Of a DNA stretch of 64,000 nt, positions 1-64,000 are shown piece after piece. The stretch comes from Panorpa germanica (Eukaryota; Arthropoda; Insecta; Mecoptera; Panorpidae), in NCBI GenBank assembly GCA_963678705.1, contig OY783213.1:16620451-16684450 (forward strand). The letters are read 5' to 3'. The notes under the pieces were generated by a model. The model did not search any database. It had not been told where the DNA came from and was given only the letters and a program-made list of their open reading frames with translations. The translations under genes were made by a program, and so were the position numbers. Every line of letters starts with the position of its first letter. Within the stretch, counting starts at the first letter, position 1.

Positions 1-49
1 TACGCATCTTCAATATGATGCCAAAGTGACTGCAAAATGTTTACTGGGA
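1..49 (+). mobile_element. R1 MITE, 3' end only (cut by window edge)
   Basis: This is the right-hand end of the element seen complete at 11577-11842. The segment from the motif CGCATCTTCAATATGATG through TGTTTACTGGGA aligns with positions 11793-11842 with only a few substitutions. It ends in GGGA at 49 and is followed by TA at 50-51, which fits a TA target duplication. The rest of the element lies before the window. No coding capacity is visible. Confidence 0.7.
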
Positions 50-396
50 TACCACTTTCCTCTTCAGCTAAAGGAGTACGGGTTAGAATGCCATTGTTGA
101 AAATACGATACTTTTAGGTCAGGACATTTACGTCGGCAATGCCATCGTTTCTACGCATATGATACTGAACTATGTTATGTTTCATTCGCATTTATTTTAT
201 TACAGAGAGGTGTGAGTGAAACAAAACATGTCACACGTTGTTGTGACTTTATAGTATGACGGAAATCTCTTTTTTTTCTGCAAAGTGCATACGATTTCAT
301 AAAAAAGAAGTAGAGTTTCCGCCATATTACTAGTGAGCGAATCACAGTCAGGACTGTGACAAGCATAATATAATATATACGTATATCTAAATCCAT

Positions 397-487
397 TTAT
401 TAACCATGATTTATTTTGTTCCAGGTACGTTGGACATTTCGTTGACAATTTCCTTTCATGACTTACACGGCTTACACGTAATGACTG
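397..487 (+). other. Candidate recursive splice site and RS-exon 1
   Basis: A branch-site-like TATTAAC (398-404) and a T-rich tract lead to CCAG at 421-424, directly followed by GTACGT at 425. A second donor-like GTAAGA starts at 488, so a 63-nt segment (425-487) would be an exon. The segment is open in one frame only (third frame, about 20 codons). It could be a ratchet point, an ordinary small exon, or chance. The GTACGT donor is weaker than consensus. No host gene is visible. Confidence 0.3.
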
Positions 488-2273
488 GTAAGAAACACAT
501 TAACATTTTAATTATAAAATAGTGAATTTAAATAATTTCGAAACTAATTACTTTTGTCATATAGCAAAGTTGTTTTTCATCTGGCATATACTGGCCCCAC
601 TCTGTACAGCGTACTCCGAATTACCGTGACATATATTATTACAGCATTAATATTTCACGATGACATGCATTTTAGAGTTTTGTTATTACTACTAGCTATT
701 ACGTGAACCTGGATATAACCTAACCTAGCAACCTACTACGATTCATTATTTTAATATTTTAAATTTAACTCTCGTGTTTAGGAAATCTGTTATTATAGAA
801 AATTATACACAAAACTTTAGAACTTGGTTGATATTGATTCTAGTTTCTATTGTTATAATAGTAATTGACATTTTAAATTTAGAACTCTATTAACATTTCT
901 AGGAAGAGTATAATAATCTTTGCAGATACTAAAAATATATAAACACGAAGGAAATGAATAGGGTGAATATTTAAGGAAGGATAATATGTGTTTGTTAAAT
1001 TAAAATTGTGTTTTTATTGACATATAAAATGATATGTATTCTTGAAATTATGCGCATGAAAATATATTATGGTTTTTCTTATACAGTCGTATATTTTAGA
1101 AGTAGTATACTTTACAAAAAATGTAGAATGCCACCTCCAGATATTTTGTAGTGTATTTTTTTAATATCATTATTTTATGATGATTTCAACAACGCAAGAA
1201 CAAATGGCTATGGTTAAATGTTCTCATACATTGTGTACTATATTAATTTTCAAAACAGTTACACTAATTATTGAAAGCGTATCTAATTAAAGGGAGTTTT
1301 CCAATTAAGTTGTACGTAGAACTCATTACAGTATCGTTTTTGTTTAAACTTGTTCAATTCGATATTTTTTAAATTTCAAAACCAAAGCTGCACTGAAAGT
1401 AGAGTTAATTAAATCCAACCAAACATCATACGATAGTTTCATGCAAGACAAGATCCAATAACTCAAACCATCAGACCATTTCAAGCTAAGCGATTTTCTT
1501 TATCCTGCATTTACTTGCATCGTTCTACACATTTTCATATTTGATTAAAAACTTTAAGACAACTGATCCTTTTACTTCTTATTTTATCCACTTTCTTTGT
1601 TTTACATTAACGGGGAATATATTCCACATTATTTATAAATTAATATTTAACGGAGAGAATTATTTGCATACCATTAGCTAAATAATGTAAATTATTAATG
1701 CTATTTTCTATAAAATTTCAAGCATTTTCCTACCGCTCCCGCTGTCGCTAGTGCAATTTTCAATGCATATTACAAAATGAATGAAAAAACAAATAAAAGT
1801 GTTTTATTCGTTAAAACAGAATTTGCAATTGCTTTTATACCTTTTTGTTCAATATTGTATGGTTATAGTGATACTACTGTATCTATTACATTAAACGAGG
1901 GTTGGGTAAAAATAGAGTGTAAACATAATTCTATTAAGTACAAGAAATGTATATGAAAAGCAAGTTGAGCATAAGAAATTTTTGTTTATAAATAATATAT
2001 ATGTATAGGTAATTTGCAATATACTTTGTGATTCTTAGCTCCAAATGATAAACACTCTAGAACAATGGGTTTGTGAACCATGTATAACTTTCTTTAAAAC
2101 GGTTTTCTTTAAACCGTAAATGTCCAATTATTTTTTAATAAGTGGCAATGTTACACTCAAATAAATATTTAAAAAAAAGTTAATAAACAAATAGCCTATA
2201 TTTCAATAAAAACTAACAAATTCCGCGTTCAAGAATTGTCCTAAAAAAGGAAAAGCTTATTATAAATTAGCTT
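488..2273. other. A+T-rich stretch, nothing recognised
   Basis: No open frame of 60 codons or more on either strand, no repeat shared with the rest of the window that I can see, and no RNA gene. Confidence 0.6.
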
Positions 2274-2315
2274 AGTTATATATTATCTGCTTTTATCAGT
2301 TATATATTATCTGCT
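2274..2315. repeat. Two-copy short tandem repeat
   Basis: The 18-mer AGTTATATATTATCTGCT occurs at 2274-2291 and again at 2298-2315, a period of 24 bp. Confidence 0.85.
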
Positions 2316-2483
2316 GAACTGCTTTTTTGAAAACATCTGAGAAGTGTTTTAAGTTTTGAATCAATCTTTAATCAACCCTGAGAGATTCAAAGCTGCGAGT
2401 ATCATAGCAACATTACATAATTTTAATTTAATTCTATCTAATAAAATATATAATTAAATCTATAAGCAGGGGGGAGTGAGCGG

Positions 2484-2491
2484 TACTCGTA
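2484..2491 (-). repeat. TACGAGTA octamer, first of 19 copies
   Basis: The octamer TACGAGTA (or its complement TACTCGTA) recurs through the window. Plus-strand starts: 4015, 5147, 6288, 17421, 20733, 28382, 28388, 33079, 46193, 46834, 61708. Minus-strand starts: 2484, 3855, 7778, 10641, 15937, 34037, 36455, 57271. The flanks do not align with each other, so this is not a longer repeat family. The octamer is a near-palindrome, TAC-GA-GTA. Confidence 0.75.
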
Positions 2492-3074
2492 CTCAGTTTT
2501 TGCTGGAGCATACGTATTAATGAAATGAAAAAAAACACACAAAGCTTCCAATTTATTTTTGAAATTCCAAGGAAATGGCAGACACTTCAAGAGATACCGT
2601 ACGCGATACACTTTATATAAATGCTTTTATAGAGCATTAAAAAAATATATAAAAAAAAGATAAGAAAAATTATCAAACGCTTTTACAGCGATCTAGAAAA
2701 GAAACATCTATGAAAATGTAGTTTAACATAATATTCTAATTTAAATATAACATTTATATGTGAGGTACTAAGTGGTACAAAGTGATATATAACCTCGTTG
2801 GAAGGTGGGAGGGGGGCGAGGGTACGTTGTTTCTTTATGTAGACGTGTTCCGTACCATGAAGATATCGCTTATAAAGGAGCTACAAATAAAATATAATTA
2901 TCTACACGGGCTATGTACCATAAACGGTTGAGCGTGGTGGTCTGGTGCTGGTCACATTGAAAGAAATATGAGATACACCATGAAGCTGCCATGAGGGTGC
3001 CGCAGGAGCCCGCGGTGTCGTAATGATATAAAAAAATGCTAGGGTGAAAGGAAATGTGTGCGAGAGGAAAGAAC

Positions 3075-3085
3075 GGGGGGGGGGG
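3075..3085 (+). repeat. Poly-G run
   Basis: Eleven consecutive G residues in otherwise A+T-rich sequence. An open frame of 95 codons on the minus strand (2870-3157) crosses it and gives a run of prolines. It has no recognisable domain and I do not call it a gene. Confidence 0.9.
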
Positions 3086-3434
3086 AGTGCTTAAAGTTGC
3101 GCAAACAAGGAGGCGGATCGTGGGATCTTTGATGACTGATGAACACTCTTTTTGCATTCAATTTTGAATTATTATCTGATTTGTTTTGATTAATATTATA
3201 CGATAACTCAGTTTCCTTTTTTTTATGGGATCAAAAAGAAAGGCAGGATGTATATTTTATTTCTAATGTTCTGTATTTCTCAAAGTTACTGTCTTATGAT
3301 ATTTTTTTAAGTAGTATTTTGTTTTAACTATAGTTATCATAGCTACCATACTGATACTTCGATACAAATTGATACATAGCAAACATAAATTTAATAGTAC
3401 ACAACAAACTTTATCTAAAAGTACAAAATAATAT

Positions 3435-3488
3435 TTAAGAAAACCAAAAGTAAATGTTAAGAAAACCAAATCATATTTAAGAAAACCA
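3435..3488 (+). repeat. Three-copy tandem repeat, about 21-bp unit
   Basis: TTAAGAAAACCA recurs at 3435, 3457 and 3477 with A/T-rich spacers of slightly unequal length, so it is an imperfect minisatellite. Confidence 0.8.
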
Positions 3489-4007
3489 TCAAACGAAAAC
3501 ACGTTTGTTGTTGTTTTGTGAACATTCGCGCTTGTCAGTTGAAGTTTTCAAAGTCAGTCAATTTTATGGGACACACAGAAAAACACTAAAAACGAAACTA
3601 GTCTATGTTCAGTGTTAACAGCCCGTTTTCGAAAACAGAACTGTTTCAAAAACATGTTTTTGTTTTGTTTTTTGTCAACAAAAATGTTTTCCAATGTCTC
3701 TCTGGTGTGAAACCGGTATAAGTACTCATCGCACATACAAAATTGTAATATGCCTGAAGACTATATGCAGTTATTTAAAAGCAGAGAAGTTCTAAAAAAA
3801 ACTTTATTGACTTTATCAATGAAGCTAATTTAATCTCTATATTTTAAATACTCATACTCGTATTTATAGACTTCAAATTATGTATTACCAATGTATATTG
3901 TTTAACCCACTCAAATAAATATTTTAAAAAACACCTAACGTTTTACAAGAATACAATTGACTGGAAAATGTTACATGGAACAAAAATATTAAAGAAATAT
4001 TATTTTT

Positions 4008-4029
4008 TAACATATACGAGTATATGTTA
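4008..4029. repeat. Near-perfect palindrome containing TACGAGTA
   Basis: TAACATATAC (4008-4017) and GTATATGTTA (4020-4029) are exact reverse complements separated by GA. The centre is one of the TACGAGTA octamers. Confidence 0.85.
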
Positions 4030-4207
4030 CATTGCCAATATTCTTATAGACTCAGATTTATATATTTTACATGCGTTTAATACGATACGATCAAAATAAA
4101 TAAAAATCAAATAAATGAAACAGAGCGGAAATGAAATGTGTCAGGAACACTGCTACTACTGCAGATGGAAACGCAAAAATAAAATGTGCATCAATTGTTT
4201 AAGACAG

Positions 4208-4231
4208 CTTGTATATTTATTTATATACAAG
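4208..4231. repeat. Short inverted repeat
   Basis: CTTGTATAT (4208-4216) pairs with ATATACAAG (4223-4231) around a 6-nt loop. A+T-rich; no terminator or RNA role is implied in a eukaryotic context. Confidence 0.7.
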
Positions 4232-4601
4232 TATGACAACGCTGTTATTATCTATTCTAATATCAACACATAATCAAAAAGATTGACCACTGTTCTTGTT
4301 CTTAAAGTAAAAATTCTTCAGTCATTATAATCTTTAAAAAATTTGATGCAGATTTGCAAGAGAAAAAAGTTATGAATATAAACATTCATCTTTACGATGC
4401 AACTATGTATTATTTAACAGAAACTAAATTCATAAATTATTCCCATTACCGCAATTAAGGGCATGTAATGTAACATATACGGTAATTATCCAGCTGTGAT
4501 TTAATTATATATATAACTTTGAATGCGTTTTGACAGTAATCCTCTCTCCTCCATCTGCATGTATTTCTGTTTATATTTTTATCATTAAATCCTTTTATGT
4601 G

Positions 4602-4622
4602 ACACAGCACAGCACAGCACAG
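4602..4622 (+). repeat. ACAGC microsatellite
   Basis: About four copies of the 5-bp unit ACAGC. Confidence 0.9.
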
Positions 4623-4891
4623 TCAGACACTTGCTCGTATCTGCCAGACTGTGTGTAGTATTAAATGCATTTCACCAGTATAACCTGTCATGTGGTACAG
4701 GTACAGTTCACTGGAAAATTCCACAGACACACAAATGAAGGTTTGTAAGGTTTCCCTAAGCTGCGGTTTCCATATTCATGTGGTTTACATGTTTCACATT
4801 CACACCATGTCCCCACAGAGTCTCTATGGAGTGTAGGATGTAGGACTATGAGGTTTAATATATGCAAAACTCTTCGCGTATTAGAATACAC

Positions 4892-6412
4892 GCTAATTAT
4901 ATTTAATTACTCAAAGTCCGTGAAATATGGAACAATTTACGCTGTTTCGTAATACATACACGCATACTAAACGAGGCGCTGTCGGCGCGAGGCTACTGTG
5001 TGACGCGTTTTTCAGATTTATGGTGGAGCGCATTATGTAACGGCCTGATATGAATCACAAAGTACCATAAAAGTATTGTTTCCGATTTCACACGACGTTG
5101 TATAGGGTACAGTACTTGACATTATGTATTAGATTTGTAATAAGTGTACGAGTACTTTAATAGATTACAATGCACTAATCCCAGTTACGTGTATTAAAGG
5201 TTTATTTAACGTAACAAAAGTTATCCGCTACGAAAACGATTTTGAGCTAATTATACAACATTTTGTGACATATTTTACTGCATTTTGAAAAATAAAACTG
5301 CCTAATACACTCATTAGCGTACCCAAAGTTTCTTAAAAACACTTTCATTAGGAGTATACAGGCTAAAGAAGTTCTATTTATAGATTTAAGGTTATAACAA
5401 TAGCTATAAAATATTGAAATAAAACCCTTTCATAGTAAATATTACTAGGTTTTGTTTAAGTAAAATATTACATGAATGTAAGGTAAAATCTGTCTCATGT
5501 GAAAAATTGAATTGATTTTATGGAGTAAAACTAATTTAATGTTCTTATTGCGAATTTATTTGCGAATGTTTATATTATATTAAAAAAGTGCAAATAACTA
5601 ATGCAATTTAATGTAATCAAATAAATATTAAAGTATCAAAACTTGTAAAGTAGTTTATAGTGGATAATTAATATCTCAGTTTCTATTGGTCGTAGAGAGA
5701 TGAAGCATGCATAAGTTCAGGTAGCTAAAGTTGAGTTAGTAATTAATGAACTGTAAATTCCCATTGTTATTATGCAATTAAGCACTTAAATATACTTACT
5801 TTTAATAATTATAGCATGTTTATTTAATATTAAATTCAATTTCTTATTATTAATACATGTTTTAATTAGTTACAGTAGTAGTACTGTTCTTTGATTTAAT
5901 TATTTAAAAACATTTAATGAAGTTACATTCATCAGTTTCCAAATTCATTTTTCTAGACTCATCTTTAGCAAATTATACTACAAACTCGTTCCTTTTTCTT
6001 AAGAAATCAAAAAATTTGTTTATACATTTCGAAATTAAAAAATAAGCCTGAATTAAATACCACAAGATCAGACTTGTTCTACTTTTGTTAAAAAAAACAA
6101 TCTTTGACATTTTTCAACTTCAGTTATTTTCAAACTTCAACCGCTTCTGAAGTAACTTGTTAACTAAGCCTGTTTTAGCAGCTCAGAAAAAAAACATTTA
6201 TTTTTAACAAGAAAAATTTCATGTAGATGTATATCACAGCAATAAAACTAATGGTTTAGCAACTTTTTAATTAAAACATCCTTACAGTACGAGTATTATA
6301 TAAAATGTATCATCCTTAAATAAATCATCTTTTTTAAATTGCTCGTGCATTTTAAATTCGTCATGGTTTGTTATAATTTGTTATTTCATATGACGAAGGT
6401 ATTGCAACTCCA
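4892..6412. other. A+T-rich stretch, nothing recognised
   Basis: No open frame of 60 codons or more on either strand. It contains TACGAGTA octamers at 5147 and 6288, and nothing else I can assign. Confidence 0.6.
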
Positions 6413-6770
6413 TTACACATGACACATTGTTAATGTTAAATTAATTACATAGTAAATAATAAACCCTCCCTTGCGTCCATCCCCTTCCCTTGCGTCTTCC
6501 CTTGATCCCTTAATTCTCTGTTCTGTGGTGTTTGTCCGGCCACTAATTCTCTTCATAGTGTGCTCTTCATGGAATGGACTACGTTTACCATTCACCGCCT
6601 CCACACATGGTCCTTCGACGTGTTCAGATCCGGGTCTACCATCCACCTTACGGATCCATGTGGAGAGGTGTTTAAACCCTAATATATGTTTCAGTTTCGT
6701 GATATGTTTAGTATTGTATTCGCTATTCGCAGATCTAACCCTTACAGCTTTAACCATCCAACCCTCTTAG
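6413..6770. other. Less A+T-rich patch with overlapping open frames on both strands
   Basis: This stretch is clearly richer in G+C than its surroundings and is open for 114 codons on the minus strand (6413-6757) and 99 codons on the plus strand (6471-6770). The minus-strand product is rich in R, K, E and G, for example SPFHEEHTMKRISGRTN, and carries no domain I recognise. The plus-strand product is hydrophobic and looks like a shadow of the minus frame. It may be an exon of a non-coding RNA, a decayed gene or TE fragment, or simply a compositional island. I see no splice context that decides the matter. Confidence 0.3.
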
Positions 6771-8075
6771 CACAGTAACTGATAAACATTGAAATTTCAC
6801 ATATCTTTGTGGCTTCAAGTTCGACAACTTTTCTTGTTATGCTCAACAGAGTTCGTGTGTTGATTTTCAATCGAATTTTGTTTACGTTATACACCCCATA
6901 GCCACAAATGGATAAAGTCATGAAGATTGGGTTCTACTGTAGTTGTAGCTGTAGCTACCCCTTACTTTGCATTGTTATTTACCAAACTTCTTCGATAATT
7001 TATTTATCTTATTTGTTATTGCTTGGGTTTTGAAATAGTTGAATACTCTTCACATAGTAGTGAAGGACTCACCCTTCCTTTCTTGGGATGTGCTGCAAAG
7101 TTTTGACTTAACTAGTTTACATTCAGAAATTTCTTTCCTTCTTCATATTTTCAATTATTGACTTTCGAAGTGCGTGACGTGAAACGTCGTTGTTTTACAA
7201 TGCGAAATTCATTCAAGCTAGAGTAACAAGTGTTTTTTAAGCTTCCTGATACTTATAGTATAAATATAAATATTTTTAATTTTTACACAATAGCCGGCCT
7301 ACACATTTTTTAAAATTTCGTTGAAGTTGATCGATGGTTTCTTCATTAATACATGTTTTTGGCGGCATAGCTATGATATCCTATACGAGGTGTTTTCACC
7401 CCCAATCCTGCTACGCCCTACATCATATACATAGGGTGGGGGAGGCCGTGTAGGTGGTGATAAACCAGCCATATGCTCAACGCCACAGTACACACATGCC
7501 AGTACCTGGATTATACAGTAAGCGTATATAATTAATTAAGTGTGCCAGGTATAACGCGGATAGGAGTTTATTAAAGTAGTCTATGGTATAGCTGTACTGG
7601 CACGTAGCATAAAGTATATCGTTCCGTTCCATTGTGGTACGTATACCTAAAGTTGTTTGGTTAGAATGTCAGCGTTTGTTTAAATTGATCTAAGCATTAA
7701 CTTCCGCACCAACTTTACAGTTTACACTATGTTATCATTAAAATTTAAAGGGTATATGACTGATACCGGTCGTAATATACTCGTACGATATACTAATTAG
7801 ACGCATTACAGGTTTTCCATTTAATTAAGTTAGGTTAAGTGCGATCCAAACTAGTGCGACTTCAACAAGCAACTTTTTATTGTTTGGCCGAGTTCACACT
7901 GGTGTGTTCGGTATCCAAACATTTGTTTTGTGTACAAAGACACAAAGTTCGTGCTCCAATGTCCTGTGTCAAAGTTCGGGTTGTTGTCGGTCTATTGACC
8001 CGTGTTAAAAGGGGTTTTTCTACCCCCATCACACACTTGATCCACAGATATAATACAGTCTTGTCTGTGCGACGA

Positions 8076-8237
8076 GTGCTTGCAGCTTCGAAAAACAATA
8101 TGCTTTACTGTTAGTGAGGTGTCACATTTTTCACATATTAGTTGTGGTTCTCTTTTGAATAAGTAGGTATTTGTGAAATCTGTATGACCTGTCATGCCTC
8201 CGACCGGTAACTCTTATTTAATGGCTTTGCTTCTCTT
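8076..8237 (-). mobile_element. Fragment of a non-LTR retrotransposon (LINE) ORF2 C-terminus
   Basis: Reading the minus strand from 8237 gives a frame containing SKAIK, an in-frame stop (8214-8216), then ELPVGGMTGHTDFTNTYLF followed by CEKCDTSLTVKHIVFRSC. This resembles the end of ORF2 in Jockey/R1/I-type LINEs of insects. There a TGHTxLTHxYL stretch is followed by a CxxC...LTVxHIL..C zinc-knuckle-like motif just after the RNase H region. Here the last spacing is H-X5-C instead of the usual H-X4-C. The frame has at least one stop, and homology fades below 8076, so this is a dead fragment. Upstream domains (reverse transcriptase, RNase H) are not visible. The family resemblance is from memory of the motif and not from a search. 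Confidence 0.6.
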
Positions 8238-8565
8238 AGTTACAAAATTAGACAAGTAAACAAACAAGTGTGGATAGATAGTTCGGTAAATAATCGTGCT
8301 CGTCTACTTGACCTTAAACAATTGGCAAACAGCACAACAAATAATCGAACACACAAATATGAACCTGCCTTTTGTGATAACTAAAAACTAAATCAACTAT
8401 TTTGATTTTAATAATGGATATAAATGCATAACTATTGTATAAAAGATTTGCATCATATGCAGTGTGAAATAAACAATTTCCTCTCTTAATGATGAAATCC
8501 ACGTTCATATCAATGTTCCATTTCATTTCCATTCCCATTACCAATAACACAGCACCGCCCCGCAC

Positions 8566-9889
8566 CCCGCGTATTCGATTTAACTTATTTGCATATATTG
8601 TTTTGCATTTATCATACGGACGTCGAACACAATTAAAACTAATAGCTTATTGGACCGTATGAATTAACATGATAATTTATTTATTTTTACAAATACCTCT
8701 TGTGTTCGAGTACATATTCATTTTTTTGTATTAAACATTTTTATAAAAATATGAAGAGCAACAGGGAATGGAGTTGGACCTGGACCTGGACCCGGATCAG
8801 CATAAATAACTTTATTTAAATATTAAATTATCTGATATTGTACATTCAATATTATTTTTGTTATATATTTCAACAAAACGAAATAAAAAAACATTTGATA
8901 AAGCGAAACGAGTACGAAATTTCAATGGTCCTTGTATTAGCATAACTTGAAGTTATATGGAAAATCTGTGTCTTCCGTCCTTTACTCACTCTCTCCGTTC
9001 AAGGCGGTACATCCAATAAAATATGTCATGCTAGATATATGTTTACATTTGGTCATTTTTATATACGTATGTGTGCATCACACTTTATGTGAACTTGACG
9101 AAGGTGGGGTCTTCCATGTGGGGACCCGATAATCGTATCAAAGCGCCACACTTTAAGGAGCTTACCTTAGCATATTTGAGTGTAGCAAAATTCTCACTTG
9201 GTGCATATCCTCTCCTCTCATTGTTTTAAAAACCGTAAACAAATTATGTTCGAAATTAATGTTCTGGTGATGCTTAAGAATATTATAATGCTAATTATAA
9301 ACTTGGCCGATATTAAAGAATGTAATAAAACAAAAAGAAATTATTCATAAATTATAATTCAACCATCAATAGTAACTAATATTTTTTAAATTTCCCGCCT
9401 TCAAACTTCAAAGATTGATCAATATACTTGCTTTTCTATATTTTATTGTATTATACAGATTGCATCATTCACTTTGTTGTTGTAATTTAAATATTTAAAA
9501 CATAGATTTTTGTTCAATGAATTTTTTTTATTATTCTCTCTGTGTATAATGATTTATTCAGAAAAAAAAGGAAATGATTTGACAATTATTAAAGCGTATT
9601 TAAATATAGACTCAGATTTAAAAGAGATATTATAAATCAGGGGTTCCTAAATTATGGCTCGCAGACTGGATCTTCATTTTGTTAAAGACTAGATAATAAT
9701 TCAATGAAGAATATAATATATTAAGAATAGAAAGTAAAAGGTATATACAATCCAAAGCATTTACATTATTGAATCTTTTTTTAGCGACAATAGCAAATTA
9801 AATTTAAAAACATTCATTCAAAAAAATTTGATTACACCGTTATTTTCAAGATGCCGTTACCGTTAGCCCCTTTTTAGCGACGTATTTCC
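8566..9889. other. A+T-rich stretch with one short minisatellite
   Basis: Holds a GACCTG-type repeat at about 8775-8792 and a 61-codon open frame at 8947-9132 with no recognisable features. Nothing else can be supported. Confidence 0.55.
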
Positions 9890-10578
9890 TTGACAAGGAA
9901 TTATAAAATTAATTCAATCATATTTAGTTCTTGCATTCATTTTGAAATAAACATAATTTCAAACTCAAAAGTGTTTTCAATTCCAGATTTAAATTACATT
10001 TCATGGCCTATCTCCACTGAAACGCAGTTTTTATACAAAAACGGACGAACGTTATTCGATTTAATTAAAGTTCACTGTTTTCAGTGTTCCAATTACGATC
10101 TGTAATTAACAATCAGGTCTGACCGCCGAGAATTTTAAACTCAAAACAATACTCATCCATCCCATGGGATAAAATGATTAACTGGAACATTAACGAAATA
10201 TTGATTTTCCCGCTAAACAGAGATACGTGTATTTGGGGATTATTTAACATAAAATCAGTTACGTTTTACATCAGTAATTTACTTAGTAGTTTATCCAATA
10301 GAATCATAAAATTACCTATTTTTGGGATGATTGATATCTTAAGAAGAACTTTTCTACATTTATTATATTATAAACTAAACGATTTTAAACTATATTCAAA
10401 TCTTTTTAAAAATCTTTCCCTGGTAAACTACCTTAATAAAAACTCTTTATTTGGAAAACGTTTTCATTGTACATATATCAAAGTATCTAGGAATATTCTT
10501 AACTTAAATCTTGTCTCTGAAACAGAACTTTTAAAGAGCTTTAACTATTTCTACGTTTCACTAGAAATATATTTATAA
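9890..10578 (+). other. Unassigned A+T-rich open frames (71 and 134 codons)
   Basis: Two consecutive plus-strand frames occupy 9890-10105 and 10174-10578. The second is the longest open frame in the window. Its product is rich in N, L, I, F, Y, S and K, as expected from A+T-rich DNA, with no signal peptide, zinc-binding pattern or transposase signature that I can see. No splice signals or poly(A) signal tie the two frames together. In sequence this A+T-rich, stop codons should be frequent, so the length is mildly unusual, but a chance frame is still the most likely explanation. Confidence 0.2.
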
Positions 10579-11576
10579 TTCATATTTTAAATTGTATGAA
10601 TTATTTATCAGTATAAAAAATAAAACCAAACTTCTTCAAATACTCGTACAAGATTTTTGTTCTGTTTCTATCTAAGATGTATATTTACATATTATAGTCG
10701 TATTTATTATTCACATGCAGAAAAACAATCTCCCATGAAAATATTTATAATTGCATTATACATTTGAAGAGGGCATAAATTTATGTCATTTCATTTCAAA
10801 TATACAATTATCTGAACGTGTATAACAGCCCTACGGCAATGTAATCCCTTTTTTTATGGTGACATGGATTAAACTTGTGTACATATTTAATATCAAGGGT
10901 TGGGGAACATAAAATGCCAGCTCTTCGTGTATTTCAGCGTTAAATGCTATTACCCTGTTTTGATTTAGTGTTTTTGTATTTATTTTTTTCTCTTAAGTGT
11001 TTTGAGAAGTACAATATTTTACTTTCCGTGAGGTTTTGAATGAGAATATAATTATTTAGAATATTTATAATAAAAATAAATCTTTTTAGTTCAAGTACTT
11101 CTATTTAGCCTGTTTTATTTTATAATGCAACCTTTTATACACCAGTTGAAAAGTAATAGCTAATAATGAATGAAAATAATAGCGTAAATAATATTAATTT
11201 TTAATTCCATACCTGCATTTATAATGTCGAACGGTTTTTTAACATTTTCAAACATTTATTAGGGTGCAATATTATACGCAGATGCCTGCATTAAGTGGGA
11301 AGACAACAAAGTATATTTTCATATCGCTGAAAAATTAGCTATATTAAAAATGTTAGATGCTCAGATATGAATAATAGCGTTTAAAAAAAATTAAATTCCA
11401 GTATAAATAAAAAAATGAATTTTTAACATGCAAATTAAGGTGCTTATTCTTACTTAATTATTAAAAACAATAAGATAAAATTCATGTGGATCTCTGGGCA
11501 TTGTGAATTAATAGAGACGAATTGCAAACAATTCCGCTAAAGAATTTATAAATTTGGAAACTGAGATGTTTATATA

Positions 11577-11842
11577 TCCCAGTAAACAATTTGGTGAAGT
11601 GTTCTATTTTGTGACGTTTCTATCACTATTTCACTTCAATTATAGTTCGCATCAACTTTATCTTCATTTGTATTCCGACAGGTGGAGTGGTTCCGTCATC
11701 TGTAGCCGATAAAGTAGACATTTTATAAATGAATTTTATGAAAAAATGTGAGAAACTGAACTATAAATGAACTCTTTTATGACAAAAAATCATGACGCAT
11801 CTTCAATATGATGTCAAAGTGACTCCAAAATGTTTACTAGGA
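11577..11842 (+). mobile_element. Full-length R1 TIR element (TA-target MITE)
   Basis: The left end TCCCAGTAAACAATTTGG (11577) and the reverse complement of the right end, TCCTAGTAAACATTTTGG (to 11842), match at 16 of 18 positions, so these are terminal inverted repeats. Both flanks read TATATA, which fits a TA target duplication as made by Tc1/mariner-type transposases. The 266-bp body has no transposase. Three further copies lie in the window: 1-49 (right end), 23840-24015 (left part, reversed) and 31834-31965 (right part, reversed). The copy at 23840-24015 is over 90% identical across the first ~45 bp. I assign the superfamily from the TA flank only. Confidence 0.75.
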
Positions 11843-12599
11843 TATATATATATGTTATATATGTATATACATCGATACCTCTCTATATCTATTAATCTAG
11901 TTACAGTATCCAATAAATCAGTCGGTCAGTTTGATGCTCGACTAAGCATTCGACAAACAACCAACCAAATTCATCTCATATTTTTAAAATAAGATTATGC
12001 AACAACGCCGTTATATAAATAGCATTAGGTATGTACCATTACACAAGCATATTTCTATAGAATGTCATTAATCATTTAAGGGTGACACTATCATACCCTC
12101 TAAATTAAATATGAAAATCACCCTATTTAATTTAGTTTCATTTCATGTACACAAAACCCTAAGCGACAATACAGCTAATGTATCTTAAATCCATTGTACG
12201 TACGCGGTGGCGATTAGGCTTCCAAATTATTTACAAAATAACATTTTGCACTCAATGTCCCACTGTTTTTGTGTGTGTCCCCACTTCCCATATCTTCTTG
12301 TCCCAGAATCCCGATGTCCCGGTGTGAAAACACGCGCCACAAATTCAATTGTCCAATAATGTGGACTGTATGTGTATGCATTCCTTTCTGTTTTATTTAT
12401 TTCTCATATATTTGTTCTCTTTTATATAATCTTTCTGGGTAAGTATTGTTTGTGCGTCCCATGCTCCCGGACCCCTTATTTTCACATTTTTATAACGGTG
12501 GCAAATAAATAAGGATACACATACAACCCTCAGGTTCGTTGATGTCAGTAGCGTACATCTTTTATTTTGCAGAAGGTTGTGCAATACTTAGTTACAAAT

Positions 12600-15595
12600 A
12601 ACTAGATGTAGTTTTTTTCTTGCTATCGTTTATTTGAAGAAGTAACTAGTTAATTTACTTGTTCTAGTGACTGTAACTAATTATTTTTTTTAGTAATTTA
12701 TATATAGATTTACCGGCTTACAAATAAACCTGTTATAAAATTTATACCCGGTATAAACTAATAATAAGACTGTCCGGACGGGCTTTATAGGTTACAGTTA
12801 AGTATCTATAAGATAAGTTTTCACAGTAGTTGTAGTTATTTAAGGTAGTTGTTGTGCATTAGGCCTTATGGATCGAATGTTATACATTTTTGAATAATTA
12901 TAAAGGACTTCATCATCTAATTATCTTGAAAATTGGAAGACGATTGACCGTTTCGATCACGAGATATATTTATTTAAAGTTCGAATCAGTTGCATGGGGA
13001 GTAATGAGAGCGAATGAGAAGCAAATAGTTGAAAAGTCTCGTTACATCAGGTTTTAATTTTTAATTAAAAGAAAAATAAACTAATCGGCATATTATCTAA
13101 TAGAAATAGTTACAAATAGAGTAATATTTCCTGCGTATTCGTACACAACTGGTTGACCGTGTCGTTAATTAAATAAGCAACGTAAAGATGAATATTTTAT
13201 TAAAAATGAACATATTCTGTAACGTCTATGCTTATACATCCTTCTTCTTAATATAATATCTTCCTAATATTTTTACCAGCATGTTTATTGTACGCTACTG
13301 CTTCCAGTGAATATTACTTTTGATTATAAAAGATCATTCCATAAATGAAGAGGACAGTCCAGTGTCAAAGCACGCGGTAAATTAAAACCACAACGCAATC
13401 TAAAAAATAAATTCAATTAGCATGTTCTATATTCCCCTGAAACCTCTACTGGTACATTATGCAACGCATTGGTTTAGGTAGATGTTATAGAGGTTTGAAT
13501 CAGATCACGTGGAGAATAATGAAGTTATTAAAATTTTAAATTAACTTTATGAAATGCAATTGTCTATAGTTTAAAATTTTGTAATAAATAGCCATTTATT
13601 GTTTAAATAATTCATAAATTGATTTTTAATATATTAATTTAATTTAAATTTAATTTATTTTAAATATTATTTCTTTTTCTTTCTCTGTTTCTTATTAATT
13701 TTTAATAATGCAATAATTAATTTTTAAAAGTTAAACTAATTATTTATTGTAAAGATATTTACAATTTTTATGTTTTGATTTGTTTCTATAGTTGTTTTTA
13801 ATTACAGGTTACAAAGCTTAAAAGAAAAATTAAGAAACCTGCGAAATTTTTTCACTATACTTAAGTATATTTTCAACTCTGTACCAGGAGAGTTGTTACA
13901 CATACAAAACCCCATATATACAAATACTATCACGACCACTTAGTTTCACAAATACACATGCAAGTACTTTGTACCGTCACGTCATTTATTATTGAAATGT
14001 TCAATTTTACGCGGCCTTATTTAATTAAAGATACGAATATAAATTTCATGGTTTTTTTTATAAATAAGCAAAGAATATCCCTCATTTTTAGCTATTTATA
14101 ATGGACTGGTGTAACACCAACATTAAATGCATTCCGTCCACTGCTTCTCGTGCAAATTACTTAAACTTTGATCAAATTTATCTCGATTCTCGATCAATCT
14201 ACTTCGAATTTTCAAGATAACTGGATTATGATAGCCTTTATAATTGTTATAACATTTGACGGATGAGGCTTATAACATCACACTTAAGTCTATGAGTCTA
14301 TGAAAAATATATTTTAAATTCATTTTTGTATTCTTTTTAAGTTACTGCTCCTGTATAATAATTATTTCAACACTATTGAATATCTTAAATTATAAGACAA
14401 AGTACTTTTTAAAAGAAATTACTATTTTATTGTATAACAATAAATATGGCGTTTGATGTAGGAAATATTCGAAAAACTTTTTATCTCATGCTGTTTAAAG
14501 TGTTAAATTATCTCGATTTTTCAAACGGATTAATTATTTCTCTAACGGAAGTTGTTCATATTTAAAAAGATTCTCTGGTAAATTTGCATATTTATAAATG
14601 TATATTTCCAAAAAAGTAAAAAACACTCCCTCTATAATGTTTTTATAGCATGCACAACTTTCTTTAAATAATATAAAATACGGAAGTAGTTGGTCTGTTA
14701 TAAATCATCTTTTTTTCATAGAATTAGCTGAGCTCATTTTTAACAAACAAGTAAAAACAATGAAAAATGTGAAGAAGGGACTTTCAACGCTAGAAACAGT
14801 TTCTTATTGTCACCGCGTACACAACGACTGACAAAGAAATACATTAACATGAAATTAAGTTTTTCATATTATTTTGTCATAAAAATCATTTTCTGTTTAC
14901 GGATATACCAGAAAAAGAAAGGGGGAGGGATAAGTTAAAATAAAGTCGGTGCCTAAACGTAAGATTCAAGAGATTTTAAATATACATGCGTAATTAACTA
15001 CTGATTAAATTATTTTTAATTAGCCAAAGTTTAACCTTGAATGGTCACGCGGTGTTTAAACAGGGTTTATAATTATATAAACTAATTAGGTCGGTAAAAT
15101 TCAAATCTTTTATATCTACTAATTACTGATAACTTGAATTATATCTACGTCAAATTAAATTATTTCTTGCTTGTGAATTTGCTAACAAATTATAAAAGTT
15201 CCGTTAAAAATGAAATAAGGATAAAGAAATTTTTAAAGGCAACCTTTTTTGTGATAATGCACGTAATAAATTTAGAGGAATAATAAATAAAGTACCTAGT
15301 ACCACTAAAATATAACTAAAAGCACAATTTTTTAAAAAGTTTAGTTCTTAGCTCATAATTTTCAATCAAATAAAATTTTTCAAGATATCTGATAATACAT
15401 TTAGATACAATTTAGCAACCTAACCTAACTTTTCTATATGTAAAATATTATAAAATTGATTAAAGTAAAAGACTTATAAATATAAACGACGTGGTAATGA
15501 ATATTTATTTATAGATCGTCGTAATTTCAATTACAAGAGCTTATTATTTAATTTTATAATTTGTTAATATCGCGGCAAACTTTCCGTATTGTTTT
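12600..15595. other. A+T-rich stretch, nothing recognised
   Basis: No open frame of 60 codons or more on either strand. A T-rich tract ending ATTACAG at about 13801-13807 resembles a 3' splice site, but no donor or open exon follows. Confidence 0.55.
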
Positions 15596-16261
15596 ATGTA
15601 CATTGCGGTTACGGAAAATACCAGAGTAAAGCAGGTTGCGGTACAATGTAGGTTGGGAAGAGAGAAAGCCCTGGAATCACTTCAGGCAATTGTTTTGCAT
15701 TCCCTTCTTATATACAAGTATGCTCCCCCCACCCCTCCCCACAGTGTTTACTTCTTTGCGTTCTGCAGCTCCACTTCATCCCTCAGAACTTGACTTCTTC
15801 CCATATTTACAATAAGGGCATGGTTATTTGTTGATTTATATATATTTGTTTATTTATTTATATATCTCTCTTGGGATACAATTCCCTTAAAAAAGGGTTG
15901 AAAAAAATATGAATTTATAGGGGTATATATTTGATATACTCGTATAAAGCAGCAGCCTGTTTTTAGACAATTTGTAAAATTGACTCGTTTATTTCTTATT
16001 CCGTTTTAAGTCTTATGTTTAGAAAAGAATTTCAAAAACAAATCAAATTTGAATTGAAATTCCTTTGAACCATTTCTAGCGTGACCAGTCAAACAAGATT
16101 GAAAAAGGAGACATGTCTTGACTTGTATTACGGAATGATTAAAGGCAGCTTTACGAAATCAGGCAGCGTGAATCAACCCTTAGAAATCAGTTGGATTTAT
16201 ATAATCCCTTATCTTTTGACTTTTATGTTTCATCAACCATTAGACATTAAATTAGTTTGTA

Positions 16262-16320
16262 GACACTGGCGTAGCCAGGTAGGGGCCAGTCGGTGCTGAG
16301 CACCGGGGCCCTCGGACCAA
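16262..16320 (+). mobile_element. TE-like edge, GC-rich, partner end not found
   Basis: The sequence CACTGGCGTAGCCAGG and the following GC-rich 40 bp stand out sharply from the surroundings. They resemble the 5' ends of many animal DNA transposons. No matching inverted end was found downstream, so the element is truncated or the resemblance is accidental. It directly precedes the tandem duplication at 16454. Confidence 0.3.
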
Positions 16321-16453
16321 GACCAGCAAATCTCATATTGTACTAGCTAAAAATTATCCAACCTTTGGAATGTAAATAAAATAGGTTGCAACACGAATTT
16401 AAGGTAGTACTGTCGGTCAGAGGTCAATGACCGGTAAGTCATATCAACTTCTA

Positions 16454-16798
16454 TTAATTCTTTTGCAATGTTTATTTTTAGAGAAAAATTATTGTAATGT
16501 GTTAAAGCAGTGCTTAGTTTCATTTAAGTTTTTTATATGTAAAAGAAAGAGACAGCAATATTATTTCAAAAATATTTATAAAGTAAATAATTTATGTAAC
16601 TATGGCAACGCATCAGTGTTTTGTTTATAGTTAAACACGTGCGAACAAGTTATTAATTATTTTGCCATGTTTCATTTTAAAGAAATATTTTTATAATGTG
16701 TTAGAGCAGTGCATAGTTTTATATAATATTTTTATATGTAAAAAAAGAGACAGCAATATTATTTTAAAAATATTTATAAAGTAAACAATTGTATTTAA
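16454..16798 (+). repeat. 198-bp tandem duplication (second copy partial)
   Basis: A segment beginning TTAATTCTTTTGCAATG at 16454 recurs at 16652 as TTAATTATTTTGCCATG. The copies stay aligned through AGAGACAGCAATATTATTT and TATTTATAAAGTAAA. The period is 198 bp and the second copy is cut off near 16798. Divergence by substitutions and small indels shows the duplication is not recent. Confidence 0.8.
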
Positions 16799-17334
16799 TG
16801 TTAGAGGGTTATGTCGGTGGTTGTCTTGCAGATAAAGACGAGTCTGAGACATATTCGACTGAATAATGATTGTCAGTTGAAGAAAAGAGATGAATATAGT
16901 TTCCAGATCAATCTAATAGAATAACTAGGAACTACGTACTTATTTGAATTTAAAACAATATTTGATTCGTTTGCAAGTCGAAACTTGAACGACAAACCAT
17001 TGTCGAGTGGGTGCTGATAGTGTGGAAAGAGAGGTGTAAGGGGCAGGTGCAGTTTCATTATTTTAACTCTTGTGTCAAATTCTTATAATCTTATACTAAA
17101 TATAAATTCTACCAGTTGTTGAAAGTTTTTTAGCAATAGTTTATACCTTAAACTTACTGTTTCGAAGGTCCTTTTTAGAGTTTCATAAATGTCCAAACAG
17201 TCCACTAATTATTAAGCTTTGAATACAAGAACTTTACCAGAAACCAATGGGCGTAACTCCGTGGGTGCTGAACTTTCAACTCTACATTATTATTACTAAG
17301 CACAAGTTGTAAATATCGTGATTACTAAACACAC

Positions 17335-17379
17335 GTCTCCCGGCATGGGGCAAGCGGTGCGCAGTGCAGGACGGGAGAC
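17335..17379. repeat. GC-rich inverted repeat (hairpin)
   Basis: GTCTCCCG (17335-17342) pairs exactly with CGGGAGAC (17372-17379) around a 29-nt GC-rich loop that contains further weak GCA/TGC pairing. The stem is too short for a microRNA precursor. It stands out because its surroundings are A+T-rich. Confidence 0.6.
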
Positions 17380-18418
17380 TGCTGCAAACTTTGCCGTGAA
17401 ATTTAATCTCACAAATTGTATACGAGTACATAAGGTAACAACAATCTAACTTGTACGTTTGACTGATTAATTGGTTCATACTGATTTGAACAGATTCGAT
17501 GGTGTATTGTATAACTATTTAACTTTAGTCTTCCTTAATTTAATGACTTTTAAACGTGATTGACTATTTTACTGTACTGCACATAAGTAATTTACTCGTG
17601 GAATGATACTAAACCCTCCTGAACACCTGATTTCAGCGGTGGTTCACATTTAATTACATTCGTTACACTTTTAATTATCTAAACACTCCTAGGTTCGTAA
17701 ACTTTGCTAGAACGTGTATAAACTACATAATGCAGAGCCGGATGAACTCGGAAGTACATTAAATGCGTAAACTGAAGTAAACACTGATTAATACTTCTCG
17801 AAGTTTAAATGTGTTTCGATTAAATGTGTAATTGAGGTTCAATAACGAGTTTTTCCTAAAGCTCCTGCCAGTCATCACTTTCTTTCTTGTTATCTTCCAT
17901 CTCGCTCTCACCAGTCAGTGTTTTCATTCTCCCAGATTTCCTTGTTGAGGACTCGAGAGGTTTTTTCGCACTCTCTACATCTCCACATTTCCACTAGCAA
18001 CGCAATTCGCACCGTCCGTCATGTCAAGATGTTCGCAATCTTTTTAAATCTGGAAATCTCATCTTCTCCATTTAATTCTTGGTTTTCTAAGGGGTTATTT
18101 CTTAACTAATTGACCTTTAAGAATTCTCAGCTGGGTTTTAATACGATTTATTGTCATAATACTACTCATTATTTCTGGAGGGCGTTTTTGTTTTGATGCT
18201 GATGTAGATTTTATCTCCGTGCTAATAGATATTTAATTGAGTTAATTTTGGATCGCCCTGTACACGTGCACACGTTTTATAAAAGAGGAAATTCTTTACC
18301 ATTTAATTCTTACTTACAGAATGAGTTATTTTACCATTTTATTACTGTGACATCTATCTTCTCTGTTGCAAGAGACTGCATAATATAATTCTCTGTGTTA
18401 AACCATGTAAGAGTACTA

Positions 18419-18666
18419 AGGTTGCCAACTATTCTAGTTATGGCTAGGATATGCAACGACGGAACGAACTTGATGAAAAAAGTGACGCTCTTTAACGGAA
18501 TAATCCGTTTGAAGCTGTGTAAACAAACTACCAAACCAATCTGTCAAAAAAGACACAATCGCAGAAACGGTACGCATACAAAACAAAGTTTGTTATGACA
18601 CTACATTTGATCACCATTAAATTGGTTATATTATTCCGTAACTTGTTCAAAAGCAGTTGGCAACCC
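18419..18666. mobile_element. TA-flanked MITE
   Basis: The left end AGGTTGCCAACT (18419-18430) and the reverse complement of the right end, GGGTTGCCAACT (to 18666), match at 11 of 12 positions. TA lies immediately outside both ends (18417-18418 and 18667-18668). An inner inverted pair, ACGGAATAAT near 18496 and ATTATTCCGT near 18630, adds to the foldback character. The element is 248 bp with no coding capacity; short overlapping frames on both strands inside it are not genes. Confidence 0.6.
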
Positions 18667-18669
18667 TAG

Positions 18670-21600
18670 ATAGCTTGTCCTTTGTACTGGCGTTTGCTGC
18701 TTCTCCTGAGTGTCACAATGCTGTTTCAAGTTCTGCATGCATCTAATAAATTAGATTTTATGTAATGCTAAGTAAATTGAAAGTTACAGACTTTTATATA
18801 CACGTAAAGTACAATATACCCGTACAGATCACGTGACACACGACACTCGACATTTTGTACGTTGACTTTTTCGAAATGAATGACTCGAACTAGGAAATAA
18901 GCATCCTACTTATCTTTACACATAACGAAAAGAGGCTGAAGATTCACAAATTGAAATAAATGTGTTGGAAAGCAAAAATAGATTATTCACAAAATGTCTT
19001 CTTGTTGTTGTCGAATTGATTTATTTGTTTCTTACGGATGTGGAAGAATTCATCATTTTGGTGACACTTACACGAATTTTCTTTAAAGGAAATGGTATAT
19101 TTAGATGAATCGTTGTATCACTGCTTCTTGGTTGTATCAAATAGGACAGAAACTTGATAGTGTAAACCAACAGGAAATAAATTAATTTCTGTTATAATTA
19201 TTTGTATAATATTATACTAGTACTGCCATGAGGATTATGACAATTAGTTAGCAAAACTGAAGCATACTAATTAACCAGTTCTACTGTTCACCACATGAAG
19301 ATTACTGATTACTCGCCAATGTTCATTCGTGTAACTATACTTAAGTTTAATTGGAATTAATTAAAGTAACGTTGGAAATATATTATATATTTACATACAT
19401 ACCTACATACGTATATCCTACATAATCTTTTCTCTCTTTCTTTTCAATATCTGCTACCCTTCTCTTAGTTCCCATTCTGACTATTTTTCGTAGGTTGCTT
19501 CTCTTGCTTTTGTCACTCCTCCCAAATTCTTCTTCCACACTTTTTCTTTCTTCTTGCCTGCTTTTCTAACCCCTCCACTTTTTTTCCTAATTTTTTCTGA
19601 TATTAATTAAATATGTTTTAATCTCCTAGCATTTCCCATTATATAGCAGCAAATGAGTTAGTTATATATGTCAAATACATGATTAATACAAATACCTGAA
19701 ACTAGCCACTAACTCATTTTAAAGGTTATTAACGCACACTTTTTCACGGGGACGTTTCATATAATATGATTAAAGCGGAGTGAAGGGTAAATTGTAATCG
19801 CATCCCCAAGATCTTTACCATACTCTAGGGCACACTGGAAAATTCCACAGGTAGAGAATGAAAAATTAAAAAAAAAAAAGGAATGAAAATAAAAAAATAT
19901 TAGTATTTTGCCAGATTGTCCCTGGTGAATATGCTTCCGCTTCCTGCAGGTGTAGTGGCAAAATGAAAGGTTTATTTTTGTTTAGGGTCGAGTCAAGGGA
20001 AGGATGCTTTCAAAGCGAAGTAATGCTGTGTTCTGAATTTGTAGCTGAAACCAGAGATGGAAAAATAGGATATTTTGAATGATGCTTGAGATTATATTAA
20101 ATATTAGCTGAAGTGTTTCTGTGATAGTAGTTAACCCGCTACACACAAAACGTAAACTCATGCATAATTTGACGTAATATTGTTTACTTTACGTTACGTT
20201 TTTAATTAATTCTGTTACATTGTCATTATATAAAAATTAATTTTAAGACCTTGAGTTAATTAGCACACGTCATATTATTGTGGTATTGAAATTGTGTGCA
20301 TATGATTGTTAAACTCTTGCAATATTCCATTTTTAATTTAATAGAAAATACTTTATTAGGGAAATAACACATTTTATATTACCGACAAAAGTTTCGACAG
20401 AACTTTGTTGATTATTTTTATTTGCACCAACATAAAATTTGTTTACGAAAACATTTTACTCCAGCATTCAACAAAGTTGTTCCGCAGTTATTTAGTGCTG
20501 TCACTTAATCTGTTCCTTTATAAATAATTGTTCAGGTTTATTGAAATTTTGAAAGTTCACTGAGAACTGGGTCCTGAGTACTGGGTTCTGGGTTCTGGGA
20601 ACTGTACTCTAAGAATGGAGGATGTTGTAGTACCGGAAGTGCTGCGCGGTAATGAATTCTATTTGAGTTCTTAATTACGAAGTGTTAACAAGGGTGAAAA
20701 TACTAATTTATATTTATACTATATACTATTAGTACGAGTATTATTAATGCAATTAGACTCTCGCAGTAAGACAGTTAAAGACTACAGAAGGAACGAGGGG
20801 GCTGGGGGCTCTGTATGCCGTGCCATGCCATGTCGAGTTAAGATAATCTTAACCCTGCATATTTATAGAAATTCCTCTATTATTAAAATTGGAATAATTT
20901 AATTTTCATCATCACTTTCTAATTTCCATTATATTAATTAGTCGACAACATTTGAATGTTTACTCTGAAAAACATCTGTTATTGCTTTTAAACATTTCAT
21001 GTATCTGATTTTATTTTTGTTTACTATTTAGTTTCAATTCGATAGTACTTTTATTTATAGTGCTATTTAATTTGCATGGGATTACTTATGGTTAAAATCG
21101 GACTTTTAATAACAATTTAATTGTGCTTGCAATTTGGTAATTCAATGATTGACCCCAATATTTAAAGGGTTATCTCCTGAAGTTCCACAATTCTGTATTT
21201 CAGTGATTTTTGATGAAGAATGCGTTCACAGGTCCGAACGCTTTGTCTTTATTGAGTAAAACGTGGAAGCGAAGGTGATTGTTACATTACATTTGTTACC
21301 GTTGAAAACCATTAATGTAACACTTACATAACATTTTTCTATGCAAAGAAAGAAACAGAAGTACACAAATGAACAACCCATCTCTCATTTACTCAAAAGA
21401 AATAAATACATTAAACAAATGGGAGCACTCACAGCATAATCGTAATAAGATCGTAAATCAACGCGTTACAATTGTAAAAGTACATTAAATAACAATTGTT
21501 TCACGTTCAATTAATATCTAAAATATTAGAACATTAACTCATTTCAAAAACATTATTGAATTCATTAAATAAAAGTTTCTTTGTTTGTTGAAAAGCTTTC

Positions 21601-22565
21601 TGTACAATGTCTCTCTGTGCGTACAACGTACAGACTCTCTCGTTAGCTTTTAGAATGTTTCTATTTTATAAATGTAACAAATTGTTCCATTCGCCTTTTG
21701 TCTTTTGAAACACCTTTGTATACTGTACAGCACATTACTGTTAATAATTGTACTTGGCACTCGTTTAAGTACTTGCTCAATTCACATTACATGTTTAGTA
21801 AAAAACATATTTTCTTTGTGATTTTATATAGATATGAATCTATATTAATGAAGCAAGCATTCAATTAACGTTATGTAAAAAAATATTAAAGTTTTGTGTT
21901 TAGTGGGATACTCTATCTACAATATATTCTCATTATAGCAAAATGCACCATAGAAACTGAAAATCTTTTTTTTTAATATCATTGTATACTTCCTAATTAT
22001 AAACATTGGCTTTTTAGTCAGAAAGTATATAAATTACAAAATATAGCACTGGTTTTCCATTGGTTAGACTATTATCGCATTCTTTTACCCATTACCCTTG
22101 CCCCTATTTCGTTTTGGGGGATAATTCCCTCGTCCACCGCTGGGTGGTCTTGTCGTGCTTTGTTGTTACACGTTCTGCTTGGTTATACTTCTGCATGTCT
22201 GTTTAAATATGCGCCCGCCCTGTGCTTTGATATTTGCTATTTGAACATTTTAAAGACTTAAGCAGCTCATTTATTTGTTCATATTATTTTTCTGTTTTTC
22301 TATTAAACATTTTTACATTTTTACTTTGATTCTAAATGTATTGTTAGCTTTTATTTTTGCAAAAGAACATTTTATTTTAATTAGGTATGTAATGGCTATG
22401 TACTATACACATATAATGTGAGCTATTCGTACAAAAGCGATGCAAATAAACTAAGGAGATATTTAAATTTAGTGGCGTATTAATAAATATTAAGTATCAT
22501 ATATCATACATAGTATAAAACTCATGATAAACTGTACTTATACGAAACAAGTTGAATTCTATCTA
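18670..22565. other. A+T-rich stretch, nothing firmly recognised
   Basis: No open frame of 60 codons or more. The pyrimidine-rich tract at 19430-19575 reads on the minus strand as broken K/R/E-rich frames (for example KKEKVWKKNLGG), possibly a worn TE fragment. A TACGAGTA octamer lies at 20733. Confidence 0.5.
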
Positions 22566-22568
22566 CCC

Positions 22569-22612
22569 AAAAAATCAGCGTCGCAAGTAGTTGGTTGCAG
22601 TGTGAGATATGC
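22569..22612 (-). mobile_element. R4 element end
   Basis: Read on the minus strand, CTCACACTGCAACCAACTAC followed by TTGCGACGC aligns with the left end of the foldback element at 33260 (TTCACACTGGAACAAACTAC, then TTATGACGC). The opposite end of this copy is not evident. Confidence 0.5.
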
Positions 22613-23839
22613 CTAAAGCTCAGCTGCAACATCTGTATTAACATATATAGTATATCAGTTTGTGTTCTATTCAAGAAGTAACTCCAAGTTACTCATATGT
22701 AATCGTACATAAAAGAAAGGAAGTGAATATAAATTATAATTAATGATATATCAATGTAAAAGTTTATTGAAGGGGGAGTTAAAGTCAGAGTCAGAGCCTT
22801 AAGCAAGTCGCTGTCTCTTTCATTACAGTCACAAACTCAGACACAATCCACACTAGTTCTAGTAATGTTCCTACGTTCACTATGGTTCGAGTTCAAGTTT
22901 CGAGTTCATACATGTACTTTGATTTCTGTTCAGTATTCTGAGCACACTTCGAATACTTTGTTCGTTTATACGAAGTAAGATAGATCTTCAAACCCAGATA
23001 TCTTGTTCAGTTCAGTTCAGTTCAAAAGTAAGAACAATAGGAATTCGAATTCCCTCAAGTATAAAAATCTATATTATCTGTGAGCTTCATAAAATTACTT
23101 ACAAAAGTTTTAAATTATACGAATATTAAAAGAAAAAGAAGAGAAGGGAGGGAACTGTCCAAATCTGTAAAGATTGTACATACATTACTAAAATAATGGT
23201 CGATGTCGGGAGATGAAGAAGAACCAGATGCTGCAGATTCGGCGGGTGCCTACTGTTAATTAATTTCGCAGTTATTATATTTATTTGTACTATATAAAGA
23301 AAATATTTACAAATTTTCAAGTCAATGTAAGGCTGCTCTTATATTGGAACAGACTACGTTCGGCCGACGGTGTAAACTGGTCTTGTTCAAATATTATTTC
23401 AGTGTCTTATAATATATATTTCATTTAGATTTAATTTTTAATTAACTAATTCAATCAAATTCTATATTTCCAAAAGTAAATAATTTCAATCTTTCCAAAA
23501 CACCCTAATAGCTTGAAGCGTAATAACACGTACCACGTTCTGTATGATATTTTAAAAATAATTCTTTTTAAATATAGAAGAGCTATCCATATACGTGTAA
23601 AAGCTATTGAATATTGGAAGCAATCGCTTGTTACGCTACGTTATTGTAATTCACCAAAATGGATTATTTATACAAACAATAAAAAATCATTCAAACAAAT
23701 ATAGACTTAAAAATATTTTTAAAGCAATAAAAAAATAATTCTATTTTTAAAAAAGTTATTAATATTTCTATTCAGTACTGACCTAAATTTTACTGATTTG
23801 TTAAAAATTATGAATGAAATATTTGAACAAATAATAAAG

Positions 23840-24015
23840 AACACTTTTAGGACAGTTCAGTTTCACACAGTCGTTCATATGAAATGTCTATTTTATACGC
23901 TACAAATGGCGAAACCACTCCATCTGTCGGAATATAAAAGTTAATGTTTTAATTGAAGTGCAATAGTGATAGAAACGTTACAAAATAGGACACTTCACCA
24001 AATTGTTCACTGAGC
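23840..24015 (-). mobile_element. R1 element, partial copy, reversed
   Basis: The reverse complement from 24015 follows the 11577 copy from its left terminal repeat (CAGTGAACAATTTGG) through ACGTTTCTATCACTATT, CCGACAGATGGAGTGG and AAACTGAACTG, then loses similarity near 23840. The right terminal repeat is missing. Confidence 0.75.
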
Positions 24016-25715
24016 AACACCTGCTTTGGGTTATCTTAGCGTACACCATCCCTGGATGCCTGGCCTATAGTTAACTATTCCTGGCAACGAGAGGGTGTGA
24101 TCTAACCTATTTAATATCAGACAATAGAGCTACATTTTGCTTTGTATACTGTTACTATATTTGTTAATAAATACTATTGCACCAATATTATAAACGGCTA
24201 AGAATTTGCAATTAGTAAATCCTAATTATTCATGACAGATGCTTGAATATTCTTGATTATTTTTATATAATTTGATATAAAGAAAATGATCTATGGAACT
24301 CTAAAATCGTCCAGCGAGTCTGGATTATAGGAAAAGTCCTCACTTCACTTCTTAACTCGGCATTCGCCTGTACTTTTTCCATCCTTTGTTTAACGCAGTA
24401 AGCTGAATCTGATTCCGCACATTAGAACCATGTATTTAAGATAACAGACCAGTTGCAGTTGTAAATCCAACGTGATTGACAGGACGTGACCGTTCTTAAG
24501 TCCAGATAGATCCACGCTCTGAGTTATTCCTTAGTGGTACAGTAGCAGAATCCGCCATTCTGGTCTACAGAGAGTCAAGGCGACAGTTCGGCGCTCTCAG
24601 CGATAAGTCTGTTGTTACGCTCCAAGCTATCTTACCAATGCATATATCCATCTGTTAGTCAGAGCGAGAACACTAGATTGTTAGAGCAGTGCAACAACAT
24701 GTTGTAATGCAATGTCATGTCAGTGGCCACTGGCGGATGGAGTATCAGCACAAAGCACGTGAAAGAATAGCAGAAACTTGAGTAAGGTCAGTTAATAACG
24801 CCTGAAGTTAAAAAAACATGTTTTTATAATAATGTTATTTGTGGCCAATGAACTACATTAATCCACACGTCGAGCTGCTTTATTTATTTTAGTTTTAATC
24901 GGATTTCAAGATTTGTGGTTAAGGTTATGTTAGATAATAAATTAAAGACTGAGCAGATCAGAGTTATAAGTTTTTCTTTGCCATATTGTCTTCATCAGAT
25001 TATTATATTGAGTAAAATAACAAAGATCTGCAGGTTGTCTTATGTTCGTCCATTCTATTCCTTGATTTTCTCTTAGACAGTATATTTATTTTGAATTTCA
25101 TATTTTGACAATCATTGTCAACCTTTTCCTTTATAAGATATGAATACAGTACTAATATCAGCAACACTTGTTGGTGGCGGACTATGAATTATCTTTTTGG
25201 AAGTAGAATCGTAGATTAAGTTACGGAGACGGTTTTTGTTTTTGCATAGGTACCACGTGACACCTACTGTCAGACTTACACTGGAACGATATGGTATTAG
25301 TAATATCTGTCGGTGATATATCTCTATCCAAGTAAAATAACTCAACATTTAGAGCTAGTGAATATAGAGCATCTCAGCTCTCTCCTCTTCCAAACGATCC
25401 TGAATATAATTTTATTTTTTGTAGTAATATATCACGTTACAATCTGTTAAAATTAGTATGAACAATAGGTACCTATGCTAAAAATTAAAATGAACCTAGA
25501 TAAGAAATAGTAGTCCAGTGACGGTCCAGTATATCTATGAACGACAATTAAAAACAAAGAAAAAGAATATTAAAACTATGTTATACATATAATATCCTCC
25601 GTTAAATATTTGCATTAGAAATGAAATAATAACGGTCGCTATAAGGTCCATGTCAGTGTATGGTATACTGTATGAGTGTATAGTATCACGCATAGCGATA
25701 TGTTAAATGATTTCA

Positions 25716-25730
25716 CTACTAGATGGCGTT
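25716..25730 (+). promoter_or_regulatory. CTCF-like motif
   Basis: CTACTAGATGGCGTT matches the CTCF consensus CCASYAGRKGGCRSY at 13 of 15 positions, including the AGATGGCG core used by insect CTCF. A motif match alone does not show binding. Confidence 0.35.
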
Positions 25731-26741
25731 CAATTCGATTGGAATCCGTGAACCTTTACATCCGCAGAGAATTTAAACATAATGGGTGCCTTGAGATTGC
25801 TTTTTCCTTGATTTCCCGGATGCCAAACATCGAACAAGGACAAAATGGAGTAGTTATGTATGTATAAAGAATATCTGTAATGTACACAACACTTCTATCG
25901 GAAAATGGATATACATTTTATTCTCAAAACCCCTATTTCGTTTTAGTAATATTACAATAAAAAACGATTTTGTGCCAGTTCTTGGTATCACTCTCCATAA
26001 TACGATTTGGTTTCGAGTTTTTGCTCTTTGATATGACTGAAATAAATACGTTCTATTTAAATAAAATGTTAATATGTACTTAACATATAAATTGTATTTA
26101 AATTTTAAGATAAAGTTGAATTAATGGTAAATGTAAATACACATCATTTTTTATGATCTTTGTTTTTATAAAGATTCTATTCGCAGTTATTGTAATAGAC
26201 TAGAATCAGAATTCTCCAACATTTTTATGAATTGAAGTTATATAGAGCCTTTCAAAAAGGATGGTCATTTTAAGTCAATAGAAAAACGTAACATTTCCTT
26301 GAAAAGTTGTGAAATTTTTATTTTTATTTTAAGTACCAACTTTGAGGTTAGTAATATCTGCTAAATATTGCGCTTTCCTATTTCCTATTTCCGCTTTCCC
26401 CAACAGTAAAAACACAGTTCTTGGCTGAGTCAAGTACTGCATATAAACTCAGATGAATTTTTAGTATTCAAAATTAAAACCCCGTGCAACAAAACCGCGA
26501 GCTTATGTCTGGCTAAATCTTAAACAAAGAGTATACAACAGAACAATAAGTTTGTGTTAATGTGATTTTCTTTAGCCATTTAAATGTTATTAGTTGCCAT
26601 AATTTAATAATGTATGTATGTGTGTATATTTTAACAAACTTTTCTAAAATAATAAACCTGTAAACAAAGTTTTGTACAACAAACAGTAAACAATTACTCA
26701 GTGATGAAGCATGCTATCCATTATACTTCGTACTTCATAAA

Positions 26742-26804
26742 CTAATAATGTGTATTTCTCTTTTCCAGGTAAACATCTTCGGTTCTCTCACTTCGGCGTG
26801 TCGG
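26742..26804 (+). other. Candidate recursive splice site and 36-nt RS-exon or microexon
   Basis: CTAAT at 26742-26746 is a consensus branch site with its adenosine 23 nt before the acceptor. The tract TTTCTCTTTTCCAG ends at 26768 and is followed at once by GTAAAC. A second donor-like GTAATG begins at 26805. The enclosed 36 nt (26769-26804) are about half G+C, a multiple of three, and free of stops in two frames; the first frame reads VNIFGSLTSACR. It may be a real microexon or an RS-exon of a ratchet point. It resembles no protein I know, and the GTAATG donor is only moderate. Confidence 0.4.
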
Positions 26805-27116
26805 GTAATGTGTCTACATTATTTCATATTTCTATTGTCTAATATATTCCATGTATATTGAAGCATAAATCAATATTTTATAATCCGTTAACATAAAGTA
26901 TCTACAACGTTAATCTTACCTTTATGTTATGGTGTAAAACATATTTTAACGGCACGGAAATAAATATATGAAGTTCTCAGCCATAAGCGCACGTCGTCAT
27001 AGAGACATGAAGTGCAATATAGTGGTTGCATAAAACACTAGGGCACTAAAACGATTCGCAATCGACTCTCCACATGACGAAGTATGAAGACACCGTGGTT
27101 GTGTTTATAAAGTATA

Positions 27117-27370
27117 CAGGACCGCATTGGTTATTACAAAACCCTAAATTATAATACGAGTTTTTTTTGAATAATTGTTATGTTAATACCGGGAATTAGT
27201 AGAACCGGAAGTATACTATTTGTTATTGCTCAGATCAAATATAGATGTACCTTTTATACAATGAAACAAGCATCTATTTTAACTTTCAAGGAACTAATGA
27301 CATAGTAGCTGAAAAATAGGCAGCAAGCTAAACTAAATAATATATTTTGTAATACCTAATGCGGTCCTGA
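27117..27370. mobile_element. TIR MITE with 9-bp-type target duplication
   Basis: The left end starts CAGGACCGCATTGG and the reverse complement of the right end starts CAGGACCGCATTAG. The inverted repeats match at 23 of 25 positions through TATTACAAAA. The flanks ATAAAGTATA (27107-27116) and ATAAAGTTTA (27371-27380) form a near-perfect direct repeat of 9-10 bp. That length fits Mutator-like elements better than the 8 bp of hAT, although one base of slack at the right end leaves hAT possible. About 254 bp, no coding capacity. Confidence 0.75.
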
Positions 27371-27760
27371 ATAAAGTTTACTTTTTTTGTTTTTCTAACT
27401 TGCATTCACAGTGGTTTCCTTTTAGATATGTAAATCATCTCAAAAATCATGTCTCTGTGACAATAAAAATGAAATTCTGCGAATTGTTTTCGTTCCCAAG
27501 CCCCCCTCACCCTGTACGCCACCCCATCACAGACTAGACTTGCATTTTATTGTACTTCGTACTCGGTAGTTGTTCTTGGACTTGTACTACTTGTGTACCC
27601 GTACATCCGCGGAATATTGATACCATACTTTGATTTATGTTTGCAATTCGTTTCATGTCACATGGAATGATTTTATCTGCACCCCGACACTGACACTGCC
27701 ACTGCAGAACGAGTACATCGTTTACTGAACTAGTGGATTCGTTCTAGAGCAGTAGACTAG

Positions 27761-27781
27761 ACTACTGACTACTGACTACTG
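27761..27781 (+). repeat. ACTACTG minisatellite
   Basis: Three exact copies of the heptamer ACTACTG. Confidence 0.9.
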
Positions 27782-28009
27782 AATCTAAAATTAAGTCATA
27801 AATCTTCTACACTTTTTTCTGTTTTAATAAGTTTCTTCTATTTTTTTTTAATAATACTTCTCTCACGTTATCTTGAAACACGTCAATGAAATCGAATTTT
27901 AAGCTGCTCAGTATAACTACTATGGAATATGCGATACATCGCCTAGCGTGTGAGACAGAAGAGATCTCTTCTACGTTTGATACAATAAATCCAATGCGTT
28001 TAATGCAAA

Positions 28010-29620
28010 CAGGGCTGACCTGTGCAAGGTTTACCTTAAAAATCTAGTACAATAAATCTCAAAATATATATTACTGCTTCTTTTGACCTTTGAAATAACT
28101 CTGCAGGAAGCGAGCTCCTACCTGACTTCACAAATGATACAAACCCGTTAGTACTATCCATTGACGCCATGGTATTTGTAGTGGGTCAGCAGTTTCATTA
28201 TTAGTTATCCTTTGTTGTTGTTACACAATTAATAATTTCAATATATTCGCTGCTCTATTGTGGATTTGTTTTTGTTCTCGCTAGGTGTGTAATTAGCCCA
28301 CCCCTTCATGGATAGAAGTCAGAATAAGTTTACCTTTAGTTATCAACCCCTTGAAAACTGGGCCAACAAACTATTGTAATGTACGAGTACGAGTACACCC
28401 CTAACGTAATAAATCTTGTAGACAATACCCTTAACCAATTGTTAAATTAATTAAAACAAAATTATTAATTTAACAAATGTAAAAAAACACATTTATTATC
28501 TAATTTTTAGACAAGATGTGACGCGCACACGGTAGTTTTACAGCGCAGTAATTAATTTAACAAATCACAATTAATTTACTCCCATTTTTAGTTATTAAAA
28601 TCTCGCTGTAGTATTATTTTAGTCAGTTATACTTGTACAGTAAAAATGATAAAACAGATAGGGCAGGAAATTAATTTATATATATATATACTTATATATA
28701 TTTTTTTTTATAAAATTATATCACGCACCCAAGCACACGCAACGGAACCTCTGAAACACGTGCCTCCTTCTTTACACCGATTTTACTCTTTTTTAGAGAG
28801 GGGTGTTTAACTAATTACCCTTAGCATGTAATCGGTTTTTACTTAGGGAGTGCGGTAACACCTGGACCCCCCCCTCCTTTGCTGCTTAAATCACTTCTTA
28901 AATCATATATCAGTATTTTGAAAATGAAAACAGAGCGAATTATTAATAGGTTTGTTACATTAAGGCTCCGTCATCCATTCTAAATAGTTTGTGGTGAAAG
29001 CAGTAGGTAGCGTTAATTGAGTAGAGTAGTGTTATATCTTAAAACATGACTTACTTTTTAGGAAAATACATAGAACCAAATAAGAGAAATGTAGTTAGGA
29101 AAAAATTTGGTTTAAAGAAAAACTGGTCTAATGTACCGTACACACTGGTGCGAGTTAAACATACCACATATATATTTTCATGAAACATAACGTTTCACTA
29201 ACATAACGTCACACATTCGCAGTTTTGAATGTGAGTTCGAACAAAAAGGTAGAATACTTACTCAGTCTCCAGTATAATCTCAATCTGTGTGCGTTGACGT
29301 TCGATGGTGTTTTTAGTAAAAGAAGTTCACAGCTGGAAACTGGGTTTGACAAGGGTAATCCGATTTTACGCTGAAGAAAACATATTTTTAAGTTCGTAAA
29401 TAAAAATGTTTTTCTAATAGAAATTAAATTTTATCCTTTCTTTACATGGTCCAAGACAATAGGTCTAATTTCTAATTCTCAGTACCGAAACAAAAATGAA
29501 TAGAAATAGTACTGAATATTGGTCTGAATCAAAGTGGCTGTCGGGACCTTAAAATTATCTTTTTTACTAAATATTTTCCGATAGGTTCAAAATAAAGATG
29601 AGGGATGATATTTAAAATAT
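28010..29620. other. A+T-rich stretch with TA repeat
   Basis: Contains a TA dinucleotide tract at about 28677-28692 and the only overlapping pair of TACGAGTA octamers (28382 and 28388). No open frame of 60 codons or more and no gene. Confidence 0.55.
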
Positions 29621-31229
29621 TTGTTTATTAAAATAAACGTATATAACTTCTCGAATGAATTTTCAAACCTAGGTTATGATAAAGTCCCTATTTCCTTCAG
29701 GAACATAATCTGTGGACCCATCTCTATATTTACGATTTCTAAGAACATAGATTTGGGGTTGTTTGACCAGGAATGTTTAAAATCAATATATTTCATTTTG
29801 CGGTGTAGTCAACCACGTTAAATAAACCCTTTATGTGAATTTTGCAGGGTTGTGATCAGTTTTTCTTTTAATATCAAAGACTGGATGTAACACTACTTTC
29901 CTTCTTCAGTTTTCGATCAGTAACATGGTTAGACCCTTCCTGACATGTTAAGCAGCTTTTCACTTCCCCTTCCGTCTTTCTTTCATCACCTTCATTCGTT
30001 TATTTCAGTTGTCCATGTCCTTTATTATGACTAATAGTATCTTTCTTATCAATGTCTTTTGGGGTGGACATAGAGCTTTCAAGAGGTCGTTGCGGGGTGG
30101 AGGGGAGGTAAAGGAAACAACCTCTCTTGAGACTTTGCTTTCTATGATTGTTACAATTTTTTAGTACATAACCAGCTTACAACGATTGTTAATATTTTAT
30201 AAGTTTCTGAATAATTTATTTGTAATTATCCGTCGTAATATGTTTTATGAAGCACTAGGTAATTATTTCATATGGGAGGGGTGGTGCAGGGGTGAGGATG
30301 GGACGGTTTGTTTGTGTGTTTTCTGTCAGGTCGTGGTCGTGATCGTAATGTCATGGCTAATCGGATTACAGTTAAACCATATCAATATTAGGTTTCAATG
30401 CAATAAAGTCTATTTATTTGCTACATTATTAACGGAGCTAATGGATGAAATATATACCAATATTTATTTGTATATGTATATAAATATAAATTGCCACTGT
30501 TTTAGTCATTTAGGTTATGTACTATTTCAGTTCTGTTGAATATACATTGTCTAATCCTTTTATTCCTACTTATACTTATTATAGAAGTTGTTTAAAAAGA
30601 ACTCTTTCTAGATGGTACATAATTGTTCATTTTTCATCGCGCCTATGAGCATTCTACAGCGGGGAAACTAACCCCGATGCTCCTAACTTGCCCCTGTTTA
30701 TAAGCACGCCTCTCTTCATCTGTAACTATAATGAATCCTGACTTTAAAAGTGCAGTGAAAAAGAAATGTCAAAATATATAACCCTGTCCGTTAAATTCTT
30801 TGATATTCGTGTTTAAAATAAAAATTCACATCCGCGAATTAAATGAAATATTTTACTATAAGTAGGTCATATCGTATTTTAAACAGATGGGATGATAAGT
30901 TATGAATGTTTAATTTAGAACGTCAGTGTGTGATAAATGTTATTTCAGTACATCCGGTGTTTTGCAAGTCTTGTCTGAGTACGCGTCTAAGTTTACCTAT
31001 AATGCGTAGGTGCTTGGTTTAAATTTCATTTAGTAAAAGTCTATATCTGTGGATTGGAGCCAAAAAGGTCAATTTAAAAAATTCCATATTTGAGATCGAG
31101 ATGATAGTTTGAAAAATTCGCAAAGAAAGTTTATATCGAAAAATATTATTTAGCATAAAGTAGAATGTCAGTTTTAACTTTGGCTAAAACATAGATATGT
31201 TTGCATAGAATCATTTGTCAATAATTTGC

Positions 31230-31569
31230 TTAGTTTTGTAACATATTATACTCATTGAAGATAAAACTAGATATGGGTACTCCAAAAGGGGCCTTATCAA
31301 TAACATCTATAGTATCGAATGATTTTTGGGTAATAATAGCATGTGAAGCCGTCTTTGTACGAATATATGGCATAAAAGAAGAAATGATAGGAGTAATAAC
31401 TGGCCCATGTTTCAAAATTTCCAAAACTTACTTAAATAAGGCTAGATACAACTTAATTTTTCGTGACAAGAAGGTTCTCAAAAATATCACTTTGTCTCAG
31501 AAATTCCCTGAGATAAATCAACTCAGGTTAAGTGATGCTATCAAATTCCCTCTCGTAATTGAGGGGTAG
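31230..31569. other. Unassigned overlapping open frames
   Basis: A 104-codon plus-strand frame (31255-31569) and a 64-codon minus-strand frame (31230-31424) overlap. Both have mixed composition, and neither shows a motif I can name. An old coding or TE fragment is possible, but chance is not excluded. Confidence 0.15.
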
Positions 31570-31833
31570 TCTAGTCCAGAAGGGGACATGCTTTTACTAA
31601 TTATTTACACTTGAACCATTTCAATACCAGTGTTAATTCAATTACCTTCGAGGAATTTGCATGAATTCTATAAGTTAATGGAATTTAAATGATTGCGGTG
31701 CAAGGTTTAATCATGAATCGATCCAACTGACGGTTGTAAATTCAGTTGTTTAACTGTGGGAGCGGCTAATGGAAAGTGGAACAGGCAAAAAAGAGCACGA
31801 AAAAGTTATAGTCTTTAAAGTGGAGTGCCACAA

Positions 31834-31965
31834 CCTAGTATTCAGTTTGGAGTAACTTCGCCGAAGATGCGTATGATTTTTTTGTCATAAAAGAGTTTAT
31901 TTACAGTTCAGTTACTCACAGTCGACTGTGTCATATGAAATATCTATTTTATCGGCTACAAATAA
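31834..31965 (-). mobile_element. R1 element, partial copy, reversed
   Basis: From CCTAGTA at 31834 this follows the reverse complement of the right half of the 11577 copy: TTTGGAGT, GAAGATGCG, CATAAAAGAGTT, CAGTTCAGTT and TTTTATCGGCTACA. A small deletion lies between the first two blocks. The left half of the element is missing. Confidence 0.7.
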
Positions 31966-33259
31966 CTTTAGCTGTCTAGTAACTTTATAATTATGTAAAC
32001 AGTAGTCTGCATAATAATAGAAAATGTAATATTTATTTGTATGCTGCAATTCACATGGTTTAACATTTCGGAACTTTGTCATTTTTTTTCCAATTTAGAC
32101 AAATAAGTTTACCGATATTCTTGATAAAATAAACATTGAGGCAATTCTACAATACCTACATATAAAAATAATATCTGAAATGGTTTTCCACTGACATCTC
32201 TTCGATTCATTTTATGATCAATTCCATTTGAAGAACAATAAAATTTCATGTTTAAAGTGGTAAATAAGTGTATTAAAACAATAAATAATAAATTGTTTAA
32301 AAGCAAACTTCAAGAGACTAGAAAGAGTAGAAAATATTTATTAATATCAAATCTTGAAATAAAAATATCTGCTTCACATATAATCTACAAAGTGTTCTGC
32401 CTTATTGCAATAACGGCGTCCCCATGACTCTTGTGTGCAGCTTCGGAAGCGCCCCAGTTTCAATTCCTCTATTGCCTTATTGCTATCTGTATTTTCCTCT
32501 TAACTATGTCAATGTTCCAGATGTACCTGGTATCAATAAAACCATTTCATGTAGACGGCAAATACCTGGAGCATGGAGCAAGGAATAGAGCAGAAACGCA
32601 AGCACATAAAATTATAAGTACAGTCATAATATAGAAGCTCTTATATTTATTACTTAGTATGTTATTACAGCAACAGTACTACCAATAGAACCACATTAAG
32701 AGCGCGGAGAAGTTAAATAGTGAGTGGAGAAAATCGTTAAACCGAAAGCTGTCGTTAGTCTTTAGTCGTTAGTAGAATCTGTAACGTTTACGTTATACGC
32801 AGAAGTAAATAAAAATATTAGATTGGAAAAGACTGATAGTCAAATAAAAAATGAATTAATATGTAATTATTGGTGATTATTTTGTTTGTATAAAGAGTAA
32901 GATGTCTACAGTCTAGACTAGTCTAAATAACAGATATTAGTACACATTACAAATACCTTGACAATAATTTATATGTGCTTATACCCAAATTAGAATTGTG
33001 ATGGATGCCATTACGGGTATTAAGCTGCACGTAATATTAGTTCATTTATGAAGCACTTCTGTTTGAACTTGTCCTATCTACGAGTACAAATGAGAAATGG
33101 TAAGAAGCCAGACAGCGTCTTCGCCGGGGAATTTCTAACGACACGTGTCGTCTCGACTAACTTTTCTTCAACTATTGTGTTCTTACTAACTATGCTAAGA
33201 TAAATATGTTTCGTGTTTTCAAGTGCTTATGTCGAAGCAATATTTTCCTCAAACTGTTG

Positions 33260-33456
33260 GCTGATTTCACACTGGAACAAACTACTTATGACGCCAACTA
33301 TTTTCAGTAAAGTGCGTTGGAGTTGTTTATAAATACACGACTGTGTCGCAGGAAATATATCTTCCCCTCTTTCCAATTTACAACTTTAAACAACTGTAAT
33401 ACACTCTTCTGAAAATAGTCAACGTTGCAAATAGTCTCTTCCAGTGTGAGAACAGC
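33260..33456. mobile_element. R4 foldback MITE
   Basis: The two ends are long inverted repeats. The left end reads TTCACACTGGAACAAACTAC and continues to CAACTATTTTCAG and GTTGTTTA. The reverse complement of the right end reads CTCACACTGGAAGAGACTAT and continues to TGACTATTTTCAG and GTTGTTTA. The pairing runs for roughly 70 bp per arm at about 70% identity, leaving a short centre. A clear target duplication was not found. Another end of the same family lies at 22569-22612, and a weaker one may lie near 44400. Confidence 0.65.
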
Positions 33457-34491
33457 TTCACTTCATTAAGTATTAATTTATCGTTATAAGAATTTTTGGA
33501 TGCTGCTCTGATGCTTTGTAGGCCTTCACACGAGACTAGGTAAGGCGAAAGTTTCATAAATCTCGCCTCGTTCTCGTTAGTTTAGAAAAAAATAGGTATC
33601 GTCTCGTCTCGTCACATCTCGGTATTATGGGAATTTACTCCTAACATAGTTCTAAACAAAGTAATCATTATATTATTACGGCTAATTATTTATTTTATTA
33701 TAAATATTTCACACACTAAGAATATCGCTTAAAAAATATTATAAAAATTTCAGGCTTAGAATAAACAAATTGACAAACAATTAGTTTTTGGGATACTTGT
33801 AGGATGTTTAAGATTTTATTAGCTAACTTTTTTGTAGCTACTGCTTTAAGCGCGATGTTAGCATAGAACTTTTAAAGTTTGACCTGCGGGATGATAGTTG
33901 TTATAAGTTTCTTACTTGTGGTGTAAATGTGTACTACAAGTATTGTTAACTATCTACAATAACTATAATATTCGTTTCAATATCTACCATTGTATTGTTT
34001 AGCGTTGTATTTAAGTGATTCTGTTCAAACGTCATATACTCGTAAGTTTACTTCAAACAGAGCATGAATCTATTTTCATATGAACTGTAGTTATGCATCT
34101 GCATCACCGTCATACACAGCATAGCGCTACTTTATTCGCCAATGTTTTGCAAACTTTATATTTTATGCATGGTAGTATTTCCTGATGTGAAATACGAATG
34201 TAAAGATAGTTTTCTATTTTCATAAGAAAATAGTTTACAAACAAAATTTCACACTGAAATAATATATTTGAATAGTTGGAAAGTATTAAACCTTTCAAAA
34301 AATGAAGGAATCAAGTTAACTTTTACGTTTTATCTTAAATAAGATGAAAATTGTTTTATATTGCACACATTTTTCAATTTTAAGTATTGTATTTTCTTAG
34401 CTATATAGGTAGCAAATATGTTAGGTAGTGTAGCACGCTGTGTTACATTTTGTATGTGACACATAAGAATGAACATTGGAGTTAGCTTGTA

Positions 34492-34508
34492 GCAAGATTG
34501 AATCTTGC
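34492..34508. repeat. Short perfect hairpin
   Basis: GCAAGATT and AATCTTGC pair exactly around a single base. Too short for a functional call. Confidence 0.5.
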
Positions 34509-34764
34509 ACAGTTGAGTTTTTATGCAACAAACTTAAAATTATTCAAAAATGTTAATTAATTAAAAAATTATTTTGTATAATAAATGAACACATATCAAT
34601 GCATGTAAAATAATTAAAGTTATTGGAGACAGTTTTATGTTTTTGCCACTCCTCGAAAAAATTATGAGCCAGGGCCGGTGACGAGGGTGCATGCAGCGGA
34701 ATGACCGATATAGTAACCAGCTTTGTTTGGTGCAAATGATTGGCACATATGTTTCAACTTTCAC

Positions 34765-37700
34765 AAACGAATATCATATCAGTTGCACAACACAATATAT
34801 ATAATTGCAACACGTCTAAATGACAAATGAATAAACTCTTATATATAAACAGTGGAGGACTGGTCTAAAAAATATTAAATGACAGGAAATAAAAGTACTT
34901 GTTATAAAAAAATACAGACTAATTTCTGTTTTTACTCTTTTTGGTATTCATTAAGCACTTCATTCAATATATCACCATGCTTTAGCTTACTTTATCCCCC
35001 CAGTACGCCTCTGCTTGCAGATCCTGACTGCTTCACTGTTATCTTGAACCATGTAGAATCATTCCCTTTGTGAGCTAATGTAATATGGATAAAGAATAAT
35101 ATATCTCAGTCAAGAGATTGTGCATTAGTACTAGTATAATCCGACTTATGACTGTACTTAAAACCCGAAGCTTTTTATTTGTTTATATAAATAATAGAAC
35201 GACGTATAAAACGGAAATAAAAACAACTCTAATTGGGCTGTACACAATCAAATATATTCTTAAAATAATTTTATTTTCCCTCTTTTTTTTTAAATGTATT
35301 CAAATCAACTGTGTTCTTATCAACATCTTTACTTATTGAATCGGTTTCTTTGCCATATATCTTCTTCTTTATTTCATTATCTAGTCTGGTCCTAGTCTAC
35401 TACACTCGTCTGCTGTTTCGTCTTCGTAATACATCACGTAAGCGGTATTCGTTATAGATAAGCTGTGTTGTTGTAATAAAGCGAGTTTTGCTGAAAGATA
35501 AAAGCAAGTGAATTCAAGGAACAGATGCCAAACAAATACAAACTTTGAATTATATTACGTTGCAGAATTCAATCTCTCTTCACCATTACCAGCTACTACC
35601 ACAGACAGTACAGATCCTCTACACGAGTATTTGCCTATCTTTACGAATATTCTAATATTAGATTTCTATCCTAGCAAATATATATTTTATCGTCAGTGAT
35701 CAATTTCTCAATCTGTATATGCTACTGGATAAAGACAAGATTTGTTATAACCCTCTACATGTCTGATAACTAGGCCCTGAGTTTTTATACAATGAATAAG
35801 TTCAATAAATATGAAATATTAGATCCTAAAATAAAACAATACATTAAAAAATGCAACAAAAATATGTACTTTCCCTAAAATATGCAAAAATTACAAAATG
35901 CATGTAAATCAAGTCCCTACTGATAACAGTTTATGTAATCAAACTTCATAATATGTCACAATTATTATAAGTGACAATTATAGTGTTTTTTAAGATTCAA
36001 TTATTTACTTTTAGCTAATACTAAAAATAGATCTCTAAGTTACATTTAAAAGTATATTTTAAAAATGTTAAATTATGATGGTATAAAAAAATAAATAAAC
36101 AATTGTAGTGTAGTGTTGAATTTAGAATTGAAGTTGTCTTGAATCTAGAATTGAAGTTCAAAATTCGGAATTCGAAACAATTATTAATTAATATTTAAAA
36201 ATAACAAAGCTATTATCCTCATTTGTTCCCATATTATCAGATATGTAAGAGAATTTCACATGTGCTGTAAAAGTTGTACAGTTTCCATCTTTTTTAAAAT
36301 ATCTGTTCTAAAACTTGGCTTAGACACAGGACAATGATGGTGGAGATACATTTCATTACATTATTTAATAGAATATAAATTTTTATCTCAAACATTTTCG
36401 TTATTCTGTATACCCTTAATTTTACGAAACTGCTATGATAATAAAACTAAGTTATACTCGTACATGCTGGTAATAAAATACAAATCATGGGAGGTCATTC
36501 AAGGAAGAAAATTGTATAATTCTTCAATTACAGTTATCTGCTTTTAGCTGGTACTGGTGATGGTTTACGCAGATCCGTTGCACACTGGAACGTTTATTGC
36601 TAAAAATAAGACCAAAATAATTTGTCTTTGTGCGTGCGTAAAAAACAAATAAATTAGTTTGAATAAATCAACGAAATGAAGAAAAAACCAAAAATAAGGA
36701 AATGTCATACACATTTATACGAAAAATAGAAGTTTAAATTAGGAACGGCATTAAAATAGTACAACTTAGAGGTATATTATACAGTCAATGTTATCTATTA
36801 TTTAATGTAACTGCTTGAACATTAGCCGGGAATAACTGATTAGAATCTGTAGAAACAGAATTGAAGAAACATCTAAAACAATATAACGCTTACAGGACAT
36901 ATTATAAATTATAGATTTAAAATCATCACACACTTCTAATGATACTTCCTTACCTAATCTCGAATAGTCTAAGGTCCGTCCGCGTGATTACCACGTCCAT
37001 CTGTTTTTAATCAAAATGCAAATTTTTATACATGGATAATAACAATAGAAAATATAACGATTCTGCGGGCTTACCTGTCAAAACATGGCCGCAAGTTTTT
37101 TTTTTTAAATTAAATTCATTTCAAAGAGAGATCTATAGAAATTGTATTTTGATTAAAAAACAGATTAACTTAATAATGACGCAATCGGATCTTATACTAT
37201 ATGAAATATGAATTTCAAATTAGCTACAGCCTAATGACAAAATTCATAATGCAGAATGTGAAAACGATCAATGAAGAATAAGAACAGTTATGGAAATATA
37301 TGGAAAATATCTACAAATCGGTATTGTGCCGGAAGTGAGAAGGGTCCAATGATTAGAAAATGTAGAACAAATTGCTGGAAGCCGCGACTTCCTTACCGAG
37401 GCACTTGTTCTTTCAATGAAAATTTCAAATAGGAAAAAAGGTCGTGTAATAGAAAAGAATGAAGATTAGTGTTAAAGGAGGCCTACACTCTACAAAGGCT
37501 TGTTGGTAGATAATTTATAAGTTGTATGAGATTTTAAGAATTCATGAATTTAAAAGATAATGTGCATGTTACTTATTACGTTTTCTCAAAAAGAAAATTT
37601 CATTATAAAAAATTTGGTTATCATCCAATTTGTATGCCATTCTATTTAATATGGTGGTCGAGAATAGTCCGATATGAACAGTGTTTCTTAAATAAAATTC

Positions 37701-39230
37701 AAGCCCAGTGTTTTCAACATGAAGAGTTTTAGAATCTTTGGTAACTTCATTAGTTTCCTGCAAAGCTGATTGATGCCAATAATGCATATCACAAGCAGTT
37801 GTTCCTTGCTTATTCAATGCATAATGCATTAACCATTGCAGCTTGCATGCAAGCTTTGTAGTACACCCCATTTAATATTAATCCGGTGAAGGAAACGTTA
37901 CAAATAGTTCGCTGTCTCCTCTCCGTTCAATTCTAATCAATACTTAAACCATACTTGTACAAAATATTAAATATTAATCCACTTTTAAACTTCGTAAACG
38001 ACGTTTTCGTAATCAGTATTGATTCCAGTTGGAAATGCTTCAGTTGGTAAGCGTCAGTTAATTCTGATGTTAAATTTATTTGTGCTTTATTTCCCACAAA
38101 GAATTTATTTATTCCGTGCAATGTCTGAGCTGATAGCAAGAACTTTAAATGTAGGACTGACATTATATGGTTCTGATTTAAAATGTGTCTCGTGTCATCC
38201 GGTGAGCGTGAGTGGTAGAGTGCGAGGGGAGGGGGGTACAAGGCGAAGAGCGAATCCGGGTGGATTTGCTGAACAGTGCAGGAATTGCATTATAAGAAAA
38301 TGCTAAGAATGGCGTTTATTTGGTATAAGAAAGAAATCAAGTAAACTAGTAGGAGGAACTGTTGATTGAGTAGTGCCATGGAAAAACAGAAGTAGGTCAA
38401 GGCTTGGAATTATGAGGATTTCCAAGAGTTTCATGCTATAAATCTCCCGTTTACGAAGTCTTTTATTTTGTTGAAGAAAATTAAGGAAGTACACTGTCAA
38501 TGTAATTAGACGATAAACAAACTGTACCGTGGGCTACACTACGTTCCTCATCTTATCACAAACAAATCGCACTCAATTTCACTTTCCTTCAACTATATAA
38601 AACCGAGCTGTTAGATAATCTTGGTAAATCTGACGTTAAAATGTTTATTCGGTAAACATTTTTTGTAATAACCTGTTTCACAATATTTTACATACAAAAT
38701 CTTTAATAAAAATTAATAACACATTTCTTATTTTTCTCACCATCTTATTATTAAAGTAAATCTTATCTATAGAATTAACACAGCTTATTTTTTTTATATA
38801 AATTTAATTAAAAAATCTAAATTTTAAAAAGTTCTGTTAAAAAGTCAGAAAATAATTTTTTAACAAGAATCTTTGATGTTCCCAAGAAATGTACGGAATA
38901 TATATGCAAATAACATCTAACCCGCGGCTGTATACTTCCATGAAGAAGACAACTCCAGCTGGTGCTTGAAATAGAAAGCCTCGTGATTTTATGACAATTA
39001 TGTAATACTGGGAGCTTGGTGTTATGTGTACGACCCGGACCAGGACGCGGACGCGGAGAAGAAAAACTTCGCAAATGTCACTCGTCACGCGACAAGATGT
39101 GATCTACGGTCTAATGATTCATATTTCATAGAAACTGTCCACGGAAACATTAATTTAGATAAAAATATTAAAACAAAACACAAATCATATTTCCTATTTC
39201 CAGCTTTAGTGTGTTCCTTGTTCCCGCTTC
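34765..39230. other. A+T-rich stretch with only short unassigned frames
   Basis: Open frames of 60-102 codons occur (for example 37569-37871 and 37933-38241 on the minus strand) but none shows a domain. A G-rich patch at 38200-38260 and TACGAGTA at 36455 are the only compositional marks. Confidence 0.5.
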
Positions 39231-39235
39231 TTTCT

Positions 39236-39976
39236 CAGTGGCGTACCTGCTCTGGTTTTCAGCAGTTCAAGGGGTATAGGTGCTCAGCTGAATATCCTTC
39301 ACTTTAATATTAAATGCTACACTCTAATATAATTAGCCGAAGTAGTACAATCATCAAAAAAGTCATTCAGCAGTTAATTTATAAATTGAGTTAGGTGTAA
39401 CTCAGGCAAAATTCTTCAAAACGTAGAAGAGATCTTTTCTTTTGTAAAAAAGAGTGTTTTGTGGTTTATTAGCATGACATTTTTCTTTCTAAGCCCTCAT
39501 ATTTAATCCAGTACATTTTTCGTTAGTTAACTGGTAGAATCCGAATCATTTTTTTTAGAGCTATACGTTCTTAACATCTTACACTATTTATTCACTAAAT
39601 TTCAGCTAAAATAACGTAGGTCTGTGGGCTCTAGGATCTTGAACTATAATATAATATTTATCTAAATCCAAATTAAGGAGCCTACTTTGTAACTGCTTTT
39701 GTAACGTCTGTTACCTTCTGACGATTTTTCAAAGCCCTATAATTTACAAATTAGGCTACTTATGCCAGTTTCAAGGTATGGGATCCATTTTGCTCTTTGT
39801 TTAAGTCTTCTGATAGTTTTGTGTAAACTTACAGAGCTTAGTTTAGAAAATATATTCGTTTGAAAAATCGTCATAAGTTAAGAGATTTACTAAATAGGTC
39901 CTTAAATATGATTACATTTCAATGGCCACTTCTTTTGTAATACCAATGTTTGGTTATGTACATCGGTGCGCCACTG
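39236..39976. mobile_element. Doubtful hAT-like element
   Basis: CAGTGGCGTACC at 39236 and the reverse complement of the right end, CAGTGGCGCACC (ending 39976), match at 11 of 12 positions and resemble hAT terminal repeats. The similarity stops there. The 8-bp flanks (TTCTTTCT and TCCCGCGG) do not match, so the pairing may be accidental or the ends may come from two insertions. Confidence 0.25.
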
Positions 39977-40940
39977 TCCCGCGGTTCACGTGGTTTATGT
40001 CTCCCTGCATTGAAACTGTGCTGGAACTGAAACTCAAGTGCTTAACGCAAAACGTGAGGAAACAAAGTGGAGATTATTCAGATGACAAATTAACTTAATA
40101 TAATTAATAACTCAACTGACAACAGTGTTAACGAACGTGCTGAAAAACAACATAAAAACCTGACAGAATTCTAATGCGCGATCTAAAGGAAGATTAATTA
40201 TAAATTACGATTAGTTAACTGTGAATAATGTTACAATATTTTTATATTAAAAATACATTAAAAAAATATTGATTGTAAAACAGACAGTCGAACGGACGGA
40301 CAGAGTACAGACCTGTGGGCTTAAACGACTAACGACTAACTGGTACAGGGATTCTCATAGATTAAAACGTCGTTAGTGTAGGTTCCGTTAACGTATCAGT
40401 GTTGATTTATTGGCGGGGCTATCGCCTTGATAATCAGCGACATAAATATAAAGATGTCGCGCTAGACCGGCACTGTTTCCCTTATTATATTGTTTTTATA
40501 ACATAAATCTACTTTTTGAAAATGACAACTAGGAAATTTTGATTTATTATTTATTTTATTTATTGTAAATATAATAAAATATTATGGACTGATTTATAAA
40601 GTAGAGTAGAAGCCAAAATAATATGCAGTCTCGTCAACTCCCTTATTTCATAGATATCATTTTTATCGTTTTCCTTTACCTAAAGGTACAGTTAAAAAAA
40701 AATTAATTACTTCTTTTCTTTAAATATTTATTTGAGTGCATCAACTTTCAAAAGTTATTAGCACAGTTACTAGATACCGACCTTATATTCTTCATTTCTT
40801 TGAGTATTTGGGGTAGCGCATTAAGTACATACTAACTCTATTTGGAAACAACTTAAATATTATCTAAATGTCCAACATGTCTTTAGAAACTGTTTAACTC
40901 AGGAAATCTCTTCTTTAGTTGTAAATTGGATCTTGGTGCC

Positions 40941-40975
40941 TCACACCACACCACACCACACCACCCCGCACCACA
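40941..40975 (+). repeat. CACAC/CCACA microsatellite
   Basis: Repeated CACAC units with small interruptions. Confidence 0.9.
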
Positions 40976-41280
40976 AACACAGCTTCCGCGAATGACTATT
41001 TACGACATCATCCCCATTGGGCCGATACCCTGGTGGTCTTAGTTGGATCTCTGCTAATAGAGTTTCCTCAACGTTGAACCTCTATTTATGGTATACGTAA
41101 GACTATCTCCCGCCCCCTGGCGATTTGTAAACGACATAGTTAACTAAACTATGAAGTATCCACGCCACGCAAGGAGTTCATATATTGGATGTAAGATCTT
41201 ATAAACTACTTACTGGTACTTTGATATCTCCTTCGAATATTCTCTGGTCGTGACAGTTGATGACGTCACAAAGATGTCGC

Positions 41281-41335
41281 CTTGTTAGTGGTTATGGCTG
41301 CGGTTGTGGATGCGGATGCGGATGTGGTTTATTCT
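41281..41335 (+). repeat. TGCGGA/TGTGGA-type short repeat
   Basis: Imperfect copies of GGATGCGGATGCGGATGTGG near 41308 stand out in A+T-rich sequence. Confidence 0.6.
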
Positions 41336-41841
41336 CATTTCTGTAATCCACTTAAAACAATATAAAAGCTTCATTATGAACTGCTGAAAGTTTTAAAAGC
41401 ATTTATATTTGTTAGGCGGATTACTAAATATTTTTGCATAAATTACATAAAATATATTAGATTTGTAGTATTAATAAATTGGTCTCAATCTTTTCTTTTA
41501 ATGGAATTTAATCTGAATCGCTTGATATGGTAGACTTAATTAGTTTTATTGTGTTAAAGAATGCTAATTATTTATTAGTTGATTTGCCTTTTATCATTTC
41601 AATCGTCTTCTTTAATTCTTTTCTTTATACTACAACTTTATTAATAAAAAGTTATTACATCCCGTTTAAAGCAATTCCGATGCTCTTCCTTTCTCAGCTT
41701 ATTCATCTTCTGAGCTTCTCTTTTTGCCTGCTCTTAATTCTTCTTTCTTGTTTTGCTTCCAAAATTCCTTGTCCGCCTTCTTTAATTCGTCTACTTCGTT
41801 CGCTTTCTTCTATTACTTTGCCGTGTTTTTCTTCTATCTAA

Positions 41842-43909
41842 AGGGAAAATAAAAGCGAATTCCAATCATGTAATAAGTCTTAAGAAAGAGTTAATCGTCG
41901 CAGTAAGTTCCCACACGGAACAATGTACCGCTGCCTCTATGTTCTTGTGAAATAGAATGAACTAAAATCTAAAAAATCTGAAACATTAAAATAATTTATC
42001 CTTTAAAAACTATATGATAAACATAAGGTTATCTGGTATGTGTTGATAAAACAGTTTCCCAACAATAAAATAAATAAATAAATAAATTTGACAATACTTA
42101 ATAACGCCACTGTGAATTCTTCATATTTCGGGAAATATAAGAAAACTTTTTTTTATTAAAGAAAACAAATAATTAATTTTGTTTTAAATAAAAGAAAAGA
42201 ATCTATTTCGTTTGTAATCTAATTTAAGAACGAGAATACATTTATTTAAAAACTAAAATAAAAACAGCACAAATTAAAAATAATACAATTCTAAAAGCGT
42301 TTCCAAAAAAAAAGTTTTTAATTGAGGAAGATTTTTTTATATTTAGTTAATATTGTTAAAATACTTTCATTACACAACAAGCAGATGGAGTTGGAAATCG
42401 AATTACGAAAAGTTTTAGACAACTGGATAAAGTTGAAAAGAATATTATTTTAAAGTATTTTTAATATCTAAGACATTCTTTAAAATTAATCCGATTTATA
42501 AATCAATTTTTCAACATTATTAGATGAAAAAGATTTTTTGATTACTTGTGAGATCATCAATATATCTCTTAAGAACGAGTAGTTATCCCGAATAAATAGA
42601 AAACCAGATAAAACAGTTATATATATTCAAGGTTTATTTAACATAAAAAAGTTTACCATTTTTAGGTATGTACAATGTTTAGGTATATAAAAATATATCT
42701 TTAGTTATGAAATTGTCTTTTTTGACGTAATTTAATTTTTTTCAAGATTTTTATTAAAGATTTCAAGAATATGCGCATTAATGTTAGTAAATTATGTTAA
42801 GTTCAGGTAAATAATAAAACGCAATGTTAGGTAAGAAGAAAATTACAGTAAGCAATACATGAAATATATAATATATGTTATCTAATCACATAAAAGTGCA
42901 GGTATCTAAACTAACTTCTTACATTAAACACTCCTTCGCCATATCTTAAACAATTCATATTCCTATGTACTTTGTCTTTGCATTATTCATTTTTCCTTTG
43001 AGGCTATCACTTCTTTCAAATATTCAAATATCTTTGGTAGTATTCACAGATACCAATTGTAAATTGTAATGCACTTATTTTTGCTTAACTCGTTAGGTAG
43101 CTACTAATTTGATGTTGTGAATAAAGCTAATTATTAAGCTTTACAATAGCAATAGAACATTCGCGAGAGTTAAACTAAATTAGTGTATTTTCCACATGAT
43201 GTAATTGTTTAATTGATTCAGAAGTTTGTTAAATATTTGTGTCGTTTTAGAACTAAATTAAACATTTGCTTTAACACACCAGTTTAGTTTACATTCATCA
43301 TCGTTTGAAGTTCATATGTTATTTGAAATTAACCCTAATTGATATATATTCTTGTGATGTTTGTTAACTTCATTACTGGCTTATTAATAGGGTGTAGAAT
43401 ACACTGCTAGCATTACTCAATATTCACCAAATAGAGTTAAATCAAACACGGGATGGTGATACATCAATCGAATATATCAGATTGAGATTGGAATTATTCG
43501 AATCTCTAGTTATTGTGTACATAGGTATTGTATACACACACTAATGAAGCATATACCAATTACACTGGTATGGGTGGGTATAAGTACATTCACCCGTTAC
43601 ATTTATAATGATGTTTTATTATATATCCCCGTTTTATCACCCCGAAAATTTATATTTAAATCCAGATTTACCCAATACGCACGGTACGCTACCTTTTAAC
43701 GACAGATTTCCAAGACAAAATTCTACCACATAAAGAAATCAGATTTTACATTCCTCTAATGTTATTAATTTCAAAATCACATTAATAATTCTCTAACTCA
43801 ACAAGTCTTATTTTCCTATAAATTAATTTTCACAGCTTTATCATTATTTCCCAGCGAGTGTCGATTCATTGTGTGGCTGACACTGAGTTTTACCTTATAT
43901 TTGAATAAT
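41842..43909. other. A+T-rich stretch, nothing recognised
   Basis: No open frame of 60 codons or more. An AAAT microsatellite lies at 42064-42088. Confidence 0.6.
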
Positions 43910-45237
43910 CTATTGTTTGCGTAGCACTTTAACTTTTGTCTTTTTGATATTAACGTCTAATCCTCCATGTTTTAAATCTGATTGACAGACATTCACGTCT
44001 GAGCTGGTAACATTGAACACCCTCACACCCTGAATGAGATGATGATTATGAAAAGCCATGAAATTGGATTTAATGGACAGAGACAGATTGAATATATTCG
44101 GAATAAACATAAATCATTGCCTCGTCTAATTCTCGTGCAACTGCTAAGTGAGTTGTATTGACAGAAACTTTGTAGAGATAATGGAATAGAGGCTGCACTC
44201 TGATGTCATTATTGCTTTAGGAGGGCTCGGTTGTTGTCTCAAAACAAATGTAGTTACTTCATTACTATCTTCAATGCGTTTCTTTAACAATTATTCTAAT
44301 CGTGTTACAGCTAGTTCGTTTTTTTTGAATTTGTGTAAACGGCTTATTGTAATCTATACGCATGTAAGATTCATATTTAGTAAGGTCCATCTCACACTAC
44401 AATCGACTACTTTCTAAGTAAAATGTATTCCATATTTTTCATATGAACACATCTAGCGTAATGTTTATTTTTATCATTGTATACATCTGTATTGTACTGT
44501 CAGCATTGTATATCTGTATCATTTTCCTGTTTCACCGTGTCAGCTTTCGTACTGCTCACGTTATATCCAGATATGCATGCATATTACAAAACTTTGATGT
44601 CTACACTCTCATGATAAAGTGACCTAATGAGACAACACCCTACTGAAAAGGAGTGCGAGAGCCTCTAAGGAATTTTATGCGAAGAAAGAAACAAAGAAGG
44701 TACAACTTGTTTGCTTTTGAGATTCGAATCCTTTGCCATGTGTAATTACAAAAATTTTAATGCCAACAACTGTCAGTTTAATTTTAAAATATTTAACACA
44801 AAACACAGTAGTAACTTTCAATAGGATCTTAACGCTGATGCACTCCGAAATTTGTAAACAGATCACCATCTGAAAAGTGGTTTACCCAACTACGTTCATT
44901 GGGGAGAGTTGGGAAAAGGAGTAATTTTTGCTTTGTGTTTCACACAGTGTAATAACAAAAGAGTCAATTTATAAGTTGATATAAAAATATTTTTAGTAAC
45001 GATGCAGTAAATTAAATTGTGATGTATTAAACCACAAATAGTAATGATGAACATTAAAATAAATAATTTTATGCTCCATGTTGCTATCAAAAAACAATTT
45101 TACCAAATTTATTGTATCAAATAATATCCTAAATATTTTTTCCATTAACTGCCGAACCAGATATTTTAATAAACACACAACGACAAAAGCTATGCCATCG
45201 CAATCATATTCATTGAATCGCGCCCGCATCAGTAGTA

Positions 45238-45258
45238 GGGTGGTGGGTGGTGGGTGGT
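45238..45258 (+). repeat. GGGTGGT minisatellite
   Basis: Three exact heptamers. The three GGG runs plus GG pairs could form a G-quadruplex-like structure, which the sequence alone does not prove. Confidence 0.9.
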
Positions 45259-46219
45259 ACATATAGAAACGTTATTACAATAAAATCAACCTTTATACAA
45301 TTTGTTTTTGTACGGCACACAGCAGTACAGCACGATACACGATACAGTGTCATCGCGGCATAGTCGTAGTTACCAATACTACATTTACAGATATTTTTGT
45401 AATTATATTCAGATTCTGTGTTATGATATTTGTATTGTAATTTGTAATTTATTTTGATTGTGTTTGCTACTCACAAATGTTTTGTGTTGAGTATCCTTCG
45501 CTTCCATATTGTTTATAGTAGACACGAACGCAGGGCTCGAAATTATGTTAGGTACATTTAAATAGCAAGAATTCATTAATTATTTCACATGAAAATAAAT
45601 ACGTTATTTCATAAATTGAGACTATAACTTAATATTTTCTCTATTTCATTGAATAAAATGTCATTAAAGTTAAGCTGTGTTTATAATTTATCTTTTATTT
45701 ATGGTATCATGCTAATTAAACACTACTTTAACAACTATTTCATATAAATACTAAGTTTCAGATATTAATAATAATGTCCCTGGTATCTATCTTTTACTAC
45801 AAGTGATTTAACTACAGATTTATAGAATCACATTTACTGTAGATGCAGCTCCTATTTTAAAACCATAATATTCTTATAATAATATATTTCGTTTTATTAC
45901 AATTCTAAATCCTAGAAAATGTCCATAACTCCAAGATCGATATAATAAATAAAATTATGAAAGCCATTCACAATAAATATTTTGTAGATAAAAATAAAAT
46001 ATCTAAAGTACTCATGTGAGTACGTACTCAAATGAGTACTCATTTGTACAAAATAAGTGTCGTAAATTCGAGCACTGCTTCAACTATAACATAATAGGTG
46101 TATTGCTGTTTAACGTAGTCTGTTTTTCGAGTGTTGACTCTTATTATTGTCTGGTGTCGCTGCACTTTATGAATAAATTTGTATTTTATACGTACGAGTA
46201 TATATATTATCACTACTTG

Positions 46220-46568
46220 CAGAGGCGGCCTTAGGGGGTGGCAAGCAGTGCAACCACACGGGGCCACGCACCCTCGCGCAACAACCCAAGTAGAAAAATT
46301 AATTACTATATATGTATTTCAATCACGCCCCTCGCGTTTTAAAAACCCATTAGAATCAGTCGTTTAAGACATTCATGTACCTTAGTTTATCATCATTAAT
46401 ATTTGTCGTCTTTGTGCTTGTTAACTTTTATAAATCTTCCAATATAACATTTTAAAACTCTACATTTATTTATTTATAACTTTTGCATTCATCATCCAAA
46501 ATACTTACTTTCAATTTACATAAATTACGCAAAAAACAGACGCCTCGCAATGGCTAATGCCGCCTCTG
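46220..46568. mobile_element. hAT MITE
   Basis: The left end CAGAGGCGGCCTTAG and the reverse complement of the right end, CAGAGGCGGCATTAG, match at 14 of 15 positions. The flanking octamers ACTACTTG (46212-46219) and TCTACTTG (46569-46576) match at 7 of 8, the 8-bp duplication typical of hAT insertion. The body is 349 bp without transposase; GC-rich ends enclose an A+T-rich middle. Short frames crossing it (46040-46367) are therefore not genes. Confidence 0.85.
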
Positions 46569-47409
46569 TCTACTTGTGTAGGTTTGTGTACATATAAATT
46601 ATAATCTTCTGGCTATCTATTGTTATTATTCAGTCCTGTATTATGCATGCAGGACTAGCAGGACGAACAGGATACTAGATGCCACCGACATCCGATAATT
46701 TTATTCTAGAAATATTCGAAGGAATAATACAGATACTTCAATATAAATTTAATACTGCTATAAAACGAAATCAACAGCAATCTCAATTTATAATATAATT
46801 TATATGGCATAGAAAATTATTTCAAGACACAAATACGAGTATAATCACATTTCTATTATTCAGCGGTGTATATGCCCCATTTGGGGTAATTTACACCAGC
46901 GATTTAGAGTCTCTTGTATAACAACAGTACTTTTTTAGAATAAATATATGAAAAAAGGATGCCGAAATGGCTATCATTTTGGTATGCTGGGTAGCATTTT
47001 ATGAATGAGGTACCTACTCCCTTTGATGGTTCATTGCATAGGTTCAATACGCAACCATCTATACGAGAATTGATTTTAAAGAAGAAGAATAGCAAAACAT
47101 ATGTGTACTGCAAGATATTAATATATATATTCATATAAGTTAGTTATATATTTATATATACAGAAAGGAAGTAATCAACTCTTGTGCAATGTTCCAGTCA
47201 ATAGCCATCTGGTGGGGGGTTAACGAAGTGAAAACCTCTCAAATTCCAGGATTACTGATAATCCATAACATTCCCGCACATTCTATGAAATCCAGATAAC
47301 AGAGAGCCGGTCAGTCCGCGAGAAATTCCGCTGGACGCTTACTCGATGCTCCCCTAAGCCTAAGAACACTATCTGCACCCTACATCGGCAATGAGATCAT
47401 GCTTTCACT

Positions 47410-47423
47410 GCGCCACCTTGTGG
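47410..47423 (-). promoter_or_regulatory. CTCF-like motif (strong core)
   Basis: The reverse complement, CCACAAGGTGGCGC, fits the CTCF core CCASYAGRKGGCR with one deviation at the fifth base. It lies in a locally GC-richer stretch (47200-47600). Occupancy is not shown. Confidence 0.4.
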
Positions 47424-48401
47424 AAATGTGTGTATAGAGCTATCGGAAATGATCTGAGAATGTGAGGGAGGAGGGGGTGTTGGGGTTAAGATATGACACC
47501 AATTGAAAGAAAATTATTGTTCCGGATCCTAAAGCCAATGGACGGGATTCGAGGGAAAGAAGCAACGGATTTACTGAAAGTTTGGAAATAATCGTTGCGC
47601 GTAAAGTCATGTGGCATGTTGGCATGTAGGAAATAATACATTTCTTATTTTATCATGTTTAGGTTACATAACTTTATACGTGCGTTACCAATACTTACAT
47701 ATGTTATTTAAGACTGCCAATCAAAAATGATACAAATGTTGAAAATTCATGTTTGTAAAACTTTCCATTATTTTTTATTTGAATTGAATTATTTGAATTT
47801 GATTGAATTTGAGTCGATTTCAACGACAAGGTCATATTCGCATGAAATTATTTTACTTTATTTAAATTTGGTTGGGAATTTTTATTTTTTGTTCTTTGTA
47901 GAAACTCTTGTATGTTAAATATGCTTAATTATTAATATCTCGCTATATAGTTGGTCAAAACATTTGAAATTTTGTAATTAGATTAAATACACTTATAATA
48001 ACATATTTTAAAGTGGTTTTACCTTAAATCAGTTTATGAATACACAGATTTATTTTATACTCTGCACTTAAATTAAGTACAAAGTTTCCGTAACATGCTA
48101 AAGTAAAAGTTAATGAATGAAAACAATTTTTTTTTTCATTCAACTATAACTTTTCGTGTTCACACAAATTTCTATCGTTTCTGTATTTTCTAAAACATCG
48201 TCATGTTAAGCCAACGTAATGGAATGGTACATGCACTCTCCACTGTATTTTCTGTATAAAATGAATAACATTGACTCAATTTGACGTTGTGTACAGTTTC
48301 CATATAAAGGACACAATGTACGAGTTATTCCATGGTGCAAACTATGAATATGGCCGCTAGAGTTTCTGACAACATGACATGCGGGAACAAAAACATAACG
48401 G

Positions 48402-48475
48402 CAGCAACAACAACAACATCAGCATCAACAACATCATCGACAATGACAATGACAATGGCAGAAACAACACGATGA
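48402..48475 (+). repeat. CAA/CAT/GACAAT low-complexity tract
   Basis: Imperfect trinucleotide repeats (CAACAACAACAACATCAGC, then GACAATGACAATGACAATGG). One frame reads as an asparagine- and aspartate-rich peptide of about 40 residues ending at a stop, which simple repeats produce by chance. Confidence 0.85.
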
Positions 48476-48651
48476 ACATGACGCGATACTCCGAATTATA
48501 AACTTTAGAGTAGAACAATCCCCACAGCCACCGCGAGCTTTATGCGACGAGCTACATTGCCATCAGCAACCGAGCAACAAAGATCTGTGGCGTATTAATT
48601 GTCTTAAGAGTAAGAATTACAAGTAATGTAAGGAATGTCTTATCTATGTCT

Positions 48652-48770
48652 TTCGAATTCGATCCCCGGATCAGGGTTATATTTTCTGAGTTTGGTTGTT
48701 ATCTAGATAAATTTATTATGCACAAAGATAATCATAAATTTATCAGCAGCGATGCAACCAACATATATGA
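48652..48770 (+). mobile_element. R2 SINE-like element, copy 1
   Basis: Starts at a B-box-like TTCGATCCCCGG and continues through TTTTCTGAGTTTGGTTGTTA, TTTATTATGCAC, ATAATCATAAATTTATCAGC and ACATATATGAG. The same order of blocks is seen at 54999-55115 and, from the middle on, at 61889-62031. The tRNA-type B box suggests a tRNA-derived SINE. No A box is evident in this copy. Confidence 0.6.
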
Positions 48771-49146
48771 GTGAAAAATATTACTTTAAAGAATACATGA
48801 TCAATTTAATGGCGTACTTCTACCATTGAATGTACTCAATTCAAAATATATATAACTAACGAGGTTGAAATCGTCAGATATATAAATTATTAATATATGT
48901 CATTTGATAGAGTGAGTAGAAAGAGAGAGAAATAAATATGATATTTATTGAGACAAAGAATATAACGAAGGTTGCAGAAAGATATAAAAATGAAATATTA
49001 TGAAAGTAAAACATACAGTATAAAAATATAATCAAATACAATAAAATGAACATAAATAATCGCTTAAGTATTAACGTCTTTAAAATATGCTGTTGTTCTC
49101 AAGAAATTTGTATAATAAGACCACAAATCAGAGTAATGCGCTTTCT

Positions 49147-49163
49147 GAGAGAGAGAGAGAGAG
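49147..49163 (+). repeat. GA microsatellite
   Basis: Eight GA dinucleotides. Confidence 0.9.
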
Positions 49164-49949
49164 TCAACTAGTGTAAGTGTGTAGCATTGTTCTACATAAT
49201 GAACTAAAACAGCTTCCTACGCCCTCCAGAAATATATGCGTATAGTAATTTTTATTTCCAACTCAAAACAACCCTTCCATAAATATAATTACGGTATATC
49301 TCACACCCCTATTAAATATAATTTCTTTCTGTTTAATATTCAGAGTTTCCTACAAAACTCTCATTTTACGGCTATGGTTAATGTCATAAATGTCATAAAA
49401 TATATTAGTACGAGATCATAATTCGAAGGGCAGGTCGTTTTACGGTGCCCCAAGTAACCCCGCTGTAACCCCTCGTCACCCTAATGACCTAATCGGACCC
49501 AACGTCGGAGTTTATTGACGAACACACCCCCAAATGGTTTATGTTCACATAAAAATCACCCCTTATGAAATTCTCACAATGTAAAAAATAGTGTTCAATC
49601 TATAAAGAAAAGTTTGTTGTCTAGAATTGAATGACGTCACGATTTTAACCGAATTTAACCGATGAAATACGATGGGTTCAACGATCAACTGACGCGACAG
49701 TACAAAAAATAATTGAATTGATTGATGGGAATGCGATTGTTAATGATTATGATTTTTGTTGGTTAATTAGAGCTGAGTTTAGTATTTACGATGTAATGTT
49801 CTCTGTCATTCACGAGAAATGTGAAATTGAGTGTATTTGTGTCATGTTTAATGTAAAATGGAAAGCAAACGAGAGTACAAGGGTACAACGAGCAACAAAA
49901 TGTGGGGAATGTTAAAATAAATGTTACAAATACCCAGCGGTACATTCAA

Positions 49950-52650
49950 AAGCAGAAAACAATCAAAAATTAAATGAATTTAAATAATTTTTCTCTCACC
50001 ACAGCATCAATTTGATAAGCGACAAGTTCGTATCGAACGAGGATGAGAAGGAAAAGTGGATCCTATAGGACAATGGGTGCGTTCTAGGACTCGACAGTTG
50101 TAAATTTATCTGGATAATTGGTTATTAAGATTATTTAACAAGATATTATTACATTTTGATTTACAAAGAGCGTACGTGATCAATTTGAATAGTTTGAAAA
50201 TCGATTGCAAAGTTTTGACCTTAGTGGCAAACAAAAACTATAAGTTTTGTTACGATTTCAGGCATTTATTTTTGCCAATTGTTATTATCTTCAGGTTTAA
50301 CATAATATTAGGAAGCGAATCCTTTTTTAGTCCTTTTTTATTACAAGACACAATTATGTAGCATTTACGTATAACTTACGTCTAAATATATCTGCGTAAT
50401 TATCATCTGAAGGGTTTCTTTTAAAAGGGTCTGCTTGTTTCTTAAAGTTTTCCTCAAAACTCCTTTATTTACTAAATGTTAAATAAATTTCACTTACAAA
50501 TTACAATGTTATTCCAAGATAAAGTAGATGAGATTAGATTTATTTCGCGGAGAATGAAACTTCCCATTAACAAAGCTAAGAGGGCAGGGCGTCTTCATTA
50601 TGTAACCAGCTTAAGCCAGATTTATTTTATAGATATCAACGACTTAGCGTTTAACTGCCAAACGGGAGTCTGGTATAAAGGAGTCTACTGTTACGATCCG
50701 GCGGGTTTTGTACAATTATCAATTGTTATGTCAGCCTTATATTGTAAAAACAACTCCCCTATCCCTCTAAAACACTCTCCCTCTCTCTAAATCCCTCTAC
50801 ATGAAATAGTGCTTGTTATTTATTAGGCTTCGGTCATGATTCCGTCCAATATTTCTATCCGTGGCTGTAGACCCTTTTTTCCAATTCCTCTAGAGCCGTG
50901 TCATACATTTCAAGTAACTAGGAGGATGGATACAAGAGCACAAACCATTTTAGACAAATCTCCGCGAGTTATTTGATAAATCTTTGTTTTTGATGGTTGT
51001 AAGCAGTGAAACATGGGCGTCCGCTAGGAAAGGGAACAAATCGACCTTAATATAGACATTTAATAACAAGTCCTATCATTTTTCAACAACAGGAGTTATT
51101 TTATATCAATAACGTAAAAACGGAAAACGCAATATTTTCGTTAAAAGTGGTGATTGTTTTATTTTAATCCAAAGTACGAGAGTAGTTTTATAATTCAATG
51201 ACTGTCAAACTGAATGATACTCAGCTTGCTTAAAATTTAACAGTAGTCTATTAATTAGATGGCAGTTGACGAAAGCAGTGTTGCATTTAAAGTTACTGCG
51301 CGGGAAATTCAAAAAGTCATCGACATCAAACTGTTCTCGTACTTTGAATTAAAATAAAACGTTGAAGTAATAATGTTGTGCGTACGCCCATGCTTTACAG
51401 TATCATAAATAATATGACAGCCCACAAAAACTATAGAAATTTATACGTTTCATGAACTTTAAACTCTGTCCCATGACGTATAAAAATAATTTAATTATAA
51501 AACAAAAGAATACTTTTTCATAAAATAAACTTTATGTTTTGATAGTTGTCAAAGTTTTAAAACTTGTTTTGGTACTTCACATTGTATCCGTTAGCTCGTT
51601 AATCAATTTCATTTATTTCTGTTATTATCAATATGAGCACATCTGTAGTTTTCTACGAATTTCATTGTATTTGAAATATGTCTTAGATATTATTCAATTA
51701 ATTGCTCAAGTGGTTTTGTTTATAATTTGTTTTTATTCTGTTGTACAAAAGTAAAAAAAACAACACTTTACAATAATAGCATGTTATTAAATATAAAATA
51801 AATTGCTGGAGTTTCGCGATGCTACAGTATACCACTACAACAATCATTACAAGACGTTGGATGCATTTTAAAGTAAAACTAAAGCTGGATAAGATTCCAC
51901 TATAAAAATACAAATTCCTTAAGACAGGGTGTTAAATGTTAATTTCTTGGATATTGTAAAGAACTTTTCTTTGAAACTTATATATTTTCTTTATTTTATT
52001 TTTATATCATAAAATAAAATTGAAGTAAAGTACGCCAAGATGATAAAAAAAATTAAGAAAAAGGTGTAGCTTTTCTATTTTTCTGTATAAAATAATTTAG
52101 TAATTGTTGTATACTCATATATAATGTTATGAAGAATAAAAGTCAATTGTGTTAATTTCAAACAATTAATGGTAATGAGTAATATCTTTTAAAAGCTATT
52201 TTTGTGTTTCCATATTTTTGTTGCAAAACGTAGAAATTAACAAGATGTTTGATTTGTGATCGAAGGATTATTTATGGAGGAATACTACTCTTTTAAAAGT
52301 GATTTGTAAAATGTTTCACTCATATAAATCAGATCTGTTCGATCACGATCATTGTTCGCAAGACTCATAATAGGGCCCCTGATGCGAGCCGTGCAGATCT
52401 ATAGATGTTTACCTTACCTTTCATGTAGATATTATTTTTATTAATACCTAATCAACAACATTATATTTAATTATTATTCTATTATTTGTTTCAATATCTG
52501 AAGACGACGAAACTAAGCAGGGAAAGCTTACAAATAGTTATAAGAACGTAATCCGCACTGAACGTGATGATCATACGAAGATCCGACTTAGTTTATATCG
52601 TTCATACCTTATGTTGTACACAACACCCAACTTGCCGTAATACTAAGCCT
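49950..52650. other. A+T-rich stretch with short unassigned frames
   Basis: The plus-strand frame 50476-50790 (104 codons) has a mixed composition but no motif I can name. T-rich tracts ending in CAG near 50259 and 50296 resemble 3' splice sites, but no donor follows them. Confidence 0.45.
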
Positions 52651-52656
52651 ATTACC

Positions 52657-52680
52657 GTCCATTGTCCATTGTCCATTGTC
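52657..52680 (+). repeat. TCCATTG minisatellite
   Basis: Three exact copies of TCCATTG plus a partial fourth. Confidence 0.9.
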
Positions 52681-53471
52681 TGGCCTGTTTTAAGGTTTTA
52701 ACCCTTCGGGATACCTATCCTATCGATCAGTCTTGAAAACACCTAACGTCCATAAAACGAAACCACCAACACGAATAAACCTGAAGCAAGTTATACCAAA
52801 GCAATAAACATTCAACACTTTATAATCGTATTAATTTATTTTAAGTAGGTAATCAATTTTATTAACACCCTATACCTTTTTTATTATGTACTTGTCTGAA
52901 ACAGGTAAGGAAGTGCAAACTGCATTATGTGGAAAAACTAGAATGGAATACTTATACGTTGTTAACTTTTTATAACATGGACAAGGCAAAGCAAGGCAAG
53001 GCGTTAAAGAAAAAGAAGATCATTTTTTATACACTGTAGGTGGTAGATACGACTATCGCTATGAGTAGAAACATCTTAACGTATAAAATCCAATTTTAAG
53101 ATATTTTTATTCTACCCCATATGCAGTATACTCTTGTTAGTCTGTTACGTTTTGGGATATTCTACTTTGCAGATGGTTTGGATATCGTTCGTTATAAAGA
53201 AAAAGAAGAATTGTGAGGATCGCACACATAATACATGCTATGAATAATTATGTATCATCTGTGTTATATGTACATATATCTGTGTATGTATAAACTCAAT
53301 ATAGTACCCATACTATAGCATATATCTTATATTTATAGAAATAAGTGGAAGTTTCTTTATACAAACGTCCACAGGTCCACATGGTTCGCATTTAAATGCA
53401 TCGGATTTATCTTCTGAAACGTGGAAATAGAGTGAAAAGGGAGGGATCTCTTTGGTTGGTCGTATAAATAT

Positions 53472-53971
53472 TGTTACGAATGTGCGGGTGAAAAATATAG
53501 TTGTGAAACATTAACTGTTATTATTAGAAATGATTACTTAGACTGTACACCTTAAGCATGTACCTCTGCGACATAAACAAAGTTGTTTATTTAAAACGTA
53601 ATAACTTATTGCACTGATTCCTTGGTAATGAGAGATAAACAGCTTGAAAATAGAACGCATTAAGGAGCATATGCGAGATTCAAGCCGTCGATTTCTGGAA
53701 ATATACTACGAACTAATAAGGGCCACGTCTTAGAATCCTTCTGAAAAGCCTACGACACCGGACAGTATATAAGGAACCGGAGCACCGAGTTGCAGTTGGT
53801 CCGCGACAATACAAACAGCAGTTGTAAAATAATTGTAAATTGTTGTGTGTGATATTAAATAAAGTCTGTAAAAAGTGTAAATCATTGTTCACATTTTAAT
53901 TGTGGCTATTCTTAATTATTAAGGTAATTAAAGGAACCTAAAGTCGCGTGCGTGTATTACGGCATATCACA
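53472..53971 (+). mobile_element. Solo-LTR-like block of a Gypsy-type retrotransposon
   Basis: The left edge TGTTACGAATGTGCGGG is a typical start of insect Gypsy-type LTRs. About 290 bp in comes a promoter-like TATATAAG (53766-53773) followed by GAGTTGCAGTTGG, then a poly(A) signal AATAAA (53858-53863) with a G/T-rich downstream stretch. This is U3-R-U5 order. The right edge is uncertain: several CA ends occur between 53964 and 53974, and no flank matches the left one (AATAT). No second LTR, gag or pol is present nearby. The block abuts a fragment of family R2 at 53997, so it may have inserted into an R2 copy. Confidence 0.55.
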
Positions 53972-53996
53972 ACAGTCAATACAATACGAGGTCAAC

Positions 53997-54039
53997 GGTG
54001 ATAGGGCTCAGCACCCGAAGTAGGCCGACGCTAAATAAA
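53997..54039 (+). mobile_element. R2 SINE-like element, tail fragment
   Basis: GGTGATAGGGCTCAGCACCC and the next ~22 bp, to CTAAATAA, align with 61990-62031 at about 31 of 42 positions. Most differences are C/T or G/A, as expected from decay of methylated or deaminated copies. Confidence 0.55.
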
Positions 54040-54957
54040 TTAAGAACTCGAAATGCAATTAGATATCTTTTCTTCTCTATAATTCTCCAAATGTCAGTTA
54101 CGACAGTTTATCTCTCAATTACAGCAGTATTAGGAAGTATGCGCTTTAGAACAGTAACCAATCATTTTTCTCCTAGATTGATATATTTTTTTCCCAAATA
54201 ATTTTCACCAGATATCACATGACACAGGGCTGCCCTCGAGCAACTTGTTTTCTGTATTTCATGCCACAGAAACTTTCGTTGCTAAAATAACCTTTCTGCG
54301 TCAGCTTTAACTAAGCATGCTTGCTTGTGCTTGTGAACATAAAGGTTGGTTAAGTACAGGGTTACCTCGCTACTCCACCAGAATATAAAGATCATTACAT
54401 ATGTATATTTCTCCACTACATATCTTTCCAATTCAAAAACTTGCGTTTCTGTTTTTTCTGATTTTTTCTTTTTTTTCCACTCAACATTCCTCTTTCGTTT
54501 ACCTTTCACTAGCTTGTTATAATGTTGATTCTCTTTCTCATTCCCTCTTCAGAATTCCTGCATCTTATTATCCTTGTCTAACGTATTGCGATCTTTGTGA
54601 TGACGACGACTTGACGACGTTTCACATATCTTTAAGGAATTGCGGTGATTTTTTCTGTCACACGTGGTTTTTTTATATTATTTGATAACTGTGGTGGTAC
54701 CGACGTCTCCGACGTCTTTTTAGCATTTGTATTGTGCGTAAAGGTGGAATATGAAGCCACTTTAACAGCAGAAAAGGGTGTCAGCGATTTCAAGGGTCGC
54801 TTATATTCGTATCTACCACGTAAAGGGAACTATGCTTTATATGAAAAAATTGTTTTTGATTTTTTCTGTATGGTGATTTTGTTCACATTCTCTTTTTAAT
54901 TGGATTTGAAGGGTTAGTTTTATTTTCAAGCTGAATTCAAGACAAAGTAAACCATGT

Positions 54958-55115
54958 CTGGACAACACAGTGGGCGTAAAGATTGATATTTGACTTCGGG
55001 TTCGATCCACCGATCATAGTTATAATTTCTGAGTTTGGTTGTTATCAAATTAAATTGATTATGTTCATACATAATCTTAAACTTATTAGGCAGTGGTGTA
55101 TTTTACAGATATTAG
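54958..55115 (+). mobile_element. R2 SINE-like element, copy 2 (left part of a split copy)
   Basis: An A-box-like ACAACACAGTGGG (54962-54974) precedes a B box GGTTCGATCC (54999-55008) at normal tRNA promoter spacing. This is followed by TTTCTGAGTTTGGTTGTTAT and GGCAGTGGTGTATTTTACAG. The copy is interrupted at 55115 by a hAT MITE and resumes at 55519 with GATATGAGGC. Without the hAT, the joined order matches GTGTAGTTCACATATATGAC at 61948. Transcription by RNA polymerase III is known for such promoters; activity here is not shown. Confidence 0.6.
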
Positions 55116-55518
55116 CAGTGTTACCAACCCTACTGTTTTAACAGTAGATTTGCTGTTTTCACATTGATGTCCCTGTTTTCTGTTTCATTCCTAATTTTTA
55201 CTGTTTTTCGATTAGCGTTCAGCGCCACCTATTACACTATGCAAATATTTTTTAAAAAGAAAAATGAGTGTGAAAATATTGAAGATGAGGCAATTGAGAA
55301 TGAAAGTGGAAAATAATTCTACTTTGATTTTTATTTTTTTGTTGTTGTGATTATTAATATAACAATGTATGTGAGTTCTGGTAACTAAGAAAATTGTTCA
55401 TTGTTTTAATTATATGAGCAAAAGTATGAAATCTGCCTTTTTTTTCTTTACCTACTGTTTTCTCCTGTTTTTTTTTTGCGAGCTGCTGTTTTTTAGTTTT
55501 TTGGGGTTGGCAACACTG
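55116..55518. mobile_element. hAT MITE nested in R2
   Basis: The left end CAGTGTTACCAACCCT and the reverse complement of the right end, CAGTGTTGCCAACCCC, match at 14 of 16 positions. The flanks GATATTAG (55108-55115) and GATATGAG (55519-55526) match at 7 of 8, a hAT-type duplication. The 403-bp body contains repeated CTGTTTT motifs and A/T runs but no transposase. It splits an R2 copy, so it is younger than that copy. Confidence 0.85.
55221..55235 (-). promoter_or_regulatory. CTCF-like motif inside the hAT MITE
   Basis: The reverse complement GTAATAGGTGGCGCT has the AGGTGGCGC core and fits 12 of 15 consensus positions. Because it lies inside a mobile element it could have been carried there. 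Confidence 0.25.
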
Positions 55519-55550
55519 GATATGAGGCCGTGATACCATAAATAACAAAC
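55519..55550 (+). mobile_element. R2 copy 2, right part after hAT insertion
   Basis: GATATGAGGC and the following A+T-rich bases continue the R2 copy broken at 55115, by comparison with 61950-61980. Confidence 0.45.
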
Positions 55551-55559
55551 ATTTTAGTT

Positions 55560-56925
55560 TTTGCAGTAAGAATTTTTCCAGTAGCTCGAGTTACCTATTC
55601 AGAAAGCATTTCTTAAATATATTATTCTTATGATGGTAAGTCAATAAAACTAGAAATATCGTTCAATTTACCTCCCTTCGCTGCACAGCACATGTACATG
55701 GACGTATGTACAACATTTCTAAGAGATTAGTTTCTTTAGTGCCTCTTAAGAGACCTCTCACAGTAAAGAAGTTGCATGAGAAGAACGCTTTTAACGACTA
55801 ACTGGAAAGCAACTCTGATCGATCTATAGCGTAATAAATATTTGTATAGAAATAGAAATTCGCTTACATGTATTAGTTTATATATGTATACGATAGTAAG
55901 TAGAGTGTACTCGAGCTTGTGCGAGTATTGTGCAGTGTACAGATAAATTAGTTTCTTAATAAATTGAAACTAGCTTGACTCGTTTCCTTGTTCTACAATA
56001 ATAACCGGGAACGATAAATCAATATCTAGGCCAGCGGCTGCCAATTCGCTCACATTAATATTTCACTTTTAGCAAATTGTAATAACTAATTATCTTCCAT
56101 GAATAAATAATTAAACGTACATGCTCGAAAATTTGTTCAAGAATTATCTAAGGTTCATTTATCCCCCAATTACATATTAATCAATAGTTTCAATAGACTA
56201 AAGATCAATTAAACCATGTAGTTCTAATTCATTTTAATTATATTGGCTTCCTAGTTCCTCAGAATTTTTTTCACATTTAATTTATTCAATTCTGCCTCTT
56301 TTATACCTCTGAGAGTGTCACATGGACTAAGGTGCATTATAGATTCATAACTTTGCATGTTTAAATTGAAATAGATCATGTCTAACTTCAATATTTTAAC
56401 TGCAGTTATCTGTTTATAAATATTTGGTTTTTGACCCTTGGTTTGATCCTTGGAGTGACGTTTTCGCCGCGATCACAACGACCCTGGTCACCTTGTGGAA
56501 CGGCTGAAATAATATTTTGGACATTGTGAACGCTTAGTGGAACGCATCCAGGGTAACACTGCACTGTGCAGTGATACAATTCAAAACCCGTTTATTAGTT
56601 CTCCACTCATTATGCTCTTTTTTACATCGACGAGATTAGAATAACATCAGTGCATTATTCTCCCACGGTTTGCAACTACCAAGGTGTAACAAAACACAAA
56701 CTTTTCACGAATATTTGAACAATGACATGACAAAAACATATTTCAGAACTGGTCTATTTTCATTGAACACAATGCAAATAGAAATATTTTTATGCTAATT
56801 AAAGAAAATCATGCTAAATATGAAATGCTTGTATGCGACCTCCGACATACACATATTTTTTGTACAAATATATCTAGTATGTATATTATCAATGTGATAG
56901 TAAAATAAGCATTTGGTAGATTCGT
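55560..56925. other. A+T-rich stretch, nothing recognised
   Basis: No open frame of 60 codons or more and no repeat assignable to the families above. Confidence 0.6.
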
Positions 56926-56987
56926 TTGATAAACATTTGTACAATGAAATCAAAAACACACATTAAAAAGACATTTAGCTGTGCAAG

Positions 56988-57013
56988 CATTCCAAGCCCT
57001 CATTCCAAGCCCT
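56988..57013 (+). repeat. Two-copy 13-bp tandem repeat
   Basis: CATTCCAAGCCCT occurs twice head to tail. Confidence 0.85.
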
Positions 57014-57126
57014 CATTCAATGCTTCATGCTTCAATATTGGAACAGACAGCTATCAAAATAGAGATGTCCAAAACAGACAACGTTTCTGGTCGACGTTAC
57101 TATGGTTTGTAAAAGTTGAATGACAT

Positions 57127-57199
57127 CGATGTTTCGATATTTTTAATATTATAGTTTTTTTCGATGAAGGTATTTCGATGAATAATATCGATGGTCGAT
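57127..57199. promoter_or_regulatory. Cluster of CGAT motifs (BEAF-32/DREF-like)
   Basis: Six CGAT cores occur within 73 bp (57127, 57135, 57162, 57176, 57189, 57196), including CATCGATG, TTCGATAT, TATCGATGG and TCGATATT. BEAF-32 in Drosophila binds clustered CGATA, and DREF binds TATCGATA. No exact TATCGATA is present, and whether these factors exist in this organism is unknown. Confidence 0.3.
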
Positions 57200-58272
57200 A
57201 TTGGTTATTAAGATCGAGAGCTATTTTCAACACAGCAAGTACCAACTGTAATGTCTGAACACTCCGACTATACTCGTACATTCCATTGTCATGCTACTAG
57301 CTTCCCCTTCGCTAGTTTTTGCGTCTATTTGTCAAGCAAACGTAGACTCGAGAACTGAGAGCTAAGAATGTGTTTGTATATATATTTTTTTAAAGATCTC
57401 TAATAAATTTCCTTTACATTTTTCAAGCGTTATTTTTGTGACAATTTGAATGTGACACGTATATTTCCAGTCCTAAAGATTTCAAATGTTGTAAACGATT
57501 CCCTCGTGCCATCTTCACTCAACCCACAGACATTTACACCCCGTTCTCCCTTCTTATTTTAAGGGTGTGAGACATTTCTCTGACAGGTGGCGAACGTCAC
57601 ACGTCCCTTCTCAAAAGAATACGAAAATATTTTGCGTATGTCAATTTGTGTCACAAGTCTCGGATACGGGTGACTGTTGACTTTTGTGATATTTTATGCT
57701 AAATAGTGTGTTATTTTATCACAGAGCGGCGCTGCTAAATAATGTAAAGAGAAGGAATGACAGAAATGCGGAGGTTTTTTTCATATAACTTTTTTATTTT
57801 CATACATTTAAATTTTTTATTTTATCTTAAAGGTGTTCAAATATTGGTTTTATGCCGGGTTTTATACAGGATTCGCAAAAATATTCATAACACTTTTAAG
57901 AGATTTTTTTATCAGTGCTTTGCAAATTCTAGATGTATACCACATGTGATTTAATGGGCTCTCAACACCTGAACTTGGGGAGGAGCAGAAAATAAACTGT
58001 TAAGTGTTGTTACGTGTAATAATGCTATCCATAATATTATTGATCATGTTATTTTATTTTCAAGTGTATACAAATTAATTTAGTTTTAATTTCACTAACA
58101 ACAATTACTGGAGGAACTGCTTAAATACATGAAGCCAATAATTGGCTCTTATTGATTTTGAGATACAATTGTTCGTTACACTAAAGTTATGTAACATGTT
58201 ATAATAATGTACAAATTCTATCATTTAATTTAACAGTGTATCTTTGAATATATTTTCACTATCCCTGCCTAA

Positions 58273-58380
58273 ATATTAACATGTTCTTTTTCTTTTTTTT
58301 CAGGTATGTGCTACTGTAACTTTTATTTGAAGCTGTTCTAGTGTTTTCTAACACCTTGCATAATTGACTAACTAGATTTG
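58273..58380 (+). other. Best candidate recursive splice site with 77-nt RS-exon
   Basis: TATTAAC (58273-58279) is a strong branch-site match about 24 nt before the acceptor. An almost unbroken pyrimidine tract (58284-58300) leads to CAG at 58301-58303, directly followed by GTATGT. A second donor, GTAAGT, begins at 58381 after TTTG. The enclosed 77 nt have stops in all three frames, so this is a non-coding exon or an RS-exon and not a coding exon. The sequence matches the ratchet-point consensus known from long Drosophila introns. An ordinary exon of a non-coding RNA is the main alternative. Confidence 0.5.
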
Positions 58381-59189
58381 GTAAGTTTTTGTCTTTAATA
58401 TTCATTCATGATGTAAACATATCACGGTCATTACACAGGGTACAAACACAAACTTTTAAATTAACATATTTTATAAAAATGTATATAACATTACCTCTAG
58501 TATAATATTTTATTTATATTTAAATAAGTTAAAAGTTAAAAAAAGTTCAAATAATCAAAAAACGCCTTCGTACATATAAAACCAGACCAGAAGGCATTTG
58601 CGTTGCTCGTTCCTTGCTCGTTTATTTGCGTACCATTCAAATATCCGGGGTTAAATTTAATTTAAATCTTGCTTTGGAGCAAAAGCAAGGTATGCGTATG
58701 GTTACGCGTTGCCATTGGCACAGTACACGTAGAGCAAGCGAAAAGAAACACGAACAATGTTAACACAAGCCCAGGGTGGCTGACAAGTCGTTGGCTTCTA
58801 GAGAATATAACCTTTCAACATAAGTGAACGCCTGTCGCAAACCTTAAAATGTGTGACTTTGACTTTGATTTTAAGTCCACTCTGTATTTATTTTATTTTT
58901 TTTTCTTGGGGAATATTAAATCAAGATGTAAATACAAACATCTTGAATTTATGCTCGCTATTGTTAGACAAGCTAACTTCGTGCGACAGATACTAAGTTT
59001 CTTTCTAAAGTTTCTAACTTTTATGTATTTTTTTGAGTATTCTGTACTTGTCTATTTGTTAAAGTAAGATTTTTTTTATTTAATATGATAACAAACTTTA
59101 AATAAAGAATATTTTAATAGTTGTCTGATATTATTTTCCAATAATTAATTTAATAGATCTTTTTTTGACGATAACAATTACCTGTACCG

Positions 59190-59400
59190 TTAATTGGAGC
59201 CTTATCACGTTCTCTCTTCTTTGTTCGTCTTCAATTTTGGCGTTGCCAACCATCTCTAGAGTCGTTATTTCTTCAAATTCCTTTAACATCTACTTTTCAT
59301 GTGCTGCAATTTCATTCCTCCTTCCTCCATTCTTTTAATAACTGTTTCTTCTCTCTTTGTTCCTCAGCCTGAACTTCATGCTAATTTAAATATGGAGCAA
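59190..59400 (-). pseudogene. Decayed coiled-coil-like coding fragment
   Basis: On the minus strand, one frame reads EVQAEEQREKKQLLKEWRKE and then a stop. A shifted frame then reads MLKEFEEITTLEMVGNAKIE and continues DEQRR. This heptad-like, K/E-rich composition is unusual for A+T-rich random DNA. Broken K/E/R-rich frames also appear on the minus strand at 41640-41835 and 19430-19575. It may be a worn TE protein or gene copy; I cannot name the source. Confidence 0.3.
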
Positions 59401-60464
59401 CAATTTAATGTACGTTTTTATGGAGAAATTCAAAATTCAAGTTGGCATTAAACGCCAAAAAGTATTCCGCTAATTATTCACATTATTAACGCAACGATAG
59501 TTGTTCTTTCCACATAGAAGTTTTTAAAACTGTTCAAAGATTCCTGTTTGATCAATTTAAAAGTGTGGTCTTTCCATTATAATCTGTTTTTCTTATGCTA
59601 AAGTAAACCTTTAACTTCCTTACATAACATAGATTGAAATTAAGTTCAAAAGAAGTTGATAAAGAGAAGATAAGAATATTATAAAATAAAAAGATATTTT
59701 ATTCGAAAATAGATACGGTTAAATAAGAAACGAGTCCTAAATTGACGCGAACAAAGAAATCGATCACCTTTCCAAGACAGCGGAGTAAGTAAATAATATC
59801 CTTCAAAAAAATTACCTATATCAAAAAGTAAGACATATTTTAAAATAACCTGTCACTTATAGCTGGTGTAGATGCCTTACACTCTGCTGTCTGTCACAGG
59901 CAATGTTAATCTGTAGTTCGCGAGATTGATAAGAGCAGGTTATATCCTGTTTAATTGCTAACTGCTTTTGTCACCAAAAAAGAAATTAATTAGAAAATTA
60001 ATACCTTTTTTTTGTAATTTGTAATTTTGTAATTAATAATGAAAAGAGAAGCTGATGCATGGAAAAAAGAATTATTTGAATAATTGAAATAAAAAGAATT
60101 ATTGTATAAGTTATGTGTTATAGAAAAATGTATAAAAATGTAATATTGAATTAAAAGTGCTAATAGTGGATACACTCAAAAAAAAAAAAGAGAAAACTAC
60201 ATTTCCCCATCATTTATAAGTTAATAACTGTGTCTTATATCTCAGCAGTAAAGCAAAAGGTCAGAAACCTAAGAGCTACTTAAGAAATTGTAATATTTCA
60301 TAACAAGTTAAATCTAGTGAACCAAACAGAAAGGGTTTACTTCGCCTGGTCTGGGCTTAGCGTCTGCATTTTACATTTATTCAGTGGCAGTATGGTACGT
60401 GAAACACTTGTAAGAGCTCCCGGCTTCTGACACACCACACGCTTATCGTGACCCCAGTCAGCGA

Positions 60465-60480
60465 GCCAGCCAGCCAGCCA
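60465..60480 (+). repeat. GCCA microsatellite
   Basis: Four exact copies of GCCA, followed by GTCAGTC. Confidence 0.9.
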
Positions 60481-60499
60481 GTCAGTCCACTACGCTAGA

Positions 60500-61888
60500 G
60501 AACGTCAGAAAGTTCCTACTAAACTTTTTGTTCGGGCTCCGATGTCAAAACAGACAATTTAAATGCATCACTGTGAGAGAGCAAAGGGTGTTAACTCGCT
60601 CAGAGTCAATAATTTTATTTGAATAACAATGTAAAGTTGAGTGAAATATTTTATTATCTGAACGGTTCAGTACGTATCCAACCACAAGTCCAGAGGTAGA
60701 CGTCATAACTTGTAACATATACGTTTTTATTTGTACAAAGTAACATTATAATACTAACACATATTACGTAAAATCTAAATTTATATCAAATATTATGTAA
60801 ATTTATTTTTTCGCAACACTGGAATCATAGGAAATCCAGTGAACTCTATAAAACATTGAAATTTATGGAATTGCGGTTTTTTTGAATATATTTTAGTTTT
60901 GAATTCATTAATTCGTAAATGCTGCTGCTGGTTAGTATTCCTGACATCTCACTGGCAGGTCCACATCCTCCTACAATTAACCAATCAATATTTTGTCAAT
61001 GAGTTCCACAGTGTAATTGCAGTGCGAGTTTTTCATTTGCAATTCGTTCAACAGTAACGGATATTTTTGTTCAATGATTTTATTATTTTTAACAATTGCA
61101 TTGGTTTTATTTACACAGTTTTATCTTGCCAGCTAATCTAGTCGTATATTATCATACGAATTGTTGTGATAAAACACACAATATTATTTGTTAAAATAAT
61201 TATAAAAACAATAAGAGATAACTATATGAAAGAGATTGTAAAGCTAATTAATATTTAGTATACATTATGCATTTAGTAATACGTCTTAAGAATCGAATCT
61301 TTGTCACCCACCAATTTCAAGTTTTGGTTGATGGTCATAAAAAGAGTTACACTAGCTTTTACTGTAATTTTACATTACAAAAACTGAATTTCTAAAGTCA
61401 TTCCCCGATTCTCCAGAATTCAATTTTATCTAAATGCAACTTTATATAGTGGATGTAGACATAGATGACACAAAAACGGTGCAATGCAAATGAGATTTCT
61501 TATAATGATGCGGTCTCCTTAAAAGAATAATATTGCATTAATAAAGTATACATAATTAGCCGCTGGAAGTACATATTAAGTAAATGTAAATCTAGCGCAT
61601 ATCTACTTTAAAGAACTAAAGGTATGTTATAGTTGTCTCTTTTCTAAGACATGGTTTAGAGAGAGAATGAAATAGAAATCTTTATCTAACTAAACTTTCA
61701 GCTATTATACGAGTATATCCGTTAATATGCGAAAATCAGGGCACAAATTTATATTGAGTGAAATAAATTATGAAAAATTTACTTTGAAATCTGCAATCCT
61801 TGGTTCCTTCATAGGTGCGCGCGGGCCGAACGACTTACTGGCTCTCCATCACTACTTTCCAATTTTTCCTAGATAGAATAGAATCTGT
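60500..61888. other. A+T-rich stretch, nothing recognised
   Basis: No open frame of 60 codons or more. One TACGAGTA octamer at 61708. Confidence 0.6.
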
Positions 61889-62031
61889 GACATTTACTTA
61901 AACTAATTTTATTCACTATATAATCATAAATGCAGTTCGGCAGTGGTGTAGTTCACATATATGACGCTTTATATATAACATTATTAAAGGTGATAGAACT
62001 CAGTATCGGAATTAAGTCGATATTAAATAAG
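61889..62031 (+). mobile_element. R2 SINE-like element, copy 3 (5' truncated)
   Basis: ATAATCATAAATGC, GGCAGTGGTGTAGTTCACAT and ATGACG align with the middle of copies 1 and 2. GGTGATAGAACTCAG and the following bases to 62031 align with the fragment at 53997. This copy links the middle and tail blocks and so defines their order. The B-box part is missing. Confidence 0.6.
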
Positions 62032-62039
62032 GTATATAA

Positions 62040-64000
62040 AAAATAATTTAAAAGTAATCTATGAGTAGATAATTTTACTGACTGTATAGCTAATTTCCCG
62101 ATTGAAGTATTTTTATATCAACATGTGGTAAAACATTATAACATAAAATACAAGTAGCGGTACTTAGTTGCAGACGCCTTCCCCCTCGCACAACGTATAG
62201 CCATCACCCTGCCACCCCCATACTTACATACACAGCGCGTATCAGATAAATGCAGCATTTTATAACTTCTTAGTTTTTATAACTTTTTTCTACTTTTCAA
62301 TGAGTTAATGGAGCATAACTGCTTCAGCGGGAAGAATTACAATTAATATTTATTGCAGGAGAAAACTAATTCCTACAAAAAAGTCACTTAATAAGTTTAA
62401 ATTGAATATGGTCGTAAAATACGTCATTAAAATGATTTATTAATAAAATCCAATTCGAGTCTCACTGATACTGATAACAGCGGGTAGTCAATATTGTAAT
62501 AAATATACAAATGATAACGTTGTATTGTTTTGTAATTATGTTAATGGCAGGAATGCATCTACTCAGTAAATTGTACAGTTGAAATTGGCGTGACAACAAA
62601 ACAACCCTCTCATTTTTTCTTATTATTCTGTAACGGGTGACGTATGTTAATAATTGCTTATTGGAGAAGCTTTTCAATTACCCAAATGAAACGAAAAATT
62701 CAAAAGTATAGAATGAATAGGCCATTAACTGTAACCGCAGCATGTTCAACCCACGGTCACGGCCCCTGCTGTACTTTGGGTGTACTCTTAGGGTGATTTA
62801 ACATTTTAAATCGTTGCGGCGCTTCAACCGCTATCACTTTCTTCCATACAATACATTTATTATGTTACACATTAATGATTTTTTGAAAATATTAATTTCG
62901 TTTTCTTTATGTATGAAAATAACGGAGTGTCTTCCATTATCAAAAATGTCAAGTGATTGGTGAGAGAGGCAAAACAGTGGCTTACACTTATAAAAAAGGT
63001 AGAGTTATGAATATTTTTTTCCTTCATGAATGAATACCTTATTCTGTTGTTTTATTCAGATCCATTTGCCAAAGGAATATGTCAGGATTATCCAGCGTAA
63101 TTTTTTTAATTAAACTTATCGGTTATAAAACCGGGAACCAAAATTGCGTTCATTTAGAAACCAATTTTTGAGACATCTTTACAACCTGAGTGGAACTTTC
63201 ATTTATGCTTTATTTTTAATTAAAACACAACATAGTATTTAATTAAATCATAGCCATACGTACTCATGTGAAGACTCCTCTTTGTTTACTTATTTACTAG
63301 TATCATAACGATCAGTAATACCGTCTACCGACAACGATATCTATTGTATCATATATTTTGATGCCACCGGCGCCGATTGCAAGTGTATTACAAATTCCAA
63401 TATACACAAACAATATTCAGAACTATTGCATCGAAATGTCTTTAATGACATTGTGCATCACGAAAGCCTTTATCTTGTTAGTATTTTGTAATGTGTTGCA
63501 TCTCTTTACATCATTAACAAAGACAAATAGTGCAGCTCTTTGGACAAAGGAAACGTTTGTCTCAAATATAGTAGCTACAAAAGGAAACAAATCGATAGGC
63601 AAAGCTTAGTACATGAAATAGGAAAAAGAAATTCAAATATGTTTATCTTGAATTCATTATTAAGTTAACTAGTTTATTGTATATAAAGTTATGTTATTAT
63701 AAGTAAATTTTTAATAGTTAAAATTGCTTTCTTGTTTGTTGACTCTGATTCAACATCCTATTATTATTCTGAAACCTACTTTGTTACTCTATTATTTTTT
63801 AATTCAATTATTGTTTACAGTGCTAAAGCCGTATTTCTTTATTTATATTCCAATTGTTTTACTTGTAGTATTTAGATCGAATGTAGAATACAAAAAATTC
63901 TGAAAATCCAAGAGAGATTGTTGAGAAGCCTTTGTATGCTCACCGTGTCACTGTATGGTGCGTTATGTGGTATGGAGGCGTGATTGTGCCGGTTTTTTTC
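62040..64000. other. A+T-rich stretch with two short unassigned frames
   Basis: Open frames at 62462-62677 (minus, 71 codons) and 63358-63609 (plus, 83 codons) show no domain or splice context. Nothing else can be supported. Confidence 0.5.

Follow-up and report, generated by a model that had tools for sequence, protein, structure and literature searches.

Three candidate ratchet points with putative RS-exons on the plus strand of a 64-kb window that lacks recognisable genes

The window (here, the whole 64-kb stretch of DNA that was analysed) contains no recognisable genes, which fits an intron. In a Pfam search of six-frame tiles, with stops written as X, 28 of the 30 tile-frames show no family that passes its cut-off (short or divergent exons may be missed in this way), and the remaining two of the 30, compared with PDB sequences alone, give no match; these comparisons showed no flanking exons. 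Faint similarities to Churchill (E 0.077, 13.7 of 25 bits) and RFC_C (E 0.05, 14.7 of 27 bits) lie far under the curated cut-offs and were rejected, as was a plant-virus element match at E<=1 (26.6 bits where 100 are required); tRNA and Rfam searches of the window yield nothing. GC content is 31%, and the observed/expected ratio of CpG is 0.97, unlike that of methylated vertebrate DNA. This composition tentatively points to an invertebrate, perhaps an insect. One repeat in the window is tRNA-like, and may be reminiscent of Lepidoptera. Exact scans for two repeats of the window bring up nothing in viral contigs; in genome contigs one of the two gives no hit and the other gives five, in apparently unrelated bacterial MAGs and roughly as many as expected by chance. 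A megablast of 45000-64000 against plasmids is likewise empty.

At three plus-strand positions, 425, 26769 and 58304, a branch-like YTAAY and a pyrimidine tract lead up to a CAG that directly adjoins a GT, exactly where a preliminary description of the sequence had placed them, and the GTAA second donors that it put 63, 36 and 77 nt later are found at 488, 26805 and 58381. The features are as follows (a slash marks the junction).

400..404, plus strand: branch-site-like TTAAC of site 1 (branch A at 403, AG 21 nt away)
422..430, plus strand: candidate ratchet point 1, CAG/GTACGT (junction 424/425; 81% matrix score)
425..487, plus strand: putative RS-exon 1 (63 nt, divisible by 3; open in one of its three frames; GC 0.41)
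488..493, plus strand: donor GTAAGA of RS-exon 1 (63 nt past junction 424/425; 79.1% percentage score)
26742..26746, plus strand: branch-site-like CTAAT of site 2 (branch A at 26745, AG 23 nt away)
26766..26774, plus strand: candidate ratchet point 2, CAG/GTAAAC (junction 26768/26769; acceptor strong, donor weak; 77%)
26769..26804, plus strand: putative RS-exon 2 (36 nt, divisible by 3; open in two of its three frames; GC 0.53)
26805..26810, plus strand: donor GTAATG of RS-exon 2, weak (36 nt past junction 26768/26769; 59.8%)
58276..58280, plus strand: branch-site-like TTAAC of site 3 (branch A at 58279, AG 24 nt away)
58301..58309, plus strand: candidate ratchet point 3, CAG/GTATGT (junction 58303/58304; 89%; top site of the window by all three matrices)
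58304..58380, plus strand: RS-exon 3, putatively cryptic (77 nt, not divisible by 3; stops in every frame)
58381..58386, plus strand: donor GTAAGT of RS-exon 3 (77 nt past junction 58303/58304; 80.7%)

Successive junctions lie 26,344 and 31,535 nt apart, in agreement with the spacings of about 26 and 32 kb first reported. Site 26769 is weak in both donors, its GTAAAC scoring 53% on its own and its second donor 59.8%.

Scoring both strands and simulated sequence with a splice-site matrix, a check proposed at the outset, bears the sites out. The scan covers 157 plus-strand and 131 minus-strand AG/GT sites (288 in total, the outermost 30 bases excluded), and its percentage matrix is an approximate one of the Shapiro-Senapathy type, other than the published matrix for recursive sites. 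On this scale 58304, 425 and 26769 take ranks 1 to 3 among all 288 sites of both strands. Over the whole window, two sites on the plus strand and none on the minus strand reach 80%, against simulated means of 0.04-0.06, and two are reached in 0 of 300 runs at each of the Markov orders 1, 3 and 5; at 75% the small numbers are three and none. Permuting the real acceptor contexts among all plus-strand AG gives p = 0.023, 0.0024 and 0.0012 at cut-offs of 70%, 75% and 80%. Set against the published 80% cut-off, although with the present approximate matrix, 58304 (89%) and 425 (81%) lie above and 26769 (77%) just below. A log-odds matrix, likewise approximate, is less favourable, ranking the three sites 1, 4 and 5 of 288, with 28285 on the plus strand and 37074 on the minus strand intervening.

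The best donor 20-100 nt downstream scores 5.5, 2.8 and 4.7 bits at 425, 26769 and 58304, so that all three have a following donor of at least 2.75 bits, as do 9% of positions and 16% of plus-strand AG/GT sites. A branch motif 18-30 nt upstream is present at all three (at 21-24 nt) versus 10% of AG and 12% of AG/GT on the plus strand, and the preceding AG begins 59-67 nt upstream in each, which is true of 6% of sites. The ratchet donor outscores the RS-exon donor at every site on the percentage scale, assuming an upstream exon that ends in AAG or CAG (the actual exon may differ); with AAG the values are 81.8 versus 79.1 at 425, 70.7 versus 59.8 at 26769, and 82.1 versus 80.7 at 58304. Other candidates were rejected: 28285, the runner-up on the plus strand, has neither a branch motif at 18-30 nt nor a good second donor. 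At 22385 the second donor is fair (67.9%) but the branch motif is absent, and 42666 has the branch motif yet no good second donor (53.8%).

Could a motivated reader have chosen chance matches from AT-rich, pyrimidine-tract-rich DNA that may be intergenic? We regard this as somewhat unlikely. A census of the complete layout (branch motif, a tract with at least 11 pyrimidines in 15, AG/GT and a GTAA second donor) finds three on the plus strand and none on the minus strand, upholding the earlier claim that all lie on one strand; reversed sequence has none and complemented sequence one. Simulations average 0.05-0.06 and reach three in 0 of 600 runs at each of three orders, although P values of this kind are optimistic because the feature was picked by reading, with the census criteria set only once the sites had been seen, and they refer to one window where many were presumably scanned. 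Demanding a second donor of at least 65% retains 425 and 58304 and loses 26769 (59.8%); two such modules compare with an order-3 mean of 0.02 and a maximum of 1 among 500 runs. Under strict criteria the anatomy is more frequent on one strand than chance provides. The possibility raised beforehand, that random sequence holds equal numbers, is borne out at loose cut-offs (at least 9 or 10 pyrimidines, a looser branch motif, any GTAA and no donor test), where there is no excess and simulated sequence does as well in a fraction of 0.10-0.25 of 150 simulations per order. Chance also gains from the controls that keep real structure, since the complemented sequence has its one full layout (two once the pyrimidine threshold is lowered to at least 9) and one site of at least 70%, and the reversed sequence has two such sites, versus four on the plus strand and none on the minus strand; the weak donors of 26769 point the same way. 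Against chance, the matrix scan arrives at the same three sites as its top three, all on a single strand, and three features that did not enter the matrix score (the branch motif, the stretch free of AG and the second donor) are present at every one of them. The statement that nothing comparable exists on the opposite strand was slightly overstated, as minus-strand sites 32565 and 57968 have 12 and 11 pyrimidines in 15; both nevertheless have no GTAA donor at 20-100 nt, and their adjoining donors are poor.

That the three are ordinary short plus-strand exons (coding microexons, 5' UTR or long non-coding RNA) that begin with GT by accident and are simply included seems to us quite improbable. 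The lengths of 63 and 36 nt, both divisible by 3, and the open frame in each would suit such exons, as would the GC of RS-exons 1 and 2 (0.41 and 0.53), which exceeds that of their flanks (0.26-0.27 over 100 nt, 0.31-0.32 over 300 nt). The GC of RS-exon 2 is matched by only 4.3% of 36-nt stretches, but that of RS-exon 1 by 16% of 63-nt stretches and that of RS-exon 3 by 45% of 77-nt stretches; moreover, 58304-58380 has stops in every frame, and PDB offers no meaningful relative for the 20-residue translation of 427-486 (best E 0.76). Exon-like acceptor-donor pairs number 12 on the plus strand and 6 on the minus strand (with an open frame in two and none), and as plain pairs 425 and 26769 are unexceptional, both falling short of the cut-offs that those 12 and 6 pass. 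What sets these two sites apart from ordinary pairs is the regenerated GT donor. Decoy splice sites carried in by transposable elements are a highly improbable source: the window does hold several repeats (seven pairs in a self-comparison at E 1e-6), and the AG/GT site at 11682 lies inside one, but by this self-comparison the seven pairs lie clear of all three sites and of their RS-exons.

It would appear, then, that the window probably lies within one very long plus-strand intron of an invertebrate-type gene, with the three sites as ratchet points accompanied by RS-exons. This giant intron had been proposed from the start and is supported in part: the sequence favours recursive-type sites with RS-exons on the plus strand, and the lack of genes fits, whereas both donors of 26769 are weak. 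From the anatomy we infer transcription, use of the sites, their order and the fate of the RS-exons. The splicing machinery would define a short exon (36-77 nt) from the strong acceptor to the downstream donor; joining of the upstream exon to the GT at 425 would recreate a 5' splice site at the junction, this would beat the RS-exon's own donor, and the RS-exon would be removed together with the next intron segment. The same step would follow at 26769 and then at 58304. On this best reading the RS-exons would be short and mostly cryptic. RS-exon 3 must be so if the transcript is coding there, because of its stops in all frames, while the lengths and open frames of RS-exons 1 and 2 mean that they could be included in some transcripts.

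The CpG ratio contrasts with that of methylated vertebrate DNA. In large vertebrate introns, sites of this type are barely or not at all enriched relative to the complementary strand (ratio 0.9-1.5; PMC2773006); vertebrate recursive sites (CADM2 and others) do share with the present proposal exon definition by a downstream donor followed by donor competition (PMC6224609). PMC2773006 also puts ratchet-type sites in introns above 50 kb at 2.2 per 100 kb for the fruit fly, 1.0 for the mosquito, 0.8 for the beetle and 0.5 for the bee, with 0-0.12 on the complementary strands; the density in the window is 3.1 per 100 kb (the two plus-strand sites of at least 80%), a rate comparable only roughly since the matrices differ. 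With Drosophila ratchet points (Ubx, kuz, Bx, osp and others) the candidates have in common a core of pyrimidine tract and CAG/GT, a single strand, a long gene-poor stretch and serial sites. A similar downstream donor is also shared: most fly RS sites are followed, at a distance below 100 nt, by an extra 5' splice site (PMC6224609), and fly RS-exons are about 50 nt long (PMC8605326), against 36-77 nt here. They differ in that fly segments are typically 9-15 kb (PMC6110457), versus gaps of 26 and 31.5 kb, and in that one of the three candidates has a weak regenerated donor. The Ubx microexons m1 and m2 (51 nt, described as expressed RS-exons in PMC8605326) are likewise short, and the putative RS-exons 1 and 2 have lengths divisible by 3 and an open frame each, but RS-exon 3 is unable to code. 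A fuller version of the giant-intron proposal is doubtful: an intron at least some 58 kb long, outside flies and vertebrates, removed via at least three ratchet points 26-32 kb apart, whose in-frame RS-exons of 63 and 36 nt could be kept as alternative microexons like those of fly Ubx, the third always being discarded.

Stepwise intron removal is an established mechanism, best known in flies, and the sites in this window are a credible but ordinary candidate for it. A computational study of 2009 (PMC2773006) had already reported enrichment in mosquito, bee, beetle and sea urchin. Among the matches listed from the open-licence literature (titles and starts of abstracts), none reports that recursive splicing was studied by experiment in a named insect other than a fly, which is weak evidence of absence. 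If the giant-intron reading is true, the ratchet points would be spaced at about two to three fly segment lengths. If the sites are used, they would add a further case of stepwise removal, probably from a non-model invertebrate and with steps longer than in the fly, and would allow segment length and donor competition to be compared against intron size. In 64 kb that are otherwise blank, they would further mark a giant gene and show its direction.

Re-reading of the sequence places the three plus-strand AG|GT junctions of the preliminary description exactly where it had put them, at 425, 26769 and 58304 (GT start positions). At each of these, CAG abuts the GT and is preceded by a pyrimidine tract. 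A YTAAY motif resembling a branch site has its A 21, 23 and 24 nt, respectively, before the AG ends, and 63, 36 and 77 nt beyond the junction comes a second GTAA donor. The anatomy is weakest at site 26769 (regenerated donor GTAAAC, second donor GTAATG).

All 288 AG|GT sites of the window (157 plus, 131 minus) were scored with a matrix joining acceptor and donor, expressed as Shapiro-Senapathy percentages. The named sites take the top three places (58304, 89%; 425, 81%; 26769, 77%), and the best minus-strand site reaches 70%. At 80%, the threshold number used in published RP-site surveys (PMC2773006), whose matrix differs from ours, there are two plus-strand sites and no minus-strand site, or 2 sites per 64 kb (3.1 per 100 kb). 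With a fly-like matrix the named sites again rank 1 to 3, and there are four plus-strand sites (the fourth is 22385) and no minus-strand site at 0.85 or above. A log-odds matrix is less clear-cut: 58304 leads, followed by 28285 (+); 37074 (-) comes next, just ahead of 26769, and 425 ranks fifth.

Sequences simulated under Markov models of order 1, 3 and 5 (n = 300 each) average 0.04-0.06 sites at 80% on the percentage matrix, with no run reaching 2, and a permutation in which every real acceptor context is retained yields p = 0.0012. Because the percentage matrix spans only positions -15 to +6, its three best sites could be examined for three additional features. All three have a second donor scoring 2.75 bits or more at 20-100 nt (the value of the weakest among them), versus 9% of positions and 16% of plus-strand AG|GT sites; a branch motif 18-30 nt upstream, versus 10% of plus-strand AG and 12% of plus-strand AG|GT sites; and a preceding AG at least 59 nt upstream, versus 6%, a feature correlated with the pyrimidine tract. 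The full layout with at least 11 pyrimidines in 15 occurs on the plus strand at exactly the named sites, on the minus strand and in reversed sequence nowhere, and once in complemented sequence; simulations of three orders (600 runs each) average 0.05-0.06 and never reach 3. Relaxing the tract to at least 9 pyrimidines gives 4 on the plus strand, 0 on the minus strand, 0 in reversed and 2 in complemented sequence. Requiring a second donor of at least 65% (percentage scale) keeps two sites and loses 26769 (order-3 simulation, 500 runs: mean 0.02, maximum 1). All these figures overstate significance, since the feature was found by eye, in a window that is presumably one of many, and the sites were already in view when the census criteria were set. 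Loose cut-offs lacking a donor-quality test yield no excess.

In flies and mammals (PMC8605326, PMC6224609 and PMC6110457), the process starts with definition of the RS-exon from its acceptor to a downstream donor; the RS-exon is then spliced onto the preceding exon, and is usually lost afterwards because the donor regenerated at the junction outcompetes its own. The anatomy in the window matches this, with putative RS-exons of 63, 36 and 77 nt (425-487, 26769-26804 and 58304-58380); assuming an upstream exon ending in AAG or CAG, the regenerated donors score, on the percentage scale, at least slightly above the RS-exons' own donors. The third RS-exon is interrupted by stops in every frame and its length is not divisible by 3, and so it has to be removed from any transcript that is coding at this point. 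The first two have lengths that are multiples of 3 and open frames, so inclusion is possible, with Ubx m1/m2 as a precedent; a coding role would be hypothetical.

The window also holds four copies, full or partial, of a short repeat about 274 nt long (pairwise identity 74-94%), with ends TATATCCCAGTAAACA and TGTTTACTAGGATATA that are inverted repeats with one mismatch; it looks like a MITE-type DNA transposon.

Copies of the 274-nt repeat (two on each strand)
11573-11846
23852-24012
31834-31966
2-51

Two 95-nt copies, 81% identical (48652-48746 and 54995-55089), start with sequence resembling a tRNA B box (GGTTCGATCC in the latter) and are probably a tRNA-derived SINE. At 16452-16599 and 16651-16798 a segment of about 148 nt is locally duplicated in direct orientation, with 87% identity and a spacing of 199 nt. 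An exon-like stretch of 132 nt lies at 12307-12438 (+), between a good acceptor and a GTAAGT donor, and is open in one frame; the pairing of acceptor and donor could be fortuitous. Site 42666 (+), AG|GTATGT, lies immediately 3' of a D3 repeat copy (42614-42655) and has a branch-like TTAAC 24 nt upstream; its acceptor is weak, and no second donor of good quality follows.

The window is AT-rich (GC 26-35% per 2 kb), with CpG near expectation (0.97). No resemblance to known proteins was found in searches of Pfam for 28 of 30 tile-frames and of PDB sequences only for the other two, and tRNA and Rfam searches gave no family at its cut-off, which fits an intron but also fits intergenic DNA. The intron reading is favoured because the excess of recursive sites is strand-specific; from these statistics of the sequence alone, we infer that the window would lie inside one giant plus-strand intron, as the preliminary description had proposed.
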